From Dokdonia sp. Dokd-P16 (GTDB taxonomy: Bacteria > Bacteroidota > Bacteroidia > Flavobacteriales > Flavobacteriaceae), in the NCBI RefSeq assembly GCF_003095655.1, contig NZ_CP029151.1, forward strand, positions 2,169,001 to 2,233,000: a stretch of 64,000 nt of DNA, written 5' to 3'. Both the position numbers and the translations under genes were made by a program. The notes beneath the pieces were generated by a model. It was given only the letters and a program-made list of their open reading frames with translations. It was not told the DNA's origin and searched no databases. Positions 1 through 64,000 of this stretch are shown in pieces (within the stretch, counting starts at the first letter, position 1; every line of letters starts with the position of its first letter).

Positions 1-244
1 TCTCTTCTCGGTTATCTTTGTCGTAAACTCCATTAACCACAAAGAAGTCTGCATTGTGATTTATGTTCTGACTAGTAACCGGATTAAAGTAGCTTTTACC
101 AAAGGATAAGTGGTAAATCGCATCGAGTATATTAGTCTTCCCCACGCCGTTATTTCCGACGAAACAATTTATTTTTGCATCAAAGGTAAAGTCCTTGGAC
201 TCAAAATTCTTGTAGTTGATAAGAGAGAGAGATTTCAGAATCAT
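1..244 (-). CDS. recF: RecF, DNA replication/repair SMC-like ATPase (N-terminal part only)
   Basis: Only the first 81 codons are in the window; the gene runs off the left edge. The translation from the ATG at 244 begins [14 protein letters not shown] and carries a Walker A loop GNNGVGKT (residues 30-37) followed by [16 protein letters not shown], the classic RecF N-terminus. RecF loads RecA at single-strand gaps with RecO and RecR. It is divergent from the TPR gene that starts at 388, so the 143-bp gap should hold both promoters. I am sure of the family; the rest of the protein is not visible. Confidence 0.93.
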
Positions 245-357
245 AGGGTGGTGTAGGTGTGCAACGCTTTTACAAAAGCTTAGTACATCTAGTAATAGTG
301 CTTTATTGGTCTTCAAAATTAAGCATTAATTTCCCTTTCATAATTCAATAAATATTA

Positions 358-365
358 TATTTTTG
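358..365 (+). promoter_or_regulatory. Bacteroidota -7 box TATTTTTG before the TPR gene
   Basis: An exact match to TANNTTTG lies 22 nt upstream of the ATG at 388. I do not see a clear TTTG -33 box at the usual 17-21 nt spacing, so this is a partial promoter call. Confidence 0.45.
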
Positions 366-387
366 CCCGACTAATAAACGACGAAAT

Positions 388-1173
388 ATGGCAACATATA
401 ATAAAAGAGGATATAAATCGAAAACAAAGCCTGAAAAGGAAGAAGTTGAAGAGTTTATAGATGATAGCGAAAGCACAACGGCTGAAGTCTTTGGATCACT
501 AGATGAAGGAGCGAATAAAGCAGAGGAGTGGTTTGAAAAAAACCAAAAACCTGTAATAGGAGTTATCATAGCTATCCTTGTGATTGCTTTATTGTACCTA
601 GCATACAGTAAATTTGTTGCAGAACCTGCAAGAGCAGAAGCAGCAAATGAGCTTGTAGTTGCTCAAGAAAGTTTTACAACAGCACTGGAAGCAACAAATA
701 CTTCTGTTAAAGATTCACTATACATGGTGGCACTTAATGGAAAGAACGGTAAGTACGGTCTTCTAGATGTAGCAGATAACTATGGAGGTACTCCTTCTGG
801 TAACCTTGCTCACTATTATGCTGGGATGTCTTACCTTGAAATTAAAGATTATCAAAATGCAATTACTCACTTGCAAGATTTTTCTAGTGATGATAAAATG
901 CTAGCGCCACTTGCAAAAGGAGCAATAGGTGATGCATTCATGCAACTAGGTCAAGCAGATGAGGCTCTTGATTATTATGAGAAAGCAGCAGGGATGAACG
1001 CAAATGACTTTACAACACCACGTTTCTTATTTAAAGCAGGTGTAGCAGCAATCGATCTAGGAAAGATGGATGCAGCAGTGAAGCATCTTACTCGTATTAA
1101 AGAAGAGTATGCAACATCTGAGTATGCAAGTCAAGTAGACTTATACTTAGGTCGCGCGCAAGCAGCAAAATAA
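388..1173 (+). CDS. Membrane-anchored tetratricopeptide repeat protein
   Basis: A 261-residue protein. A charged cytoplasmic N-terminus (residues 1-52, rich in Lys/Glu) is followed by one membrane segment at about 55-75 (PVIGVIIAILVIALLYLAY). A soluble part follows with TPR-like helices (YAGMSYLEIKDYQNAITHL, and GDAFMQLGQADEALDYYEKA). This N-in, TPR-out design resembles the YfgM/AncA type of envelope TPR protein, but I cannot name a specific partner. It lies between recF and ribH, an order I recall as common in flavobacteria. It starts at the ATG just after a -7 box and ends 50 nt before ribH, so they may be cotranscribed. Confidence 0.8.
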   Translation: MATYNKRGYKSKTKPEKEEVEEFIDDSESTTAEVFGSLDEGANKAEEWFEKNQKPVIGVIIAILVIALLYLAYSKFVAEPARAEAANELVVAQESFTTALEATNTSVKDSLYMVALNGKNGKYGLLDVADNYGGTPSGNLAHYYAGMSYLEIKDYQNAITHLQDFSSDDKMLAPLAKGAIGDAFMQLGQADEALDYYEKAAGMNANDFTTPRFLFKAGVAAIDLGKMDAAVKHLTRIKEEYATSEYASQVDLYLGRAQAAK

Positions 1174-1223
1174 CATAGACTAGCGCATTTAAAGCGCTTT
1201 GTACTATAACATAAATTACTATT

Positions 1224-1721
1224 ATGGCAACAGCAGGTAACAACCTCTCGGCCTATGATAAAGCAACCATCCCAAACTCGAAAGACTTCAAGTTTGGGAT
1301 TGTTGTTTCTGAGTGGAACGATGAGATCACAGAAGGACTCTTTAAAGGCGCATTTGACGCTTTAAAGGATTGTGGGGCAATTAACGACAATATTGTACGC
1401 TGGAATGTTCCAGGAGCCTTTGAGCTCATCTATGGAGCTAAAAAGATGACACAGGCATATGACATGCTAGATGCTGTTATCGTTATCGGTACCGTGATTC
1501 AAGGTGAGACTAAGCATTTTGATTTCGTATGCGAGGGAGTGACTCAAGGAATTAAGGACCTGAACTTGCAACAAGATATTCCTGTGATTTTCTGTGTACT
1601 TACAGATAATAACATAGAGCAGTCTAGAGCTCGTAGTGGCGGTATACACGGCAATAAAGGAACAGAAGCAGCAATTGCAGCTATAAAAATGGCGCAATTG
1701 AGAAAAGATGCAAAGTTCTAA
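1224..1721 (+). CDS. ribH: 6,7-dimethyl-8-ribityllumazine synthase
   Basis: A 165-residue lumazine synthase. It condenses 5-amino-6-ribitylamino-uracil with 3,4-dihydroxy-2-butanone 4-phosphate in riboflavin synthesis. Family blocks are complete: FGIVVSEWNDEITEGL near the N-terminus, WNVPGAFELIYGAKKM, the phosphate-binding loop GTVIQGETKHFDFV with the catalytic His, and the C-terminal NIEQSRARSGGIHGNKGTEAA. Length is normal. The other rib gene here, ribD, lies about 34 kb away, so the pathway is dispersed. The iterated palindrome follows the stop by 12 nt. Confidence 0.96.
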   Translation: MATAGNNLSAYDKATIPNSKDFKFGIVVSEWNDEITEGLFKGAFDALKDCGAINDNIVRWNVPGAFELIYGAKKMTQAYDMLDAVIVIGTVIQGETKHFDFVCEGVTQGIKDLNLQQDIPVIFCVLTDNNIEQSRARSGGIHGNKGTEAAIAAIKMAQLRKDAKF

Positions 1722-1732
1722 ATTTTGTAGGG

Positions 1733-1754
1733 TTACGCTTTCGCGAAAGCGTAA
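1733..1754. repeat. Iterated palindrome, copy 1 (intergenic, perfect 22 bp)
   Basis: The most complete copy in the window: the core GCTTTCGCGAAAGC is extended by TTAC on the left and GTAA on the right, giving a fully self-complementary 22-mer. It sits 12 nt after the ribH stop and could form a hairpin, but no T-tract follows. Confidence 0.9.
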
Positions 1755-1880
1755 TAAACAAACAACAATCTATTATATCTCATAGTAGTTGTCGTGCTAT
1801 TTGTGGTTCCTTTTGATATGATTGTTCTTAATTCTCTAGGGAGAATCAATGGAACGGTACGCTTTTTGGATACGAAATTG

Positions 1881-1888
1881 TATCTTTG
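1881..1888 (+). promoter_or_regulatory. -7 box TATCTTTG before the small membrane protein
   Basis: An exact TANNTTTG match 13 nt before the ATG at 1902. It suggests that the run from 1902 through mutL and beyond has its own promoter, separate from ribH. The -33 box is not obvious. Confidence 0.45.
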
Positions 1889-1901
1889 AAACAATAGTAT
1901 T

Positions 1902-2189
1902 ATGGGAATTATAAAACGCACAAACAAGAAGTATAGTTACGAGCCGCGCTATTATAATAGCGATAAGGAAGGGAGCCCTTTTAAGATAGAAGGGCGCTTT
2001 GATGAGCACCGTAAAACGCTCGACTACAACGGCGGGCTAAAGAAAAAAATTACTACTGCGTGGGACGAGCTCCAAGAAAGTCGTAAAGGTGGATATAACC
2101 GTACAATCGCCATTATATTCATTCTCATGGTATTATTATTTCTTTGGATTATAGACTTCGACTTATCCATATTTACAAATCCGCTATAA
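1902..2189 (+). CDS. Small flavobacterial membrane protein of unknown function
   Basis: A 95-residue protein. The first 65 residues are soluble and basic, rich in Tyr, Arg and Lys. One membrane segment follows at about 68-85 (TIAIIFILMVLLFLWII), with a short tail. It lies between ribH and mutL. I recall homologues in this position carrying the label 'riboflavin synthase subunit beta', which looks like a mis-transfer from the neighbour; nothing in the sequence supports an enzymatic role. It probably heads the mutL-rhomboid transcription unit, with only 12 nt to mutL. Confidence 0.75.
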   Translation: MGIIKRTNKKYSYEPRYYNSDKEGSPFKIEGRFDEHRKTLDYNGGLKKKITTAWDELQESRKGGYNRTIAIIFILMVLLFLWIIDFDLSIFTNPL

Positions 2190-2201
2190 CCGTAAGTCCT
2201 A

Positions 2202-4076
2202 ATGGCAGACATTATTAAACTCTTACCCGATCACGTAGCAAACCAGATCGCTGCGGGAGAAGTTGTGCAACGTCCAGCTTCTGTGGTTAAGGAATTACTT
2301 GAGAATGCTATAGATGCAGGAGCGTCTACCATTAAACTTATAGTAAAAGATGCTGGTAAAACCCTAATCCAGATTATAGATGATGGAAAAGGAATGAGTG
2401 ATACCGATGCTCGCATGAGTTTTGAACGTCACGCGACATCTAAGATTACTACAGCAGATGATTTATTCAATTTAAACACAAAAGGTTTTCGTGGGGAAGC
2501 ACTCGCATCTATTGCGGCAGTTGCTCACGTAGAACTTAAGACGCGTCCAGAAGGAGCAGAGGTAGGAACGCGCATAGAGATAGAAGGTAGTAAAATTAAT
2601 GCACAAGAGGTTTGTGCTACGCCTAAGGGAACTTCGCTTTCTGTAAAAAATCTATTTTTTAATATCCCAGCGAGACGTAATTTTTTAAAATCTAATAGTG
2701 TTGAGCTACGTCATGTAATTGACGAGTTTCAACGAGTTTCACTAGCACATCCAGATATTGCTTTTGCAATGTATCACAATGAGGGCGAGTTGTTTCAATT
2801 ACCACAAGGGAATCTCAAACAACGTATTGTGGCTATTTTTGGAGGTAAGACTAATGAGAAATTAGTTCCTGTTCAAGAAGAGACAGACATTCTTACCATA
2901 AACGGATTTGTAGTAAAACCTGAGTTTTCTAAGAAGACACGAGGGGAGCAGTTTTTCTTTGTAAATGATCGCTTTATAAAAAGTCCATATCTTAATCATG
3001 CTGTAACGGCAGCTTTTGATGGACTTTTGCCAGATAGAGCGAGAGCAAGTTACTTTTTATATTTAAAGGTAGATCCAAGTACGATTGATATCAATATACA
3101 CCCTACCAAGACAGAGATAAAGTTTGATGATGAGCATGCATTATATGCAATGCTGCGTAGTACCATCAAGCATAGTTTAGGGCAATTTAGTATTGCGCCG
3201 GTGCTCGATTTTAATCGCGATAGCGAACTTGATACTCCTTATGATTATAAAAACAAGGGTATTGTAACGCCTAAGATAGAAGTAGACCGAACATTTAATC
3301 CTTTTGAAAACGTAGCACCACCAAAACGTGGAGCGCAACGTCCAGAATTTGAGAAACCTAGTGCTGCTGGGTGGGAGAATATGTATGAAGGGATGGAATC
3401 TCAGGCAACTGCAACAAGTACGATGACTTTTGAGAAAGAGGTGAGTACTCCAGATATGTTTGAGAGCGGACTTAATGGTGCTAAGCATAGTACCCCGACT
3501 TCGTCTTCTCAAAATGAATCATCTACCTATCAACTTAATAATAAGTATATAGTTAGTACCATCAAAAGTGGGATGGTGATTATAGATCAGCATAGAGCGC
3601 ACCAGCGTGTCCTTTATGAAGAGTTCTTGCGCAACATCACGGTAAAGGAATCTGTAAGTCAGCAGTTGTTATTTCCTTTAACGCTAGCTTACAGTACTAC
3701 AGAGCTAGCGCTTATAGAAGAACTCAAAGCTGGTCTAGAAAACACAGGTTTTATCTTTGGGACTATAAGCGGAGATATTCTTGAAATAAACGGAATTCCT
3801 ACTTCTATCACAGAGAGCCAAGTGCCAGTGGTAATAGATCAATTATTAAGTGATCTTGAAAATGAGGTGCCAGATAGTGGCTTTAGTCAAACGGATACAC
3901 TAGCCAAGAGTATGGCAAAAAGTCTAGCTGTAAAAGGTGGCGTTTCATTAGATAGTGCATCTAGAGAGCATCTAGTAAATAGCCTTTTTGCTTGTAAAGA
4001 ACCGAGTATTTCACCTACTAATCGCAAGACGTTTGTGACAATGACAAGTGAAGACTTAGAAAGAAAATTTAAGTAG
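2202..4076 (+). CDS. mutL: DNA mismatch repair protein MutL
   Basis: A 624-residue MutL. The N-terminal GHKL ATPase has all signature blocks: ENAIDAGASTIKL, DDGKGMS, RHATSKI and the ATP lid TKGFRGEALASIAAV. A transducer domain follows, then a Pro/Ser/Thr-rich linker (about 350-440) and the C-terminal dimerisation/endonuclease domain. The endonuclease metal motif normally reads DQHA..ER..YE; here it reads DQHRAHQRVLYE at about residue 462, so the expected Glu-Arg is Gln-Arg. It couples MutS recognition to strand removal. Only 2 nt separate it from the first rhomboid gene. Confidence 0.96.
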   Translation: MADIIKLLPDHVANQIAAGEVVQRPASVVKELLENAIDAGASTIKLIVKDAGKTLIQIIDDGKGMSDTDARMSFERHATSKITTADDLFNLNTKGFRGEALASIAAVAHVELKTRPEGAEVGTRIEIEGSKINAQEVCATPKGTSLSVKNLFFNIPARRNFLKSNSVELRHVIDEFQRVSLAHPDIAFAMYHNEGELFQLPQGNLKQRIVAIFGGKTNEKLVPVQEETDILTINGFVVKPEFSKKTRGEQFFFVNDRFIKSPYLNHAVTAAFDGLLPDRARASYFLYLKVDPSTIDINIHPTKTEIKFDDEHALYAMLRSTIKHSLGQFSIAPVLDFNRDSELDTPYDYKNKGIVTPKIEVDRTFNPFENVAPPKRGAQRPEFEKPSAAGWENMYEGMESQATATSTMTFEKEVSTPDMFESGLNGAKHSTPTSSSQNESSTYQLNNKYIVSTIKSGMVIIDQHRAHQRVLYEEFLRNITVKESVSQQLLFPLTLAYSTTELALIEELKAGLENTGFIFGTISGDILEINGIPTSITESQVPVVIDQLLSDLENEVPDSGFSQTDTLAKSMAKSLAVKGGVSLDSASREHLVNSLFACKEPSISPTNRKTFVTMTSEDLERKFK

Positions 4077-4078
4077 GT

Positions 4079-4831
4079 ATGGGAAGAATAACTGAAACAG
4101 TAAAAATACTACTGATAGTTAATGTGATTTTCTATCTAGGATCTCTGTTTATTATTAAACCAGATCCAGCGATGCAACTATTTGCATTGTGGTTTGTAGA
4201 GCATCCTAGCTGGCAAGTGTGGCAACCACTTACGCATATGTTTATGCATGATATGGGGAGCCCTATGCACATAATTTTTAATATGTATGCACTTTGGATG
4301 TTTGGAAGCCCCATAGAAAATGCACTTGGACAAAAGCGATTTATATTCTTTTATTTTTCGGCAGGTCTTGGAGCAGCTCTGATACATACACTCGTCAACT
4401 ATTATCATTTTAATAGCGCGAGTGATGCTATAATGGCTTTAGGTTTTAATGCAAGCCAGATAAAAGAGATGACTACTAGTTTGTCGTCTCTTAATGGATA
4501 TGTAAATGCAGGGAAAATACCACTCGAATTAGGGCAGGAGTTATATAACTCATTCTATGTTCCCGCAGTAGGAGCTTCAGGTGCAATAATGGGGCTTTTG
4601 GTAGCGTTTGGGATGTTATTTCCTAATGCTTCATTGGGATTATTATTTATTCCTGTTCCTATCAAGGCAAAATACTTTATCCCTATCATTGTAGGGATAG
4701 ATTTATTTTCTGGTGTAACTGGTTTCTCAATTTTTGGGGCAAACATTGCACATTGGGCTCACTTTGGAGGTGCTTTATTTGGGTTTGTAATGATGTTCTA
4801 CTGGAAGAAACAAGGATTAGGTCAATATTGA
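4079..4831 (+). CDS. Rhomboid intramembrane serine protease 1
   Basis: A 250-residue polytopic protein. The catalytic serine is in GASGAIMG (Ser167) and the catalytic histidine in AHWAHFGGALFG (His228), with the GxxxG-type packing of the last helix. The first half has the WR/HM-like loop (PLTHMFMHDM... IIFNMYALWMFG). A long hydrophilic insertion (about 108-158) separates the early helices from the Ser helix. It probably cleaves transmembrane substrates in the inner membrane; substrates are unknown. It lies directly behind mutL and 9 nt before a second rhomboid. Confidence 0.93.
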   Translation: MGRITETVKILLIVNVIFYLGSLFIIKPDPAMQLFALWFVEHPSWQVWQPLTHMFMHDMGSPMHIIFNMYALWMFGSPIENALGQKRFIFFYFSAGLGAALIHTLVNYYHFNSASDAIMALGFNASQIKEMTTSLSSLNGYVNAGKIPLELGQELYNSFYVPAVGASGAIMGLLVAFGMLFPNASLGLLFIPVPIKAKYFIPIIVGIDLFSGVTGFSIFGANIAHWAHFGGALFGFVMMFYWKKQGLGQY

Positions 4832-4840
4832 TTTTTACAT

Positions 4841-5725
4841 ATGGCAAATACATCACTAGCATATAAATATAGTACCGCAAACATTGCAATCAAATTGATT
4901 GTAATCAATGTAGCTGTGTACTTACTTTTTAATATCGTTCCATGGATATCTGGTTTAGGATCAGATTTCTTTAGTAGATACTTTGTATTGCCATCAGACT
5001 TTGTGAGATTCTTACAGCAGCCGTGGAGTATACTTACGTATGCTTTTTTACATGCTGGTTTTGGACATCTATTCTGGAATATGGTCTGGCTTTATGTTTT
5101 CTCAAGGTTTGTATTAAACATTTTTTCTGAAAAGAAATTTATAGCAATTTACCTCTTAGGAGCTATCGCTGGAGGAACACTTTTTGCATTATTATATAAT
5201 GTACTTCCGGCATTTAGAGGAACAGGTGTGTTACTAGGTGCGAGTGCAGCTGTAAATGCAATTGTAGTCTTCATAGGTACATACACACCTAATGCAGAGA
5301 TAAGGATATTTACATTTAACATCAAGCTATGGTGGATTGCAGTATTTGTAGTGCTTAGAGACCTATTAATGCTAGATTCTGGAAACGCTGGCGGATTAAT
5401 ATCTCACTTAGGTGGTGCGGCTTTTGGGTTTATATATGCAAAGCAATTACTTAAAGGTAATGATATTGGATTGTGGTTTGAAAAAATAATGGATTCAGTG
5501 ACAAGTTGGTTTACTAAAACACCTAAAAAAGAAAAGAAATCTCCACTACGCACGGTACATAGAACAGCAAAGAATGCAGGTTCTAAGACCAGAAGTACTG
5601 CAACTGGATCAAAATCTGAGCAGCAGCAACGCATAGATGCTATTCTAGATAAAATTAGCAAAAGTGGTTACGACAGTCTGTCTAAGGCTGAGAAAGACTT
5701 TTTATTTAAAGCCGGTAAGGAATAA
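4841..5725 (+). CDS. Rhomboid intramembrane serine protease 2
   Basis: A 294-residue rhomboid with Ser135 in GASAAVNA, His189 in SHLGGAAFGF, and the loop block AFLHAGFGHLFWNMVWLY. After the last helix comes a basic cytoplasmic tail (about 215-294) rich in Lys/Arg/Ser. It ends in a helical piece (RIDAILDKISKSGYDSLSKAEKDFLFKAGKE) of the kind found at the C-terminus of many Bacteroidota rhomboids. It differs from its neighbour in length, insertion and tail, so the pair look like specialised proteases and not a recent duplication. The EEP gene follows after 3 nt. Confidence 0.93.
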   Translation: MANTSLAYKYSTANIAIKLIVINVAVYLLFNIVPWISGLGSDFFSRYFVLPSDFVRFLQQPWSILTYAFLHAGFGHLFWNMVWLYVFSRFVLNIFSEKKFIAIYLLGAIAGGTLFALLYNVLPAFRGTGVLLGASAAVNAIVVFIGTYTPNAEIRIFTFNIKLWWIAVFVVLRDLLMLDSGNAGGLISHLGGAAFGFIYAKQLLKGNDIGLWFEKIMDSVTSWFTKTPKKEKKSPLRTVHRTAKNAGSKTRSTATGSKSEQQQRIDAILDKISKSGYDSLSKAEKDFLFKAGKE

Positions 5726-5728
5726 GAG

Positions 5729-6754
5729 ATGAAAAAGCTCGAATTCTTCGGTAAGATTATCTTCTTCGTAAATAGCATATTTGCCGTACTCCTACTAGCT
5801 AGTTATTTATTACCATTTATACCTCCCCACATTTTCCCAGCACTTTCTGTGCTTAGCCTTGTGCTTCCTGTATTGCTTATCATCAACTTTTTATTCTTGA
5901 TGTATTGGCTTTTCAGAGGAAGGAAGCAATTGTTATTATCTGCTATTATTCTAGCCTTAGGGATTACACATATTTTCTCTCTTGTACGTATAGGTGGAGG
6001 TGAGGATATAGATGATGGAACCACATTAAAGGTGCTTACCTATAATGTGCGACAGTTTAACATTCATGGTTGGTCTGATGAGGTGAAAGTAGGTGAACGT
6101 ACCATACAGCTAATTTCAGATAAAGATCCCGATGTCGTTTCCTTTCAAGAATATTATCCAGGATTTAAACCTGATGAAAGGGTTTATCGCTATGAGTATA
6201 AAGTGATGAAATCACCAAGCAAATCTTTCGGTCAGGTGATTTTTTCAAAATATCCAATTATCAATAGTGGTTCATTGGATTTTGAGAATACAGGTAATAA
6301 TGGGATTTACGCAGATATAGCGACTGCTACTGATACAGTAAGAGTGTATAATATGCATTTTCAATCATTCAGTTTATCTCCTAATCTAGCAAACTTGCAA
6401 AAGGAGAACTCAAAAAAATTATTGGGTAGATTAGGTCAAGCTTTTGAAAAGCAAGAAACTCAGGTTGCTAAGTTTTTAAATAGCGAAGTTACATCTCCTT
6501 ACCCGGTTATCGTAACTGGCGATTTTAATAACAGCGCTACTTCTTATATGTATCGCAAGGTGAAAGGTGATAAGATTGATGCTTTCGCGAAAGCGGGATC
6601 AGGAACAGGAGCAACCTTCTGGTTTGACATCATTCCTTTGCGTATAGACTTTATCTTAGTAGATGAGTCTTTACCGGTTACAAACTTTGAAACCTACGAT
6701 GTAGATTTAAGTGATCACAAGCCTTCTATGGCGACTTTTATGCTAGCTCATTAG
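5729..6754 (+). CDS. Membrane-anchored endonuclease/exonuclease/phosphatase family protein
   Basis: A 341-residue protein. Three membrane helices fill the first 85 residues; an EEP hydrolase domain fills the rest. EEP motifs are visible: LTYNVRQFN (Asn), DVVSFQEYY (metal-binding Glu), VTGDFNNSAT (Asp/Asn) and a terminal DLSDHKPSMATF (Asp-His pair). Substrate cannot be told from sequence; phosphodiesters such as nucleic acid, lipid or inositol phosphates are handled by this superfamily. The domain probably faces the periplasm. It carries one in-frame palindrome copy encoding AFAKA in a loop. Its 3' end overlaps the convergent gene by 17 nt. Confidence 0.85.
   Translation: MKKLEFFGKIIFFVNSIFAVLLLASYLLPFIPPHIFPALSVLSLVLPVLLIINFLFLMYWLFRGRKQLLLSAIILALGITHIFSLVRIGGGEDIDDGTTLKVLTYNVRQFNIHGWSDEVKVGERTIQLISDKDPDVVSFQEYYPGFKPDERVYRYEYKVMKSPSKSFGQVIFSKYPIINSGSLDFENTGNNGIYADIATATDTVRVYNMHFQSFSLSPNLANLQKENSKKLLGRLGQAFEKQETQVAKFLNSEVTSPYPVIVTGDFNNSATSYMYRKVKGDKIDAFAKAGSGTGATFWFDIIPLRIDFILVDESLPVTNFETYDVDLSDHKPSMATFMLAH
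6581..6594. repeat. Iterated palindrome, copy 2 (inside the EEP gene)
   Basis: A perfect 14-bp core, read as DAFAKAG between the Asn-bearing GDFNNS motif and the final Asp-His motif. Confidence 0.85.
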
Positions 6755-7373
6755 ATAGGTCAACCTTAGCTAGATAATCTTGTGCGCTAGGGCCGAGATT
6801 GAATAGTAAGTCAAGAATAGTTAGGTTAGATAAATAGCCATGATTCTCGTTAAAGAGTTGGTGATATGCTGGTAAAGGATAGCTCGGTTCTTTTTTTGCT
6901 TGAACGAGATGTCTATAATCTAATTGTTTAGGATTTTTAAAAAACTCTTCAGTAAGAATAGGTGTGATTTCTAATTGCAAGCACTCCATAATAACAGCAT
7001 GACAAGCGTTGTTAAAGTCTATAAGGCTATCATAAGTGGTATGATATAAATGCTCAAAATCGTCCTCATAATACTCAAAGTATGGTGAGGTTTGATATGC
7101 AATTTTAAGAGACCTCCAGTGATCACGCTGCCAGTGAAATTTATTCTCAATCTTCACATCATAATACTGCTGGCGCTCACTCTTATCCTTTCGGTGAAGA
7201 ATAGGAATAATGAGTGTTAACTCACCAGTAGATGTAGCAATCTTCATACGCGTGCGGTACGATTGCTTTTGAAAATTCCCCTTAGCTTCAATGTGAAGTT
7301 GTTCGGTTTGATAAATTACTGCGTATTGTATAATAGGAGCACAGTAGCCTACGGTAATAAGAGCTGGTTTCAT
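6738..7373 (-). CDS. WbqC-like family protein
   Basis: A 211-residue protein with the WbqC family's N-terminal region: an ITVGYCAPIIQYAVI opening, a conserved central block (ENKFHWQRDHWRSLKIAYQTSPYFEYY) and a helical second half. The family is often found near polysaccharide genes, but its reaction is not established to my knowledge, and no polysaccharide locus is next to it here. It is convergent with the EEP gene and begins 3 nt after lepB ends, so it is probably the last gene of the parA-parB-dapB-lepB run. Confidence 0.8.
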   Translation of the reverse strand: MKPALITVGYCAPIIQYAVIYQTEQLHIEAKGNFQKQSYRTRMKIATSTGELTLIIPILHRKDKSERQQYYDVKIENKFHWQRDHWRSLKIAYQTSPYFEYYEDDFEHLYHTTYDSLIDFNNACHAVIMECLQLEITPILTEEFFKNPKQLDYRHLVQAKKEPSYPLPAYHQLFNENHGYLSNLTILDLLFNLGPSAQDYLAKVDLSNELA

Positions 7374-7376
7374 AAA

Positions 7377-8996
7377 TTACTTCTTAGCCTGTTTTTTCTT
7401 TCTAAAGAAAGACCATCCTATGTATAATAATAAGGCTCCTAAAAACCAGTAGCGGTAACTTACTAAAGGTCCATTACCACCTACGGTTGTAAATACACGA
7501 TCCCATCGTATTCCGTTAAAACCAGGAACGTTTGCGTCTTTACTAAACCATACAAACACAGGCTTACCTACTACGTGATTAAAAGGAACGTAACCCCACG
7601 CTCTCGCATCTTGCGAGTTGTGACGGTTATCACCCATTAACCAATAATAATCTTGCTCAAAAGTATACTCGGTAAGAGGCTTGCCATTCATTAATATCTG
7701 ATTGCCGTTAACCGTGATTTCACGTTCTCTACCCATTTCATAACCTTCATACACTTCAATAATACGCTGGTAATAAGGAAGACTTTCTGAGTTTATAGCT
7801 ACCGTTGTACCTTCTTCTGGAATGTAAATAGGTCCAAAGTTATCTACACTAGAAGCTCGGCCTGGCATAGCTCCAAAGATCCCTGTGTTATTTTCTCTAA
7901 CATCATATTGTGTGCGTTCAACACTTATGATATTAGCATTGTTTTTTAATTTTTCAATGGCTGCCTCACTTGCGTGTGCCATGTGTTCATAAGGTCCATT
8001 CGGTCCTTCTGCTCCAGATAAATAAATATCAGAAATCTCATAGCGACCATTCACTAGATCTGTAGGTACTACATAATTCCCATTTACATCTGTAGCGCGT
8101 TTTACGAGTAGCTCCTTAGATACAATCTTATAGCTAAACTGAATTCGCGCGCGATCAGGAAGATCATTTTGTTCACCATTAATAAATACATAACCATCGC
8201 GTACTTCTAGAGAATCTCCAGGCACTCCTACAGCTCTCTTCACATAGTTAGACTTCTTATCAATAGGCTTGCGCACGCTACCACGCATGTGCCCAGGTGT
8301 AATATCTGTAAGCGTATCAACTGGCCAGTTAAAAACTACAATATCATTACGCTTGATATCTTGAAAACCAGGAAGTCTAAAGTAAGGTAATTGTGGTCTC
8401 GATAAGTAACTCTTGGTTTTTGTACCGTAAATGGTGTCATGTAGCATAGGTGTTGCTACGGTAGTGATAGGTGTTCTCGCTCCGTAATGAAATTTACTTA
8501 CGAATAACCAATCGCCTACAAGTAATGTTTTCTCTAGTGATGAAGATGGGATTACAAAAGGTTGCATGAAATATGTATGCACTAATGTCGCAGCTACTAT
8601 TGCAAACAGCAATGAACTTGTCCATTCTCCACTAGACGATTTAGGATTAATATCTCTATCGTGTTTGTGTGGAGCATCTGTTGCATAATTGATGTAGTAT
8701 AAATACAATCCTCCTGTGAGCACCGTAAGCGCTGTATCTTTAAACGTGTTAAAGCCAAATGATCTAGCAGTCTCTACCCATACGACAGGTATCATAATAA
8801 GGTTTACGATAGGTACAAATAACAAAATTGTCCACCACTTAGGACGGTTTATAATACCCATGAGTACTACGGCATTGTAAACTGGTACTGCTGCTTCCCA
8901 TGCCTTACGACCAGCGCGTACGTAGAGTTTCCAAGTTCCAGCAAAGTGTACTGCTTGAACGATTAGAAAAAATATAAACCATTGTATAAGTGTCAT
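7377..8996 (-). CDS. lepB: Signal peptidase I (long Bacteroidota type)
   Basis: A 539-residue type I leader peptidase. It removes signal peptides at the outer face of the inner membrane. The first 110 residues are an extra multi-helix module resembling DUF5684 (WKLYVRAGRKAWEAAVPVYN). The peptidase part has the serine box PSSSLEKTL (likely Ser153), the lysine box YVKRAVGVPGD (Lys253) and the C-terminal box GDNRHNSQDARAWGYVP. About 150 residues are inserted between the Lys and C-terminal boxes, so it is much longer than E. coli LepB. It lies between dapB (54 nt gap) and the WbqC-like gene. Confidence 0.95.
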   Translation of the reverse strand: MTLIQWFIFFLIVQAVHFAGTWKLYVRAGRKAWEAAVPVYNAVVLMGIINRPKWWTILLFVPIVNLIMIPVVWVETARSFGFNTFKDTALTVLTGGLYLYYINYATDAPHKHDRDINPKSSSGEWTSSLLFAIVAATLVHTYFMQPFVIPSSSLEKTLLVGDWLFVSKFHYGARTPITTVATPMLHDTIYGTKTKSYLSRPQLPYFRLPGFQDIKRNDIVVFNWPVDTLTDITPGHMRGSVRKPIDKKSNYVKRAVGVPGDSLEVRDGYVFINGEQNDLPDRARIQFSYKIVSKELLVKRATDVNGNYVVPTDLVNGRYEISDIYLSGAEGPNGPYEHMAHASEAAIEKLKNNANIISVERTQYDVRENNTGIFGAMPGRASSVDNFGPIYIPEEGTTVAINSESLPYYQRIIEVYEGYEMGREREITVNGNQILMNGKPLTEYTFEQDYYWLMGDNRHNSQDARAWGYVPFNHVVGKPVFVWFSKDANVPGFNGIRWDRVFTTVGGNGPLVSYRYWFLGALLLYIGWSFFRKKKQAKK

Positions 8997-9050
8997 CTGT
9001 AATATTTTGAATCTGTAAGTTGGTCTTACGTTATTAGATAATGTTACAAG

Positions 9051-9755
9051 TTAAAGACCTAAAACGTCTCTCATAGTGAAAACTCCTTGTTTTCCTTGTA
9101 ACCATTCTGCTGCAACTACGGCTCCTAAAGCAAATCCATGTCTAGAGTGTGCTTCGTGGCTTAGGGTGATTGTGTCTATCTCACTTTTGTAGTTGATAAT
9201 ATGTGTGCCGGGCACAGTCCCTTCCCTTTCGGCAGAAATTGGGAGGTGATCTTCTTGTATGTTCTGTCCTTCATTGAGATCCCAAGCTGTATAATCTGAT
9301 GCTTCAATAATACCTTCTGCTAGTGTAATAGCGGTGCCGCTAGGTGCGTCTAGTTTTTGAGTGTGGTGTATCTCCGTCATATCGACTTTATAGTCTTTAT
9401 GAGGCGCCATGATAGCTGCTAATTTTCTATTAAATTCAAAAAATAAATTAACGCCTACGCTAAAGTTTGAAGCGTAAATAAATCCACCTTTGTTTTTAGT
9501 GCAAAAAGCAACCATATCTTGATAGTTGTCTAGCCAACCTGTAGTCCCAGAAACAACGGGTACTCCTGCTTCAAAACATTTTGTAAGATGATCTACAGCG
9601 CTATCTGGAATGCTAAAGTCAATCGCAACATCTGCATCTGCTAGTGTAAAGCTCTCAGGAGAGTTTACTCTTGCTACAATCTCGTGACCTCTATCTGTTG
9701 CAATGCTTTCAATGGTTTTACCCATTTTCCCATAGCCTAGGAGTGCTATTTTCAT
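9051..9755 (-). CDS. dapB: 4-hydroxy-tetrahydrodipicolinate reductase
   Basis: A 234-residue DapB of the short form. It reduces the DapA product with NAD(P)H in lysine/diaminopimelate synthesis. Visible are the Rossmann glycine motif GYGKMGK (7-13), FSVGVNLFFEFN, the catalytic block EIHHTQKLDAPSGTA and the C-terminal SHEAHSRHGFALGAV. dapA is in this window too (44.3 kb) but is not linked. dapB starts 3 nt after DUF5683 ends and belongs to the reverse run headed by parA. Confidence 0.96.
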   Translation of the reverse strand: MKIALLGYGKMGKTIESIATDRGHEIVARVNSPESFTLADADVAIDFSIPDSAVDHLTKCFEAGVPVVSGTTGWLDNYQDMVAFCTKNKGGFIYASNFSVGVNLFFEFNRKLAAIMAPHKDYKVDMTEIHHTQKLDAPSGTAITLAEGIIEASDYTAWDLNEGQNIQEDHLPISAEREGTVPGTHIINYKSEIDTITLSHEAHSRHGFALGAVVAAEWLQGKQGVFTMRDVLGL

Positions 9756-9758
9756 ATA

Positions 9759-10361
9759 CTAAAACTTGTAATTAAAAGAGAGTCCATAATTCATGGTCTG
9801 CCCTAAGTCGTCAAAATAAAGTGCTGGACCAAAGGTCAAATCATCATCCACATCATATTGTGATAAGTGTGCATCCACATTTGCCTCTATAATCTGGAGA
9901 ATATAAACCCCAGCCGAAACTAAGATAAAAAGATCTCTTCTTCTTCTAAATTGATCTTGACCATTAATAAGTGCATCATCAGAAAAGATTTCGGTAGTAG
10001 TACCATCTTCATTGATTCTGGTAAACTCGTCTATACGACCAGCGAGTCTTTCCTTAAAGGCTGTTCTAAAACGTTCTGATTGATTACCATTAAAGGAGAC
10101 ACCATATATGGTAGAGCCCAGAGCTCCATATACTAATGGAAGTTTCCAGTAATCTTTATTATAAATTTGACCTAGACCAGGAAGTACGGCACCGTAAAAG
10201 GCGGCTTTAGCCGGTCTCAATGGGTCGTAAGGTTTTTTGCTAGATACGCCTTCTACCTCATCTGCATCTATGATAGTTTCTGCAGGAGCGTCTTGTTGCG
10301 CTTTCGCGAAAGCGTAAAAACACAATAAAAAAACCAGTAAGAGGTATTTGTTATTTTTCAC
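9759..10361 (-). CDS. DUF5683 secreted/outer-membrane-associated protein
   Basis: A 200-residue protein with an N-terminal signal peptide (KYLLLVFLLCFYAFAKA, cleaved near residue 21). The conserved DUF5683 block PLRPAKAAFYGAVLPGLGQIYNKDYW follows, with short hydrophobic stretches and an aromatic C-terminus (YGLSFNYKF) typical of an outer-membrane strand. Function is unknown. It overlaps the end of parB by 11 nt and is followed by dapB, so it is translated from the parAB transcript. The palindrome encodes the last residues of the signal peptide. Confidence 0.8.
   Translation of the reverse strand: MKNNKYLLLVFLLCFYAFAKAQQDAPAETIIDADEVEGVSSKKPYDPLRPAKAAFYGAVLPGLGQIYNKDYWKLPLVYGALGSTIYGVSFNGNQSERFRTAFKERLAGRIDEFTRINEDGTTTEIFSDDALINGQDQFRRRRDLFILVSAGVYILQIIEANVDAHLSQYDVDDDLTFGPALYFDDLGQTMNYGLSFNYKF
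10299..10314. repeat. Iterated palindrome, copy 3 (inside the DUF5683 gene)
   Basis: A 16-bp perfect copy, read on the reverse strand as YAFAKA at the end of the signal peptide, just before the likely cleavage site. Confidence 0.88.
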
Positions 10362-11256
10362 CTCTAATTAGTTTCTGTAAGCGATTAAAGTCCTCTTCTG
10401 AAGAAAAAGGAATAGAAATTTTTCCGCGACCATTTTTTGCCACTTTGATATCTACTTTTGCTCCAAAGTACTCGGCAAAGTCTTTAGTTCCTTTTTTAAT
10501 GAACTTAGGAGTTTCTTCCTTTTGCTCTGTAGGTGTTTCAATAGTAGAGGTAGCATGGTAATTCTTTACCAGTGCCTCAGTCTGTCTTACCGAAAGTTTT
10601 TCTTGTAAGATTTTTTCATAAATATCTAGCTGGTCACTAGTATCATCTACATTGATAAGTGCGCGACCGTGTCCCATAGACAAGAAGCCATCACGCATTC
10701 CCGTTTGTACAATAGGATCTAGTTTTAATAAACGTAAGTAATTTGTGATTGTAGATCTATTTTTACCCACGCGATCACTCATTTGTTCCTGCGTAAGGTT
10801 AATTTCATCAATTAATCGCTGGTAAGAAAGTGCGATTTCTATAGGGTCAAGATCTTGTCGCTGTATATTTTCAACAAGAGCCATCGTGAGACTCTCATTA
10901 TCATTTGCAATACGTATGTATGCAGGAATGGTAGCATTACCTATTAACTTTGAAGCTCTGTAACGACGCTCTCCAGAAACCAATTGGTACTTTCCGAAAC
11001 TCATCTTACGCACCGTAATAGGCTGTATAACGCCTAGTTCGCGTATAGATGAAGCAAGCTCTCTTAAAGTTTCCTCATTAAAGCTTGTACGAGGTTGAAA
11101 AGGATTAACATCAATATCACCTAGATCGAGCTCGATGATATTACCTACAACCTTGTCTGCATTTTTATCTTCGGCACTCTTAATGTCGTTTTCTGGATCT
11201 TTGAGTAATGCCGAAAGTCCGCGACCTAGCGCTTGTTTTTTTGTTGCTTTAGCCAT
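10351..11256 (-). CDS. parB: ParB/Spo0J chromosome-partition protein
   Basis: A 301-residue ParB. The N-terminal GRGLSALLKD tail is followed by the CTP-binding ParB/Srx fold (NPFQPRTSF, ITVRKM, LVSGERRYRASKLIG), the HTH that reads parS (LTQEQMSDRVGKNRSTITNYLRLLKL) and a C-terminal dimerisation region. It nucleates at parS and slides as a clamp, guiding the origin with ParA. It starts 1 nt after parA ends. By eye I found no canonical parS (TGTTNCACGTGNAACA type) close by. Confidence 0.96.
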   Translation of the reverse strand: MAKATKKQALGRGLSALLKDPENDIKSAEDKNADKVVGNIIELDLGDIDVNPFQPRTSFNEETLRELASSIRELGVIQPITVRKMSFGKYQLVSGERRYRASKLIGNATIPAYIRIANDNESLTMALVENIQRQDLDPIEIALSYQRLIDEINLTQEQMSDRVGKNRSTITNYLRLLKLDPIVQTGMRDGFLSMGHGRALINVDDTSDQLDIYEKILQEKLSVRQTEALVKNYHATSTIETPTEQKEETPKFIKKGTKDFAEYFGAKVDIKVAKNGRGKISIPFSSEEDFNRLQKLIRGEK

Positions 11257-11257
11257 T

Positions 11258-12025
11258 CTAGCTATTATTTTTTGTAATAAGTTCTTGAGCTAGGCTCAAG
11301 TAATTAGTTGCTCCTTTACTTGCTGCATCGTAGTTAATAATACTTTCACCATAACTAGGTGCCTCACTTAAACGTACGTTACGTTGTATGATTGTCTCAA
11401 AAACCATTTCACTAAAATGTTTTTGAACCTCTTCAACAACTTGATTAGATAATCGTAGTCTTGAATCAAACATTGTGAGTAAAAGCCCTTCGATATCTAA
11501 ATCTGGGTTGTGAATCTTTTGAACACTTTTTATAGTGTTTAACAATTTCCCTAATCCCTCTAGTGCAAAATACTCGCATTGAATTGGGATAATTACAGAA
11601 TCTGCCGCTGTAAGCGCATTAAGTGTAAGTAAGCCCAGTGATGGTGCGCAATCTATAAGTATGTAGTCATACTTATCTCTAAGGTGACCTATCGCTTTCT
11701 TCATCATGTACTCACGAGCCTCCTTATCTACAAGTTCTATTTCTATAGCAACAAGGTCAATGTGTGCAGGAATGATATCAAGGTTAGGTGAAGACGTCTT
11801 TATAATCGCCTCCTCTGCATTATTAGTATGCTCTAGTAGTTGGTATGTTCCTACCTCTACGGTTTCTACATCAATGCCTAGTCCAGAGGTTGCATTAGCC
11901 TGAGGATCTGCGTCAATAAGGAGTACTTTTTTCTCTAGCACGCCTAGTGAGGCAGCGAGATTAACAGAAGTAGTGGTCTTGCCTACACCACCTTTTTGGT
12001 TTGCAATAGCAATTATTTTACCCAT
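11258..12025 (-). CDS. parA: ParA/Soj chromosome-partition ATPase
   Basis: A 255-residue deviant Walker ATPase: KGGVGKTTTSVNLAASL (with the signature Lys of GKGGVGKT), DADPQANATSGLG, and YDYILIDCAPSLGLLTLNAL as Walker B. It moves ParB-bound origins by ATP-dependent, nonspecific DNA binding. It is the first gene of the reverse run parA-parB-DUF5683-dapB-lepB-WbqC. A strong terminator upstream (12092-12120) separates it from the cytochrome c gene, so its promoter should lie between 12026 and about 12090. Confidence 0.97.
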   Translation of the reverse strand: MGKIIAIANQKGGVGKTTTSVNLAASLGVLEKKVLLIDADPQANATSGLGIDVETVEVGTYQLLEHTNNAEEAIIKTSSPNLDIIPAHIDLVAIEIELVDKEAREYMMKKAIGHLRDKYDYILIDCAPSLGLLTLNALTAADSVIIPIQCEYFALEGLGKLLNTIKSVQKIHNPDLDIEGLLLTMFDSRLRLSNQVVEEVQKHFSEMVFETIIQRNVRLSEAPSYGESIINYDAASKGATNYLSLAQELITKNNS

Positions 12026-12091
12026 AAAATTTGAGGACGATTAGGAGGTAAAAATACAATTTAAAATGGGTAATTGAAATGGATTAGAAAT

Positions 12092-12120
12092 GAAAAAGCC
12101 GAGAAGAATATTCTCGGCTC
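12092..12120 (-). terminator. Rho-independent terminator after the cytochrome c gene
   Basis: On the reverse strand, AGCCGAGAA pairs with TTCTCGGCT (9-bp stem, 5-nt loop) and a run of T follows. It ends the sugar dehydrogenase-cytochrome c unit before parA. Confidence 0.85.
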
Positions 12121-12203
12121 ATCGATATTTTATAAAGTAGTGGATTACACCAGTAAAATCAAGACAACTATTTACATTAATTAAGAAATAAAATCTCTTG
12201 GTT

Positions 12204-12629
12204 TTATTTTGAGATAGCTTTCACCTCTTCTTCGGTAATCATTTCTTTTTGAGTGTTTCCCCAGTTATTCATAATGTAGTTCATCACATCTGCCACTTCA
12301 TCTTCATAAAGTTCTAGGTTTGCCATCACGCCATTATAGTCAACACCGTTTACAGTAATAGGTCCTTGCTGTCCATATTTTACAGCTTTAATTGCCTCTT
12401 TATAACGATCTTCTGTGAGCCAGTCTGAACCTGCCAGCGGTGGGAAAGTTCCTGCTACGCCTTCTCCTTTGCCTAAGTGACATTGTATACAAAAGTCTTG
12501 GTACACCTCTGCACCACGTTCTATAGACTCGGCAAGTGGGTCTTGAGAGGTGTAAACTTCTTTTTCCGCTTTCGCGAAAAATAGTAAAACACTAACTCCT
12601 GCCGTACATAAACTTATAAGTAGCTTCAT
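12204..12629 (-). CDS. Small c-type cytochrome
   Basis: A 141-residue exported cytochrome c. A signal peptide (LLISLCTAGVSVLLFFAKA) precedes a single haem site CIQCH (residues 47-51), and a Met-bearing helix region (GVMANLELYEDEVADVMNYI) offers the axial ligand. The start codon overlaps the stop of the upstream dehydrogenase (TAATG), so translation is coupled. Inference: it accepts electrons from that quinoprotein in the periplasm and feeds the respiratory chain. A degenerate palindrome copy encodes FFAKA at the end of the signal peptide. Confidence 0.9.
   Translation of the reverse strand: MKLLISLCTAGVSVLLFFAKAEKEVYTSQDPLAESIERGAEVYQDFCIQCHLGKGEGVAGTFPPLAGSDWLTEDRYKEAIKAVKYGQQGPITVNGVDYNGVMANLELYEDEVADVMNYIMNNWGNTQKEMITEEEVKAISK
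12568..12581. repeat. Iterated palindrome, copy 4 (degenerate, inside the cytochrome c gene)
   Basis: GCTTTCGCGAAA is intact, but the right arm ends AA instead of GC. It is read in reverse as FFAKA at the end of the signal peptide, the same protein position as copy 3. Confidence 0.7.
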
Positions 12630-13744
12630 TATTTCTTAACTAGTTTAAGGATTCCTTTTCCTTCTACACCTACATAGATAGTGCCATTGTGATTAATCAC
12701 ATTGCGCACACGACCTACATCTTCTAGTAACTTCTCACGAGCAACCACCTTGTCATTTTCTAAAATGGCAAGTTCCAGGTATTCAAATTTAAGCGAACCT
12801 ATTAATAAGTTACCATCAAGTTTTGCATCACCAGTGTTGGTTGCAAAAGTCATCCCTGAAGGAGCGATAGAAGGAACCCAGTAATACACCGGTTGCTCCA
12901 TTCCCTCTTTTTCCGAAATTTCTGTAAACGTAGTTCCGCTGTAATTAATACCGTAAGAGATTACTGGCCACCCAAAGTTTTTACCAGCCTCAGGGATATT
13001 AATCTCATCCCCACCACGTGGTCCGTGCTCGTGTATCCATATCTTACCTGTCTCAGGATGCACTGTCATTCCTTGCGGATTACGATGTCCGTAAGAGAAA
13101 ACAGCCTCTTTTGCTCCGTCTTGACCTACAAAAGGATTATCAGTAGGGATGCTTCCATCTGCATTAAGTCTATAAATCTTCCCTCCATCACGCGTAATAT
13201 CCTGAGGATTTTGATCTCTTTCACCACGATCTCCTATAGAAAAGTAGAGGTATCCATCCTTATCAAAACGCACACGACTGCCAAAGTGGTGGCCCTTTCT
13301 TGTATTTGGGCTTCCTTTATATAATACCTTCTTCTCGGCAAGCGCGCCGTCTTTTAATTTTGCTCTCATAAGTGCTGTCATCGCCCCATCCTCTTCGCCT
13401 TCTGGTGATGAGTATGTGATGTATATCCAGCCATTAGTCGCATAGTCTGGATGCAAGCGTATGTCAAGTAAACCACCCTGATTACGTGTCACCACCTCTG
13501 GAGCTCCAGTAATCATTGTTTTCTTGCCATCCTTAAAGTGTATGAGTTCTCCACTTTTTTCAGTGATAAGCATAGACTCATCTGGTAATACTACGAGCCC
13601 CCAAGGGTTTGTAAGTTCTGGAACAATTATCTCGTAGGTGTAATCTAGGTTTGAGGTTAATGGAACATCATTTTCTCTAGTTTCTTGCGCGCAAGCCACA
13701 CTCGCAACAAATAATAATAAGATATAAGTAAAACGACTTTTCAT
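12629..13744 (-). CDS. PQQ-dependent aldose sugar dehydrogenase-type lipoprotein
   Basis: A six-bladed propeller quinoprotein of the soluble glucose dehydrogenase/YliI type, oxidising sugars or related alcohols with PQQ in the periplasm. Family blocks: NPWGLVVLPDESMLITEKSG, GLLDIRLHPDYATNGWIYITYS, GHHFGSRVRFDKDGYLYFSIGDRG, YGHRNPQGM, EHGPRGGDEIN and PSIAPSGMTF. I chose the ATG at 13744 (371 aa): it opens a clean lipoprotein signal peptide ending SVAC; an in-frame ATG 7 codons upstream (13765) only adds polar residues. The small cytochrome c downstream is the likely electron acceptor. PQQ synthesis genes are not in the window. Confidence 0.9.
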   Translation of the reverse strand: MKSRFTYILLLFVASVACAQETRENDVPLTSNLDYTYEIIVPELTNPWGLVVLPDESMLITEKSGELIHFKDGKKTMITGAPEVVTRNQGGLLDIRLHPDYATNGWIYITYSSPEGEEDGAMTALMRAKLKDGALAEKKVLYKGSPNTRKGHHFGSRVRFDKDGYLYFSIGDRGERDQNPQDITRDGGKIYRLNADGSIPTDNPFVGQDGAKEAVFSYGHRNPQGMTVHPETGKIWIHEHGPRGGDEINIPEAGKNFGWPVISYGINYSGTTFTEISEKEGMEQPVYYWVPSIAPSGMTFATNTGDAKLDGNLLIGSLKFEYLELAILENDKVVAREKLLEDVGRVRNVINHNGTIYVGVEGKGILKLVKK

Positions 13745-13917
13745 AGTATCTGATTTTAATGGCAAATTACAGAATTATCACCACACTCTATGATGTATTA
13801 ACAATTTGCAAACACTTGTTATTAATTAGAATCTTATCTTTAATTTACGCAAGGGTAAGCTTGTAGTCAGTTATATCACTTTTGGTGATAAAGCCATTCG
13901 TTTTCTTGATAACTTGA

Positions 13918-13949
13918 TTGTAAGGTTTGGCTTGTAAAACCTACTTTTG
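13918..13949 (+). promoter_or_regulatory. trxB: Possible trxB promoter (TTG, 21 nt, TACTTTTG)
   Basis: TACTTTTG (13942-13949) matches the TANNTTTG -7 box, with TTG 21 nt upstream. The start codon of trxB is 78 nt further on, and the iterated palindrome lies in between, within the presumed 5' leader. Confidence 0.4.
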
Positions 13950-13993
13950 TAATGTGAATATTAATAAGAATTGTGCGATTGTAAAAGTGTTAA

Positions 13994-14015
13994 TTACGCT
14001 TTCGCGAAAGCTTAA
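13994..14015. repeat. Iterated palindrome, copy 5 (intergenic, before trxB)
   Basis: 22 bp with a single mismatch to self-complementarity (T for G at 14012). It ends 12 nt before the trxB ATG, so a hairpin here would sit close to the translation start. Confidence 0.88.
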
Positions 14016-14027
14016 AAATAATATAGT

Positions 14028-15035
14028 ATGTCAGTAGAAAAAGTAAAATGCCTTATCATAGGTTCAGGACCAGCGGGATATACCGCAGCAATTTATGCAG
14101 CACGTGCAAATATGGCACCAGTTCTTTACCAAGGGCAGCAGCCAGGAGGACAGCTTACCACGACAAACGAGGTGGAGAACTTCCCTGGTTATGTAGATGG
14201 TGTGACTGGACCAGAAATGATGGTGCAGTTAATGAAACAAGCACAACGTTTTGATACAGATGTACGTGACGGATGGGTGACTAAAGTAGATTTTTCTGGA
14301 GATGTACACAAAGCGTGGATCAACGGAGAAAAGGAAATACACGCAGAATCAATCATTATCTCTACAGGAGCGAGTGCAAAATATTTAGGATTACCTTCTG
14401 AGCAGAAATATTTAAAAATGGGTGGAGGTGTATCTGCCTGTGCCGTTTGCGACGGATTCTTTTACCGTGGGCAAGAAGTTGTAATCGTAGGTGCTGGAGA
14501 TAGCGCTTGTGAGGAAGCACACTACCTTTCTAAATTATGTAAGAAAGTTACAATGCTCGTGCGTCGCGACGAGTTTAGAGCATCAAAAATTATGGCTGCT
14601 CGTGTTAAGAAAACAGAAAATATTGAGATCCTTTTCAACACAGAAACTGTTGAGGTATTAGGTGACGATGTAGGTGTGACAGGAGCGAGAGTAAAGAATA
14701 ATGTAACTGGTGAAGAGCATGATATTGCTGCAACTGGATTCTTTGTAGCTATTGGACACAAGCCTAACACAGATATATTTAAGGAGTATTTAAAATTAGA
14801 TCAGACTGGATATATAATCAACACCCCAGGAACTTCTAAAACAAACGTACCAGGAGTATTTGTATCTGGAGATGCAGCAGATCACGTGTACCGTCAAGCA
14901 ATCACCGCTGCCGGAACAGGATGTATGGCTGCACTAGATGCAGAACGTTACCTAGCTTCAAAAGACGAGCTTCCACAAGATGAGCCAGGAGTAGGTTCTA
15001 CTTATGTGGATGAGGTTCCAGCTGCACGTCAGTAA
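14028..15035 (+). CDS. trxB: Thioredoxin reductase
   Basis: A 335-residue low-molecular-weight thioredoxin reductase using FAD and NADPH. FAD motif GSGPAGYTAAIYAARANM near the N-terminus, GGQLTTT, redox disulfide Cys138-Ala-Val-Cys141 in SACAVCDGFF, NADPH motif GAGDSACEEA, and C-terminal FAD block PGVFVSGDAAD. It reduces cytosolic thioredoxin. It is monocistronic: its own upstream region, and a strong terminator 25 nt after the stop. Confidence 0.97.
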   Translation: MSVEKVKCLIIGSGPAGYTAAIYAARANMAPVLYQGQQPGGQLTTTNEVENFPGYVDGVTGPEMMVQLMKQAQRFDTDVRDGWVTKVDFSGDVHKAWINGEKEIHAESIIISTGASAKYLGLPSEQKYLKMGGGVSACAVCDGFFYRGQEVVIVGAGDSACEEAHYLSKLCKKVTMLVRRDEFRASKIMAARVKKTENIEILFNTETVEVLGDDVGVTGARVKNNVTGEEHDIAATGFFVAIGHKPNTDIFKEYLKLDQTGYIINTPGTSKTNVPGVFVSGDAADHVYRQAITAAGTGCMAALDAERYLASKDELPQDEPGVGSTYVDEVPAARQ

Positions 15036-15060
15036 ATGACATACCTTATATAGAATTTAA

Positions 15061-15088
15061 AAACGACAGCGAGAGCTGTCGTTTTTTT
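15061..15088 (+). terminator. Terminator of trxB
   Basis: AAACGACAGC, GAGA loop, GCTGTCGTTT, then a T-run. The same stem and loop occur after azoR at 15963. Confidence 0.9.
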
Positions 15089-15356
15089 TGTTTGTGATTA
15101 TTTGCGGACATCTCCCTGACTCCCTCTTCAAAGAGGGACACTGTTGCTGGTGTTCTGCTTCGCAAAATAAAAGTTCGGTTGAGTGTTCCCCTCTTTGAAG
15201 AGGGGCTAGGGGAGATGTTTCTCATAAAAATCATCAAACAATTTTTTTTCAACGATTAGTTAAGGTAGAAGTACTAGGACATATGTAACTAATCAAAACG
15301 TAAGCTAGCCTTATTTTAACCGACAATACTTAAATACAAGCAACAAAGAAAATACA
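15089..15356. other. Gene-free stretch between trxB and azoR
   Basis: The gap from the trxB stop to the azoR start is 321 bp. It holds the trxB terminator, a 111-bp REP/MITE-like inverted repeat (15108-15218) and an AT-rich leader in front of azoR. Short open frames across the inverted repeat on the reverse strand look like by-products of the repeat. I see no clear TANNTTTG box. Confidence 0.6.
15108..15218. repeat. REP/MITE-like inverted repeat, full element
   Basis: The element starts ACATCTCCCTGACTCCC and ends with the imperfect complement GGGGCTAGGGGAGATGT. Each arm also contains its own palindrome (CCTCTTCAAAGAGG and CCTCTTTGAAGAGG). The arms are about 34 bp and flank a 43-bp centre. 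No reading frame inside is convincing. A half copy lies at 16731-16763. This resembles REP/BIME units mobilised in trans by RAYT transposases; no such transposase is in the window. Confidence 0.75.
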
Positions 15357-15941
15357 ATGAATATATTAAGAATAGATAGTAGTCCAAGAAGAGATGGTAG
15401 TGTAAGCCGCCAACTCGCAGATGTTCTTCAACAAAAACTGGAGGCATCTGGAAACAAAATAACAAATCATAGAGATTTATATTATGACGAGCTAATTACA
15501 CTAGGGAATGAAGATCGGTACAATGGCTATTTCACTCCGCCAGAAATGCAAACCGATGCTCAAATAGCGGCTGTAGCAGGAAGTAATGAACTCGCAATAG
15601 AATTTGCAAATGCAGATGCATACATAATCGCGGCACCTATGTATAACTTTAGCGTCACCGCTGCTTTGAAAACCTATATAGATTTAATTTCTAGAGCTGG
15701 AATTAGCTTTAACTACTTACCAGAAGGCCCTATAGGACTTCTAAAAAACAAGAAGGCTTATGTGGTTATAGCTACTGGAGGAACACCAGTAGGTAGCGAA
15801 GTAGACTTTGTAACTCCCTATTTAAAAACATTCTTAGGCTTTCTAGGGATTACAGATGTAACCTTTATAGCAGCAGATTTAGTTAATGTCAATTTAGAAG
15901 AAGGAATTGCAAAAGCCAATGATACAATATCAAAGATTTAA
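15357..15941 (+). CDS. azoR: FMN-dependent NADH:quinone oxidoreductase/azoreductase
   Basis: A 194-residue flavodoxin-fold enzyme of the AcpD/AzoR family. The FMN phosphate loop is RIDSSPRRDGSVSRQL, the isoalloxazine loop is APMYNFSVTAALKTYIDLISRAGISFNY, and YVVIATGG follows. It reduces quinones (and azo dyes in vitro) by two electrons and is usually a protective enzyme. It is a single gene closed by its own terminator. The trxB neighbour makes a redox-stress context plausible but is not proof of shared regulation. Confidence 0.92.
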   Translation: MNILRIDSSPRRDGSVSRQLADVLQQKLEASGNKITNHRDLYYDELITLGNEDRYNGYFTPPEMQTDAQIAAVAGSNELAIEFANADAYIIAAPMYNFSVTAALKTYIDLISRAGISFNYLPEGPIGLLKNKKAYVVIATGGTPVGSEVDFVTPYLKTFLGFLGITDVTFIAADLVNVNLEEGIAKANDTISKI

Positions 15942-15962
15942 TCTGGATTTTAGATAGTATTA

Positions 15963-15990
15963 AAAAACGACAGCGAGAGCTGTCGTTTTT
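15963..15990 (+). terminator. Terminator of azoR
   Basis: AAAACGACAGC, GAGA loop, GCTGTCGTTTTT. Stem and loop are identical to the trxB terminator about 0.9 kb upstream. Confidence 0.88.
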
Positions 15991-16007
15991 AATTTTATTC
16001 TAATTAG

Positions 16008-16658
16008 CTATTTACATTGGGTATTATAAAATGAGGTGATTTTTTTTAACTCACTTTGTTTAAAACCTCTCTTTTCATCTTTTATATTCTGTACTAGTGT
16101 AGGACAATCAGAAAAGTACTCTTCACTGTGCTTTTTAAAGCTATCTACTATCTTTATAAATGCGACAGAAGTATCTTTTCCTCCTAATGTTGTTATAGTA
16201 GGTTCATCTGTCCTTTTGAGGCCGTAAGCGACTCTCTTTTTGCCAGCCATAGGTATCGCAGAGCCTCCCAAGCCTCCAGCGCCAGTACTTACCCATACTG
16301 TTGAATATCCAGCGAGATTAGTCTTCTTATATAAATTTAATGGACCAGAAATCACTAGCTCATAAACACCGATTTTCTTTCTATTTTTCCCTTCTGGAAT
16401 GAAATAAACAGTTTTAGGTTTAAGCTGTCGTTTAGCTCTTTTGTTAATAGGTGTTGCAGCTGAATCTAAAAGTGTGTAATCAAACTTTTCCTTTTTACCT
16501 TTTTGACTTTCTTTGTATTTGACTTCGTCTTTTTTAAATTCTATGTAGCCAGTTTTAATAGTGCCATCCTTAAAATAAAGGTTCATTTTCTTTTGAGCTG
16601 AGAGCTTCATCGAAAACAGAATAGTAACTACCAAAACTAAAAATATTCTAATATTCAT
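16008..16658 (-). CDS. Secreted protein of unknown function
   Basis: I do not recognise this 216-residue protein. A signal peptide (IFLVLVVTILFSMKLSA, cleaved near residue 21) precedes a beta-rich opening (KKMNLYFKDGTIKTGYIEFKK) like those of many Bacteroidota periplasmic proteins. A very basic middle part contains a Gly-rich hydrophobic patch (VSTGAGGLGGSAIPMAG), and a helical C-terminus carries two late Cys (ending NTQCK). It stands alone, 114 nt from the large ATPase gene, separated from it by a half REP-like repeat. Confidence 0.7.
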   Translation of the reverse strand: MNIRIFLVLVVTILFSMKLSAQKKMNLYFKDGTIKTGYIEFKKDEVKYKESQKGKKEKFDYTLLDSAATPINKRAKRQLKPKTVYFIPEGKNRKKIGVYELVISGPLNLYKKTNLAGYSTVWVSTGAGGLGGSAIPMAGKKRVAYGLKRTDEPTITTLGGKDTSVAFIKIVDSFKKHSEEYFSDCPTLVQNIKDEKRGFKQSELKKITSFYNTQCK

Positions 16659-16730
16659 GAATTTTATTTTTTATTCTAAATGTACTGTCAAAGTACTAAT
16701 AATTATAAAGTTTTTTAATTACTCTGAGTA

Positions 16731-16763
16731 TTCCCCTCTTCGAAGAGGGGCTAGGGGAGATGT
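16731..16763. repeat. REP-like repeat, solo right arm
   Basis: Matches the right arm of the 15108-15218 element (ends GGGGCTAGGGGAGATGT), with one change at the centre of its 18-bp palindrome (TTCGAA for TTTGAA). It sits 9 nt from the stop of the large AAA+ gene and is followed on the forward strand by a T-run, so it might also stop transcription. Confidence 0.75.
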
Positions 16764-16771
16764 TTTTTTAA

Positions 16772-19700
16772 TTATTTCTCCAACCCCTTCTCCAGCGCTT
16801 TCTTAATCCCTTCTAGATTCTCGGTAAACTCCATCATCTGAGAGAGTATTTGTGCCATCTCGTTCTTATCACCAAAACCTTTGAGTTTATTATTTTTTAC
16901 AAAGGTTTCTTTCATCGTGTTCCAGCGCTCTTGCTGCGTTTCATCTAGCGCATTAATGAGTTCGCGGTACTTTAGTAGGTTTGCCTCTGCGCTTGAAGTG
17001 AGTGTTTGTGACTCACTTTCATAGTGCGATAGTAACAATGTAGCAAGCTCAGCGTCGTTCATTATAGGAACCACTTTTGCTACGAGTTTATTCATATCAC
17101 GGTATGACCCTTGAAGTTTAAATGAAGGTTCCGTACGATAGGCATCTTCTTGCGCGGCACTACGTATGTATTCTGCATTTACCTTGAGTACTGTGTTACG
17201 TATGGTGATTACCTTCTCTAGCACCTTTGTATAATCTGCTACTTCTTGAGCAGTGTGATTTCCTTTGAGCTGACTGTCCTGGGTTCCATTTTCTATGCGG
17301 TCTATGAGTGTATAGATATCATCAAAATGCGTACTGCTCAATTGCTGCAGTAGCGGATTTGCAGTGAGCGAATTCTCAATAAGACTGAGCTTAAACAGAT
17401 GTTCCGTGTCGCCTATGATGTCTCCCAGGTTATAAATGTCTGCCCTGTTTGCAAGCATATCTGGTATACGGAATTTCTCTCCACTCTCCGTATATGGATT
17501 ACCCGCCATTATCACACAGAATTTCTTACTGCGCAGATCATAAGTTTTAGACTTATCATTATACACACCTTCAATCTTACGTGTACCATCAGAAAGGCTA
17601 ATGAATTTTTGTAAAAACTCTGGATTACAGTGCTGTATATCGTCTAGATATAGCATCACATTGTTACCCATCTCAAAAGCGACGTTCAGTTTTTTGAGTT
17701 CTTCACGAGCGGCACTATTTGTGGCACTTTCTGGATCTACAGACGTAACTTCGTGACCTATCGCTGGGCCGTTAATTTTTACAAAAACAAGTCCTAGACG
17801 GTTTGCGATATATTCCATCAAAGTCGTTTTACCATATCCTGGTGGAGAGATAAGCAGCAACATACCCATACGATCGGTACGTTTGTTATCGCCTACGGTT
17901 CCTAATTGTTTGGCAAGATTATCACCAAACAATGGGAAATACACTTGGTCAATCAGCTTATTACGCACGAAGGATGTAAGCACTCTTGGTTTAAATTCGT
18001 CGAGTTTTAAGCTTTCTTTTAATTCTTCAGTAACCGTATGTTTTGCTTTCTTAAATGTTTCAAATGCGGGTACTTGCTCTGTTACAAATAAGTTGAGCCT
18101 AGCCGTAAAGTCGTGATAGTTAAAGTTGAAAACACCTTTGGTTATCATGCTGTGATCACCGCTTAAGCCAGTAATTTTCTCATGAGGAGAAGCCGCTTTT
18201 GTCTTTAAAACCGACTCATCTTCAAAGAGTAGTAAACACACCACTTCATCTACGTAGCGCACATCTGTTAGGCTTTTTTGGGTGCGCACAAAGGCCATTA
18301 CCCATTGTTTTACGAGCTGCACTTTCCCTTTTAGAGTAGGTAGTGACTCATAGCTTTTCTTAAACTTAAGGTCTGCCTGTTGTTGTTTTAACGCTTTCGC
18401 GAAAGCGTCTTTTAAACGCACCGCAACACTACTACGCACAAACTCTGTGTCCCCTTGAAGTTCATCAAAGATGTAGGTCGCAATGGTCTGACTTAACTCT
18501 GGTGAGAAAAGGGATTCCGCTTTCGCGAAAGCGTGTATCTCCTCACTTAACGTCTCAACAATAAATTGGTACTCCTTTGCATCTGGAAAAAACTGCAACA
18601 CCTCTCCCGAAGCCTTTATAGACTGGTTAAGCGTTTTTTGAGTGTTTGGGTCAATGCTGTTCCAGAAATACTGCGCGTATGCTCTAATTTCTGGGGCGTA
18701 GGTGAGTAATCCTAGCTCGTTGTGTTTGTGTACGAGTACCTTTAAAATTTTAGTCGCGTCTACATCGTGTACCCCTTTTACATAGCCCTCTGCATAATCA
18801 TTGCGGCTTTCTTCTTGCACTATCCCAAGTAGCGCGTCATCACCAGCTTCTAGTAGGGTGTGCTTGTCTAGTTTATTAAATAATTTATAAGCTAGGTAGG
18901 CACTGCGGTACACCTCGCTAGTTTCTGATACAAATTCTTGATCCCAGATATGGCGAGAAGCGAGAAGCGTTTCATTTGAGAGTTCTTGGTAAAAATCGGT
19001 ACCTGTGAGGTGATAGTTAAGCGCGCCATCTTTAAGCACGATAGTGAGATCAAGCGGTTGCTTGTTTACACCAAATTTATGCTTGCCAAGTCGTATTACC
19101 GTATCTCCATCCTCATAGAGATCTAGTTTGTCTTTGAGCTTGCGCAGCGCATCTTCACGAGCTGTTTTAAGTCCAGTCTCAATCTCTTCTGCCTTGCCGG
19201 TATCTTCTTGCTCTTTAAGTTGCTGTACGATATCACGCACCTTATTAATCATAAGATCTGCGGCAAAATATCCGTTTATTTCCGAAGCTGTTTTAAAGCT
19301 TTCGGCTTTTTTACGTACACCTTTCAAGATACGTTCTGAGGCATTTTTTAATGCCATCGCCTTTTTATTGCGCTTTTCTACAAGTGCATTTTTACGTGCT
19401 TCAAAAGCTCCGTACACTTCCTCACGCTTTTCAATAATGAGCGTGATAAACTCATCCCAGTCTGCAAACTTTCCTTCTAGCTCTTCCAGCTGGATAGAGA
19501 TTTTAGTCTGGAACTCATCACACTTTTCTGGCGTGGTGGCAATATCTAGGTAGTTTATGATACTTTGATCAATAAGCTTCAGTTGGGCAGCAAAATCTGC
19601 TTGTGCTTCTGCACTTCCTAGTGATTTTTTCTTATTCTTAATCCCAGCCTTTAACTGATTGATAGTCGCAAAAATGAGCGAGATATCATCAATAATTTTA

Positions 19701-21649
19701 GTAGAGTGGGAGGTGTCTTCTATATCAAGGTTTGAAACAATGTCAATAAGTAATTCAAGATCTGTCGCAATCTGATTTACTTCTTCTTCAAGCTTTTTGG
19801 CTTCGATCACTTTCTTGATCTTCTCCATCGCGCCTTTCTTCTCAGCTACTGCTTCATGATAAGGTTTTAAGGCTTTGTCGTCCAGTAAGAACTGTACACA
19901 CTTTTCTGAAATTTTTTGTGTCTGTACCGCGATTTCTTCCTCTAGCGTTTTCACGAAAATGGGATGTACATAGCGTATGTCATTGAGCGAGATGGTCTCT
20001 CCACGCAACGATCGTAACTGTGTGAGTAGCGCCACAAAATCATTAATAGATTTAAAAGAGGTGCTCTTTATTTTACCAAAAATCTCGTCAGCCTTTTTCT
20101 GAATCTCTTGCGTTTGCTTGGCAGCATTACGCTTAAGTTGGACCACTTTTTCAAATTCGTCGATTGCAGCATTTGCAGCTCCGTTTATCTCAGTAAGTGG
20201 TATGTTAAGCTGTTGTGTTTCTGGCTCTGGAAGCCAATAATAGGTGTCAAGAATATCTTTAGAAAACTTGGCTAGATCACTATATAATCCATCGTAATTA
20301 TCCTCCTTGTTGAGTAGCGTGACAAGGCCGTTAACCTCTGCCATTGCCTTTACAATATCCTTGTTTCCTATTTTATAGAGTAGCGTGTCCTCGTGTTGAG
20401 AGGGCATATAATCGCCCTTTAAAAATGGGGTTTGCCAGATCTGTATCACGTGATGCTTGGTTTGCTCATTTTCGGTTCTAAAATAGCATAGCTGGCCATC
20501 TTGCAATACGGTAAATCCATTACAGATAATGGGAGTTTTAATCTCTTGAGTAATCACATTGTATGACATCAAGTTGTAAAGTCCTGCCTCTGGGGAGTAA
20601 AAAATATACAAGAAATCTTCTCCGTTAGGCGAACTGATTTTCTCTTGAAATTTTACATTTGGGATTGCATTATCAAAGATGTTATACTCTCCTGTTTGCA
20701 AGTAGTACCCTGTCGGGAAAATGATACCTTGATCATCTGGTAGTAGTACACAAGTGTCTTTTACACTCTGTATTTTTTGAACTTGCTTGAGTTTGTGATT
20801 ATAGACAAAATAACGAGCTTCCTCTTGAAAAGGTTTAATCTCAAGCGCCAGTAAATTACCAAGATCTGCATAACGGTATTGCCCATCATCAAGTGTCTGG
20901 TCGATGTGCTCCACAGGTTCGTCAAGGATTCCTTTTCCTTCTTCTGTGTTGTCCTCTATTTTAATAGTAAGATCACCACCTATGGTTTCTACAAATACCT
21001 TGTCAAGTATAGAAACGTGTGCGTGCACACCATAACGATGCATATCGCGCGTAGCTTCTATCCACTTAAAATCATGTTGTTTTGGAAACTTGTATTCGTG
21101 TTCACTACGATTATCTACATATTTTAAGGTGTCGTTGCTTATAAGCCACTTAAATGTTTTAATATCTGTAACGCTATCACTTAGCTGAAACACCATGTAC
21201 AGGTAATTCCCTATGATGGCAAATTTTGAGAAAATAGTATTACGGTAGTACTTGTATAGATTTGCAAAATCAAGAAGAAAAATATCATCTTCTAATAACG
21301 TAAGCGGTTTAGGCTCAAAACGATTGTCCTTAAACTCATAAGCACTAAAAACATCACTCAAGTGAATGTCTGTGCGCAATCCAAAATGCACATTATATCC
21401 AAAAAGGCATAGATTATTCAATGATACAATATCACGAGCAATACAATTGTTCTCTGTATTGATACGATCATTTGCAATGAGCTTGGTTTCAAGGGAACCA
21501 AAGACATCTTTACGTTCCTCATTCAGTTTTTGAAGGCGTTCTTGGAGATCGATTTTCTGCTTTTGCAGTCTGCCTTGTATGATCTCATAGGTACCGCCGT
21601 CTAGTGACTGTGATGCTTTAGGTTGTGTATCTGGAGTTTCGTTTGCCAT
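16772..21649 (-). CDS. Giant AAA+ ATPase of the 'DNA repair ATPase' type in the flotillin/PspA cluster
   Basis: A 1625-residue protein. An N-terminal coiled piece (about 20-50) precedes a beta-rich part with propeller-like repeats (about 55-450), then a long coiled-coil region (about 500-870) and a mixed region. A single C-terminal AAA+ domain has Walker A SPPGYGKTT (Lys1274), Walker B MLYLDDIQ (Asp1336, Asp1337), sensor-like MAGNPYTES and an Arg-bearing ANRADIYNLGD. No signal peptide or membrane helix, so it is cytosolic. Homologues are often labelled 'DNA repair ATPase', but no DNA-binding motif is evident. Gene order points to a chaperone-like role with the flotillin, YqiJ-like and PspA proteins. 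Two palindrome copies lie 127 bp apart in it. Confidence 0.8.
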   Translation of the reverse strand: MANETPDTQPKASQSLDGGTYEIIQGRLQKQKIDLQERLQKLNEERKDVFGSLETKLIANDRINTENNCIARDIVSLNNLCLFGYNVHFGLRTDIHLSDVFSAYEFKDNRFEPKPLTLLEDDIFLLDFANLYKYYRNTIFSKFAIIGNYLYMVFQLSDSVTDIKTFKWLISNDTLKYVDNRSEHEYKFPKQHDFKWIEATRDMHRYGVHAHVSILDKVFVETIGGDLTIKIEDNTEEGKGILDEPVEHIDQTLDDGQYRYADLGNLLALEIKPFQEEARYFVYNHKLKQVQKIQSVKDTCVLLPDDQGIIFPTGYYLQTGEYNIFDNAIPNVKFQEKISSPNGEDFLYIFYSPEAGLYNLMSYNVITQEIKTPIICNGFTVLQDGQLCYFRTENEQTKHHVIQIWQTPFLKGDYMPSQHEDTLLYKIGNKDIVKAMAEVNGLVTLLNKEDNYDGLYSDLAKFSKDILDTYYWLPEPETQQLNIPLTEINGAANAAIDEFEKVVQLKRNAAKQTQEIQKKADEIFGKIKSTSFKSINDFVALLTQLRSLRGETISLNDIRYVHPIFVKTLEEEIAVQTQKISEKCVQFLLDDKALKPYHEAVAEKKGAMEKIKKVIEAKKLEEEVNQIATDLELLIDIVSNLDIEDTSHSTKIIDDISLIFATINQLKAGIKNKKKSLGSAEAQADFAAQLKLIDQSIINYLDIATTPEKCDEFQTKISIQLEELEGKFADWDEFITLIIEKREEVYGAFEARKNALVEKRNKKAMALKNASERILKGVRKKAESFKTASEINGYFAADLMINKVRDIVQQLKEQEDTGKAEEIETGLKTAREDALRKLKDKLDLYEDGDTVIRLGKHKFGVNKQPLDLTIVLKDGALNYHLTGTDFYQELSNETLLASRHIWDQEFVSETSEVYRSAYLAYKLFNKLDKHTLLEAGDDALLGIVQEESRNDYAEGYVKGVHDVDATKILKVLVHKHNELGLLTYAPEIRAYAQYFWNSIDPNTQKTLNQSIKASGEVLQFFPDAKEYQFIVETLSEEIHAFAKAESLFSPELSQTIATYIFDELQGDTEFVRSSVAVRLKDAFAKALKQQQADLKFKKSYESLPTLKGKVQLVKQWVMAFVRTQKSLTDVRYVDEVVCLLLFEDESVLKTKAASPHEKITGLSGDHSMITKGVFNFNYHDFTARLNLFVTEQVPAFETFKKAKHTVTEELKESLKLDEFKPRVLTSFVRNKLIDQVYFPLFGDNLAKQLGTVGDNKRTDRMGMLLLISPPGYGKTTLMEYIANRLGLVFVKINGPAIGHEVTSVDPESATNSAAREELKKLNVAFEMGNNVMLYLDDIQHCNPEFLQKFISLSDGTRKIEGVYNDKSKTYDLRSKKFCVIMAGNPYTESGEKFRIPDMLANRADIYNLGDIIGDTEHLFKLSLIENSLTANPLLQQLSSTHFDDIYTLIDRIENGTQDSQLKGNHTAQEVADYTKVLEKVITIRNTVLKVNAEYIRSAAQEDAYRTEPSFKLQGSYRDMNKLVAKVVPIMNDAELATLLLSHYESESQTLTSSAEANLLKYRELINALDETQQERWNTMKETFVKNNKLKGFGDKNEMAQILSQMMEFTENLEGIKKALEKGLEK
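18391..18408. repeat. Iterated palindrome, copy 6 (inside the AAA+ gene)
   Basis: An 18-bp perfect copy, read in reverse as DAFAKAL in a helical stretch upstream of the AAA+ domain. Confidence 0.88.
18518..18533. repeat. Iterated palindrome, copy 7 (inside the AAA+ gene)
   Basis: A 16-bp perfect copy, read in reverse as HAFAKAE, 127 bp from copy 6: the closest pair in the window. Confidence 0.88.
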
Positions 21650-21722
21650 AGATATTGGAAACTGTGCGTTGATTTAATGATTGACTTATAGGTAGTATAG
21701 CTCCACAGAAAATGGAGGTTTA

Positions 21723-21738
21723 CGCTTTCGCGAAAGCG
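21723..21738. repeat. Iterated palindrome, copy 8 (intergenic, flotillin to AAA+)
   Basis: A 16-bp perfect copy with TA to its left, in the 154-bp gap between the flotillin stop and the AAA+ start. Confidence 0.88.
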
Positions 21739-21803
21739 CACTGAGATAGAACAGTGATCAGTTTGCAATCTCACGACTGCAAACTGTTACTGCCTTTATA
21801 TAA

Positions 21804-23870
21804 TTATCTCAACTTCTTATCAGATAACCCAAGTCCCTTTGCAAGGTTAGATAGGTTGCTGAATAAGGTTTGCTCATCATTATCTGACGACTTAGATTTT
21901 AAGTCCATTAAAAGATTTGCAATGGTCACATTCTTAAGATCCTCAGAAGAGATACCGTACTTATCTGCAAATTCTTTTACTTTTTCAAGTAAGTTTCCTT
22001 TTACATCATCACTACCTAAAATGGCATCTTTTACTTCATGCACGGTGTCAGAATGCTTCACTAATCTGTCGTATCCTTTAGCCTTTGTAATTTGCCCGAT
22101 AATCTGGTCAAAGAACATGGTCTCACCACCTACAATATCAATGTTTGCAGCTTTAAGAGCATCACCAATTACCTGTGCTTGCGCATCTGCAATATCTTTC
22201 TGGATATTAATCTCTGCAAGGTCAACTTGAAGTTCTTTATCAAGACGTAGTTTAAACTCTTCGTGGTCTTTACCTACACCGTCAAGTTTCTTCATTGCAT
22301 TTGCTTTCTCTTCGATTCCCGCTGCGTCTGCAAGAGCTTTCTCTTTGATTACATCTGCCTCTGCAAGTCCGTCTTGACGTTTTGCTTCTGCTTTTGCTTG
22401 GATTCCGGCTGCTTCTGCAAGTGCCTTCTTCTCAATAATAGTCGCTTCTACAATACCTTGACGCTCGTTTGCATCTGCCTTAGCGTGCATTACTTGTGCC
22501 TCAGACATACCTACAGTTGCTTCTTCCTTAGCTTGTGCTTCGGCAAGAATCTTACGTGCATCTGCTTCTTTCTCACTTGCTTCTTTATGTGCAAGCGCTT
22601 CGATATTAATTTCTTCTGCTTTTTGCTTAGCAGCTTCTTTAGATGCTTCTGCAGCTTTGATAGTTTTAATCAAATCTTCTTGAGCAGCACTCTCAGCATT
22701 TGTGATGGTAACTTGTTTGTTACGATCTGCAGTTTTGAAAGCCTCAATATCTTTCATATTCTCCTGCTCTTCAACTACTCCTTTTTCAAGAACTACGCGG
22801 TCTCTTATTACATCTTGAATATTCTTTTTCTCAACTTCTACTACTTTCTCTTTTTCAATCTGAGCGAGTGTAACCACGCGTTCTCTTTCGGTTGCTTCTA
22901 GTAAACGGTCTTTTTCTACACGTTCTGTTTCTACAGCCTCGGTACGTTGCTTATTCTTTTCGGCAACGATAATCTGGCGTTGCATATTTTCTTCGGCAAC
23001 TTTTACTTTTTCTTCTGTAGCGATACGAGCTGTTTCAGACTTGAGACGCTCTTCCTCTGCTACTTTAAGTGTTTCTGCACCTTCACGAGATTTTATGTTG
23101 GCAATCTCACGAAGTTGTTGTTCTTCTTTTTCGGCAAGTTGTTTGTCTAGTTCAAGGATTGCTTCACGAGCCTCTACATCTTGCTTACGGATGGTTTTTT
23201 CCTCATCACGCTTAATCAAGTTAGATTGCACGTTTTGTGCAGCGGTAAGATCTGTAATCTTTTTGATACCTTCTGCATCAAGAATATTATCTGCTTTTAA
23301 ATAAGAAACAGACGTTTGCTCAAGATAATCGATTGCACAATCTTCTAGTGTATAACCATTAAGATCTGTACCAATGATATCTACAATCTCATCACGAAAC
23401 TCACGACGGGATTCATATAACTGTATAAAGTCAAATTTCTTACCTACGGTTTTAAGCGCTTCAGAAAACTTAGCTTCAAAAAGATCCTCAAGTGTTTCTT
23501 GACGTGAAGCTCTTTCTACACCGATGGTTTGAGCCACTTTCTTGATGTACTCCACTTCGTTATTTACACGAACAAAAAATGCCACTTTAATATCTGCACG
23601 CATGTTATCCTTACAGATAAGACCTTCGGTAGCGAGACGCTCAATTTGGATTTTCTTTACAGAAACGTCCATTACTTCTACACGGTGGAATACTGGTACT
23701 ACATAAAGTCCCTTGTCTGTTGCAACTTTTGTTCCACCAAATCCAGTACGGACCAAGGCTTGACCTTGATGTACTTTTTTGTAGAACATCGCGATGATTG
23801 CGAAATAAACGACAACGAGAAATAAGAGGATTCCTATTCCGGTAATTACAAACGATGGGATTGCATCCAT
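21804..23870 (-). CDS. Flotillin-like SPFH membrane scaffold protein (YqiK type)
   Basis: A 688-residue protein. One N-terminal membrane helix (about 7-30) is followed by an SPFH/band-7 domain (about 32-195; RTGFGGTKVATDKGLYVVPVFHRVEVMDVSVKKIQIE). A very long Ala/Glu/Lys coiled coil (about 215-560, many AEA and KEKALADAAG repeats) leads to a C-terminal helical region. Flotillins form membrane rings or microdomains. The next gene in transcription order upstream is a YqiJ-like OB-fold membrane protein, the usual flotillin partner (yqiJ-yqiK in E. coli). The shared direction with the PspA gene points to a membrane-integrity role. Confidence 0.9.
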   Translation of the reverse strand: MDAIPSFVITGIGILLFLVVVYFAIIAMFYKKVHQGQALVRTGFGGTKVATDKGLYVVPVFHRVEVMDVSVKKIQIERLATEGLICKDNMRADIKVAFFVRVNNEVEYIKKVAQTIGVERASRQETLEDLFEAKFSEALKTVGKKFDFIQLYESRREFRDEIVDIIGTDLNGYTLEDCAIDYLEQTSVSYLKADNILDAEGIKKITDLTAAQNVQSNLIKRDEEKTIRKQDVEAREAILELDKQLAEKEEQQLREIANIKSREGAETLKVAEEERLKSETARIATEEKVKVAEENMQRQIIVAEKNKQRTEAVETERVEKDRLLEATERERVVTLAQIEKEKVVEVEKKNIQDVIRDRVVLEKGVVEEQENMKDIEAFKTADRNKQVTITNAESAAQEDLIKTIKAAEASKEAAKQKAEEINIEALAHKEASEKEADARKILAEAQAKEEATVGMSEAQVMHAKADANERQGIVEATIIEKKALAEAAGIQAKAEAKRQDGLAEADVIKEKALADAAGIEEKANAMKKLDGVGKDHEEFKLRLDKELQVDLAEINIQKDIADAQAQVIGDALKAANIDIVGGETMFFDQIIGQITKAKGYDRLVKHSDTVHEVKDAILGSDDVKGNLLEKVKEFADKYGISSEDLKNVTIANLLMDLKSKSSDNDEQTLFSNLSNLAKGLGLSDKKLR

Positions 23871-23933
23871 AGAAACTGATTTTTGGTTTTGGTTAATTTT
23901 CTTTTAAATAATAATGATTGGTATCAGCATAGA

Positions 23934-24650
23934 TTAATCTTTACTGACGTAGAAATAATTTTTATCTGTTGATTGTTTGATGATTAGGACGCTTTCGCGA
24001 AAGCGTAACTCAGAACCATCTAGTGATTTCACATAAATGCTCATCGTATTGCCATCTGCCTGAAGCTCTGCATTACCCATTTTATCTCCAGAAACTGTGG
24101 ATAATAAAGTGGCTTGTCTACCAAGAAAATCTACTGCCTTGTCTCCATCTTTATTTAAATTCTTGAAGAATGACTTGAAAGGAGTCGTGATAATTTTATT
24201 AATAAATAGCGCAGGAATCATAAAAGCTAAGACGATAAGGTGCCCAAATGTATTCTCGTAACTTCCTGTAATAGATGTTACAATAAGGGAACAAAACCAC
24301 CATATAAAGATCCAAAAAGTAAACGTAAACATAAATGGAAGTCCGACAAAATTGAAGTAAATCAAAACGACTTGCCACCATTTAAGAGGCTTACGTTTTC
24401 TATTTACAACGTGTGATCGATCTACCTCTGCATTTGCTACATCTGAGAAATCCATATTGCCGCCTTCGAGACCAGAATCCAGATCAATATCTGCATCTAC
24501 GTCCACATCGATATCGATGTCTACATCTACATCTAGATCAAAGTCTACACCGCTGATCATTGTAAATATCCAATAGACAAGGAGTAGAGACAGTAGTATC
24601 GTTAACGTGATGTTTACTGGTGAAAATAAAATTTCGAAATAGTTATCCAA
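23934..24650 (-). CDS. YqiJ/NfeD-like membrane protein with an Asp-alternating segment
   Basis: A 238-residue protein. One helix at about 12-34, two more at about 94-155 and a C-terminal OB-fold-like domain (FLGRQATLLSTVSGDKMGNAELQADG), the plan of YqiJ/NfeD partners of flotillins. Between the first and second helices is an unusual run of about 24 residues where Asp alternates with Val/Ile/Leu/Ala, beginning DFDLDVDVDIDIDV. The start is TTG at 24650: an in-frame stop lies 5 codons upstream and no ATG is available. A palindrome copy encodes LRFRES in the OB-fold. Confidence 0.8.
   Translation of the reverse strand: MDNYFEILFSPVNITLTILLSLLLVYWIFTMISGVDFDLDVDVDIDIDVDVDADIDLDSGLEGGNMDFSDVANAEVDRSHVVNRKRKPLKWWQVVLIYFNFVGLPFMFTFTFWIFIWWFCSLIVTSITGSYENTFGHLIVLAFMIPALFINKIITTPFKSFFKNLNKDGDKAVDFLGRQATLLSTVSGDKMGNAELQADGNTMSIYVKSLDGSELRFRESVLIIKQSTDKNYFYVSKD
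23989..24006. repeat. Iterated palindrome, copy 9 (inside the YqiJ-like gene)
   Basis: An 18-bp perfect copy read in the second frame as LRFRES, near the C-terminus of the OB-fold domain. Confidence 0.88.
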
Positions 24651-24709
24651 TGGTTGGTGGTTTTAATGGTTCATAATCCAAAGTGCTAGTAACGCAATGC
24701 GGTGCGTGC

Positions 24710-25423
24710 TTATGCTTTGTCCTTGTCGAGACCTAGTTGTTCCTTAAGCTTTGCAAGCTCGTCGTCTACTTTTTCTTTGCTAGTATCTGCTGCAGCATCA
24801 ATCTCGTCATCTATGCTTTTATTTGCATTTGCAATATCGCCATAAGCATCTGCTAGGGCTTCTTCTTGAGCTACTTTTTCCTTCATACGTTCTAGCATAC
24901 TTACGGTTCCAGTACTGTCAAGAGCAGCCATCTGCTTGTTTACATTCTTAGTGGCAGAGCTTACTTTTACTCTGGCTTTAAGCGTTTTAAGCTCATTCTC
25001 CCAGTTTCCTATATTATCTTTTATAGTCTGGATAGTAGATTGTAGCTGGGCTACATTTCCTTCAAATTTTGTAGTGTCTTCACCAGCGCGATCTGCATGA
25101 GCTTGTGCTTCTTCTTTTTTGGCAAGTGCTTCTTTTGCTAGACGGTCTGCGTCTGTAGCTTCCATAGAACCTGCGTGTGCTTTCTTAAGAATGGCAATTG
25201 CTTTACCTTCATAATCTTTTGCTTTCTCCTGGTGCTCATCACGCTCGTTTTTTGAGCGTATTGCCATGGCTTTTACTTGAGCCATTGCTTCTACACTTTT
25301 ATTGAGATCCTCTTTCATATCTCTTATGCCTTGCTCGGTCATTTTAATAGGATCTTCCATGTTATCAATAGAAGCATTTGCTTCTGCCTGGCCTATTTTA
25401 AAAAGTCTTTTAAATATGTTCAT
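24710..25423 (-). CDS. pspA: PspA/IM30 family membrane-stress protein
   Basis: A 237-residue, almost wholly helical protein with the PspA/Vipp1 opening IFKRLFKIGQAEANASIDNMEDPIKMTEQGIRDMKEDL (given in halves: IFKRLFKIGQAEANA, then MEDPIKMTEQGIRDM) and coiled coils through residue 215. PspA assembles ESCRT-III-like rods on damaged inner membrane. It lies 59 nt upstream of the YqiJ-like gene and 11 nt downstream of the YbjN-like gene, in one reverse transcription unit that continues to the flotillin and the giant ATPase. No PspF-type activator is next to it; an XRE regulator is divergent. Confidence 0.92.
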   Translation of the reverse strand: MNIFKRLFKIGQAEANASIDNMEDPIKMTEQGIRDMKEDLNKSVEAMAQVKAMAIRSKNERDEHQEKAKDYEGKAIAILKKAHAGSMEATDADRLAKEALAKKEEAQAHADRAGEDTTKFEGNVAQLQSTIQTIKDNIGNWENELKTLKARVKVSSATKNVNKQMAALDSTGTVSMLERMKEKVAQEEALADAYGDIANANKSIDDEIDAAADTSKEKVDDELAKLKEQLGLDKDKA

Positions 25424-25434
25424 AACGTTGTGTT

Positions 25435-25830
25435 TTAGTATTTTGAAAATTCGATAATGTGATCTGAGTATTCACTCATTAATAAACTGAGCGAGTTTAA
25501 GCTTCCTTCAAGTTCGTTTAAATCTAGATTTTCTATTTGTAAGGTATCTCTAAATATTACTTTCTTCCCTGTCTCATCTAGTACAAATGCTCCGTGAATG
25601 ATATCGCGGTTTTTTTGTAGCAGACTTTTAAAAATCTTTTCAGACTGGTTATTTATGGTAAAAATAAACTGCTCTATGATTAAGATAGGAGGAGCAACGC
25701 CTAGAATGAGATTTTTAATTCCTGAGTTTTCTTTTTGTACTACCATAATACCATCTTCCGTATTTTCTGTGGTAATATTAAAGTTAAGTTCCAGTAAAAA
25801 ATCTCGTGTTATATTAAAATGGTTCTTCAT
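25435..25830 (-). CDS. YbjN/type III chaperone-like small protein
   Basis: A 131-residue acidic, soluble protein with no signal. The pattern fits the YbjN/secretion-chaperone fold: an N-terminal helix and strand (DFLLELNFNITTENTEDGIMVVQ), a hydrophobic strand pair and LLQKNRDIIHGAFVLDETGKKVIFRDTL, then a C-terminal helix (LNSLSLLMSEYSDHI). YbjN-type or DUF2170/YjfI proteins are recurrent neighbours of PspA; I cannot separate these two from sequence alone. It is the promoter-proximal gene of the PspA-flotillin unit, starting 266 bp from the divergent XRE gene. Confidence 0.55.
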   Translation of the reverse strand: MKNHFNITRDFLLELNFNITTENTEDGIMVVQKENSGIKNLILGVAPPILIIEQFIFTINNQSEKIFKSLLQKNRDIIHGAFVLDETGKKVIFRDTLQIENLDLNELEGSLNSLSLLMSEYSDHIIEFSKY

Positions 25831-25986
25831 AAAGAGTGTTGATGTTGTATTCCAATGCGTTGGAAGGTTAATAATACGAAAACTTGTCTCTGTAAATACC
25901 CAATTGTTTATAACTGGCTCAGGATGTAAATAATTAAAGTGGTCATAATGATTGTTTTTTGATTGATGAATAGATGATGATACTTT

Positions 25987-26005
25987 TACGCTTTCGCGAA
26001 AAAGC
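25987..26005. repeat. Iterated palindrome, copy 10 (degenerate, intergenic)
   Basis: TACGCTTTCGCGAAA is intact but two extra A separate it from the right-hand AGC. It lies in the divergent control region between the YbjN-like and XRE genes, 8 bp left of the operator-like inverted repeat. Confidence 0.7.
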
Positions 26006-26013
26006 TAAATAAA

Positions 26014-26040
26014 TTAGCAAAAGTGAATTCTTTTTGCTAA
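26014..26040. promoter_or_regulatory. Operator-like inverted repeat before the XRE regulator
   Basis: TTAGCAAAA (26014-26022) and TTTTGCTAA (26032-26040) are perfect 9-bp arms with a 9-bp spacer. A third TTAGCAAAA (26087-26095) touches the ATG of the XRE gene, and the palindrome ATTTGCAAAT lies between (26073-26082). Three related half-sites in 82 bp suggest an operator read by the adjacent helix-turn-helix protein. Confidence 0.65.
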
Positions 26041-26096
26041 AATTGTTAGGTAAATATACAAACAAATTTGTGATTTGCAAATAAAATTAGCAAAAT

Positions 26097-26852
26097 ATGT
26101 CATTTTTTGGAAAAAACATACGAAAGATTAGAACTGTCAAGACATTGAGTCAGCAGTCCTTTGCAGAGCTGTTTGACTTGAAAAGAGGGACGTTAGGAGC
26201 TTATGAAGAAGGTAGGAGTGAACCCAAAATAGATACTATTATTAAGATTGCTAATTATTTTAGCATACCTATCGATGACTTACTCACAAAAGAGCTTACG
26301 GTAAATAGTTTACTCAAATTCAAAGCAAATCTTACAACAGATCATGATATCATCACAAAGCAAGCCTTTGCCAGTATTCCTTGCATAACTTCAAAAAACG
26401 CAAAAGAATATCTTCTCTATAATGATAAAGAAGCTTTTGTAAGTGATATGCAAGTCTTACAGTTGCCTATCAATCCTGACAAGGAGTTCAGAGCATTTAC
26501 GGTAGATAATCTTGAGATGAGCAGTAATGACAAAGGACTCTTTCCTAAGGATATTGTAATAGGGGAGATGATACCGAAAGATGTCTACAAGAAACTAAAT
26601 AATGGTCATCTAGTGCTCGCTGTATTTGAAGATCAGCTCGTGTTGAGGCGATGCTACCTCTCAGGAAACACTATTACACTACGTGCAGATCATAAGAATA
26701 TAGATGATCTTGAATTCCCTATCAAGGAAGTGAAAGAGCTGTGGCGCATACGCTATGTGTTTTATCACAGAGTGCCAGAACTTGCAGATGGACTTGAGGA
26801 AAAAATGGCAATGCTTCAAGCGCAATTCTTACAGATAAAAGGAGAATTATAA
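26097..26852 (+). CDS. XRE-family regulator with S24-like C-terminal domain
   Basis: A 251-residue regulator. The N-terminal HTH (residues 4-62: IRKIRTVKTLSQQSFAELFDLKRGTLGAYEEGRSEPK) is followed by a linker and a LexA/CI-type S24-like fold (about 120-220; GLFPKDIVIGEMI... NGHLVLAVFEDQLVLRRCY). I see no clear Ser-Lys autoprotease pair: the position after GLFPKD lacks the usual GDSM serine, so it is probably non-cleaving. A C-terminal coiled tail ends the protein. It is divergent from the PspA/flotillin unit and preceded by repeated TTAGCAAAA sites, one touching its start codon, so autoregulation and control of that unit are likely. Confidence 0.82.
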   Translation: MSFFGKNIRKIRTVKTLSQQSFAELFDLKRGTLGAYEEGRSEPKIDTIIKIANYFSIPIDDLLTKELTVNSLLKFKANLTTDHDIITKQAFASIPCITSKNAKEYLLYNDKEAFVSDMQVLQLPINPDKEFRAFTVDNLEMSSNDKGLFPKDIVIGEMIPKDVYKKLNNGHLVLAVFEDQLVLRRCYLSGNTITLRADHKNIDDLEFPIKEVKELWRIRYVFYHRVPELADGLEEKMAMLQAQFLQIKGEL

Positions 26853-26874
26853 GTTTAGCGTGTATTTATAAAAT

Positions 26875-26905
26875 AACAAAGGCTCGATACTATCGAGCCT
26901 TTGTT
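26875..26905. terminator. Bidirectional terminator between XRE and the GIN lipoprotein gene
   Basis: A perfect 15-bp stem (AACAAAGGCTCGATA with its complement) and a tiny loop, between two convergent genes. Its A- and T-rich stem ends can serve both strands. Confidence 0.85.
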
Positions 26906-26934
26906 GTGTATTGATTTGATTGATGAGGTAGTGT

Positions 26935-27672
26935 TTAATCCTTTGAGCGTATGATACCACCAGAATAACTTTCCTTTGGTTTATCTACGTTTGCTGGCTT
27001 CCCATAATAATTTATGACACCACCAGATGATGCGTCTGCTCTTAGATCTTGTGATGCATATACATCCATCACTCCTCCAGAAGAAGCATCTGCGATAGCA
27101 GATACAGATTTGAGTTTGCTTATTCTTGCAACGCCGCCGCTAGAAACAGATGCATCTACACGATTTGCTGTTCCCGAGATGCGTACTACACCACCGCTAC
27201 TCACGTTGGTCTCTACGTCATTTACGGTAACCTCAACGCGTAATGTTCCTCCAGATGATGCGTCAAGATCTATTTCATCTCCAGTGAGCGCTTCTTTTGT
27301 AGTAAGACTAGCACCACTATTTACGCTCACTACGGTTAGGTTTTCTGAGTAGGTTACAAAAACCTTTTTTGAGGTTGCGTTACCTATTCCTTTATCACAA
27401 TAAATTTTTAGCTTCCCATCCTTTACATAGATATCCGCAGCGTTTACTATGTTTTCATCTGCTTCTAGTATTACGCCATTTGTATTTCCTTTTTCTAGAA
27501 AAACTTCCCATCCGTCGCCAGCTGAGACTTCGTTAAAGTCTTCTGTGATATTTAAATCTTCTGTAACTACATTTCCATTGCCTTGGATTTGACCTATGTT
27601 GAAGTCAAACTGACAAGAAGTTACGAGTGTAGCGACGAGAAACCCAATAATAAATTTGATAAGTGTTGTCAT
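26935..27672 (-). CDS. GIN-domain (DUF2807) lipoprotein
   Basis: A 245-residue lipoprotein: signal peptide with lipobox TSC at about residue 20, then a DUF2807 'head GIN' domain. It opens GNGNVVTEDLNITEDFNEVSAGDGWEVFLEKG and continues as a regular beta-helix, with DASSGG/NVSSGG/DASVSSGG turns repeated about every 20 residues. The family is common at the Bacteroidota cell surface or periplasm; its ligand is unknown. DUF2807 and PspC genes often cluster, as here. It ends the reverse run PadR-PspC-NTF2-GIN and shares a terminator with the XRE gene. Confidence 0.88.
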   Translation of the reverse strand: MTTLIKFIIGFLVATLVTSCQFDFNIGQIQGNGNVVTEDLNITEDFNEVSAGDGWEVFLEKGNTNGVILEADENIVNAADIYVKDGKLKIYCDKGIGNATSKKVFVTYSENLTVVSVNSGASLTTKEALTGDEIDLDASSGGTLRVEVTVNDVETNVSSGGVVRISGTANRVDASVSSGGVARISKLKSVSAIADASSGGVMDVYASQDLRADASSGGVINYYGKPANVDKPKESYSGGIIRSKD

Positions 27673-27739
27673 GGTGGTTGGTTTTAGATTGATGAATTAT
27701 TGATTGTTTTGATTGATGATGTAAAGATGTAGATAAGTC

Positions 27740-27755
27740 CGCTTTCGCGAAAGCG
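27740..27755. repeat. Iterated palindrome, copy 11 (intergenic, GIN to NTF2-like)
   Basis: A 16-bp perfect copy followed by TAA, in the 128-bp gap upstream of the GIN gene. Confidence 0.88.
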
Positions 27756-27800
27756 TAACCTACCCAACTGTGATTATTTGTGACTGAGTTGTAAAGATGA

Positions 27801-28247
27801 TTAGTGCAGGCTTATTACACGAGTGATTTTCCAGCCGTTTTCTGTGTTTTTTAATATGGTGATAAACTTACTAGGCTCAGAATAGCTATCTTCTACAAGG
27901 TTATGAAAACTGTGTTTCCCTAGCGCGATGGCTCCAAAATCTTTAATCTCATGCACTTCAAAAGTATCCGGAGTAAGTATTCTTTCCACCTTGCCGCATA
28001 TATTTGCCTTCATGGAGGTTATATACTCTTCTTTGCTTGTAGACAGTCCTCCTTTATCATGGTAAAACTCTAAATCTTCTGATATGAGTGAAGCATGAGT
28101 CTCGAGGTCACAGGTATTATAGGAGTCAAAGAGTGTAGTATCTGTAGCTAGAATCTCTTTATAAAGATTACTGTATTTAGAAACCTGTGCTACTCCAATT
28201 ATAGGGAGTAGCAGCAGGATTGTAATGAAAGTAGTGAGCTTGGACAT
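27801..28247 (-). CDS. Exported NTF2-like (DUF4440-type) protein
   Basis: A 148-residue protein with a signal peptide (TFITILLLLPIIGVAQ, cleaved near residue 21) and an NTF2-like cone fold: ILATDTTLFDSYNTCDLETHASLISEDLEFYHDKGGLSTSKEEYI (given as TTLFDSYNTCDLETHA, then DLEFYHDKGG). A strand-rich second half ends WKITRVISLH. This resembles DUF4440 proteins of the SnoaL/ketosteroid isomerase superfamily. A catalytic role cannot be assigned. It begins 9 nt after the PspC stop, so it is in the same transcription unit. Confidence 0.8.
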   Translation of the reverse strand: MSKLTTFITILLLLPIIGVAQVSKYSNLYKEILATDTTLFDSYNTCDLETHASLISEDLEFYHDKGGLSTSKEEYITSMKANICGKVERILTPDTFEVHEIKDFGAIALGKHSFHNLVEDSYSEPSKFITILKNTENGWKITRVISLH

Positions 28248-28256
28248 TATCTCTTA

Positions 28257-30050
28257 TTAATTAATCGAATTTCTATCAATTTGAGGAGTCGGTGGAGGCG
28301 TAGGAGAGTCTGGAGCTTGATTATTTGTCTCCCACGCTGGTGTATCTTCACCTTCTCTGTAACTGCGCTCTTCCCAAGCATCATTATCATCAGATTGTTG
28401 CCAAGAATTATCATCATCATTGTCACGATCCTCAGGACAAGTGCTGCATATAAGTTTGCCATTACCTACGGTAAGAAATTTTTCTTCATCACCATTGTCT
28501 AGAATATCACGATACTGTCTGTCATTTCTATGGTAGGAGTACGTATTCTCATCTGCGATGAGTGTAGCTCCTTCTGGGAGGTACACTATAAACTCAACAC
28601 TTGGTCTTACATGTCTATATTGTGCATCTCTTTCTCCAGTAAAGAAACCATCTATGGCTAGTTCATTATTAGATAAGTCATAGTTGAGCATCATGGCTTC
28701 TGCTTGTTCTTTTGCAACGTCGTATGATGATCCTTTTGTTCTTTTTACTGTTTGCACATATGCAAGACTGTCACGAGTAGATCGTACTATAAGACGTACA
28801 TTTCTATACACAGCTACATCTTCTGTATTGCTATTAATAAGCTGTACATACTGAGAAGACCTCCCAAAAGGAATATCAAAACGCTCACTTCCTCTCATTT
28901 TGATACGTAGCGTATCATTCTTTGTAATTGCGAGTGTCTCTGTAGTAGTCACTTTTGATGCCTCGAGGTTAGAATACTGTATAGCCTGTTTTACAGAAAA
29001 TACTCCAATGGTGATTGATGCGATAAGCCATAATCCTAGTAAACTTAGTTTTGCACTTAAGGGCATTGATTTTACATTAGAAGAAAGAATTTTTAATCCT
29101 AAGTAAAACAAGAAGAAAAAAGGTATCCCAACTGCAAATAATACGAGTAGTAACATAAGCCAGATAGGTAAGCCTGTATCATTAGAAATCCACGGCATGT
29201 CTGCTAGGTTAGGAGTAAAAATATCTACTACTCCTCCAGTAAGTAGTGTGATTAATAATGAAATCACTACTGTTGCTCCGGTGATAATTAATAGTACGCC
29301 CACAATTTTTGCAATGATTTTAAAGAAGAACATGATGATCTTTCCTAAAGTTCCAAAAACTCCTTGAGCTCCTGTTTTTACTTTATTACCGTACTTATCA
29401 TAATCTACGTTCTTAACCGTGTCTGCAACATTTTCAAATCCTTCTTTTACTTTTTCTGTGATATTGTCAATGTTAACAGCCTTTCCCCGCATTGCGAGTT
29501 TATCTGCCGTAGATTGTGCTTCTGGTACAAATACCCATAACGCAAGATATATAAGAGCCGTTCCACCTAGTGTAAACCAAGTAAGTGCAATAAGTAATAC
29601 CCATCCTACACGAACCCACAAAGGATCAAGTCCCATGTAATGTGCCATACCGCTAGATACACCACCTATGTAAGCATTATCTGTATCTCTAAAAAACCTT
29701 CGGTCTGAGATACGCTTAGCTTGATGTGTTTTACTTGAAGAGCGACTAGATTTTTGAGAAGACGCTGTGTCTTCAAAAATATCGTCGTCCACCATATAAT
29801 CTTCTGGCTGTCCCATGATAGCGATAACCTCGTCAAGCTCCTTAGTGCTTATAACTTGGCGTTCGTCTTTAATACGTTCAGAAAAAAGTTCTGAAATACG
29901 CGCTTCTATGTCTGCTATGATTTCGTCTTCCCCTTGTACGCCTTCAAAAGAACGTTTGATGGCAGCAAGATATCTCTGTAATTTACCGTAAGCATCCTCA
30001 TCTACGTGAAAGAAAACCCCTGCTAAATTTATGTTTACTGTCTTATTCAT
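28257..30050 (-). CDS. PspC-domain membrane protein
   Basis: A 597-residue protein. A cytosolic N-terminal region (1-110; IIADIEARISELFSERI, VIAIMGQPEDYM) precedes the PspC domain (about 114-177; NAYIGGVSSGMAHYMGLDPLWVRV with a helix after it). Further helices lie at about 235-275, 295-325 and 340-358. A large periplasmic beta-rich part follows, then a low-complexity, Asp-rich and Pro-rich tail (about 545-597). PspC senses envelope stress and binds PspA in proteobacteria; here the protein is much longer, as is usual in Bacteroidota. It overlaps padR by 4 nt, so the two are coexpressed. Confidence 0.9.
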   Translation of the reverse strand: MNKTVNINLAGVFFHVDEDAYGKLQRYLAAIKRSFEGVQGEDEIIADIEARISELFSERIKDERQVISTKELDEVIAIMGQPEDYMVDDDIFEDTASSQKSSRSSSKTHQAKRISDRRFFRDTDNAYIGGVSSGMAHYMGLDPLWVRVGWVLLIALTWFTLGGTALIYLALWVFVPEAQSTADKLAMRGKAVNIDNITEKVKEGFENVADTVKNVDYDKYGNKVKTGAQGVFGTLGKIIMFFFKIIAKIVGVLLIITGATVVISLLITLLTGGVVDIFTPNLADMPWISNDTGLPIWLMLLLVLFAVGIPFFFLFYLGLKILSSNVKSMPLSAKLSLLGLWLIASITIGVFSVKQAIQYSNLEASKVTTTETLAITKNDTLRIKMRGSERFDIPFGRSSQYVQLINSNTEDVAVYRNVRLIVRSTRDSLAYVQTVKRTKGSSYDVAKEQAEAMMLNYDLSNNELAIDGFFTGERDAQYRHVRPSVEFIVYLPEGATLIADENTYSYHRNDRQYRDILDNGDEEKFLTVGNGKLICSTCPEDRDNDDDNSWQQSDDNDAWEERSYREGEDTPAWETNNQAPDSPTPPPTPQIDRNSIN

Positions 30051-30388
30051 TTTGTTGCGGTTTTAGTGGCGGTTACTACCGTTACTGCGGTCTGTAACTC
30101 ATCCCAAGTGGTTGAGAGTTCTTTTAAAAATATTTTACCTGTTTCGGTAAGTCCGTAATATTTACGTGGCGGCCCGCTGGTAGATTCTTCCCAGCGATAA
30201 TTGAGCAAGCCTGCGTTTTTGAGTCGTGTAAGTAGTGGGTATATCGTTCCTTCCACCACCAGCAACTTAGCGTCTTTAAGTGTGCCTAAGATCTCTGCTA
30301 CGTAGGCATCCTCGTCTTTTAATACAGAGAGGATACAATACTCTAGCACGCCCTTACGCATCTGCGCTTTGGTGTTTTCAATCTTCAT
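30047..30388 (-). CDS. PadR-family transcriptional regulator
   Basis: A 113-residue winged-helix protein of the short PadR type. It opens MRKGVLEYCILSVLKDEDAYVAEILGTL and has the wing LLVVEGTIYPLLTRLKNAGLLNYRWEESTSGPPRKYYGLTETG (given as VEGTIYPLLTRLKNAGLL and GPPRKYYGLTETG) plus a C-terminal dimer helix. The start of pspC overlaps its stop by 4 nt. PadR repressors are commonly paired with a membrane or transport gene and respond to membrane-active agents, so this one probably represses its own padR-pspC operon. Its upstream region carries a 16-bp palindrome and a GATT repeat. Confidence 0.92.
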   Translation of the reverse strand: MKIENTKAQMRKGVLEYCILSVLKDEDAYVAEILGTLKDAKLLVVEGTIYPLLTRLKNAGLLNYRWEESTSGPPRKYYGLTETGKIFLKELSTTWDELQTAVTVVTATKTATK

Positions 30389-30428
30389 AGATGTTCATTT
30401 TTAAATGCATTAAACTGTTCGTTTTTGT

Positions 30429-30444
30429 CCCAATAGCTATTGGG
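30429..30444. repeat. 16-bp perfect palindrome upstream of padR
   Basis: CCCAATAGCTATTGGG. It lies 41 nt from the padR ATG. It could be the PadR operator, although from memory palindromes of the type CCCGATAGCTATCGGG are dispersed in flavobacterial genomes, which would argue for a repeat. Confidence 0.6.
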
Positions 30445-30445
30445 A

Positions 30446-30468
30446 GATTGATTGATTGATTGATTGAT
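30446..30468. repeat. GATT tetranucleotide repeat, five units
   Basis: Five GATT units and a partial sixth directly follow the 16-bp palindrome, in the promoter region of the padR-pspC operon. Short tetranucleotide tracts can change length by slippage. Confidence 0.75.
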
Positions 30469-30481
30469 GATTTTTCTTTTT

Positions 30482-30501
30482 TACGCTTTCGCGAAAGCGT
30501 A
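30482..30501. repeat. Iterated palindrome, copy 12 (intergenic, perfect 20 bp)
   Basis: TACGCTTTCGCGAAAGCGTA, 9 nt after the DUF4870 stop in that gene's direction and 94 nt upstream of padR. Confidence 0.9.
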
Positions 30502-30510
30502 CCTCATATA

Positions 30511-31035
30511 TTAAACTACCGTGTTGTCCTCAATAGGTGATGAAGTCTCTTGAGAATCTGTAACCGAAGCCGCAGAAATAAAGTTGATAGTAAGCGGGAA
30601 TTTGTAAATACCCCCTTGAGATGCCTTAACCGCTGCCGAAATCACCGAAATTATTTCTACTAGAAAAATTCCTAGTGCAAGAATGGCAACAACTATTGCG
30701 GTAATAAGAAACCCTCCCAAGTCGGCAAAATCACTCGGATCATTTATATAACCGTTTGTGAGTAAACTCTCGCTTCCACTACCTGCACTTATTGCGAAAT
30801 AAATAAAGAATGGAATGCTAGTGACAACTAAGGCAATGAGGTATAATAGAATACTTAATTGAAAATTGATGGCATCTCTACCATGCTTATCTATAAAAGC
30901 AGCATTCCTTTTTTGAGCGCTCCATAAAATGAGAGGTGCAATAAAATTTCCAAAAGGAAATAAGTATTTAGAGAATGTAGATAGGTGTATTAAAGTACCT
31001 ATATTTTTTTGATGTGTTGTAATGCTAGTTTCCAT
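30511..31035 (-). CDS. DUF4870 membrane protein
   Basis: A 174-residue protein with the DUF4870 core: IHLSTFSKYLFPFGNFIAPLILWSAQKRNAAFIDKHGRDAINFQLS (key parts FPFGNFIAPLILW and HGRDAINFQLS), then membrane helices at about 62-84 and 110-140. A short Ser/Thr-rich tail ends DNTVV. Function is unknown; the family is widespread. Its direction matches the padR-pspC run but 122 nt separate them. A -7 box is upstream. Confidence 0.85.
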   Translation of the reverse strand: METSITTHQKNIGTLIHLSTFSKYLFPFGNFIAPLILWSAQKRNAAFIDKHGRDAINFQLSILLYLIALVVTSIPFFIYFAISAGSGSESLLTNGYINDPSDFADLGGFLITAIVVAILALGIFLVEIISVISAAVKASQGGIYKFPLTINFISAASVTDSQETSSPIEDNTVV

Positions 31036-31054
31036 AGTCTATTAATGTCTTATG

Positions 31055-31062
31055 CAAATATA
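31055..31062 (-). promoter_or_regulatory. -7 box TATATTTG for the DUF4870 gene
   Basis: An exact TANNTTTG match on the reverse strand, 19 nt before the ATG at 31035. The -33 box is unclear. Confidence 0.4.
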
Positions 31063-31314
31063 TATCTAAAAAAAGGTACTTTGTTACGCATAGTACTAAA
31101 AATTAACTTTTAATTAAGATTTGTGAATCTGCTTATTTCAAGTGAAATAAATAACTAATGTCATGTAAATAGAGTGGTGTTGCGTATTACAGCTTGTGAA
31201 ATTGTTCTTTTGTCTAAAAAATCTAGCTTGCAACTTTTTGAAATTTAACATTTGCGTGAGCGCCTTAAATTTGCATCATTGAAACCAATTAAGGTTTTTT
31301 ACAATTAGAAAGTC

Positions 31315-32010
31315 ATGCAAATAAGACATATTATTAAAACCCCTTTGTGTATAATAGCCTTGTTGTTAACTCAATTAATGTGGTCTCAAGTAGGGGTAAA
31401 TACTGCTCATCCTACCACAATGTTAGATGTAAATGGTGATTTACGAGTGCGCGATGCAGCAGCTAGCACATCTACAGATGATGTGCCGCTAGTAATTGAT
31501 AGTCATGGTAATGTGAAGAAGCAACTTAGCAGTTTGCTAGGTAACTTTAGAGGCCGCTTAATTTCTGATTATGATTCTAGACTTGCTGGCAATGTTGCAA
31601 ATTCAAATGGAATCTATAAAATAGATACTATTACAGAGCTCATTGACGCAGGAGATGATTTTAATAGCAGTACAAGTACTTTTGTAGCTCCTCTTACTGG
31701 GATTTACGAAGTGACAATTACCTTGACTATTTTTGGAATTAACACTACAAATATTAATTATGTGGCTGGCTTAATAGATGATACAGGTTCATGGGTAATG
31801 CGTTTTTCTATGCCTAAGGCGGAAGTTGAGATAAGTGGAAGCGGTTCTGTAGGAAGTGCAAAAACATATACGGGTGTTGCACGCCTTACTGCTGGAAAAG
31901 CCTATAATTTTGGTTTTGGATCTGGAGATTTTGTTCTTCTAGCAAACCCATTGGGTGGTACAGGTACAGGTATAGGGAGTTACTTAAAAATACAGTTGAT
32001 AGACAATTAA
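31315..32010 (+). CDS. Secreted protein with a C1q/TNF-like jelly-roll domain
   Basis: A 231-residue exported protein. The signal peptide ends MWSQ at about residue 25. The next part, VGVNTAHPTTMLDVNGDLRVRD, is the 'reference structure' opening seen in many flavobacterial surface and tail-fibre-like proteins. The C-terminal 130 residues look like a C1q-like beta sandwich: STFVAPLTGIYEVTITLTIFG, then a second sheet, ending SYLKIQLIDN. Likely cell-surface; role unknown. It stands alone and ends before a hairpin at 32031. A TAAATTTG box at 31266-31273 may be its promoter. Confidence 0.65.
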   Translation: MQIRHIIKTPLCIIALLLTQLMWSQVGVNTAHPTTMLDVNGDLRVRDAAASTSTDDVPLVIDSHGNVKKQLSSLLGNFRGRLISDYDSRLAGNVANSNGIYKIDTITELIDAGDDFNSSTSTFVAPLTGIYEVTITLTIFGINTTNINYVAGLIDDTGSWVMRFSMPKAEVEISGSGSVGSAKTYTGVARLTAGKAYNFGFGSGDFVLLANPLGGTGTGIGSYLKIQLIDN

Positions 32011-32030
32011 AGATTTATATATTCTTTCTT

Positions 32031-32058
32031 AAAAGGTTGTTATTTGGGAACCTTTTTT
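32031..32058 (+). terminator. Terminator of the C1q-like gene
   Basis: AAAAGGTT and AACCTTTT enclose a 10-nt loop, and T continues after the stem. The loop contains the TTTG -33 box of the next gene. Confidence 0.7.
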
Positions 32059-32072
32059 ATTGCCTATTTTTG
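32043..32072 (+). promoter_or_regulatory. Promoter of the DUF4442 gene (TTTG, 18 nt, TATTTTTG)
   Basis: Both Bacteroidota boxes are exact: TTTG at 32043-32046 and TATTTTTG at 32065-32072 with an 18-nt spacer. The ATG at 32089 lies 16 nt downstream, which settles the start of that gene. Confidence 0.7.
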
Positions 32073-32088
32073 CTTCAAATTAGATATT

Positions 32089-32556
32089 ATGTCATTCCCC
32101 TTACCAGGTAAATTCAACACGTTCACAATGTTTAAGCTTCCATCTGCGTGGCTTTCGGGAGTACGTGTAAAAAAACTTTCTCCTAACTCTTGTACAACTT
32201 CTGTAAAACACAGATGGATTAATCAGAATCCATTTAATAGTATGTTCTGGGCAGTACAAGGGATGGCGGCAGAGCTTGCTACGGGAGCTTTAGTAATTGC
32301 TCACATACAAGAAAGCGGTCAGAAAATATCAATGCTTGTAGCAAACAATAATGCGAGCTTTACAAAAAAAGCTACAGGTAGGATTAACTTTGTGTGTGAT
32401 GATGGTCTAGCTATTAAAGAAGCTATAGCAAATGCTGTAGCTACTGGAGAAGGACAAACATGCTGGATGAAAGCTATAGGGACAAATAAAGATGGTGTGC
32501 AAGTATCTGAGTTTAACTTTGAGTGGACACTTTTAGTAAAGAAGCCTCGTAAATAA
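32089..32556 (+). CDS. DUF4442 hotdog-fold protein (putative thioesterase)
   Basis: A 155-residue protein from the ATG at 32089. An in-frame ATG at 32044 would place the start inside the promoter boxes and add residues unlike the family. The hotdog helix region is NPFNSMFWAVQGMAAELATGALV, followed by strands through the end (VQVSEFNFEWTLLVKK). DUF4442 proteins resemble PaaI-type acyl-CoA thioesterases and share Asn and Glu in the helix, but the substrate is not known. Single gene, no informative neighbours. Confidence 0.8.
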   Translation: MSFPLPGKFNTFTMFKLPSAWLSGVRVKKLSPNSCTTSVKHRWINQNPFNSMFWAVQGMAAELATGALVIAHIQESGQKISMLVANNNASFTKKATGRINFVCDDGLAIKEAIANAVATGEGQTCWMKAIGTNKDGVQVSEFNFEWTLLVKKPRK

Positions 32557-32636
32557 TAAGTAACTTCGTTTTTAATAAGTTTTATCTTTAAGTCTATCTG
32601 TCTCATGCGCTTTATGTAGAGACTAAAATCTAATCC

Positions 32637-33812
32637 ATGAACTTTATCCTTTTTGACGGAAACGTACGCAATCAGCTTTTACCATTTACGTACACAAAAC
32701 CTGTTGCAGACTTGCGTGTAGGTATTATGACCATACGTGAAAAGTGGGAATTTGTGCTTGGCTCAACGACCTCAACTGTAACAGAAGAGTATCTTTCAGA
32801 TAAGTGGCCCATGATAGAGCTTGAAGAAAATGTGATGATTAATGCATCATATCTTCCTTCAGACAACTTAGCTGATATTATTAAAAACTTGTCATCAAAG
32901 CAAGTGTTGCTTGATGGGGAAGAAATTATTGCTTTTTCAGTACAAGAAGGTCAAGAAGTAGATTTTGATACGTATGAAAGTATAGATTATACGGCCTCAG
33001 ATATTTTAAGAATCGAGCATACTTGGGATATTTTTGCCAAAAATGGCGAAGCAATCACTAGAGATTTTGAGATGCTTACCGAGGATAGAGATTCTGAAGA
33101 TATACCAGCACACGTAATAGCGATAAATAAAGATCAGATATTTATAGAGGAAGGAGCTACAGTTCATTACTCACATCTCAATGCTACAGATGGACCTATC
33201 TATATAGGTAAAGATGCAGAGATTATGGAGGGCGCACTCATACGTGGCCCTTTTGCAATCTGTGATCATGGAGCTGTAAAAATGGGAGCCAAAATTTATA
33301 GCGGCACAACCATAGGTCCTCACTGTAAAGTAGGCGGAGAGGTAAATAACTCCGTACTTATGGGTTATTCTAGTAAAGGTCATGATGGTTTCTTAGGAAA
33401 TAGTGTACTAGGAGAATGGTGTAATATAGGTGCAGATTCTAATAATTCTAACTTAAAAAATAACTACGCTCCTGTTAAGTTATGGGATTATGAAACAGGT
33501 CGCTTTGCAAATACTGGACTTCAGTTTTGTGGGTTGATGATGGGAGACCATTCTAAGTGCGGTATTAATACCATGTTTAACACTGGTACAATGGTTGGCG
33601 TAGCAACAAACATATTTGGAAGCGGATTTCCTCGCAATTTTGTTCCTTCTTTTTCTTGGGGAGGCGCTAGCGGCTTTGTAACACACAAAACAGATAAGGC
33701 TTACGAAACTGCAAAAATTGCCATGGCGCGTCGTGATCTAGAACTCACAGAACAAGATGAAGCAATCCTGAATCATGTTTTTGAGGAGACTAAGCAATAT
33801 CGTAGAGAGTAA
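32637..33812 (+). CDS. GlmU-like left-handed beta-helix protein
   Basis: A 391-residue two-domain protein. The first about 170 residues match the shape of a nucleotidyltransferase, but the usual pyrophosphorylase loop (LAAGxGTRM) reads FILFDGNVRNQLLPFTYTKPVADLR, so classic UTP binding is doubtful. The C-terminal half is a hexapeptide-repeat beta-helix (IYIGKDAEIMEGALIRGPFAICDHGAVKMGAKI, key repeats IYIGKD, AEIMEG, ALIRGP). It resembles the proteins annotated 'GlmU family/putative sugar nucleotidyltransferase' in Bacteroidota and is widely conserved there. Function probably lies in cell-wall or lipopolysaccharide sugar metabolism (inference). Confidence 0.8.
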   Translation: MNFILFDGNVRNQLLPFTYTKPVADLRVGIMTIREKWEFVLGSTTSTVTEEYLSDKWPMIELEENVMINASYLPSDNLADIIKNLSSKQVLLDGEEIIAFSVQEGQEVDFDTYESIDYTASDILRIEHTWDIFAKNGEAITRDFEMLTEDRDSEDIPAHVIAINKDQIFIEEGATVHYSHLNATDGPIYIGKDAEIMEGALIRGPFAICDHGAVKMGAKIYSGTTIGPHCKVGGEVNNSVLMGYSSKGHDGFLGNSVLGEWCNIGADSNNSNLKNNYAPVKLWDYETGRFANTGLQFCGLMMGDHSKCGINTMFNTGTMVGVATNIFGSGFPRNFVPSFSWGGASGFVTHKTDKAYETAKIAMARRDLELTEQDEAILNHVFEETKQYRRE

Positions 33813-33826
33813 GCTCGTCAATATTT

Positions 33827-34135
33827 TTAATGGCTATAAGGGTTAAACGTATTTGTAAATATTAAATCCCAAGGAATTAAAGCAAGTAGAAGGATAAGTG
33901 CTACAAAACCTAAAATGGTGAGGAAAATGATTTTATACAAACGTACTTTGTTTTCATAGCGTATTCTTGTTCTTATTTCCATTAACTGATCAAAAGTTGC
34001 TTTTTTGGGGTCTACCCATTTCTCATTGGTACTCGAGACAAAAGATAGGTTTCCTACATTTCTCTTATTTTTAAGTAGATTTCTATTGTTACGTATTACT
34101 TGATTTGCTGCAAGAGCTGCTCCACCGAATCCCAT
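33827..34135 (-). CDS. Small single-pass membrane protein, unknown
   Basis: A 102-residue protein: Gly/Ala-rich start (GFGGAALAANQVIRNNRNLLKNKRN), a soluble middle (FDQLMEIRTRIRYENKVRLY) and one membrane helix at about 70-90 (IIFLTILGFVALILLLALI). I recognise the pattern from flavobacterial genomes but no function. It is convergent with the GlmU-like gene, 14 nt apart. Confidence 0.65.
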   Translation of the reverse strand: MGFGGAALAANQVIRNNRNLLKNKRNVGNLSFVSSTNEKWVDPKKATFDQLMEIRTRIRYENKVRLYKIIFLTILGFVALILLLALIPWDLIFTNTFNPYSH

Positions 34136-34280
34136 ATCATTTTCATTTTGGTTACGTGGATATGTAGCTTAAAAAAAGTAAATGTTACAGTGTGAATGTT
34201 TTGTAGATTCCATGATAGCAGGCGTTAAGTGTTATGCCGTCTCAGAAAACTGCAGTAATATTATAGGGCGAGGATTATTG

Positions 34281-34296
34281 CGCTTTCGCGAAAGCG
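34281..34296. repeat. Iterated palindrome, copy 13 (intergenic)
   Basis: A 16-bp perfect copy in the 211-bp gap between the small membrane protein and the EamA gene. I see no other clear signal in that gap. Confidence 0.88.
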
Positions 34297-34346
34297 TATC
34301 TAAAAAAAACAAAATTCATTAAGTGATTTCTAACTTTTTAGTGGCA

Positions 34347-35213
34347 CTAAGACATAGAAACTAGCAAAATACTAATTACTGCTAGTCCAATTCCAATCCA
34401 GTTTTTTGGGAGTAATTTTTCTTTAAAAAGTAGAATTCCAATAAAAGTGCTCACCATCACAATGGCTACATTATTTACAGTAAATAAGGTCGAACTCTCA
34501 AAAGCCGAATCTCGAAGTGCCATAACGAGCATTACAATCGAGAAGTAATTAGGAATTCCCAAGCAAATTCCAGCGATAATGTTTTTAAACTCAAACTTAA
34601 AAAATCCTGTAATCATTTGATAAATAATCACTAGAAAACCAATACAAGCAGCTGCTCCAAAAATAGTTGCGCCAAAGATGGGCACATCACTCTCATTTAC
34701 ATAAGCACCTTCTATAAATTTTATACTCGTGTCTATAGCTCCGCTGCCTAAAAACACAAGGATAGGGAAGGTGAGGTTTTCTTTTTTTATAGCAATCCCG
34801 TCTTTTGCTTTTATAGAAGCAAGATACACAGCGACAAGTGCCGTTAGAATTCCTATAATCTTTAGTATGCCTAGAGATTCTCTGTAATAGAGTACACCAA
34901 AAAGTATTGGGATAACCACACTCATTTTAGTAGCAACAGAGACTACTGAGAGTCCGCTGCGTTGTGTTGTTGCTGCCATTAAGTTAAAAACAAGAATAAA
35001 TAATACTCCTAGCCCCGCCGATGCATAAAACCAAGGTTGCTCAGGAATTACAGCGATAGTTGTAGGTCCATCATATAGCAATAGTCCGCAAGAACAGGCA
35101 ATCACATAATTTACAATGATTGCGTGCAGGGTGTTTACATTAAACTTTGCAAAAAGTTTAAATACTACAAAGATGAAACTAGATGCAGCAATACTAAGAA
35201 GTAAGTAAATCAA
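34347..35213 (-). CDS. EamA/DMT-family transporter
   Basis: A 288-residue protein made of about 10 membrane helices in two EamA repeats (first about 1-135, second about 150-288). Characteristic parts are SVATKMSVVIPILFGVLYYRES and FTVNNVAIVMVSTFIGILLFKEKL. The family exports metabolites such as amino acids or nucleosides; a substrate cannot be inferred. Its start overlaps the stop of ribD by 4 nt, so it is translationally coupled to riboflavin synthesis. A role in flavin or precursor transport is an untested possibility. Confidence 0.88.
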   Translation of the reverse strand: MIYLLLSIAASSFIFVVFKLFAKFNVNTLHAIIVNYVIACSCGLLLYDGPTTIAVIPEQPWFYASAGLGVLFILVFNLMAATTQRSGLSVVSVATKMSVVIPILFGVLYYRESLGILKIIGILTALVAVYLASIKAKDGIAIKKENLTFPILVFLGSGAIDTSIKFIEGAYVNESDVPIFGATIFGAAACIGFLVIIYQMITGFFKFEFKNIIAGICLGIPNYFSIVMLVMALRDSAFESSTLFTVNNVAIVMVSTFIGILLFKEKLLPKNWIGIGLAVISILLVSMS

Positions 35214-36211
35214 ATGCTTGAGTTTTTATAATAGTGTAGGGTGTCGTCTAGAATCGTGTCTGTTTTTTCTAATAGAAAATGCTGTGAAAGTTGAGGTGCT
35301 TTTGTGCCATCAGAAAAACTAATGTTGCCTTTAAAAATACGTGCCTCATCCCAGAGATTTGCATCAATAAAATATTGTAATGTCTGCGCGCCACCCTCTA
35401 TAATTACAGATTGGATTCCTTTATCATAAAGTGTCTCGCTTATGAGTTGAGATTCTGTTGATGCTATTACAAGTGTCTCAGCTTCCTGATTAAAAACGGT
35501 AAGGTTGTTCTCTAGATTTCCTTTAGTATCAATAACAACTCGTAGTAGGTTTTTACCTTCCCAATCTCGCGTGGTTAGACTAGGGTTGTCTTCTAGTACA
35601 GTTTTTCCACCTACGAGGATTGCCATTTCCTCGCTGCGCCATTTATGAACGAGTTGTCGCGAGTAGCTATTTGTAATCCATACAGGTTGTTGAGCACCTC
35701 GTGTTTTTGGAGCGATAAATCCATCTGCGGTTTCTGCCCACTTTAGAATGACGTAAGGTCTCTTTTTCTCGTGATAGGTAAAGAAACGCTTGTTGATTTC
35801 TTGACATTCTTTTTCTTGAACACCCACGGTGACATCAACTCCAGCTTGTATTAATCTCTTAATACCTGCGCCAGCTACTTTGGCAAAAGGATCAATGGTT
35901 CCTATAACAACTTTTTTTATACCAGAAGCAACTACAAGATCTGCACATGGCGGTGTTTTTCCCCAGTGCGAGCAAGGTTCTAAAGATACATATAAGGTCG
36001 ATTTTGCTATTAGTTCTGGGGTATTCGCTTTCGCGAAAGCAATACAATTCACCTCTGCGTGAGGCCCACCATAAGCGCTTGTATAACCTTCGGCTATAAT
36101 CTTGTTGTTGTGCACGAGTACTGCTCCCACAGACGGATTAGGCATGGCTGCGGGAAGTCCATTTTTTGCTAGCGCAATACAGCGATTTATGTAGGTGTTA
36201 TGTATCTTCAC
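35210..36211 (-). CDS. ribD: Bifunctional deaminase/reductase RibD
   Basis: A 333-residue enzyme from a GTG at 36211. The deaminase domain (first about 145) has the zinc motif GGPHAEVNCIAFA and PCSHWGKTPPC; the reductase domain (150-333) opens YVILKWAETADGFIAPK. It carries out the second and third steps of riboflavin synthesis. A TTG 13 codons upstream is in frame but would lie inside the promoter and the divergent GNAT gene; GTG fits the family start (KIHNTYINRC). A promoter ends 4 nt before this GTG. The palindrome encodes IAFAKAN just after the HAE motif. Confidence 0.93.
   Translation of the reverse strand: MKIHNTYINRCIALAKNGLPAAMPNPSVGAVLVHNNKIIAEGYTSAYGGPHAEVNCIAFAKANTPELIAKSTLYVSLEPCSHWGKTPPCADLVVASGIKKVVIGTIDPFAKVAGAGIKRLIQAGVDVTVGVQEKECQEINKRFFTYHEKKRPYVILKWAETADGFIAPKTRGAQQPVWITNSYSRQLVHKWRSEEMAILVGGKTVLEDNPSLTTRDWEGKNLLRVVIDTKGNLENNLTVFNQEAETLVIASTESQLISETLYDKGIQSVIIEGGAQTLQYFIDANLWDEARIFKGNISFSDGTKAPQLSQHFLLEKTDTILDDTLHYYKNSSI
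36027..36040. repeat. Iterated palindrome, copy 14 (inside ribD)
   Basis: A 14-bp perfect core, read in reverse as AFAKA right behind the zinc-binding HAEV motif of the deaminase domain. Confidence 0.85.
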
Positions 36212-36215
36212 ATCA

Positions 36216-36246
36216 CAAAAATAACCCTTTACGCGTGATGGACAAA
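36216..36246 (-). promoter_or_regulatory. ribD: ribD promoter (TTTG, 19 nt, TATTTTTG)
   Basis: On the reverse strand, TTTG (36246-36243) and TATTTTTG (36223-36216) are spaced by 19 nt, an exact Bacteroidota promoter. It overlaps the start of the divergent GNAT gene (ATG at 36238), and the ribD GTG lies 4 nt after the -7 box, so the mRNA would have almost no leader. Confidence 0.65.
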
Positions 36247-36723
36247 CCAATCATTAGACCGATTAAAAAAGAAGACAATGCTCAAGTAGCGGCAGTTGTG
36301 AGAAAGGTACTTGTAGATCTAGGTGTTCCTAAGGTAGGGACTGCTTATGCAGATGTTGCTTTAGACACGATGTTTGAGCATTATAGCAGACCAAAAGCCG
36401 AGTATTTTGTGGTGGAGGACAACGGAATAATTATAGGGTGTGCAGGTGTTGCACAGCTGGATAATTATGATGGTAACGTGTGTGAATTGCAGAAAATGTA
36501 TTTTCTAGAAGAAGCGAGAGGCCGCGGTCTAGGGTCGAAAATGATGGATGCTTGTCTCAATCAAGCTCGTGATTTTGGTTTTGAGCAATGCTACCTAGAG
36601 ACCATGCCTTATATGGAGGCGGCTCAGAAGTTATACAAGCGCACAGGTTTTAGATACATAGACGGTCCTATGGGTGATACAGGGCATTTTTCTTGCCCAG
36701 TGCATATGATAATTGATTTATGA
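36238..36723 (+). CDS. GNAT-family N-acetyltransferase
   Basis: A 161-residue acetyltransferase from ATG 36238 (MDKPIIRPIKKEDNAQ). An upstream in-frame ATG at 36166 lies within ribD and is unlikely. GNAT motif A reads LEEARGRGLGSKMMDACL, with the acetyl-CoA loop (R/Q)xxGxG/A, and motif B follows (FGFEQCYLETMPYMEAAQKLYKRTGFRYIDGP, key parts FEQCYLETM and AQKLYKRTGF). The acceptor is not predictable. It overlaps prmC by 4 nt (ATGA), so a role near PrmC or the ribosome is possible but only suggested by position. Confidence 0.9.
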   Translation: MDKPIIRPIKKEDNAQVAAVVRKVLVDLGVPKVGTAYADVALDTMFEHYSRPKAEYFVVEDNGIIIGCAGVAQLDNYDGNVCELQKMYFLEEARGRGLGSKMMDACLNQARDFGFEQCYLETMPYMEAAQKLYKRTGFRYIDGPMGDTGHFSCPVHMIIDL

Positions 36724-37586
36724 ATATAGACGAGTTTCGCATTGATTTCAGGCAGCAGCTCGCAGCTATGTACGAGCCAGAAGAGGTAGAAAATCTTTGC
36801 TTTCTTACCTTAGAACATGTGCTAAAAATGAATAGGGTAGAGGTCTCGCTTTCGCGAAAAATGGATATCTCCACATCTGCTCTTACACATTTGAATGATG
36901 TAACTGGTAGATTATCACGTAGCGAACCTATCCAATATATCGTAGGTACTACAGAATTCTACGGGATGGAATTTCAAGTAAATCCCGCTACCTTAATACC
37001 TAGACCAGAAACCGAAGAACTCGTTGAGTGGATTATTACAGATAAAGCTGAGAGCTTTATTAAGAGTTACGCGCAAGAAAAATTGAGGGTTCTTGACATA
37101 GGAACGGGTTCTGGATGCATCGCAATCTCGCTGGCTAAAAATATATCAAACGCGCATGTTGAGGCGATTGATATTTCTCAAGATGCCCTTGCAACAGCAA
37201 ATCAAAATGCAAAAAGGAATGAGGTGGATGTTACTTTTTATAATCAAGATGTACTAGCCGTAGAGGAACTAGAGCATAAATATGATATTATCGTGAGTAA
37301 TCCTCCGTATGTGCGTATGCTCGAGAAAAAGGAGATGAGAGATAATGTACTGAGTAATGAACCCGATAGCGCGCTCTTTGTCTCAGATGATGATCCATTG
37401 ATTTTTTATAGAAAAATAGGTGAGCTAGCTTTTAAAAATCTTTCTGTAAATGGATTCTTGTATTTTGAGATTAATGAATACTTAGGAAAAGAAATGATTG
37501 ATCTTTTAAAAGTAATAGGCTTTGAGAATGTGGAGTTGCGAGAAGATATGTTTGGAAAAGATAGAATGATTAAAGCGAGTCGCTAG
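36720..37586 (+). CDS. prmC: Release factor glutamine methyltransferase
   Basis: A 288-residue PrmC/HemK. The N-terminal helical domain binds the release factor; the Rossmann methyltransferase has LRVLDIGTGSGCIAISLAKN (SAM binding) and the catalytic IVSNPPYV motif, which places the glutamine side chain. It methylates the GGQ glutamine of RF1 and RF2. The ETEELVEWI block confirms the family. Coupled to the GNAT gene by a 4-nt overlap. A degenerate palindrome copy encodes SLSRKM in the helical domain. Confidence 0.95.
   Translation: MNIDEFRIDFRQQLAAMYEPEEVENLCFLTLEHVLKMNRVEVSLSRKMDISTSALTHLNDVTGRLSRSEPIQYIVGTTEFYGMEFQVNPATLIPRPETEELVEWIITDKAESFIKSYAQEKLRVLDIGTGSGCIAISLAKNISNAHVEAIDISQDALATANQNAKRNEVDVTFYNQDVLAVEELEHKYDIIVSNPPYVRMLEKKEMRDNVLSNEPDSALFVSDDDPLIFYRKIGELAFKNLSVNGFLYFEINEYLGKEMIDLLKVIGFENVELREDMFGKDRMIKASR
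36848..36859. repeat. Iterated palindrome, copy 15 (degenerate, inside prmC)
   Basis: GCTTTCGCGAAA with AA instead of the final GC; read in the third frame as LSRK. Confidence 0.7.
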
Positions 37587-37649
37587 AGATTATTATAATT
37601 AAGAAATAAAAGGAAGCACTTTATGCTTGCTTAAAATTAAATAGTTATT

Positions 37650-38246
37650 ATGAAATTAACATCACTATGCGTGTACTGCGGAAGCAGTGCAGGTACAGAC
37701 CCAGAAATAATAAAGCAAGCAACTTTAATAGGAAAAACACTGGCTGATCGAGATATTACGCTGGTATATGGAGCTGCCAAAATTGGTATTATGGGCGCCG
37801 TAGCTCAAGGAGCTCTTGATCACAACGGTAAGGTAGTAGGTGTGATTCCAGAATTTTTGAAAATTAAAGAAGTAGTACATACTGGTCTTACAGAACTTAT
37901 CGTAAACGAGACTATGCATGAACGCAAGATGGAATTGCAAGAGCGTTCTGATGGATTTATTACATTGCCAGGAGGCTTTGGAACTATGGAAGAGCTTTTT
38001 GAAGTGCTAACATGGAGCCAACTAGCATTACACCAAAAACCGGTGGGTATGCTTAATGTAAATGGCTTTTATGATGATCTTTTAAGTGCGCTTAGGAATA
38101 TGGTAGATAAAGGATTTTTAAAGCAAGAAAATTATGATATCCTTCTTGTAGATACTACGGTAGAAGGACTTCTTGATCAGATGGAGAATTTTAAGCCTAT
38201 GGCAATGCCTAAGTGGTTAAAGGCTTCACTAGAATCTAAGAAGTAA
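37650..38246 (+). CDS. LOG-family (TIGR00730) Rossmann-fold protein
   Basis: A 198-residue protein with the LOG signatures: VYCGSSAGTDPE at the start, VYGAAKIGIMGAVAQGAL, and the phosphoribohydrolase motif PGGFGTMEELFEVLTW. Family members cleave nucleoside 5'-monophosphates (cytokinin-activating in plants); the bacterial role is usually nucleotide metabolism. Single gene with a strong terminator 60 nt later. Confidence 0.93.
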   Translation: MKLTSLCVYCGSSAGTDPEIIKQATLIGKTLADRDITLVYGAAKIGIMGAVAQGALDHNGKVVGVIPEFLKIKEVVHTGLTELIVNETMHERKMELQERSDGFITLPGGFGTMEELFEVLTWSQLALHQKPVGMLNVNGFYDDLLSALRNMVDKGFLKQENYDILLVDTTVEGLLDQMENFKPMAMPKWLKASLESKK

Positions 38247-38306
38247 TAGAAAATCTTCATTCTTTAAAGAGAAAATCACTTCCATACACTGTTTGTAAGT
38301 GGTTAA

Positions 38307-41064
<2,758 letters not shown>

Positions 41065-41065
41065 A

Positions 41066-41093
41066 AATTATCTTAATAAGAATCTTGATAATT
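41066..41093 (+). terminator. Weak AT-rich hairpin after paralogue 1
   Basis: AATTATC and GATAATT enclose a 14-nt loop, followed by T-rich sequence. Weak stem; possible transcription end. Confidence 0.35.
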
Positions 41094-41229
41094 ATTTTAT
41101 TTTGCTTGTAGATGAAATGTAATCTAAAGTAGGTGACAACTTATATTATTACTTCTCTCGAAAACGTTTTCATGACTATTTTTTGTTACAAAACACAGAT
41201 AATGTGTAAGTTAATTGTTTTGGTTTAAT

Positions 41230-41237
41230 TAGCTTTG
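41230..41237 (+). promoter_or_regulatory. -7 box TAGCTTTG before paralogue 2
   Basis: An exact TANNTTTG match. It ends 4 nt before the ATC codon that aligns with the start of paralogue 1. A -33 box is not obvious. Confidence 0.45.
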
Positions 41238-41241
41238 GCAC

Positions 41242-41952
41242 ATCGATAGAGCATATTACATACACGGACGCAACTACAGACTAGCAGCAATTTCAACAAC
41301 AATTTTAATTGTAATAGTAACAATGGCTTTAAGTCTTGAAGCCTCCTTTTACCTATATCCAGTATTTGGTGTTTTGATGTTTCTATACGTTTATAAGGCA
41401 ACTGGACAATTTCACTTTCCATTCTTAATCACGCTGGTTTCTGGGATGATTGCAGAGATATTCTTTTTAATTGACTTTGAGAGATATACTTATATCGTGT
41501 CGATTGCGATGGTATTTTGTTTTTCATCTATGCTGTATGCACTGAGGGAAGTCATGCATTTTCAGGTTAAGAATTTTCCAAAGCATTTGTTTGTTGAAGT
41601 GTTTTTGGGAGTGTTTTCAGTGACTATGTTTATAAGTTATTTGGCTTATAACATTCTTCCAGAAATCGCTGATCTACCAGTGTTTTTAGTGTCATTTGTG
41701 AGTTTACTTATTTTTGTTTCCTTATTATATGCAATTCCTTTATTTAATAAGCATCCCTCAAACCTCTTATTGACTTTTGTAGCTACCGCAGTATTGGTGG
41801 AGTCTACCTTTGCATTTATCTACACCTATATCCTTAATATTCATTTTTTTCTTTTAATAACTCTTTTATGCGCGGGCATCGCCAAAGTAATCTTTGGAAT
41901 GTTTTTAACACGCTTAGAAAGTACTAAGAAAATAGATGATGATTACATTTAA
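41242..41952 (+). CDS. Multi-pass membrane protein, paralogue 2 (probable ATC start)
   Basis: A 236-residue paralogue of the gene before it, similar in length and helix pattern. The open frame runs from the stop at 41230-41232, and the only in-frame ATG (41323) lies inside the first membrane helix. Homology extends upstream of it: ATC-GAT-AGA (41242) aligns with TTG-GAT-AAA of paralogue 1, so ATC is the likely start, or the start codon has been lost. Key shared parts: GRNYRLAAIST, SFYLYPVFGVL, AEIFFLIDFERYTYI. Function unknown. Confidence 0.6.
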   Translation: MDRAYYIHGRNYRLAAISTTILIVIVTMALSLEASFYLYPVFGVLMFLYVYKATGQFHFPFLITLVSGMIAEIFFLIDFERYTYIVSIAMVFCFSSMLYALREVMHFQVKNFPKHLFVEVFLGVFSVTMFISYLAYNILPEIADLPVFLVSFVSLLIFVSLLYAIPLFNKHPSNLLLTFVATAVLVESTFAFIYTYILNIHFFLLITLLCAGIAKVIFGMFLTRLESTKKIDDDYI

Positions 41953-41960
41953 TAGGCGCT

Positions 41961-42011
41961 AGCAACGACCTAGTTGCTTATTACTAGTAATTAATTACTG
42001 CTAGTATTTTT
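41961..42011. terminator. Two hairpins between convergent genes
   Basis: AGCAAC/GTTGCT (41961-41978) and a second, longer imperfect hairpin (TACTAG...CTAGTA) that runs into TTTTT at 42007. They separate paralogue 2 from the metallophosphatase gene. Confidence 0.55.
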
Positions 42012-42933
42012 ACACATCAAGAACAAGACTTGATGATTTAAGATTTCTTGATTCATCTAGGTAGAAGTCTATTCTCCCTAAATTTATTCCTCCCCAACCT
42101 ACTTGATTGACCAATACAAACTTTTCATTTTTATTCTGGACGATTGTTGGTTTTTCTAAGAATGTGTGAGTGTGGCCACCTATTATTAAGTCAATTCCAG
42201 CAGTTTTTGCAGCTAGTGTAAGGTCAGAAATTTTATCTTCGTTCTTGTAAGAATATCCAAGATGCGATAAACAAATTACGATATCACACTGCTCTTTGTT
42301 TCTAAGTGCATCTACGGTATCTGTGGTTAGTTCTATAGGGTCGAGATAGGAAGTCTCTTTAAACATCGTTTTATTTACAAGTCCGCTGAGTTGTATCCCT
42401 ACTCCAAAAACGCCTATACGTACGCCATCTTTTACAAAAACTTTATATGGCTTTGTAAGACCATCCATAATGGTGTTTGAGAAGTCATAGTTAGAAGAAA
42501 GCAGTTCAAATGATGCATTAGGCATTTGGGCAGCAAGACCGCCTATTCCGTTATCAAAATCATGATTACCTATCGTTGCTGCATCATATCCCATCATAGA
42601 CATAAGCTTGAACTCTAGTTCTCCACCGTAAAAGTTGAAATACGGAGTGCCTTGAAAGATGTCTCCAGCGTCTAGAAGAAGCGTGTTTGGGTTTTCTTTA
42701 CGCACATTTTGAATAATGTTCATTCTACGAGCGGCTCCTCCTAGATTTGCATATTTAGGATCATTAGATGGAAATGGCTCTACATGACTATGTACATCAT
42801 TAGTGTGAAGTATTGTGATGTGCTTTTTGCTTGGTTTTAGGAGTGAATTACTATTCATTCCCATGGTTAACCCTCCTAAACCTATAAGGCTACTGGCAGC
42901 TGCAGTTTGTTTTATAAATTTTCTACGTATCAT
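42010..42933 (-). CDS. Metallophosphoesterase half of a UshA-like 5'-nucleotidase
   Basis: A 307-residue exported phosphoesterase. A twin-arginine-like leader (RRKFIKQTAAASSLIGLGG) precedes the binuclear metal motifs: LHTNDVHSHVEP (Asp/His), LLDAGDIFQGTPYF, IGNHDFDNG (Asn-His-Asp), HLGYSYK and GGHTHTFLEKP. This is the N-terminal catalytic half of UshA/5'-nucleotidase. The substrate-binding half is the separate upstream gene, whose stop overlaps this start by 4 nt. The two proteins presumably act together in the periplasm on nucleotides or similar phosphoesters. Confidence 0.9.
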   Translation of the reverse strand: MIRRKFIKQTAAASSLIGLGGLTMGMNSNSLLKPSKKHITILHTNDVHSHVEPFPSNDPKYANLGGAARRMNIIQNVRKENPNTLLLDAGDIFQGTPYFNFYGGELEFKLMSMMGYDAATIGNHDFDNGIGGLAAQMPNASFELLSSNYDFSNTIMDGLTKPYKVFVKDGVRIGVFGVGIQLSGLVNKTMFKETSYLDPIELTTDTVDALRNKEQCDIVICLSHLGYSYKNEDKISDLTLAAKTAGIDLIIGGHTHTFLEKPTIVQNKNEKFVLVNQVGWGGINLGRIDFYLDESRNLKSSSLVLDV

Positions 42934-43703
42934 TTGCTATCTCTTGTAAATCTATTGTCTCTCACTGGTGCTATAGTGTCATATTTTTTGAAGTAATCTA
43001 TGAGCACATTTCTAATTTTGTAATCTAAAGGAAGCACACTTACAGGGTTTTCAAAAAAAGTCATGTTATCGCCACCATTCATGAGGTAATCATTTGTAGC
43101 GATAAAGTAAGTGTTGTTATCAGCAACCTCTTTTCCTTGAATTAGTGCTTTTTTTACTTCGCCATCAGTTGATAGTTGAATTTCCATTCCAGAAATAGGG
43201 TGAGCAGTTCCATTTTTTAAGTACTGAAACATAGCCTTCATTTGCTTGCCACTTAACTCAACAACCACTACTTCATTTTCAAAAGGCATTAACTCATATG
43301 CTGTTCTTGTAGTAATAGGCCCTTGATTAAGCGCAGAGCGTATCCCTCCATAATTTAAGAGAACAGCATTAAAAGGATAACCTGCCCTTTTTTCAAACAC
43401 AGGATTTGTCATTTCATAAACAGCATCTGCCATCATATTTCCTACTGCTGTATTAAACTTGCCATCTTTTTTTGTGTAAGATGCGGGTGCTACAGCAAGC
43501 ACACTATCCATTTCTGCTTGTATGGCATTTTTGTAAGGATCTATAAACGATACAATTTCGGCGTTTTCTCCTGTGTTATTATTTACAGTTATGAGTTCGC
43601 TTTTTATACGTTCTGGTGCGTAGTGAAGTTCTTTTTTGCATGAGACTACTGTTGTATATATAACAATAGAACTAATGATAGTTATAAGCGTTGTTCTCTT
43701 CAT
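42930..43703 (-). CDS. 5'-nucleotidase C-terminal-domain lipoprotein
   Basis: A 257-residue protein with a signal peptide and lipobox-like VVSC (about residue 22). The 5'-nucleotidase C-terminal domain follows: NTAVGNMMADAVYEM, VLLNYGGIRSALNQGPITTRTAYELMPFENEVVVVELSG (key RSALNQGPIT, PFENEVV) and NDYLMNGGDN. In UshA this domain binds the nucleoside and is covalently linked to the catalytic part; here it is a separate gene. The following metallophosphatase gene overlaps by 4 nt. Confidence 0.9.
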   Translation of the reverse strand: MKRTTLITIISSIVIYTTVVSCKKELHYAPERIKSELITVNNNTGENAEIVSFIDPYKNAIQAEMDSVLAVAPASYTKKDGKFNTAVGNMMADAVYEMTNPVFEKRAGYPFNAVLLNYGGIRSALNQGPITTRTAYELMPFENEVVVVELSGKQMKAMFQYLKNGTAHPISGMEIQLSTDGEVKKALIQGKEVADNNTYFIATNDYLMNGGDNMTFFENPVSVLPLDYKIRNVLIDYFKKYDTIAPVRDNRFTRDSK

Positions 43704-43734
43704 TTTTGTGTCATAAGTAGCAGTATATTTTGGC

Positions 43735-43742
43735 TACATTTG
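43735..43742 (+). promoter_or_regulatory. -7 box TACATTTG before DUF6913
   Basis: An exact TANNTTTG match 17 nt before the ATG at 43760, in the divergent gap with the nucleotidase genes. No good -33 box. Confidence 0.4.
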
Positions 43743-43759
43743 TATGAAAGTAAAGTTAC

Positions 43760-44281
43760 ATGTTTTTAAACGGATTAAAAGCAAAATCTATTCATAAGCA
43801 AATAGACAAGCAACTACGCAAACGCGATTATAAGCCTAGTGGGGCAAAGCCGGTTGTCGTGGCATTATTACAAGACAGTACAAAGCCTTTTGATCCTGCA
43901 TCACTAAAAAAGATTCTTAAGATTTTAAGTCTTTCAGAAAAAGACTTGGTCGTGCTAGCGTATGTGAAAACGATGACTAAAGATCAAAAGGAGCTTCCAT
44001 CACTTTTCTCAGAAAAACAATTAGGGTGGAAAGGTGTATTTAAAACGACACCTCTTGAAGATTTTAAAAAACAGCGTTTTGATATTCTCATAAGTTATTA
44101 CCACTCAGATGCGCTTGCTCTTAGGGCTATGACGGCTATGTCTAATGCAGTTTTAAAAATAGGAGTATCTCCAGAAATGGAATCTGTAAATGACCTAACC
44201 ATTCATGTGAATGATGGGCAAGAATCAGTTTTTATACAAGAGTTTGAGAAGTATTTAAAGATTTTAAAAGTTATACATTAA
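43760..44281 (+). CDS. DUF6913 protein
   Basis: A 173-residue cytosolic protein. A basic N-terminus ([22 protein letters not shown]) precedes an alpha/beta part ([24 protein letters not shown]) and [29 protein letters not shown] know it as a flavobacterial DUF without a function. Its stop overlaps the dapA start (TAATG), so it is coupled to dapA. Confidence 0.75.
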
Positions 44282-45165
44282 TGAAAGAGTTGAGAGGGAC
44301 GGGTGTTGCACTTGTAACGCCATTTCACAAGGATTTATCTGTAGATTTTGACGGGCTTACACGTCTTATAGAGCATTGCATTGCTGGAGGTATTAATTAT
44401 CTAGTAGCACTAGGTACCACTGCCGAGACAGCGACGCTTACTATTAAAGAAAAGCAACAGATTGTTGCTCATATTATAAAAGTTACAAATAAGCGTTTGC
44501 CTATAGTGCTAGGTGTGGGTGGTAATAATACCGCTGCAATAGTAGAGGAGCTTGCCACTGGTGATTTTGATGGAATTACAGCGATTCTCTCAGTTTCTCC
44601 AGCATATAATAAGCCTACTCAGGAGGGGATATATCAGCACTTTGCAGCTATTTCTGCGGCGAGTCCTTTACCTATCATTTTATACAATGTGCCAGGTAGA
44701 ACTTCTAGCAATATGCTGCCAGTGACTTCGGCAAGACTGGCTAGTGATTTTGAGAACATCGTAGCTATTAAGGAAGCTGTAAATGATATGGCTCAGGTAT
44801 TACACTTGATACACAAGGTGCCAGAAGATTTTGTCGTGCTTTCTGGAGATGATGCACTTGCATTGCCGTTAGTTTCGGCAGGAGGTAGTGGCGTTATTTC
44901 TGTAATAGGTCAAGGATTACCTTCCTATTTTTCTCAGATTATGAACGATGGTTTGAATAACGCTTTCGCGAAAGCGTACCAAAAACACTTACCACTGCTA
45001 TCAATGATAGATTTAATCTTTGAAGAAGGAAACCCTGCAGGAATCAAATCATTGCTGTCTCATCAAGGGATTTGCGAGCCTTACGTAAGATTGCCATTAA
45101 TGGCAGCAAGTGATGTATTGCATGAAAAAATAGGTAATGCACTTTCTGTTATTCAAAAAAGTTAA
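44281..45165 (+). CDS. dapA: 4-hydroxy-tetrahydrodipicolinate synthase
   Basis: A 294-residue DapA. It condenses pyruvate with aspartate semialdehyde to start lysine/DAP synthesis. The Schiff-base lysine is in NIVAIKEA (Lys164), the tyrosine in ILYNVPGRT (Tyr135), and the motif [10 protein letters not shown] is near residue 42. The TIM-barrel length is normal. A palindrome copy encodes NAFAKAY in the C-terminal helical region. dapB lies 34 kb away on the other strand. Confidence 0.96.
44960..44977. repeat. Iterated palindrome, copy 17 (inside dapA)
   Basis: An 18-bp perfect copy, read as NAFAKAY about residue 226-232, past the catalytic barrel core. Confidence 0.88.
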
Positions 45166-45251
45166 ACGTATCATAACAAAATAATTAGCAGGTTCAAAGC
45201 GTTTATTTTTGAGCACTATTAATTAAGTTATGTTATGTAATTGATTTTACG

Positions 45252-45259
45252 TAGTTTTG
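45252..45259 (+). promoter_or_regulatory. bamD: -7 box TAGTTTTG before bamD
   Basis: An exact TANNTTTG match 19 nt before the ATG at 45279; it would drive bamD-rpoZ-coaBC-porD. Confidence 0.45.
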
Positions 45260-45278
45260 CCTGCTGTTTCAGACCCTT

Positions 45279-46091
45279 ATGAAGAATATATTTTTCCTAT
45301 TAGTTTCCGTAGTGTTATTGAGCTCTTGTTCAACATATCAAGATGTTCTCAAGAACGATGATATTAAAGCAAAATATGAATTTGCAGACTCCTTGTATAG
45401 TCAAGGGAAATACAAGAAAGCGTTAAGGCTCTGGGAGCAGATTGTTCCTTTGTATAGAGGAAGACCTCAAGCAGAACGTGTTACTTATTTACATGCAAAT
45501 ACGTTTTATGAACTAGGAGACTACTATAGTGCTGGTTATCAGTTTGAGCGTTTTGTGAAGTCATTTCCTCAGAGTACAAAAAGAGAGGAAGCTGCATTTA
45601 AGAGTGCAGAGAGTTATTATAGACGTTCGCCTAGGTTTAATTTAGACCAAGGAGACACTTATATAGCACTAGAAAAACTACAAGGGTTTATCAATGAGTA
45701 TCCAGATTCTGAACAGGTGGACGATGCTAATGCTAAAGTACAAGAGTTAAACACTAAGCTAGAGCGTAAAGCTTATGAGATAGCAAAAGGGTATAATAAG
45801 ATAGGAGCAAGTAGGGCAACGTTTCCAAATGCAATAAGTGCATTTGATAATTTCTTACTAGATTATCCAGGTTCTATATATAGAGAAGATGCGTTATACT
45901 GGAAATTTAACTCTGCTTACCAACTAGCAATGGGAAGTGTAAGACGTCGCCAAGTAGAGCGTCTTGAAGCTGCAAAAGCAGCTTATAACGCACTAGAAAA
46001 ATATTATCCTCAGGGTAAATATGCTGATGAGGCAGCAAAGGAAATTGCAGAGATTAATGAAGCACTGCAGTCAAAAGATCTATTAAATTAA
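45279..46091 (+). CDS. bamD: Outer-membrane assembly lipoprotein BamD
   Basis: A 270-residue lipoprotein. Signal peptide with lipobox SSC (about residue 17) and STYQDVLKNDD, then five TPR-like helix pairs: YEFADSLYSQGKYKKALRLWEQIV, the BamD loop FVKSFPQSTKREEAAFKSAESYYRRSPRFNLDQGDT (key parts FVKSFPQS, EAAFKSAESYY, FNLDQ), LQGFINEYPDSEQVDDA. It works with BamA to insert beta-barrel proteins. It heads an operon with rpoZ (2 nt gap), coaBC and porD. Confidence 0.95.
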   Translation: MKNIFFLLVSVVLLSSCSTYQDVLKNDDIKAKYEFADSLYSQGKYKKALRLWEQIVPLYRGRPQAERVTYLHANTFYELGDYYSAGYQFERFVKSFPQSTKREEAAFKSAESYYRRSPRFNLDQGDTYIALEKLQGFINEYPDSEQVDDANAKVQELNTKLERKAYEIAKGYNKIGASRATFPNAISAFDNFLLDYPGSIYREDALYWKFNSAYQLAMGSVRRRQVERLEAAKAAYNALEKYYPQGKYADEAAKEIAEINEALQSKDLLN

Positions 46092-46093
46092 AG

Positions 46094-46444
46094 ATGAATA
46101 CTATGAATATCAAGGACATTGATGCACCTTTGAGTACCACGACTATTGATAAAAATCTTGTAGATGCACCTACAAATAATATCTATGAGGCGATATCTAT
46201 CATCGCAAAACGTGCTACACAAATCAACACTGAAATCAAGAAGGAATTATCAGAAAAGTTGGATGAATTTGCAACATTTAATGATAGTCTTGAAGAGATC
46301 TTTGAGAACAAAGAACAAATAGAGGTTTCTAAATTTTACGAGCGTCTTCCTAAAGCACATGCACTTGCAGTGCAAGAGTGGTTAGAAGATCGTATCTACC
46401 ATAGAGATACTACAGTTACTGAAGAAGGAAAAAGTAACGATTAG
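46094..46444 (+). CDS. rpoZ: RNA polymerase omega subunit (Bacteroidota type)
   Basis: A 116-residue small protein with IYEAISIIAKRATQINTEIKKEL, the omega helix (xIAxRAxQI), and a Bacteroidota-specific acidic tail (WLEDRIYHRDTTVTEEGKSND). It stabilises the RNA polymerase core. Its place between bamD and coaBC is usual in the phylum. The ATG at 46094 was chosen; a second ATG 3 codons on is possible. Confidence 0.88.
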   Translation: MNTMNIKDIDAPLSTTTIDKNLVDAPTNNIYEAISIIAKRATQINTEIKKELSEKLDEFATFNDSLEEIFENKEQIEVSKFYERLPKAHALAVQEWLEDRIYHRDTTVTEEGKSND

Positions 46445-46448
46445 ATAG

Positions 46449-47657
46449 ATGTCAGTTTTAAGCGGTAAAAAAATACTTTTAGGAGTTACCGCTGGCATTG
46501 CAGCATACAAAAGCGCCAGTCTTGTGAGAGCATTCATAAAGGCTGGCGCTTCTGTGCAAGTAGTAATGACAGAGGCAGCAAAGGAATTTGTAACTCCACT
46601 TACATTGAGTACACTCTCACGTAATCCAGTACACTCTTCATTTACAATTGAAGGAGATGAGAATGCGGTATGGACTAATCATGTAGAGCTAGGCCTATGG
46701 GCAGATCTCATGGTGATAGCTCCTGCTACGGCAAATACACTCTCAAAAATGGCAAATGGCGCCTCAGATAATTTGCTTCTTGCAACCTATCTTAGTGCAA
46801 AATGTCCAGTGTATTTTGCTCCAGCAATGGATCTTGATATGTACATCCATCCTTCATCAGAAAACTCTTTTCAGAAATTACAATCCTATGGAAATGTGAT
46901 GATAGAAGCCACTAGTGGCGAGCTAGCATCTGGTCTTGTGGGAAAAGGGAGAATGGCAGAGCCAGAGGATATCGTTTCCTTTATAGAGAAAGATGTCCTT
47001 AATAAACTTCCATTTAAAGGGAAGCGAGTCATGATTACGGCCGGACCTACTTATGAAGCTATAGATCCTGTACGTTTTATAGGTAATCATAGTAGCGGTA
47101 GAATGGGAGTAGAGCTAGCTCTTAGAGCTGCAAGCCTGGGTGCTCAAGTAGATTTAATTCTAGGGCCTAGTGCAATAAAAGTTACTAATAGTGCAATCAC
47201 AGTGCATAATGTGGTGTCTGGAGAGCAAATGTATGATGCGGCACACGCTATTTTTAAAGATGTGGATGTAGCTATAGCATCTGCCGCTGTGGCAGATTAT
47301 AAGCCAGCTACTGTTGCTACAGAAAAGATAAAAAAGAATGATAGCTCAATGAGTATCGACTTAGTAAAAACTAAGGATATTCTAGCTTCACTAGGTGAGA
47401 TTAAAACGCATCAATATCTTCTTGGGTTTGCATTAGAAACTCAAAATGAGATTGAAAATGCACGAAAGAAACTAAAGAAAAAGAATCTTGACGGGATTGT
47501 TTTAAATTCGCTTAATGATAAAGGTGCTGGTTTTCAGACCAAAACTAATAAAATTACGTTTATTGATAAAGAAGGTACAGCAACGCCATATGAGTTAAAG
47601 TCTAAGGCTGCAGTATCTATTGATATATTTGATAAAATAGCATCCCAAGTACTATGA
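46449..47657 (+). CDS. coaBC: Phosphopantothenoylcysteine decarboxylase/synthase
   Basis: A 402-residue bifunctional enzyme. The N-terminal CoaC flavoprotein domain has GVTAGIAAYKSASLVRAF, the catalytic His region NHVELGLWADLMVIAPATANTLSKMANG and PAMDLDMYIHPS. The C-terminal CoaB synthase domain has MITAGPTYEAIDPVRFIGNHSSGRMG and AVADYKPA. It builds 4'-phosphopantetheine for CoA. coaE, the last step, lies at 53.3 kb. It overlaps porD by 4 nt. Confidence 0.97.
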   Translation: MSVLSGKKILLGVTAGIAAYKSASLVRAFIKAGASVQVVMTEAAKEFVTPLTLSTLSRNPVHSSFTIEGDENAVWTNHVELGLWADLMVIAPATANTLSKMANGASDNLLLATYLSAKCPVYFAPAMDLDMYIHPSSENSFQKLQSYGNVMIEATSGELASGLVGKGRMAEPEDIVSFIEKDVLNKLPFKGKRVMITAGPTYEAIDPVRFIGNHSSGRMGVELALRAASLGAQVDLILGPSAIKVTNSAITVHNVVSGEQMYDAAHAIFKDVDVAIASAAVADYKPATVATEKIKKNDSSMSIDLVKTKDILASLGEIKTHQYLLGFALETQNEIENARKKLKKKNLDGIVLNSLNDKGAGFQTKTNKITFIDKEGTATPYELKSKAAVSIDIFDKIASQVL

Positions 47658-48541
47658 GAATCTTTACATTATTAATAGTCTTATTGTTTTCTTTCAATTC
47701 AATAGCTCAAGAGCTTAATGCTGTTGTTGTTATTAATGCAGAGCAAACTAACAAAGCAGATCTTCAGGTTTTTAAAACACTAGAGCGATCACTTACAGAG
47801 TTTGTTAATAATACAAAGTGGACAGATCGCAGATTCAAACAGCAAGAGCGCATTGATTGCTCTTTTAATATCATTATTACTCAACAAGACGGAAATAATT
47901 TTAGAGCTACTGTGCAGGTAGGGGCCTCAAGACCTGTATACGGATCTAATTATGATACAGCTACTTTTAATTTTAATGACAAGCAGTTTGATTTTGAATA
48001 TACAGAGTTTCAACCTCTAATTTACAACCCTAATACGTTTGACTCTAACTTAGTGTCTGTGATGGCTTTCTATGCTTATACTATTATAGGTATGGATGCA
48101 AATACGTTTAAGCTCAATGATGGTGATAAGTATTTTCAAGAAGCAAAGCAGATTGTTACCACAGCACAACCTAATAATCAGACGGGATGGAATCCACAAG
48201 ATGGTTCTCAATCTAGATACAGATTAAACGAAGATTTATTGTCTCCTAACTTTAGAGAGTTTGCTGGAATCATGTATAGCTACCACCGTACAGGTTTAGA
48301 TTTTATGGTTGATGATAAAAAGCGCAGTAAGCAAACCATATCAACTACTTTATCTCAGTTTCAATCTTTATACAAGAAAAGGCCTAATAATTTTTTAACT
48401 CGTGTGTTCTTTGATACCAAGGCAGAAGAGATTGCATCTATATTCTCATCAGGACCTTCGGTTAATATAACATCACTTGTAGAAGTACTCAATCAAGTAG
48501 CACCAACTAAATCTAATTTTTGGAGGCAGATTAAGTTTTAA
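47654..48541 (+). CDS. porD: PorD-like type IX secretion protein (DUF4835)
   Basis: A 295-residue exported protein. A signal peptide ends about residue 18 (LFSFNSIAQ) and the DUF4835 body follows: AVVVINAEQTNKADLQVFKTLERSL, FNNTKW-like WTDRRFKQQERIDCSFNIIIT, FNFNDKQFDFEYTEFQPLIYNP and a helical end. The family includes PorD of the type IX secretion system. It sits between coaBC and recN, the conserved flavobacterial order. A terminator follows 29 nt after the stop. Confidence 0.85.
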   Translation: MRIFTLLIVLLFSFNSIAQELNAVVVINAEQTNKADLQVFKTLERSLTEFVNNTKWTDRRFKQQERIDCSFNIIITQQDGNNFRATVQVGASRPVYGSNYDTATFNFNDKQFDFEYTEFQPLIYNPNTFDSNLVSVMAFYAYTIIGMDANTFKLNDGDKYFQEAKQIVTTAQPNNQTGWNPQDGSQSRYRLNEDLLSPNFREFAGIMYSYHRTGLDFMVDDKKRSKQTISTTLSQFQSLYKKRPNNFLTRVFFDTKAEEIASIFSSGPSVNITSLVEVLNQVAPTKSNFWRQIKF

Positions 48542-48570
48542 AATTATTTATCTAAAATAATCCATGTTTT

Positions 48571-48595
48571 AAATTCCCGTCTTGCGGGAATTTTT
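48571..48595 (+). terminator. Terminator of the bamD-porD operon
   Basis: AAATTCCCG, 5-nt loop, CGGGAATTT, then TT. It separates porD from recN. Confidence 0.85.
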
Positions 48596-48660
48596 CATTA
48601 GCTTTAATCGACATTTGTAAACGTATAAAAGCATTAAGATTAATTAAATATTTACAACTA

Positions 48661-50313
48661 TTGCTTACATCATTATCTATAAAAAATTATGCACTTATCC
48701 AGTCTGTTCAACTCAGATTTGATAAAGGTTTTACGGTGATTACTGGTGAGACTGGTGCTGGTAAGTCCATCCTTTTGGGAGCACTTGGTCTTATTACTGG
48801 TAAGCGTGCAGATATGTCAAGCGCTGGAGATGCAACACAGAAGTGCATTGTAGAAGGTGTTTTTCATATAGAAGGATATCAACTTCATCCTTTTTTTAAA
48901 AAGCATGATCTTGATTATGAAAATGCGACAATTGTAAGAAGGGAGATTCTTCCTTCTGGAAAAAGCCGGGCATTTATAAATGACACTCCTGTAACACTAG
49001 CACAGCTTACTATATTAGGATCAAAACTAGTAGACATACATAGCCAGAATAAAACTTTACAGGTAGTAGAAAATGATTTTCAATTTGAGATGATTGATAC
49101 ATTTTCAGACAATCTCAAATTACTTGGACAGTATAAAGAATCTTTTAAGGCTTGGAAACTCTCACAGAGCGAACTAAAAGAATTACTAGAAAGAAAAAAA
49201 CAGGCACAGCTAGAATATGATTATCAGTCCTTTCTTTTTACAGAGCTAGATGAGGCTTCTTTGAAAGAAGGGGAGTATGAGTCTTTAGAAGAAGAGCTTA
49301 ATACACTAAGTAATGCAGATGAGATTATGCAACAGCTTGCTACAGCTGTTCAAAACATTTCTCTAGATGAAAGTGGAGCTATAGATCAGCTCACGGCGGC
49401 TAGAGCATCATTATCTAGATTAAATAATTATGGTGCACAGTATACAGCAATCTACGAGCAGCTTAATAGTGCGCTTTTAGAACTAGAAGATATAGGGGCA
49501 TCATTGAGTGAAATGTCTGATGCGGTAGATGCAGATCCTCTTACGCTAGAGCGACTTAATAACAGAATGCAATTGCTGCATTCTTTACTTAAGAAACACC
49601 AAGTAGCTACAGTAGAAGAACTTATTGATATTAGAAATAATCTTGATAATGATTTACAAGATATTGCAGGAGTTGATGATAAGATTCAAGCACTAGAAGA
49701 TAAAATTAAAACGCAACATAATAAAGCAAGCACAGTAGCAGCAAAGCTTCATAATGAGCGTGCAACGGCAGCGCCACATTTAAAGTCGCTTGTTGAGAAA
49801 TTACTGATAGAGTTAGGGATGCCTAATGCACAATTTCAAGTGTCTCTAGCTACGCAAGAAGATCTTCATGCTTCAGGTAATGATGTGTTGGAGTTTTTAT
49901 TCTCGGCAAATAAAGGAAGTGAGCTCAAACCTTTAGGAAAAGGTGCTTCAGGAGGAGAACTTTCAAGAGTTATGCTCGCACTCAAGTCGGTACTAAGTAA
50001 GCACAAGCAATTGCCTACGCTTATTTTTGATGAAATTGATACTGGAGTGAGTGGTGATATTGCAGTAAAGATGGGTGGTATACTTAAAAAAATGGGTCGT
50101 ACTATGCAGCTCATAAGTATCACACACTTACCGCAAATAGCGGGACAAGGAGCTTCTCATTTTAAAGTGTATAAGAAAGATACAGAGGAGCGCACGCAAA
50201 CCTTTATCGAGCAGCTAGATGAGGATGCTCGTATTGTTGAGATAGCGGCAATGCTAGGAGGTAACCAGCAAAGTCAGGCAGCAATAGACCACGCAAAAAA
50301 TTTACTTAATTAG
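48661..50313 (+). CDS. recN: DNA repair protein RecN
   Basis: A 550-residue SMC-like protein. It begins at TTG 48661 (LTSLSIKNYALI; no ATG is near and the family starts here). Walker A GETGAGKSILLGALG at about residue 30, long coiled coil in the middle (about 160-380), ABC signature KGASGGELSRVMLALKSVL, and Walker B LIFDEIDTGVSGDIAVKMG. It takes part in double-strand-break repair. It lies downstream of the porD terminator and upstream of fabI. Confidence 0.95.
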   Translation: MLTSLSIKNYALIQSVQLRFDKGFTVITGETGAGKSILLGALGLITGKRADMSSAGDATQKCIVEGVFHIEGYQLHPFFKKHDLDYENATIVRREILPSGKSRAFINDTPVTLAQLTILGSKLVDIHSQNKTLQVVENDFQFEMIDTFSDNLKLLGQYKESFKAWKLSQSELKELLERKKQAQLEYDYQSFLFTELDEASLKEGEYESLEEELNTLSNADEIMQQLATAVQNISLDESGAIDQLTAARASLSRLNNYGAQYTAIYEQLNSALLELEDIGASLSEMSDAVDADPLTLERLNNRMQLLHSLLKKHQVATVEELIDIRNNLDNDLQDIAGVDDKIQALEDKIKTQHNKASTVAAKLHNERATAAPHLKSLVEKLLIELGMPNAQFQVSLATQEDLHASGNDVLEFLFSANKGSELKPLGKGASGGELSRVMLALKSVLSKHKQLPTLIFDEIDTGVSGDIAVKMGGILKKMGRTMQLISITHLPQIAGQGASHFKVYKKDTEERTQTFIEQLDEDARIVEIAAMLGGNQQSQAAIDHAKNLLN

Positions 50314-50404
50314 GATAGTTTACATAGAAACCACGATATTTACACTCTTTTAGCAACAACAAGCTAGAGAGCAAAACAAAACACATCAAACCATTAATAA
50401 TATT

Positions 50405-51232
50405 ATGAGTTATAATTTACTTAAAGGAAAGCGCGGAATTATTTTTGGAGCATTGGATCCTAATTCAATTGCTTGGAAAACCGCTGAGCGTGTGCACGAA
50501 GAAGGAGGAACTTTTGTTCTTACAAATGCACCTATCGCTATGCGTATGGGACAGATTAATGACCTTGCCGAAAAGACAGGTTCAGAAATCATACCTGCAG
50601 ACGCAACATCTTTAGAAGATCTTGAAAACCTTGTAACTAAGGCTCAAGAAATTCTAGGTGGTAAATTAGACTTCGTTTTACACTCTATTGGGATGTCTAT
50701 AAACGTACGTAAAGGGCGTGCTTACACAGACCAAAAGTATGACTGGACGCAAAAGGGAACAGACGTTTCTGCAATGTCTTTCCATAAAGTGATGCAAACG
50801 CTTTATAAGCAAGACGCAATGAACGAGTGGGGAAGCATCGTTGCTCTTACCTATATGGCAGCACAGCGTGTTTTTCCAGATTATAACGATATGGCAGATA
50901 ATAAGGCATACTTAGAGTCTATCGCACGTAGCTTTGGTTACTTCTACGGTAAAGAAAAGAACGTACGTGTAAATACAATCTCTCAATCTCCTACACCTAC
51001 TACGGCTGGACAAGGAGTAAAAGGATTTGATGGATTTATAGCTTATGCAGAAAAAATGAGCCCGTTAGGTAATGCTACTGCTCAAGATTGTGCAGATTAT
51101 ACCATTACATTATTTTCAGACCTTACAAAGCGTGTAACTATGCAAAACCTTTATAATGATGGAGGTTTTAGTAATACAGGTGTAAGTAATGAGGTGATGG
51201 AATCGTTCATGAAAGCAGAAGGACACGAATAG
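50405..51232 (+). CDS. fabI: Enoyl-ACP reductase (NADH)
   Basis: A 275-residue short-chain-type reductase completing each fatty acid elongation cycle. Rossmann loop KRGIIFGALDPNSIAWKTAE, FVLHSIGMSINVRKGRAYTD, and the active-site Tyr-x6-Lys in DYNDMADNKA; the block VRVNTISQSPTPTTAGQGVKGF ends the core. This is the classic triclosan-target family. Own promoter region (91 bp upstream); a palindrome copy and then a terminator follow the stop. Confidence 0.96.
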   Translation: MSYNLLKGKRGIIFGALDPNSIAWKTAERVHEEGGTFVLTNAPIAMRMGQINDLAEKTGSEIIPADATSLEDLENLVTKAQEILGGKLDFVLHSIGMSINVRKGRAYTDQKYDWTQKGTDVSAMSFHKVMQTLYKQDAMNEWGSIVALTYMAAQRVFPDYNDMADNKAYLESIARSFGYFYGKEKNVRVNTISQSPTPTTAGQGVKGFDGFIAYAEKMSPLGNATAQDCADYTITLFSDLTKRVTMQNLYNDGGFSNTGVSNEVMESFMKAEGHE

Positions 51233-51244
51233 ATTTTTTTCTTT

Positions 51245-51264
51245 TACGCTTTCGCGAAAGCGTA
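51245..51264. repeat. Iterated palindrome, copy 18 (intergenic, perfect 20 bp)
   Basis: TACGCTTTCGCGAAAGCGTA, 12 nt after the fabI stop and 13 nt before the fabI terminator stem; the same spacing behind a stop codon as copy 1 after ribH. Confidence 0.9.
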
Positions 51265-51277
51265 CTAAAAACACATT

Positions 51278-51308
51278 AAAACCATCGATACTTCCTCGGT
51301 GGTTTTTT
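51278..51308 (+). terminator. Terminator of fabI
   Basis: AAAACCATCGA and TCGGTGGTTTT form an 11-bp stem with one wobble pair around a 7-nt loop; T continues to 51308. The promoter of the next gene begins immediately. Confidence 0.75.
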
Positions 51309-51309
51309 G

Positions 51310-51340
51310 TTGCTTACCCATAGTGTAACCGTTAGCTTTG
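51310..51340 (+). promoter_or_regulatory. Promoter of the glycosyltransferase gene (TTG, 20 nt, TAGCTTTG)
   Basis: TTG at 51310-51312 and an exact TANNTTTG box at 51333-51340, 20 nt apart. The ATG at 51347 is 6 nt later, so the leader is very short. This placement rules out the TTG at 51338 as a start, since it lies within the -7 box. Confidence 0.55.
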
Positions 51341-51346
51341 TCTTCT

Positions 51347-52357
51347 ATGCAATTATCCTATTCTTTTATTGTACCCGTTTTTAATCGTCCTGATGAAATT
51401 GCCGAATTACTTGCGAGTTTTAACGCGCAAGAATCTACAATTCCTTTTGAGATAGTAATTATTGAAGACGGATCTACAATCTCTTGTGAGGGTGAAATTG
51501 CAGCATTTCCTAATCTGAATATTACCTATTTACCAAAACCGAATTCTGGACCAGGAAGTTCACGCAACTATGGAATGCAACGGGCAAGTAGTAATTACTT
51601 TATAATTTTAGATTCTGATTGCATATTGCCACCATCATATGTAGGCGTTATGAATGAGCAATTACATAAAAATTATGTAGACTGTTTTGGAGGTCCAGAC
51701 GCTGCGCATCCTGATTTTTCTAATTTACAAAAGGCAATAAGTTACAGTATGACCTCTCTGTTTACCACAGGCGGAATAAGAGGTGGAGGAGAGGATACAG
51801 GTAAATTCCAGCCCAGAAGTTTCAATATGGGTCTCTCTAAAAAAGCATTTGAAGCAAGTGGTGGTTTTGGAAATATTCATCCAGGCGAAGATCCAGATTT
51901 GGTGTTGAGATTATGGGAGCTCAATTTTAAAACAGCACTTATCCCACAAGCATTTGTATATCATAAGCGCCGTATTTCTTGGAAGAAGTTTTATAACCAA
52001 GTAAATAAATTTGGCCTTGTGAGACCTATCTTAAATAAATGGCATCCTACGACAGCCAAAATAACATACTGGTTTCCTACACTCTTTATGTTAGGGCTCG
52101 TTGTGAGCTTAGGATTACTTTTTGCGGGTTATTATTTTGCAATAAGCTTTTACGCGCTTTATACTGCTATTATATTTTTACATGCTTCTATTATTAATAA
52201 AAGTGTCACTATCGGAGTGCTTAGTGTAATAGCCACATTCATACAGTTTTATGGGTATGGTAAAGGCTTTCTGGCCTCTGTGATACATATTAAATGGTTA
52301 GGTAAGGAGCCTCGTAAACATTATCCGCATCTTTTTTTTAGTACATTAGAGGGGTAA
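51347..52357 (+). CDS. GT2-family glycosyltransferase
   Basis: A 336-residue membrane-bound glycosyltransferase from ATG 51347 (MQLSYSFIVPVFNRPDE). GT-A fold: VIIEDGSTISCEG, GSSRNYGMQRASSNYFIILDSDC (metal-binding DSD), a later EDPDLVLRLWEL region and a C-terminal pair of helices (about 240-305; WFPTLFMLGLVVSLGLLFAGYY, key part TLFMLGLVVSLGLL). It probably adds a sugar to lipid or polysaccharide precursors on the cytosolic face. The neighbours (fabI, YbbR) do not reveal the product. Confidence 0.88.
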   Translation: MQLSYSFIVPVFNRPDEIAELLASFNAQESTIPFEIVIIEDGSTISCEGEIAAFPNLNITYLPKPNSGPGSSRNYGMQRASSNYFIILDSDCILPPSYVGVMNEQLHKNYVDCFGGPDAAHPDFSNLQKAISYSMTSLFTTGGIRGGGEDTGKFQPRSFNMGLSKKAFEASGGFGNIHPGEDPDLVLRLWELNFKTALIPQAFVYHKRRISWKKFYNQVNKFGLVRPILNKWHPTTAKITYWFPTLFMLGLVVSLGLLFAGYYFAISFYALYTAIIFLHASIINKSVTIGVLSVIATFIQFYGYGKGFLASVIHIKWLGKEPRKHYPHLFFSTLEG

Positions 52358-52372
52358 AACGATTTGTAATTT

Positions 52373-53317
52373 ATGTTCAAGGGAATTAAGATTAATAGTG
52401 TAACTGCGCGAGAATTCTTTTTCTTTCTCCTGCTTACTACTATCGTTGCTACCCTTATAAAGCTTTCAAAAACGTATAGTACACAATATGAAGTAGCATT
52501 AAGTGTTACGGATGTTCCCATAAATAGAACTGTACAGACCATAGTGCCTGAGCTTGTGAAAATTCAAGCAGAGGGTTCTGGCTTCTCTTTACTTACTAAT
52601 GCGCTAGATGCACCAGAAGTAGCTATTCCTTATGAGCAGTTACAACGTGTATCTAATAGAGAATTTACATTTAATATTAACGAAAACCAGCAGGTAATTA
52701 AAAGCGCTATTAATGGAGAGCTCTCTATCATTGCGATGACACCTTCTCAAATTACTGTAACAATAGATTCTGTAGCTTCAAAGAAGGTCCCTGTAATATC
52801 TAAGGCGAGCCTTCTGTATAAAAGTGGATATGGAGGTCGAAATAAAATGATTATAGTGCCCGATAGTGTTACCGTCGTAGGGCCTAGTTCTTTGTTATTA
52901 AATATAGAGGCCATACCTACAGAACAAAAGGAAATTACAAATATTAATACAGATCTTTCAGATAACGTATTGCTATCACTTGATGCGCTATCAGATGAGC
53001 TTAAGGTTTCTCATAAATCAATAACGCTACATCAAGAAATCGCCAAGTTTACGGAGGGCAAGATTACTGTGCCTGTAACGGTATTGAATGATCCAGAGAA
53101 GCGTGTAAAAATCTTACCTAAAACGGCCGAAATTATTTATCTAGTCGAGCTTGAAGATTTTGAAAGTATAACACCATCAGACTTTTTAGTTACTTGTGAT
53201 TATGCCACAGCAAATAATGCCGATGCGTATTTAACGCTTACAATCGCTAGAGAACCTAAGGGAGTTAAGTCTGTAAGACTTATTAATAAGCAAGTTAAAT
53301 TTATTGTAGTAAACTAA
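52373..53317 (+). CDS. YbbR/CdaR-like domain protein
   Basis: A 314-residue protein: one N-terminal membrane helix (about 14-31; REFFFFLLLTTIVATLIKL) and repeated YbbR-like domains (about 40-300) made of short beta units (PINRTVQTIVPELVKIQAEG, KKVPVISKASLLYKSGYGG). In Firmicutes YbbR/CdaR regulates c-di-AMP synthase, but no CdaA gene is here. In Bacteroidota this gene usually precedes coaE, as here with a 4-nt gap. Confidence 0.85.
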   Translation: MFKGIKINSVTAREFFFFLLLTTIVATLIKLSKTYSTQYEVALSVTDVPINRTVQTIVPELVKIQAEGSGFSLLTNALDAPEVAIPYEQLQRVSNREFTFNINENQQVIKSAINGELSIIAMTPSQITVTIDSVASKKVPVISKASLLYKSGYGGRNKMIIVPDSVTVVGPSSLLLNIEAIPTEQKEITNINTDLSDNVLLSLDALSDELKVSHKSITLHQEIAKFTEGKITVPVTVLNDPEKRVKILPKTAEIIYLVELEDFESITPSDFLVTCDYATANNADAYLTLTIAREPKGVKSVRLINKQVKFIVVN

Positions 53318-53321
53318 AAGT

Positions 53322-53921
53322 ATGATTATTGTAGGTCTCACGGGTGGAATAGGAAGTGGTAAAACAACAATAGGTTCATTTTTTAATGAACTAGGTGTTC
53401 CTATTTATATTGCAGATGTGGAGGCTAAGAAACTCATGAATACAGATGAGGTTTTAATAAAGCAAATTTCATTTTTACTAGGCGATCAGTCTTATATAGA
53501 CGGTAAGTTAAATAGAGCTTATATCGCAAATGAAGTCTTTAGTAGTCCTAAATTATTAAAAAGGCTTAATAGCATAGTTCATCCAGCGGTAAAAACTCAT
53601 TTTTTGAAATGGGCATCAGATCAAAACGCCCCTTACGTTATTAAAGAAGTGGCTATACTTTTTGAAAACGGTGGTCACCTTGATTGTGATTATACTATTC
53701 TAGTTACTGCTCCAAAAAGCGATCGAATTAAGCGTGTAATGAAAAGGGATCGAGCTTCAGAAAAAGACGTAATTAAACGCATGAATTCGCAATGGACGGA
53801 TAATCGTAAGACCGCTATGGCAGATGTGCTCATAGAAAACGAGTTTTTGGAGTTATCTAAAAACGCTGTAAGTCGCATTCACACTCATATTATGACACGT
53901 ATAAGTAAGGGCTGGAAGTAG
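53322..53921 (+). CDS. coaE: Dephospho-CoA kinase
   Basis: A 199-residue P-loop kinase, final step of CoA synthesis. P-loop GLTGGIGSGKTTIGSFF at the start, YIADVEAKKLMN, HPAVKTHFLKW and YTILVTAPKSDRIKRVMKRD (lid). It follows the YbbR gene by 4 nt and is followed after 46 nt by the histidine kinase gene. Confidence 0.95.
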   Translation: MIIVGLTGGIGSGKTTIGSFFNELGVPIYIADVEAKKLMNTDEVLIKQISFLLGDQSYIDGKLNRAYIANEVFSSPKLLKRLNSIVHPAVKTHFLKWASDQNAPYVIKEVAILFENGGHLDCDYTILVTAPKSDRIKRVMKRDRASEKDVIKRMNSQWTDNRKTAMADVLIENEFLELSKNAVSRIHTHIMTRISKGWK

Positions 53922-53967
53922 TAAAATAGCTGCTTGTTAACATTTGGTTAAACCGAATCGGCTTCAA

Positions 53968-55575
53968 ATGTTAAAATCTTACTTTTGGATAGTGAATAAA
54001 AAACTGTTTTACTTATTAATCATTCTTATGAGTCTTTCACTCATAGGAATCATCTTTGTTCAAGGCTACTGGATAACAAGTAGTGTTGAGACAAAGCGAG
54101 AGCAATTTAGCTTTAATGCTAGACAGGCATTATCTGCTGTTGTCGATAAAATTGAAAACAGAGAGTTAGAAGATTACTACTACCCAGTACAAAATATGGT
54201 AGATAGTATTGGAGTGCCAGATGATCTTACGTTTGATGAGTATTTTTATCTAAATGAAGATCTAGTAAATAACGAGCTTATTCTTTATACAAGTGGTATA
54301 CTTCAAGAAGATTTTAAAATTACAGCGCCTGGTTTTATAGGTGAAAAAGGTGACAGCATAGCCTTTAAGCGTTATGCAAACAGAAAGTCTACTCAAATTA
54401 TAAGAAAGAATAATGTAGAAGGTGGAGAAGAAACCACTTCAAACAGAATACAAGAGTTCTCAAGGCTTATTGATTATGAGAAATTTAGATTTTCTGATAT
54501 CGTAAGTGAGATAGCGACCAAGATTCCTATACATAAGAGACTTACTGCAGAAGAAATAGAAAGACTCTTAACTATAGAGCTTGCAGAAAGGGACCTAGAA
54601 ACAGATTTTGATTTTGGAGTGTATAGTAATGATTTACTTACTAAAGTAAGGTCTGACAATTTTAAATTTAGAAAATCTGCCCCAGGATACAGCGAGCCAA
54701 TATTTCTTTACAATCAAGATTTAAGTGATTACTCATTATATGTACAGTTTCCAGGAGAAAAGAAATTTGTGATTTCTTCTATTTTAGGGATGGCTGGCTT
54801 ATCTATAATATTTACACTTATAATCGTTATAGCATATTCTAGTGCCTTACATCAACTTAATAAGCAGCGTCAAATCTCTCAAATAAAGACAGATTTTATA
54901 AATAACATGACGCATGAGTTTAAAACGCCTATAGCGACTATAAACCTAGCGCTAGATGCTTTAAAGAATTCAAAGATATCTACTAATCCTGAGAAGGTAA
55001 GTTATTACCAGGGACTCATAAGAGAAGAAAATAAAAGGATGCATGGTCAAGTAGAAAACGTGTTGCGTATTTCTAAACTTGAAAAGAACGAGCTAGATAT
55101 TCAAAAGGAGCGTTTAGATATGCATGAGCTAGTAGAAGATGCTAGTAATCATGTTCTTTTATTAGTAGAAGATCGTGGAGGTTACATAGACCTTCATCTA
55201 GATGCAGAACGTACTCCGGTACTTGCAAATGAGTCACATTTTACTAACGTATTAGTAAATATTATGGATAATGCTGTAAAGTATACTCCAGAAGACAGAG
55301 CGCCAGAAGTTGATGTGTATACAGAAAATACAAAAGATTCAATTGTCATCAAGATTCAAGATAAAGGTGATGGTATGACTAAGGCAGTACAGAAGAAAGT
55401 ATTTGACAAATTTTATCGTGAGCACACAGGAGACATACATAATGTAAAAGGCCACGGACTAGGACTTGCCTACGCAAAAAGAATCGTAGACGACCACCAA
55501 GGAGAAATCTCCGTTGAAAGTGAAAAAGGAATGGGAAGTACATTCATAATCAAAATACCACTAATATCATATTAA
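53968..55575 (+). CDS. Sensor histidine kinase, RprX-like
   Basis: A 535-residue kinase from ATG 53968 (MLKSYFWIVNKKLFY); an in-frame TTG 8 codons upstream is less likely. Two membrane helices (about 12-36 and about 270-293) enclose a periplasmic sensor region of about 235 residues. H-box NNMTHEFKTPIATINL (His316), N-box ANESHFTNVLVNIMDNAVKYT, G-boxes DKGDGMTKAVQKKVFDKF and GHGLGLAYAKRIV. No HAMP is evident. It pairs with the response regulator 1 nt downstream. The position behind coaE matches Bacteroidota RprX; the signal is unknown. Confidence 0.9.
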   Translation: MLKSYFWIVNKKLFYLLIILMSLSLIGIIFVQGYWITSSVETKREQFSFNARQALSAVVDKIENRELEDYYYPVQNMVDSIGVPDDLTFDEYFYLNEDLVNNELILYTSGILQEDFKITAPGFIGEKGDSIAFKRYANRKSTQIIRKNNVEGGEETTSNRIQEFSRLIDYEKFRFSDIVSEIATKIPIHKRLTAEEIERLLTIELAERDLETDFDFGVYSNDLLTKVRSDNFKFRKSAPGYSEPIFLYNQDLSDYSLYVQFPGEKKFVISSILGMAGLSIIFTLIIVIAYSSALHQLNKQRQISQIKTDFINNMTHEFKTPIATINLALDALKNSKISTNPEKVSYYQGLIREENKRMHGQVENVLRISKLEKNELDIQKERLDMHELVEDASNHVLLLVEDRGGYIDLHLDAERTPVLANESHFTNVLVNIMDNAVKYTPEDRAPEVDVYTENTKDSIVIKIQDKGDGMTKAVQKKVFDKFYREHTGDIHNVKGHGLGLAYAKRIVDDHQGEISVESEKGMGSTFIIKIPLISY

Positions 55576-55576
55576 T

Positions 55577-56287
55577 ATGGAAACTGAAAACAAAAAGATT
55601 TTACTAGTAGAGGATGATCCGAACTTCGGAACAGTTCTTAAAGATTACCTTATGATGAATGATTACAATGTCACTCATGCAAAAAACGGTATGGAAGGAT
55701 TTGAGAAATTCAAGAAAGACGATTATGATCTTTGTATTCTTGATGTAATGATGCCATATAAAGATGGTTTTACACTAGCCAAAGAAATAAGAGAGAAGAA
55801 TGAAGATATTCCTATCATCTTTTTAACTGCCAAGGCTCTTAAAGAAGATGTACTTAAAGGTTATAAAGTAGGAGCAGACGACTATCTAAATAAGCCATTT
55901 GATAGTGAAGTGCTACTTATGAAAATAAAGGCAATCATACAGCGTAAGTCTGTGGATTCTGTTGCAGATTCTAAGCAGTTCGAATTTAACGTTGGTAACT
56001 TCCACTTAAATTCAAAACTACGTTTCTTAACCTATAAAGAAGAGGAGCCTATAAAATTATCTCCTAAAGAAAATGAGTTATTACGTATGCTTGCACTTCA
56101 TGAAAATGATTTGATGCCACGTGAACTAGCTCTTACAAAAATCTGGAGAGATGATAATTACTTTACATCTAGAAGTATGGATGTATATATTGCAAAACTA
56201 CGTAAGTACCTTAAAAAGGATGACCTTGTAGAGATTTTAAACATTCACGGAGAAGGATTCCGTCTGGTTGTAAAGAAAGACGACTAA
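55577..56287 (+). CDS. OmpR-type response regulator, RprY-like
   Basis: A 236-residue regulator. Receiver domain with DDPNF acidic pocket, phosphoacceptor Asp56 in CILDVMMPYKDG and Lys in FLTAKALKED; then a winged-helix DNA-binding domain (about 135-236; LSPKENELLRMLALHENDLMPRE, SRSMDVYIAKLRKYLKKDD, NIHGEGFRLVV). Gene order coaE-kinase-regulator fits RprX/RprY, but other flavobacterial pairs are similar. A terminator follows at 56326. Confidence 0.92.
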   Translation: METENKKILLVEDDPNFGTVLKDYLMMNDYNVTHAKNGMEGFEKFKKDDYDLCILDVMMPYKDGFTLAKEIREKNEDIPIIFLTAKALKEDVLKGYKVGADDYLNKPFDSEVLLMKIKAIIQRKSVDSVADSKQFEFNVGNFHLNSKLRFLTYKEEEPIKLSPKENELLRMLALHENDLMPRELALTKIWRDDNYFTSRSMDVYIAKLRKYLKKDDLVEILNIHGEGFRLVVKKDD

Positions 56288-56325
56288 TAGCCAATATCGG
56301 TATAAACGATATTAGTGTACCTATT

Positions 56326-56356
56326 AAAACGTGCCACTCTATGAGTGGTGCGTTTT
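56326..56356. terminator. Terminator between the response regulator and miaA
   Basis: AAAACGTGCCACTC and GAGTGGTGCGTTTT form a 14-bp stem with two wobble pairs around a 3-nt loop, then a T-run. The miaA stop codon lies inside the stem. Confidence 0.85.
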
Positions 56357-57250
56357 TTTATTTATAAACGATGCTATTTCTTCAAAAGGCGTCTGGTAGT
56401 CGAACCAATTGATAGTCTCATCACGGCGATACCAAGTCATTTGTCTTTTAGCAAAACGTCGCGTGTTAGTTTTTATATTTTCAATAGCTCGTTCTAGGGT
56501 AACTGTGCCTTCAAAATATTCAAAAAGCTCTCTGTAGCCTACAGTTATAAGGGCGTTGTTATGCTTTCGCGAAAGCAAACTTTCCACCTCTTCAATCAAA
56601 CCATTTTCAATCATAAGATCTACACGTAAATTAATACGGTCGTACATGATTTTACGGTCTGCTTGTAATCCTATTTTGATGGTCTCAAAATTGCGCTTAG
56701 GTTTAGGTTTATTTCTATAAAATGAAAAAGGCTCACCTGCCGAAAGACATACTTCTAAAGCTCTTATAACACGTTGTGTATTTTGTATATCAACTTGCTT
56801 GTAATACGTTGGGTCTTTCTCTAGTAGGAGATCTTGTAGCGCTTCAATACCTTCCCTCTCGTGCAAATCTTTGAGCTTTGCTCGTACACCATCTTTTACT
56901 GCGGGAAACTCATCTAATCCATTAATAACGGCATCCACATACATCCCTGAGCCACCTACCATAACAAGGGTGTCGTATTTTTTATGTAGTGCGGTAATTT
57001 TCTCGATAGCGTCTTTTTCAAAGTGTCCCACACTGTAGTCTTGATTTACAGAGAGGTGTTGTATAAAATGATGCGGGGCTGCAGCGAGCTCCTCAGGTTC
57101 TGGAACAGCTGTACCTATATACATCTCTTTAAAGAATTGTCTTGAGTCTGCAGATAGAATTTCTGTCTTGAAATATTGTGCTACTTTAATGGAAAGTGCA
57201 GTTTTACCTATTGCAGTAGGTCCTACGATGGGGATGAGGTATTTACTCAT
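56339..57250 (-). CDS. miaA: tRNA dimethylallyltransferase
   Basis: A 303-residue MiaA from ATG 57250 (MSKYLIPIVGPTAIGKTALS); an upstream in-frame ATG would add 22 residues that overlap the channel gene and lack family similarity. P-loop GPTAIGKTAL, LSADSRQFFKEM, MVGGSGMYVDAVI, VGYREL and WYRRDETINWFD. It adds dimethylallyl to A37 of tRNAs reading U-starting codons. It overlaps the channel gene's stop by 8 nt. A palindrome copy encodes LLSRKH. Confidence 0.95.
   Translation of the reverse strand: MSKYLIPIVGPTAIGKTALSIKVAQYFKTEILSADSRQFFKEMYIGTAVPEPEELAAAPHHFIQHLSVNQDYSVGHFEKDAIEKITALHKKYDTLVMVGGSGMYVDAVINGLDEFPAVKDGVRAKLKDLHEREGIEALQDLLLEKDPTYYKQVDIQNTQRVIRALEVCLSAGEPFSFYRNKPKPKRNFETIKIGLQADRKIMYDRINLRVDLMIENGLIEEVESLLSRKHNNALITVGYRELFEYFEGTVTLERAIENIKTNTRRFAKRQMTWYRRDETINWFDYQTPFEEIASFINKKTHHS
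56563..56576. repeat. Iterated palindrome, copy 19 (inside miaA)
   Basis: A 14-bp perfect core read in the third frame as SLLSRKHN, just before the VGYREL block. Confidence 0.85.
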
Positions 57251-58106
57251 GTGAGACGTTAAGCGTGTGTCCGCATTTATGACAAAATTCGGCATCATCA
57301 CGATGTTTCTTTGCATTACAGTTTACGCAGGCTTGCGTGTTCATATGTACATAGTCTTCACCATCTATCGTGATTTTTTCTGAGCTCATGTCTTTTGCAT
57401 ATTCGGCGCTCACAATACCTGTAGGTACTGCAATGATTCCATATCCTAATATCATGATAATAGCTGCTATAAGTTGTCCAAGTGGAGTAACAGGTGCGAT
57501 ATCACCAAAGCCTACCGTAGTAAGCGTTACAATACACCAGTAAACACTTACAGGTATGCTAGAGAAGCCACTTTGCTCACCTTCTATCATATACATGATT
57601 GTGCCAGCGATAATGCAGAGAATAAGTACTGCAAATAAAAAGATACTAATCTTTGCTCTACTATCTTTAAGAGCTTTGGAGAGCTTATTAGACTCGCCTA
57701 CGTATCTCGTGATTTTTAAAATCCTGAATACTCGTAACAAGCGAAGCGCTCTTACGGTAAGTAAAGCATTTGAGCCAATGAAGAAAAAAGCTAAGTATTG
57801 CGGTATTGTTGAGAAGAAGTCGATGAGACCATAAAAGCTGAAAATATATTTTGTAGGCTTTTTTATTGTTATAATTCTCGCAAAGTATTCTAACGTAAAA
57901 AAGATGGTGATGATCCATTCTCCTACTTCAAAAACATCGTGATATTTTGCATCTATACTTTTTACACTTTCGAGCATTACTAGTGCGATGCTGGCAAGTA
58001 TAAGTATGAGTAATACTACATCAAAAAGTTTCCCCGCAGGCGTGTCTGCCTCGTAAATAATGTCGTGCAGTTTTCTGCGCCAAATTGATGTGCCCTCTTT
58101 TGTCAA
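57243..58106 (-). CDS. Voltage-gated-type K+ channel with C-terminal zinc ribbon
   Basis: A 287-residue six-helix channel. S1-S3 (about 23-105), an S4 with repeated Arg (VRALRLLRVFRILKITRYVG), S5 (about 150-172), the pore with filter TLTTVGFGD (K+ type) and S6 (IAAIIMILGYGIIAVPTGIVSA). A short cytosolic tail ends in CVNCNAKKHRDDAEFCHKCG, two CxxC knuckles forming a zinc ribbon. Start is TTG 58106 (no ATG nearby). Its function is probably K+ flux with a metal or redox sensor in the tail (inference). Confidence 0.9.
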   Translation of the reverse strand: MTKEGTSIWRRKLHDIIYEADTPAGKLFDVVLLILILASIALVMLESVKSIDAKYHDVFEVGEWIITIFFTLEYFARIITIKKPTKYIFSFYGLIDFFSTIPQYLAFFFIGSNALLTVRALRLLRVFRILKITRYVGESNKLSKALKDSRAKISIFLFAVLILCIIAGTIMYMIEGEQSGFSSIPVSVYWCIVTLTTVGFGDIAPVTPLGQLIAAIIMILGYGIIAVPTGIVSAEYAKDMSSEKITIDGEDYVHMNTQACVNCNAKKHRDDAEFCHKCGHTLNVSHE

Positions 58107-58151
58107 AATATCTGGTTATTATACAGTAGCCTAAAAGTACTGTTTTCTGTG

Positions 58152-59528
58152 CTAGTTAGTAATCTGATCTAGCGGAATAATCTTAAGTCGTTTTCTGCTA
58201 CGACAATAACTCTGGATAATATGTCTAGCATCTCTATTATCTTCCATAGGGGTTATAATAGATTTAAGCGTTTCAAGATCGTTGAGTTGGAAATCAGGTT
58301 TATAATAACCTATCCCTACAAAAACACCATCTTCTACAAGTACTACAGAGCGTTCAATTGAGCTGCGACCGCGCTCCACGATTACCATACTTTTGTTTTT
58401 ATAGCTATGCTTGTCTAGAAAAGCTTGTACACGCTGGTTATATGATTCTGGTGATTCCTCTCCTATACAAGCGCCATTACATTTTTTAATAGTATAATTA
58501 AAGCAGTTGCCGCTCTTTTCATTGTACATCGTCATATTCTGGCATAAATCATAAGAGTCGATAATGCGCTCTAGATTAGCCTTTGCACTCATAGAGTTGC
58601 TATAAGTTGTAATAGACTCTTTGCGACCATCTGCTCTTTCGGTCTTGAGGTGTATATAACCTTCACTGTCTGTATAGTGAGTGAGTTGTACCTTAAATTT
58701 AGTTCTACGTAAGGCTCTATTAAACTTTGGCTTGTGACGTTTTATTTCTTCATTTTCCTTTAGAAGTGCAATGAGCTCAGTGCCTGTAGTCTGGTAGGTA
58801 ACCGTTTCTACCTGATCTTGTATTTGCTTACTCTTACGATTATCATTAGTAAAATGTTGCGTAAGACGTTTTTTCATGTTTTTACTTTTGCCTATGTAAA
58901 TGATGGTTCCATTTACATTATGCATAAAGTACACACCAGTCTCAGAAGGTACACTTCTTATAAGGTCCTTAAGTTTGGTGTCCATATGCTTTTTTGGGAA
59001 AGAGCGAATGGCTTTAGTTATAATTGTCTTTTCTGGGTCTTTCTCTAGGAGTAACTTGAAAAGTTTGACAGTTGCAATAGCATCACCATCTGCTCTATGT
59101 CTGTTAGACATCGCGATTCCTAATGCCTTCGTTAGTTTTCCTAAACTATAGCTATCATGTCCTGGTAGCAATTCTTGAGAAAGCTCTACAGAACATAAGG
59201 TGGTTCTTTCAAAAGGGTATCCAAGCCTGTCAAATTCTAGACTTAAAATACGATAGTCAAACTGGGCATTATGAGCCACAATTATACATCCCTCTGTAAT
59301 TTCAATAATACGCTTTGCTATTTCATGAAACTTTGGAGCATCTGTTAACATCCCGTTATTAATGCCAGTAAGTCCTACTACAAATGCTTGTATGGGGCGT
59401 TCTGGGTTTACGAGGGTAATAAATTGATCTACAACTTGATGTCCGTCAAATTTATAAATGGCGATTTCTGTAATACCTTCTTCGTTGTACTTGCCGCCAG
59501 TGGTTTCTATGTCTAGTATTGCGTAAAT
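58152..59528 (-). CDS. DnaQ-type exonuclease fused to a GIY-YIG (UvrC-N-like) domain, probable ATT start
   Basis: A 458-residue protein. The DEDDh exonuclease domain (1-165) begins IYAILDIETTGGKYNEEGI (catalytic Asp and Glu), with VAHNAQFDYRIL and a late RHRADGDA. A GIY-YIG domain follows (about 195-275; ETGVYFMHNVNGTIIYIGKSKNMKKRL) and a UvrC-like C-terminus. An in-frame ATG 59 codons in (59351) would remove the DIETTGG motif, so the true start is upstream. Between the stop at 59534-59532 and DIETTGG there is no ATG, GTG or TTG; ATT at 59528 fits the family's MYAILDIETTGG. Nuclease roles in repair are inferred. Confidence 0.85.
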   Translation of the reverse strand: MYAILDIETTGGKYNEEGITEIAIYKFDGHQVVDQFITLVNPERPIQAFVVGLTGINNGMLTDAPKFHEIAKRIIEITEGCIIVAHNAQFDYRILSLEFDRLGYPFERTTLCSVELSQELLPGHDSYSLGKLTKALGIAMSNRHRADGDAIATVKLFKLLLEKDPEKTIITKAIRSFPKKHMDTKLKDLIRSVPSETGVYFMHNVNGTIIYIGKSKNMKKRLTQHFTNDNRKSKQIQDQVETVTYQTTGTELIALLKENEEIKRHKPKFNRALRRTKFKVQLTHYTDSEGYIHLKTERADGRKESITTYSNSMSAKANLERIIDSYDLCQNMTMYNEKSGNCFNYTIKKCNGACIGEESPESYNQRVQAFLDKHSYKNKSMVIVERGRSSIERSVVLVEDGVFVGIGYYKPDFQLNDLETLKSIITPMEDNRDARHIIQSYCRSRKRLKIIPLDQITN

Positions 59529-59597
59529 ATGCTATTTTTTAAAATTCCAGTTTTTAGGGAATTATGTTATTTTAAAAGAGAATCAAAATGGTTAAAG

Positions 59598-60245
59598 TTA
59601 TCTAGCACCAAAAATACTGCTTCCTACTCTAATCATGGTACTTCCTTTGTCAATTGCGAGTTTATAATCACCACTCATTCCTGAGGATAGTATGGTGAGA
59701 TTTGCGCTTTCGCGAAAGCGTAAAAATAATCCTTCCAGTAACTCAAACTCTGCCGCAACTTGATCTTGGTCGTCTGTAAAAGTTGCCATTCCCATCAGAC
59801 CTACCACATTTACATGGGGATAGTTTTCTAATGTGTTTTCTTCAAAAAGCTTAACGGCATCTTGAACAGCCATACCAAATTTTGAATCTTCACGAGCAAT
59901 TTTAATCTGAATAAGAATATCAATCACTCGGTCATTTGCTTCTGCCTGTTTATTTACTTCTTTTATGAGTTTTAAGCGATCTACAGCATGTATTAGGCTC
60001 ACGTATGGAGCCATATATTTGACTTTGTTTGTTTGAACGTGACCTATCATGTGCCACTGGATATCCTTGGGCATTTCTTCCCACTTGTCTGTCATTTCTT
60101 GGATCTTGTTTTCTCCAAAAATGCGTTGCCCAGTTTCATAAGCCTCCATAAGGTCTGAAACAGGTTTAGTTTTTGAAACAGCTACAAGAGTAACGTGTGA
60201 AGGAATGTTTTCGCGAAAGCGTAAGATATTTTCTGCTATACTCAT
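59598..60245 (-). CDS. YggS-family PLP-binding protein
   Basis: A 215-residue PLP homeostasis protein of the alanine-racemase-like barrel. PLP lysine in VTLVAVSKTKPVSDL, FGENKIQEM, WHMIGHVQTNKVKYM, and the phosphate loop SGMSGDYKLAIDKGSTMIRVGSSIFG. It buffers PLP and affects amino-acid metabolism. The start codon overlaps the DUF1015 stop (TAATG). Two palindrome copies lie in it. Confidence 0.95.
   Translation of the reverse strand: MSIAENILRFRENIPSHVTLVAVSKTKPVSDLMEAYETGQRIFGENKIQEMTDKWEEMPKDIQWHMIGHVQTNKVKYMAPYVSLIHAVDRLKLIKEVNKQAEANDRVIDILIQIKIAREDSKFGMAVQDAVKLFEENTLENYPHVNVVGLMGMATFTDDQDQVAAEFELLEGLFLRFRESANLTILSSGMSGDYKLAIDKGSTMIRVGSSIFGAR
59705..59720. repeat. Iterated palindrome, copy 20 (inside yggS)
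   Basis: A 16-bp perfect copy, read in the second frame as LFLRFRESAN. Confidence 0.88.
60207..60220. repeat. Iterated palindrome, copy 21 (degenerate, inside yggS)
   Basis: GT for GC at the left end (GTTTTCGCGAAAGC); read as ILRFREN near the N-terminus. Right extension GTAA is intact. Confidence 0.7.
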
Positions 60246-61465
60246 TAAAATTCGTAAATGGTTACGCCACTGCGTAGTTTAGGTTCAATATACGTACTTT
60301 TTGGTGGCATTTTTAATCCAGCGTCTGCTATTTCTTTTAACTCATTTATAGTGACTGGTAGCATGCCAAAACTCACTGCATATTCTTGATTATCTATACG
60401 GTCTGTTAAGCTTGTAATATCACGCCTGCCATCTACATAAACAATGCGGTCATCATTTCTCAAATCTATGATTCCTAAAATAGGTTTGAGCACCGTTTCA
60501 TACAGTATGTGAGTGTCTAGTCTATCTAGTGGAGTGTTAAAGCTACGTAGGCTGTGTCTCAAGTAAAGGCTGTAATACTCACCATCCAGATACATGTTAA
60601 AGTGATGTTTCTTTGATGGTTTATAAGGAGTAGTGCCGCGATTCTCAATTCTAAACTTACTATCAAGAGCTATTAAAAAACCTTCTTTACTCAAGCCGTT
60701 AAGATCCTTTATAAGCCTATTGAACTCATAAATAAGTAACTCTGATTCAGGTATGAGAAAACTCATAAATGAACGATAGCTCTCTTGATTTTTTGAATGA
60801 TTTTTAGAAAGTAGAGCAGAGGAGGAAGATCTATGGTGACCATCTGCAATATAGAGGCTATTCATGCTAGCAAAAGCATGTTGCAGCTTTTCTATAGTTG
60901 GTGTATCTGTTACTGGCCATAAATGATGTGTATCACGATAGGTGGTTGTAAACTCATACTCAGCGCGATCACTCATCACATTGTTGAGAATGCTTTTGAT
61001 CTCATCAGAATTTTTATAGGTAAGTAATACAGCCTCTGCATTAAAGCCCACGGTATCTAGATATTCTGTAAAAAGAGTCTCGCGATCTTGGAGCGTGTCT
61101 TCGTGCTTTTTTATAACATCATTCTCATAGTCTTCTACAGAAGCGCTAGCGACAATACCACAAAAGGTGTTCTTTTCTCTATCTACAATTCTATATACAT
61201 AGAATGCGGGTTGCTCTTCCTTAATAAAAACACCATCATCTTTAAATTCTTGATAGCGATTGCGTACAAGTTCAAAACGCTGTTTCCCAGTAATTTCTTT
61301 TTGAAATTTATATCCAGGATTGATAATGTGTAAAAATGAGAACGGATTTTGTGCCATTCTGTGGTCGCGTCCTACTTGATCATAAAATTGATAAGCGCGT
61401 GTAGCTACCAGTCCTACTTTATCTCTAGTAGGTCTTACCGCACGGAATGGGAGAATTTTTGCCAT
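60245..61465 (-). CDS. DUF1015 protein
   Basis: A 406-residue cytosolic protein. It begins LPFRAVRPTRDKVGLVATRAYQFY and has HIINPGYKFQ, the His-rich block YIADGHHRSSSSALL and DSKFRIENRG. The family is conserved across bacteria and often lies near PLP or serine metabolism genes; its reaction is not known to me. It is coupled to yggS by a 1-nt overlap. Confidence 0.85.
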   Translation of the reverse strand: MAKILPFRAVRPTRDKVGLVATRAYQFYDQVGRDHRMAQNPFSFLHIINPGYKFQKEITGKQRFELVRNRYQEFKDDGVFIKEEQPAFYVYRIVDREKNTFCGIVASASVEDYENDVIKKHEDTLQDRETLFTEYLDTVGFNAEAVLLTYKNSDEIKSILNNVMSDRAEYEFTTTYRDTHHLWPVTDTPTIEKLQHAFASMNSLYIADGHHRSSSSALLSKNHSKNQESYRSFMSFLIPESELLIYEFNRLIKDLNGLSKEGFLIALDSKFRIENRGTTPYKPSKKHHFNMYLDGEYYSLYLRHSLRSFNTPLDRLDTHILYETVLKPILGIIDLRNDDRIVYVDGRRDITSLTDRIDNQEYAVSFGMLPVTINELKEIADAGLKMPPKSTYIEPKLRSGVTIYEF

Positions 61466-61478
61466 GTTATGTGTACTT

Positions 61479-61500
61479 AAGACGCACTATGGTGCGTCTT
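61479..61500. terminator. Hairpin between DUF1015 and the 3-hydroxyacyl-CoA dehydrogenase
   Basis: AAGACGCAC, TATG loop, GTGCGTCTT: a perfect 9-bp stem after the dehydrogenase stop. The T-tract is poor on the reverse strand, so termination is likely but not certain. Confidence 0.55.
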
Positions 61501-61525
61501 TATTAAGCTTTGTGTGGTGTTGGGA

Positions 61526-62416
61526 TTATGAAGCAAACATTGCTGCGACTTTTTCTGCCTTGCGACTTTCTTTATAATCGTAAAAACCTTCACTAGACTT
61601 CACTCCTAATTTTCCAGCTCTTACCATATTCACTAAAAGCGGGCAAGGTGCATATTTTGGATTTTTAAAACCGTCGTGCATGACTTCAAGAATAGATAGA
61701 CAAACATCTAGACCTATAAAATCTGCAAGTTGTAATGGACCCATAGGGTGCGCCATTCCAAGTTTCATAACCGTGTCAATTTCGTATACGCCAGCCACAC
61801 CGTTGTATAGCGTTTCTATCGCTTCATTAATCATAGGCATAAGGATGCGATTTGCTACAAATCCAGGGTAATCATTAACCTCTACCGGTACTTTACCTAA
61901 CTTTTCTGAAAGTTCCATGATGGTCTTTGTGGTTAGGTCACTAGTATTATAACCTCTTATGATTTCTACCAGTTTCATGATAGGCACAGGGTTCATAAAG
62001 TGCATTCCTATTACTTGGTCTGGACGTTCTGTAACAGCCGCAATCTGAGTAATTGAAATGGATGATGTGTTTGTAGCAAGTATACAAGAGTCACTTGTAG
62101 CAGCATCAAGAGATTCAAAAATCTTTAGTTTTAAATCTACGTTCTCTGTAGCCGCTTCTACTACAAGCTCAGCATTCTTAACACCTTCTGCAAGGTTTGT
62201 GTACGTAGTGATTTTATCAAGAGTTTGCTGCTTTTCTATAGCAGTAATACGCTCTTTGGCAACCATTCTATCTAGATTTTTTGAGATAGTACTAAACCCG
62301 CGGTCTAGTGAATCTTGAGAGATATCTACTAGTTGTACTTGGTAACCACTTTGAGCAAAAGTGTGGGCAATTCCGTTACCCATTGTTCCTGCTCCTATAA
62401 CTGCTATATTTTTCAT
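61526..62416 (-). CDS. 3-hydroxyacyl-CoA (3-hydroxybutyryl-CoA) dehydrogenase
   Basis: A 296-residue NAD-dependent enzyme. GAGTMGNGIAHTFAQSGYQVQLVD (NAD), TNTSSISITQIA, HFMNPVPIMKLVEII (catalytic His-Glu region), and GFVANRILMPMINEAIETL with a C-terminal helical dimer domain (GPLQLADFIGLDVCLSIL). It oxidises 3-hydroxyacyl-CoA in fatty acid or butyrate-type breakdown; the sequence does not fix chain length. Single gene with the Gfo/Idh/MocA gene upstream, 59 nt apart. Confidence 0.93.
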   Translation of the reverse strand: MKNIAVIGAGTMGNGIAHTFAQSGYQVQLVDISQDSLDRGFSTISKNLDRMVAKERITAIEKQQTLDKITTYTNLAEGVKNAELVVEAATENVDLKLKIFESLDAATSDSCILATNTSSISITQIAAVTERPDQVIGMHFMNPVPIMKLVEIIRGYNTSDLTTKTIMELSEKLGKVPVEVNDYPGFVANRILMPMINEAIETLYNGVAGVYEIDTVMKLGMAHPMGPLQLADFIGLDVCLSILEVMHDGFKNPKYAPCPLLVNMVRAGKLGVKSSEGFYDYKESRKAEKVAAMFAS

Positions 62417-62475
62417 AAATGAAGTGCTTTGTGTGCTCCCTTGTAAAAGGGTTTGTGTGTTTGAATATGTGTTTT

Positions 62476-63435
62476 TTAAAAATCTGCAATAATCATCTTG
62501 GCTACTCGTAAAGCTTCGGTTCCAGCTTCAAGTGATACGATTGGGGTGGTATTTTCATTTATTGCTTTCGCGAAAGCGTCTAGCTCATCAAGTATCGCGT
62601 TATTGCTAGGTACATCTGGATTGTCAAAATAAATTTGCTTTTTGATTCCTTCTGCATTCTGAAGAATCATTGCAAAATCATCTGGAGATTCTGGTGCGTC
62701 TTTCATCTTTACAACCTCTACTTTTTTCTCAAGAAAATCTACCGAAATGTATGCGTCCTTCTGAAAGAAACGTGCTTTGCGCATGTTTTTCATAGAGATA
62801 CGACTCGCGGTAAGGTTTGCAACACATCCGTTTTCGAACTCAATACGAGCATTTGCAATATCTGGAGTTTCTGATATGACAGATACGCCACTTGCATTCA
62901 CACTTTTTACAGGACTATTTACCACGCTTAATATTGCGTCAATGTCATGTATCATAAGATCTAAAACTACAGGAACATCTGTCCCTCTAGGATTAAATTC
63001 TGCAAGTCTATGCGCCTCTATAAACATAGGACTCTTAATGGAATGACTCACAGACATGAATGCAGGATTGAAGCGCTCTACATGACCTACTTGACCTAGA
63101 ACGTTGTGTTCTTTTGCAAGCGTGAGTAGTTTTTCTGCCTCCTCAACTGTGCTTGTTATTGGTTTCTCAATAAAGAGGTGCTTTCCAGCTTTGATTACCT
63201 TTTCTGCACTTGCATAGTGATAGGTGGTAGGAGTTACTACATCTACCATATCACAGGCGTTGATTAAATCTTCTTCGGTCTCAAAAGCAGTGTAACCAAA
63301 TTCTTGAGAGATGGCATCTCTAACCTCTTTTGAAGTGTCGTAAAACCCTACAAGTTCGTAGTGTTCAGAAAGGTTAAGAAGTTTTAAGTGTATTTTCCCC
63401 AAGTGTCCAGCACCGAGTACGCCAGCTTTAAGCAT
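62476..63435 (-). CDS. Gfo/Idh/MocA-family oxidoreductase
   Basis: A 319-residue two-domain NAD(P) oxidoreductase. Rossmann motif GVLGAGHLGKIHLKLL; the catalytic GKHLFIEKPI with its Lys; then a beta-sheet C-terminal domain (VVLDLMIHDIDAILSVVNS) and YISVDFLEKKVEVV. The substrate, a sugar or polyol, cannot be told. A palindrome copy encodes LDAFAKAI near the C-terminus. A -7 box lies 17 nt upstream of the start. Confidence 0.92.
   Translation of the reverse strand: MLKAGVLGAGHLGKIHLKLLNLSEHYELVGFYDTSKEVRDAISQEFGYTAFETEEDLINACDMVDVVTPTTYHYASAEKVIKAGKHLFIEKPITSTVEEAEKLLTLAKEHNVLGQVGHVERFNPAFMSVSHSIKSPMFIEAHRLAEFNPRGTDVPVVLDLMIHDIDAILSVVNSPVKSVNASGVSVISETPDIANARIEFENGCVANLTASRISMKNMRKARFFQKDAYISVDFLEKKVEVVKMKDAPESPDDFAMILQNAEGIKKQIYFDNPDVPSNNAILDELDAFAKAINENTTPIVSLEAGTEALRVAKMIIADF
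62564..62577. repeat. Iterated palindrome, copy 22 (inside the Gfo/Idh/MocA gene)
   Basis: A 14-bp perfect core, read in reverse as DAFAKAI about 30 residues from the C-terminus. Confidence 0.85.
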
Positions 63436-63452
63436 AGTGTTTGATTTTTATA

Positions 63453-63460
63453 CAAAAATA
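63453..63460 (-). promoter_or_regulatory. -7 box TATTTTTG for the Gfo/Idh/MocA gene
   Basis: An exact TANNTTTG match on the reverse strand, 17 nt before the ATG at 63435. A -33 box is not clear. Confidence 0.4.
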
Positions 63461-63580
63461 AGGTTTTAGATACTTTTTAATAGGATACAACTTTCTACAA
63501 AGAAGATTTTTTTAGAATGGTTGTAAAATCTTACAGATAGGTATATTGATTTTCCAACTTTTCTTCTAATTTAGTAATCC

Positions 63581-64000
63581 ATGAAAGACACTACTCGCCA
63601 CCAAGGAAAACGCCGCCAACTTGTTCAAATATTGAGAGATAAGGGAATCACAAATGATCTTGTTCTCAATGCTATTGGGAAGATTCCGCGTCATTTTTTT
63701 ATGGATAGTAGTTTTGAGCATCACGCGTATCAAGACAAAGCGTTTCCTATTGCTGCAGATCAAACCATCTCTCAACCATACACAGTTGCTTTTCAAAGTG
63801 AATTAATGGAGATTAAGAAAGGACATCAAGTTCTCGAGATAGGAACTGGAAGCGGTTACCAAACTGCTGTGCTTTGTGAGTTAGGAGCCAAAGTATATTC
63901 CATAGAGCGCCAGCAAGAATTGTATAAGAAGACAAAATTGTTTCTTACCAAGCTAGGCTATAGGCCTCGTTTTTTAAGTTTTGGTGATGGCTATAAAGGG
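63581..64000 (+). CDS. pcm: Protein-L-isoaspartate O-methyltransferase (N-terminal part)
   Basis: The first 140 codons of PCMT; it runs off the right edge. MKDTTRHQGKRRQLVQIL opens it, followed by the PCMT blocks PRHFFMDSSFEHHAYQDKAFPI, ADQTISQPYTVAFQSELM and the SAM motif VLEIGTGSGYQTAVLCELG. It repairs isoaspartyl residues in aged proteins. It starts at ATG 63581, 146 bp from the divergent oxidoreductase gene. Confidence 0.95.
   Translation, partial: MKDTTRHQGKRRQLVQILRDKGITNDLVLNAIGKIPRHFFMDSSFEHHAYQDKAFPIAADQTISQPYTVAFQSELMEIKKGHQVLEIGTGSGYQTAVLCELGAKVYSIERQQELYKKTKLFLTKLGYRPRFLSFGDGYKG

Follow-up and report, generated by a model that had tools for sequence, protein, structure and literature searches.

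Results

A palindrome is repeated across the window

The window, the 64,000-nucleotide stretch of Dokdonia DNA analyzed here, contains 22 copies of the 10-mer TTTCGCGAAA, of which 17 lie inside a perfect 14-mer palindrome, GCTTTCGCGAAAGC, and five are degenerate. With up to three mismatches allowed, there are 25 matches in the window versus a mean of 2.46 and a largest count of 7 in dinucleotide shuffles. Neighboring sites are at least 126 bp apart (18393 and 18519) and at most 6286 bp (44962 and 51248). These values agree with the preliminary description of the window. Its count of eight intergenic sites holds in part: six lie between ORFs when ORFs of 50 aa or more are taken as genes without a trained caller, and eight is reached only by leaving out two small ORFs of doubtful status.

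The site at 1737-1750 is the center of a perfect 22-bp palindrome (1733-1754), as first described, in which TTAC precedes and GTAA follows the 14-mer. It is intergenic if the small ORF at 1733-1927 is not a gene and is identical in all four relatives that align there. Perfect intergenic sites at 13998-14011, 30485-30498 (flank identity down to 0.70), and 51248-51261 are identical in all five relatives compared (G006, G008, G340, G003, and G004), and those at 27741-27754 and 34282-34295 (flank identity down to 0.68) in four of four aligned. The site at 21724-21737 is probably intergenic and is also identical in four of four.

The remaining perfect sites lie in genes. Two occur in a long ATPase-like gene (16772-21649) at 18393-18406 and 18519-18532, and these, like the site at 23991-24004, where flank identity is about 0.71 in three of the relatives, are identical in all four aligned relatives. 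Identity in five of five relatives was found for 6581-6594 (read in the AFAKA frame; flank identity 0.70-0.97), 10300-10313 (in the DUF5683 gene adjoining parB), and 36027-36040 (in a ribD-like gene, AFAKA frame). The site at 44962-44975 in a dihydrodipicolinate synthase-like gene (AFAKA frame) is identical in four of five and absent from G004. Three sites are identical in all five relatives and also in G331: 56563-56576 in the IPP-transferase gene, a site absent from all nine aligned genomes of other genera; 59706-59719 in an alanine-racemase-like gene (FRES frame), shared also with G210 and absent from the other six aligned genomes, four of them Nonlabens; and 62564-62577 in a GFO/IDH/MocA oxidoreductase gene (AFAKA frame), shared also with G210 and replaced in the other six aligned genomes by the same length of codons without the site.

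Three degenerate sites have the half-form GCTTTCGCGAAAAA. The genic copy at 12568-12581 is the same in four of four aligned relatives, the intergenic copy at 25990-26003 has an altered core in two of four, and the copy at 36848-36861 is a perfect 14-mer in G008, G340, and G003. A second half-form, TTTTTCGCGAAAGC, lies in ligA at 40029-40042 and is lost in G004 and the same in the other four. The site at 60207-60220 has one mismatch, shares the alanine-racemase-like gene with 59706, and is perfect in G340, G003, and all four aligned Nonlabens.

The word is genome-wide and nearly binary in spelling

The preliminary proposal of a genome-wide iterated palindrome, for which counting in relatives was the suggested check, is borne out. 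The Dokdonia chromosome has 808 perfect copies and none of the reversed word, and 13 Dokdonia genomes carry 369-905 copies, so the word is not confined to the window; it is a highly iterated palindrome in the HIP sense. Among 299 Flavobacteriaceae genomes sampled, five have more than 100 copies, and these belong to Dokdonia, Nonlabens, and one further genus. Some entries are duplicates of one genome (G261/G319, which is N. xylanidelens, G121/G326, G010/G320, and G011/G321). G005 and G331 have identical hit coordinates and are therefore the same genome, which places G331 in the Dokdonia genus group; these duplications leave the weighing of the explanations unaltered. Perfect copies occur once per 3.4-4.8 kb, with a mean gap between cores of 2.8-4.6 kb.

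Intermediate spellings are rare. Five sequence sets totaling 1.23 Mb contain 279 perfect and 25 single-mismatch copies; the reversed control word has no perfect and one single-mismatch copy in the same DNA. Of the 34 imperfect 12-mers in 464 kb of the source genome, 29 share a second form, GCTTTCGCGAAA with A as the next letter. The inner word TCGCGA occurs 28 times in the window and just six times outside the motif. That scarcity bears on an explanation raised in the preliminary description, that the palindrome is HIP1-like or read by a methylase, in which case a methyltransferase with coupled repair would make and keep it. The GC-rich center, the symmetry, and the genome-wide iteration are what such an origin would give. 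The enzyme families do not follow the motif: PF01555, PF00145, and PF02086 score over the cut-off in only 4, 7, and 9 of 19 motif-bearing entries (18 genomes, N. xylanidelens being entered twice, as G261 and G319), and none of them does so in G000 or G261, the search having covered these three families. A methyltransferase origin is accordingly very improbable.

A wider symmetric element surrounds the palindrome

The element exceeds the palindrome and consists of an 18-bp core within about 50 bp of symmetric flanks. The left flank is C-poor and the right G-poor, and the 5'-flanks are GT-rich and C-poor on both strands. Flanks are weaker in the small set from G210 and G331. The core folds as an 8-10 bp hairpin in single strands at all four sites folded. 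Prolongation of the hairpin by the flanks was rejected, as dyad matches in the flanks average 4.95 of 16 versus 5.19 when shuffled.

Sites favor intergenic DNA. With ORF-based gene calls of 85 aa or more and no trained caller, 91 of 207 sites in G000 (27.0 expected), 23 of 62 in G340 (8.6 expected), and 21 of 74 in Nonlabens (6.2 expected) are intergenic, an enrichment of about threefold in Dokdonia and Nonlabens. The small G210 and G331 set shows no enrichment (2 of 17 versus 1.7 expected). Of 116 coding sites in 704 kb, 60 are read in the AFAK(A) frame, the preferred one, and the alternative frames hold 23 and 33.

A hairpin-forming core enriched between genes could be a bidirectional transcription terminator or a mobile REP-like element. 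Convergent gaps are not preferred (0.85 sites per kb versus 1.28 in tandem gaps), and the hairpin often has T-rich DNA before it and A-rich DNA after it, the opposite of the order in a terminator. In the window, none of the Rfam families scores as high as its gathering threshold. Genomes of other genera could be aligned at five of the 11 coding sites tried, and in these the site does not represent inserted DNA and there is no sign of transposition: the other genomes have equal or more codons, apart from one single-codon gap in G261 at 59706. Small codon indels adjoin 44962 and 59706, and some coding sites alter amino acids relative to other genera. A mobile or structural repeat is thus largely refuted.

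Sites are conserved where their surroundings diverge

All 17 perfect sites of the window are intact in G006, G008, G340, and G003, whose orthologous regions are not independent of the window, versus 52, 25, 10.5, and 10.8% of control 14-mers. In G004, nine of the ten perfect sites that align are intact versus 2.9% of controls. Sites of the five relatives that do not align to the window (2, 2, 4, 3, and 10 of 19, 20, 25, 24, and 20, respectively) were dropped. The window's perfect sites are unchanged where their flanks have diverged and are much better conserved than their surroundings. Segments of the window are a mosaic between Dokdonia species. One 23-kb stretch adjoining tRNA-Thr lacks the core and looks like a recent acquisition, although this is a single stretch.

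DNA identity plotted against distance from the sites is nearly flat, with at most a slight rise close to them in G340 and G003. A recombination hot spot, read as an identity gradient, was rejected because no clear gradient surrounds the sites.

Spacing is more even than random

The coefficient of variation of the gaps is 0.53 in G000 versus 0.97 ± 0.09 expected (304 kb; 0 of 5000 simulations), 0.55 versus 0.90 ± 0.10 in Nonlabens, and 0.35 versus 0.94 ± 0.18 in G004, in tests that omitted the gap regions L400-L404 (92 kb), which had been picked for their gaps, and included L405 and L406 in the Nonlabens and G004 test. The first 100 perfect 14-mers of G000 taken alone are not even (CV 1.07, gaps up to 36.8 kb). 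No origin-terminus density trend is apparent by eye.

Evenness of this kind would suit a chromosome-architecture site, where a nucleoid protein, abundant and dimeric or tetrameric, would bind every 3-5 kb to anchor, space, or insulate the chromosome. The symmetric 50-bp element resembles a footprint, the density lacks a visible origin-terminus trend, each site is conserved, and copies are present in phage contigs, two of which look temperate. Evenness and conservation would also agree with such a site if selection were weak but populations huge. About 800 interchangeable sites, each of which would be under weak selection, tell against this role, and single-mismatch copies are nearly absent, unlike at ordinary protein-binding sites in the contrast drawn in the available text of PMC1626085. 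No candidate protein was found, and the chromosomal ParB is nearly unchanged in its DNA-binding stretch. An architectural site is conceivable but doubtful.

The more specific suggestion in the preliminary description, a nucleoid-occlusion or macrodomain site, lacks support when taken as a site for a ParB/Noc paralogue, as G000 has one ParB and keeps near-canonical parS sites separately. ParB is present in one copy in nine of 11 motif-bearing genomes and in two in G010 and G331, and extra copies occur in four of nine motif-free genomes. ParB/Noc was rejected as the reader because motif-bearing and motif-free genomes hardly differ in the helix-turn-helix stretch of ParB. A dimeric DNA-binding protein, as also suggested at the outset, is a possible reader.

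Some phages carry the word

Several copies are present in each of some phage contigs, among them one with an integrase (at least four copies in 30.6 kb) and another with a Mu-type transposase (at least three in 38.3 kb). No copy is present in the 35.7 kb of either Nonlabens phage, P12024S or P12024L, whose annotated genes include the recombination genes ERF and YqaJ. A 67-bp query against isolate-phage and plasmid records returned five and two records, respectively, at chance level, none labeled flavobacterial. E. coli Chi occurs about once per 4.6 kb. The density of the palindrome is close to this, and with its GT-rich, C-poor 5'-flanks on both strands, its even spacing, and its presence in some phages it could be a Chi-like recombination signal or self-DNA mark that stops a nuclease or loads a recombinase and, as a palindrome, works from either side. 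A protective mark would be of greatest benefit to P12024S and P12024L, yet they have none, although ERF and YqaJ could substitute, and identity hardly varies with distance from the sites. We consider a Chi-like role unlikely. Uptake sequences accumulate in Pasteurellaceae prophages according to the available text of PMC7371117.

A second word in neighboring genera

In g21, g85, and Altibacter, the word CTTCGGAA outnumbers its reversed control by a factor of 5-7. Its depletion in Dokdonia is only apparent, as six copies are seen versus a Markov expectation of 5.6-7.1. Between two g85 species, one of four aligned sites is conserved, a comparison of four sites only.

Discussion

The properties of the palindrome fit DNA uptake sequences better than they fit the HIP1/methylase or nucleoid-occlusion/macrodomain proposals. 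The sites belong to a wide element, are nearly binary in spelling, are not insertions at the few coding sites compared, are conserved and evenly spaced, and prefer non-coding DNA. These are the signatures of uptake sequences in the available texts of PMC1626085 and PMC2397512, which favors an uptake-like tag. From this pattern we lean, with some reserve, toward the palindrome being an uptake-signal-like tag that transformation and recombination maintain, and we infer that these two processes caused the site properties.

The approximately 50-bp symmetric element with its palindromic core would act as the DNA uptake signal. A putative surface protein, probably dimeric in view of the palindromic site, would bind the element and favor the uptake of DNA fragments that have a copy. 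The fragments taken up would recombine into the chromosome, and biased exchange could restore and spread intact sites. Such exchange would keep copies perfect, distribute them such that one is present in most few-kb fragments, and allow the sites to override protein sequence.

Several results count against the uptake reading. Identity around the sites is flat, the first 100 sites of G000 are uneven, and G210 and G331 lack intergenic enrichment. The density falls below the one copy per kb or so typical of uptake sequences, which is a typical value and not a definition. Among the literature matches listed, none deals with transformation in Dokdonia or Nonlabens. The Riemerella candidate DUF5689 was rejected as the receptor because all 18 genomes tested have it, motif-bearing or not, and the motif-bearers do not form a group in its tree. 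Riemerella, also in the Flavobacteriaceae, is naturally competent with machinery that is partly unknown, and R. columbina favors its own DNA, as described in the available texts of PMC8459023 and PMC7965970.

In its fullest form, advanced tentatively and at somewhat less than even confidence, the proposal is that the palindrome within its 50-bp symmetric element may be the first DNA uptake code of the Bacteroidota, recognized by a receptor that does not resemble the pilin ComP and common to marine Dokdonia and Nonlabens, which may not be sisters, with neighboring genera using CTTCGGAA. To our knowledge, the only known uptake codes are those of Pasteurellaceae and Neisseriaceae. An independent third code, palindromic and in marine flavobacteria, would show repeated evolution of DNA self-tagging, and the tag would define a marine gene-exchange community. 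It would supply bait for isolating the Flavobacteriaceae DNA receptor and a sequence marker for following gene flow in sea water, for example of the metal-related cluster in other genera. If the sites are architectural instead, they would mark out the chromosome like a ruler of unusual evenness.

Unlike the long palindrome here, known Chi words are directional and just 5-8 nt long, and the density of E. coli Chi is similar. Sites of the parS and Noc type resemble the present word in being palindromes of 14-16 bp with TTTC...GAAA arms but are few. HIP1 (GCGATCGC) of cyanobacteria is 8 bp and tied to methyltransferases in the available text of PMC4390886; it is likewise a palindrome iterated across the genome, and the word here has no methyltransferase link in the three families searched. 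The DUS and its dialects in Neisseriaceae share with the palindrome very high site conservation and a clade-specific word, as described in the available texts of PMC2397512 and PMC3630211, and differ in being non-palindromic, in having no flanking motif, and in having ComP as the reader. PMC2397512 portrays the DUS as far better conserved than its surroundings and absent from recently acquired genes. The surroundings of the DUS in Neisseria are more divergent, whereas identity around the sites here is nearly flat. In the USS of Pasteurellaceae (AAGTGCGGT with AT-rich flanking motifs), the available text of PMC1626085 describes the same strong consensus with few single-mismatch copies, spacing more even than random, intergenic preference in sites that are yet common in genes, origin other than by insertion, a flanking motif, and a word shared by several genera. 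The present element differs from the USS in its 14-18 bp palindrome, lower density, symmetric C-poor and G-poor flanks, and occurrence in Bacteroidota, where uptake is only proposed. USS and DUS words, as these texts give them, are non-palindromic and occur about once per kb, whereas the word of Dokdonia and Nonlabens is palindromic and occurs once per 3-5 kb.

Copy number and taxonomic range of the palindrome

The core TTTCGCGAAA occurs 22 times in the window, and 17 of these copies lie inside the perfect 14-bp palindrome GCTTTCGCGAAAGC. The preliminary description proposed that the element is iterated genome-wide, and the source genome (G000, a single contig of 3.62 Mb in which the window spans C1:2169001-2233000) does carry 808 perfect GCTTTCGCGAAAGC and no copy of the reversed word, the 14-mer read backwards. 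The 13 genomes counted in the Dokdonia genus group hold 369 to 905 copies each, and the perfect 14-mer is absent from 8 genomes belonging to other families of the same order. More than 100 copies were found in 5 genomes of a Flavobacteriaceae sample of 299 genomes from 236 genera: two Dokdonia, two Nonlabens (578 and 664 copies) and one genome of a further genus, G210 (408 copies). The next counts are 19, 17, and 16, and 238 of the 299 genomes have none. Forward-strand counts of the 12-mer in named genomes (D. sinensis 977, N. tegetincola 583, N. xylanidelens 679, N. antarcticus 650, N. xiamenensis 580, and BBFL7 570) agree with this survey. The 5.0-Mb metagenome bin SAT51 (G330) is intermediate with 135 and 129 12-mers, perhaps owing to a mixture of genomes in the bin or to a partial state. 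Identical match coordinates show that G331 and G005, which belongs to the Dokdonia genus group, are one genome.

The element is spelled strictly and has biased flanks

The consensus of 126 sites in 464 kb of G000 is ACGCTTTCGCGAAAGCGT plus biased flanks. The bias reaches about 25 bp from the center, with the left side poor in C (5-10% vs 18.7%) and the right side poor in G. It is present at intergenic sites too, lies on both sides of genic sites relative to the gene strand, recurs in the Dokdonia relative G340 and in Nonlabens, and is weaker in the small G210 plus G331 set. The flanks conserve composition and not sequence, as identity is ordinary at 8-25 bp from the center, and the left and right flanks do not pair with each other. 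Site spelling is near-binary. Five sequence sets totaling 1.23 Mb, which are partly orthologous so that the counts are not all independent, contain 279 perfect, 25 one-mismatch and 59 two-mismatch sites, compared with 0, 1, and 5 for the reversed word. The two-mismatch class takes in a second form, in which GCTTTCGCGAAA lacks a following GC and in most cases has A as the next base. This form accounts for 34 12-mers in the 464 kb of G000 and 3 in 324 kb of Nonlabens.

Sites are conserved among Dokdonia

Five Dokdonia genomes were compared with the window by alignment, with identities of 94, 87, 81, 81, and 75%. All 17 perfect window sites are unchanged in each of four genomes; in the fifth, 9 of the 10 aligned perfect sites are unchanged and 7 of the 17 have no alignment. 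In the same five genomes, the share of control 14-mers left intact is 52, 25, 10.5, 10.8, and 2.9%. Turnover is slow because few of the relatives' perfect aligned sites are imperfect in the window (G006 0/17, G008 1/18, G340 4/21, G003 4/21, and G004 1/10). Identity to other Dokdonia species changes blockwise across window positions 12000-40000: at 12-20 kb, identity to G340 climbs to about 0.93, and over 12-40 kb G008 largely follows the G340 pattern. These switches suggest between-species exchange.

For eleven coding sites, orthologues were sought in Nonlabens, G210, G331, G330, and two other genera (g85 and g60), yielding alignments at five. Site 62564 encodes AFAKA in Dokdonia, G331, and G210, where other genera have ETFADA-like codons. 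Site 59706 is present in Dokdonia, G331, and G210, site 60207 is perfect in all four aligned Nonlabens, site 56563 is restricted to Dokdonia and G331, and site 44962 is absent from 8 of 8 other aligned genomes. Codon number in the other genera is equal or greater at the compared sites, except for one single-codon gap, and a few codon indels flank sites 44962 and 59706. These alignments indicate that the coding sites that could be compared arose in place.

Sites are evenly spaced and enriched between genes

The gap CV in 304 kb of contiguous G000 sequence (102 cores, 99 gaps, mean gap 2958 bp) is 0.53 vs 0.97 ± 0.09 for random placement, a value reached in 0 of 5000 simulations. A larger 744-kb set of G000 sequence gives 0.67 vs 0.95 ± 0.06, and the CV is 0.55 in Nonlabens, 0.57 in G006, 0.63 in G340, and 0.35 in G004. 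Contrary to evenness, the first 100 perfect 14-mers have a CV of 1.07, due to gaps of up to 36.8 kb; the three longest, when read, revealed extra cores, a 23-kb stretch by a tRNA-Thr, and site-free giant genes. The 23-kb core-free stretch (G000:C1 ~89947-113220; L400, L401) adjoins the tRNA-Thr and encodes proteins matching PF05139 (erythromycin-esterase family) and PF00144 (beta-lactamase family), whose functions are predicted. Two giant genes without a core site span 3210 codons (L240:6279-15911) and 1970 codons with fn3 and CshA repeats (L404:8408-14320).

Intergenic sites number 91 of 207 in G000 vs 27.0 expected, 23 of 62 in G340 vs 8.6, and 21 of 74 in Nonlabens vs 6.2; G210 plus G331 show no excess (2 of 17 vs 1.7). 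Convergent intergenic gaps are not preferred, and no origin-terminus density trend is visible by eye.

Candidate readers and movement of the motif

The methyltransferase families PF01555, PF00145, and PF02086 score above cut-off in 4, 7, and 9 of 19 motif-bearing entries (18 genomes), and G000 lacks all three. G000 has a single ParB, whose DNA-binding stretch is nearly alike across 12 genomes, motif-bearing and motif-free, and parS lies near the GC-skew switch. The chromosomal parB and parA are at window positions 10351-12025, about 0.84 Mb from three parS-like sites. DUF5689, a transformation candidate that Riemerella encodes beside a carboxypeptidase-regulatory-domain protein (PMC8459023), has the same neighbor in G000. 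It was rejected as a reader, being found in 18 of 18 genomes tested with a tree that does not track the motif. A six-protein tree, a small data set with five taxa placed by ParB alone, joins Nonlabens to g60, g85, Altibacter, and G330 with support of 0.99, apart from Dokdonia and G210. These partners are low-copy genomes (G330 intermediate), and because Nonlabens groups with low-copy genera, the motif trait may have moved or been lost.

Neither of the Nonlabens phages P12024S and P12024L (35.7 kb each) carries a copy. Several IMG/VR phage contigs hold at least 7 copies in 37.4 kb, at least 5 in 27.0 kb, and at least 4 in 23.9 kb, counts that say nothing on the share of phages without the motif since the contigs were found via the motif itself. 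At least two such contigs look temperate because one (38.3 kb, at least 3 copies) has a Mu-type transposase nearest that of Winogradskyella phage Peternella_1 and the other (30.6 kb, at least 4 copies) encodes an integrase.

Among the few copies in several other genera (G121, G234, G107, and G098), two are separated by 933 bp. In Aquimarina L049 this pair lies inside an outer membrane efflux protein gene adjoining a multicopper oxidase; genes were read in this locus only, and four other genera share the spacing. The Aquimarina efflux and multicopper-oxidase cluster (L049:115-4401), which carries the Dokdonia/Nonlabens word twice, is probably DNA transferred from the motif-bearing group.

Counted over both strands, a second, non-palindromic word, CTTCGGAA, is iterated in G032, G121 (Altibacter lentus), G096, and G306, with 2187, 1228, 865, and 499 copies vs 322, 221, 120, and 95 for its reversed word. 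It was also noted at loci L286, L292, L283, L284, and L322, and A follows in 13 of 13 copies at the g85 loci L283, L284, and L322. This word may serve as a further uptake signal or as a Chi. One g85 genome has four copies of a hairpin, GAAARTCCTCGCGGAYTTTC, within 20 kb (L284:4777, 6140, and 10870 on the minus strand and 3881 on the plus strand).

Comparison with uptake signal sequences

Uptake signal sequences are described with the same trait set as the palindrome, their strict spelling is contrasted with relaxed regulatory binding sites (PMC1626085), and DNA uptake sequences are strictly conserved and missing from recently acquired genes (PMC2397512). We lean toward reading the palindromic element as an uptake-signal-like tag because its traits match those in these two reports. 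In published k-mer tables covering Flavobacterium johnsoniae and two species of Riemerella, the top words are mostly A/T runs (PMC7965970). Among the papers listed by literature searches on the 14-mer, Dokdonia palindromes, and flavobacterial uptake signals, none reports the element. The element is likened to uptake signals by its sequence traits and is not classed as a member; compared with the published signals, it is a palindrome, differs in length, has a lower density, and occurs in another phylum.
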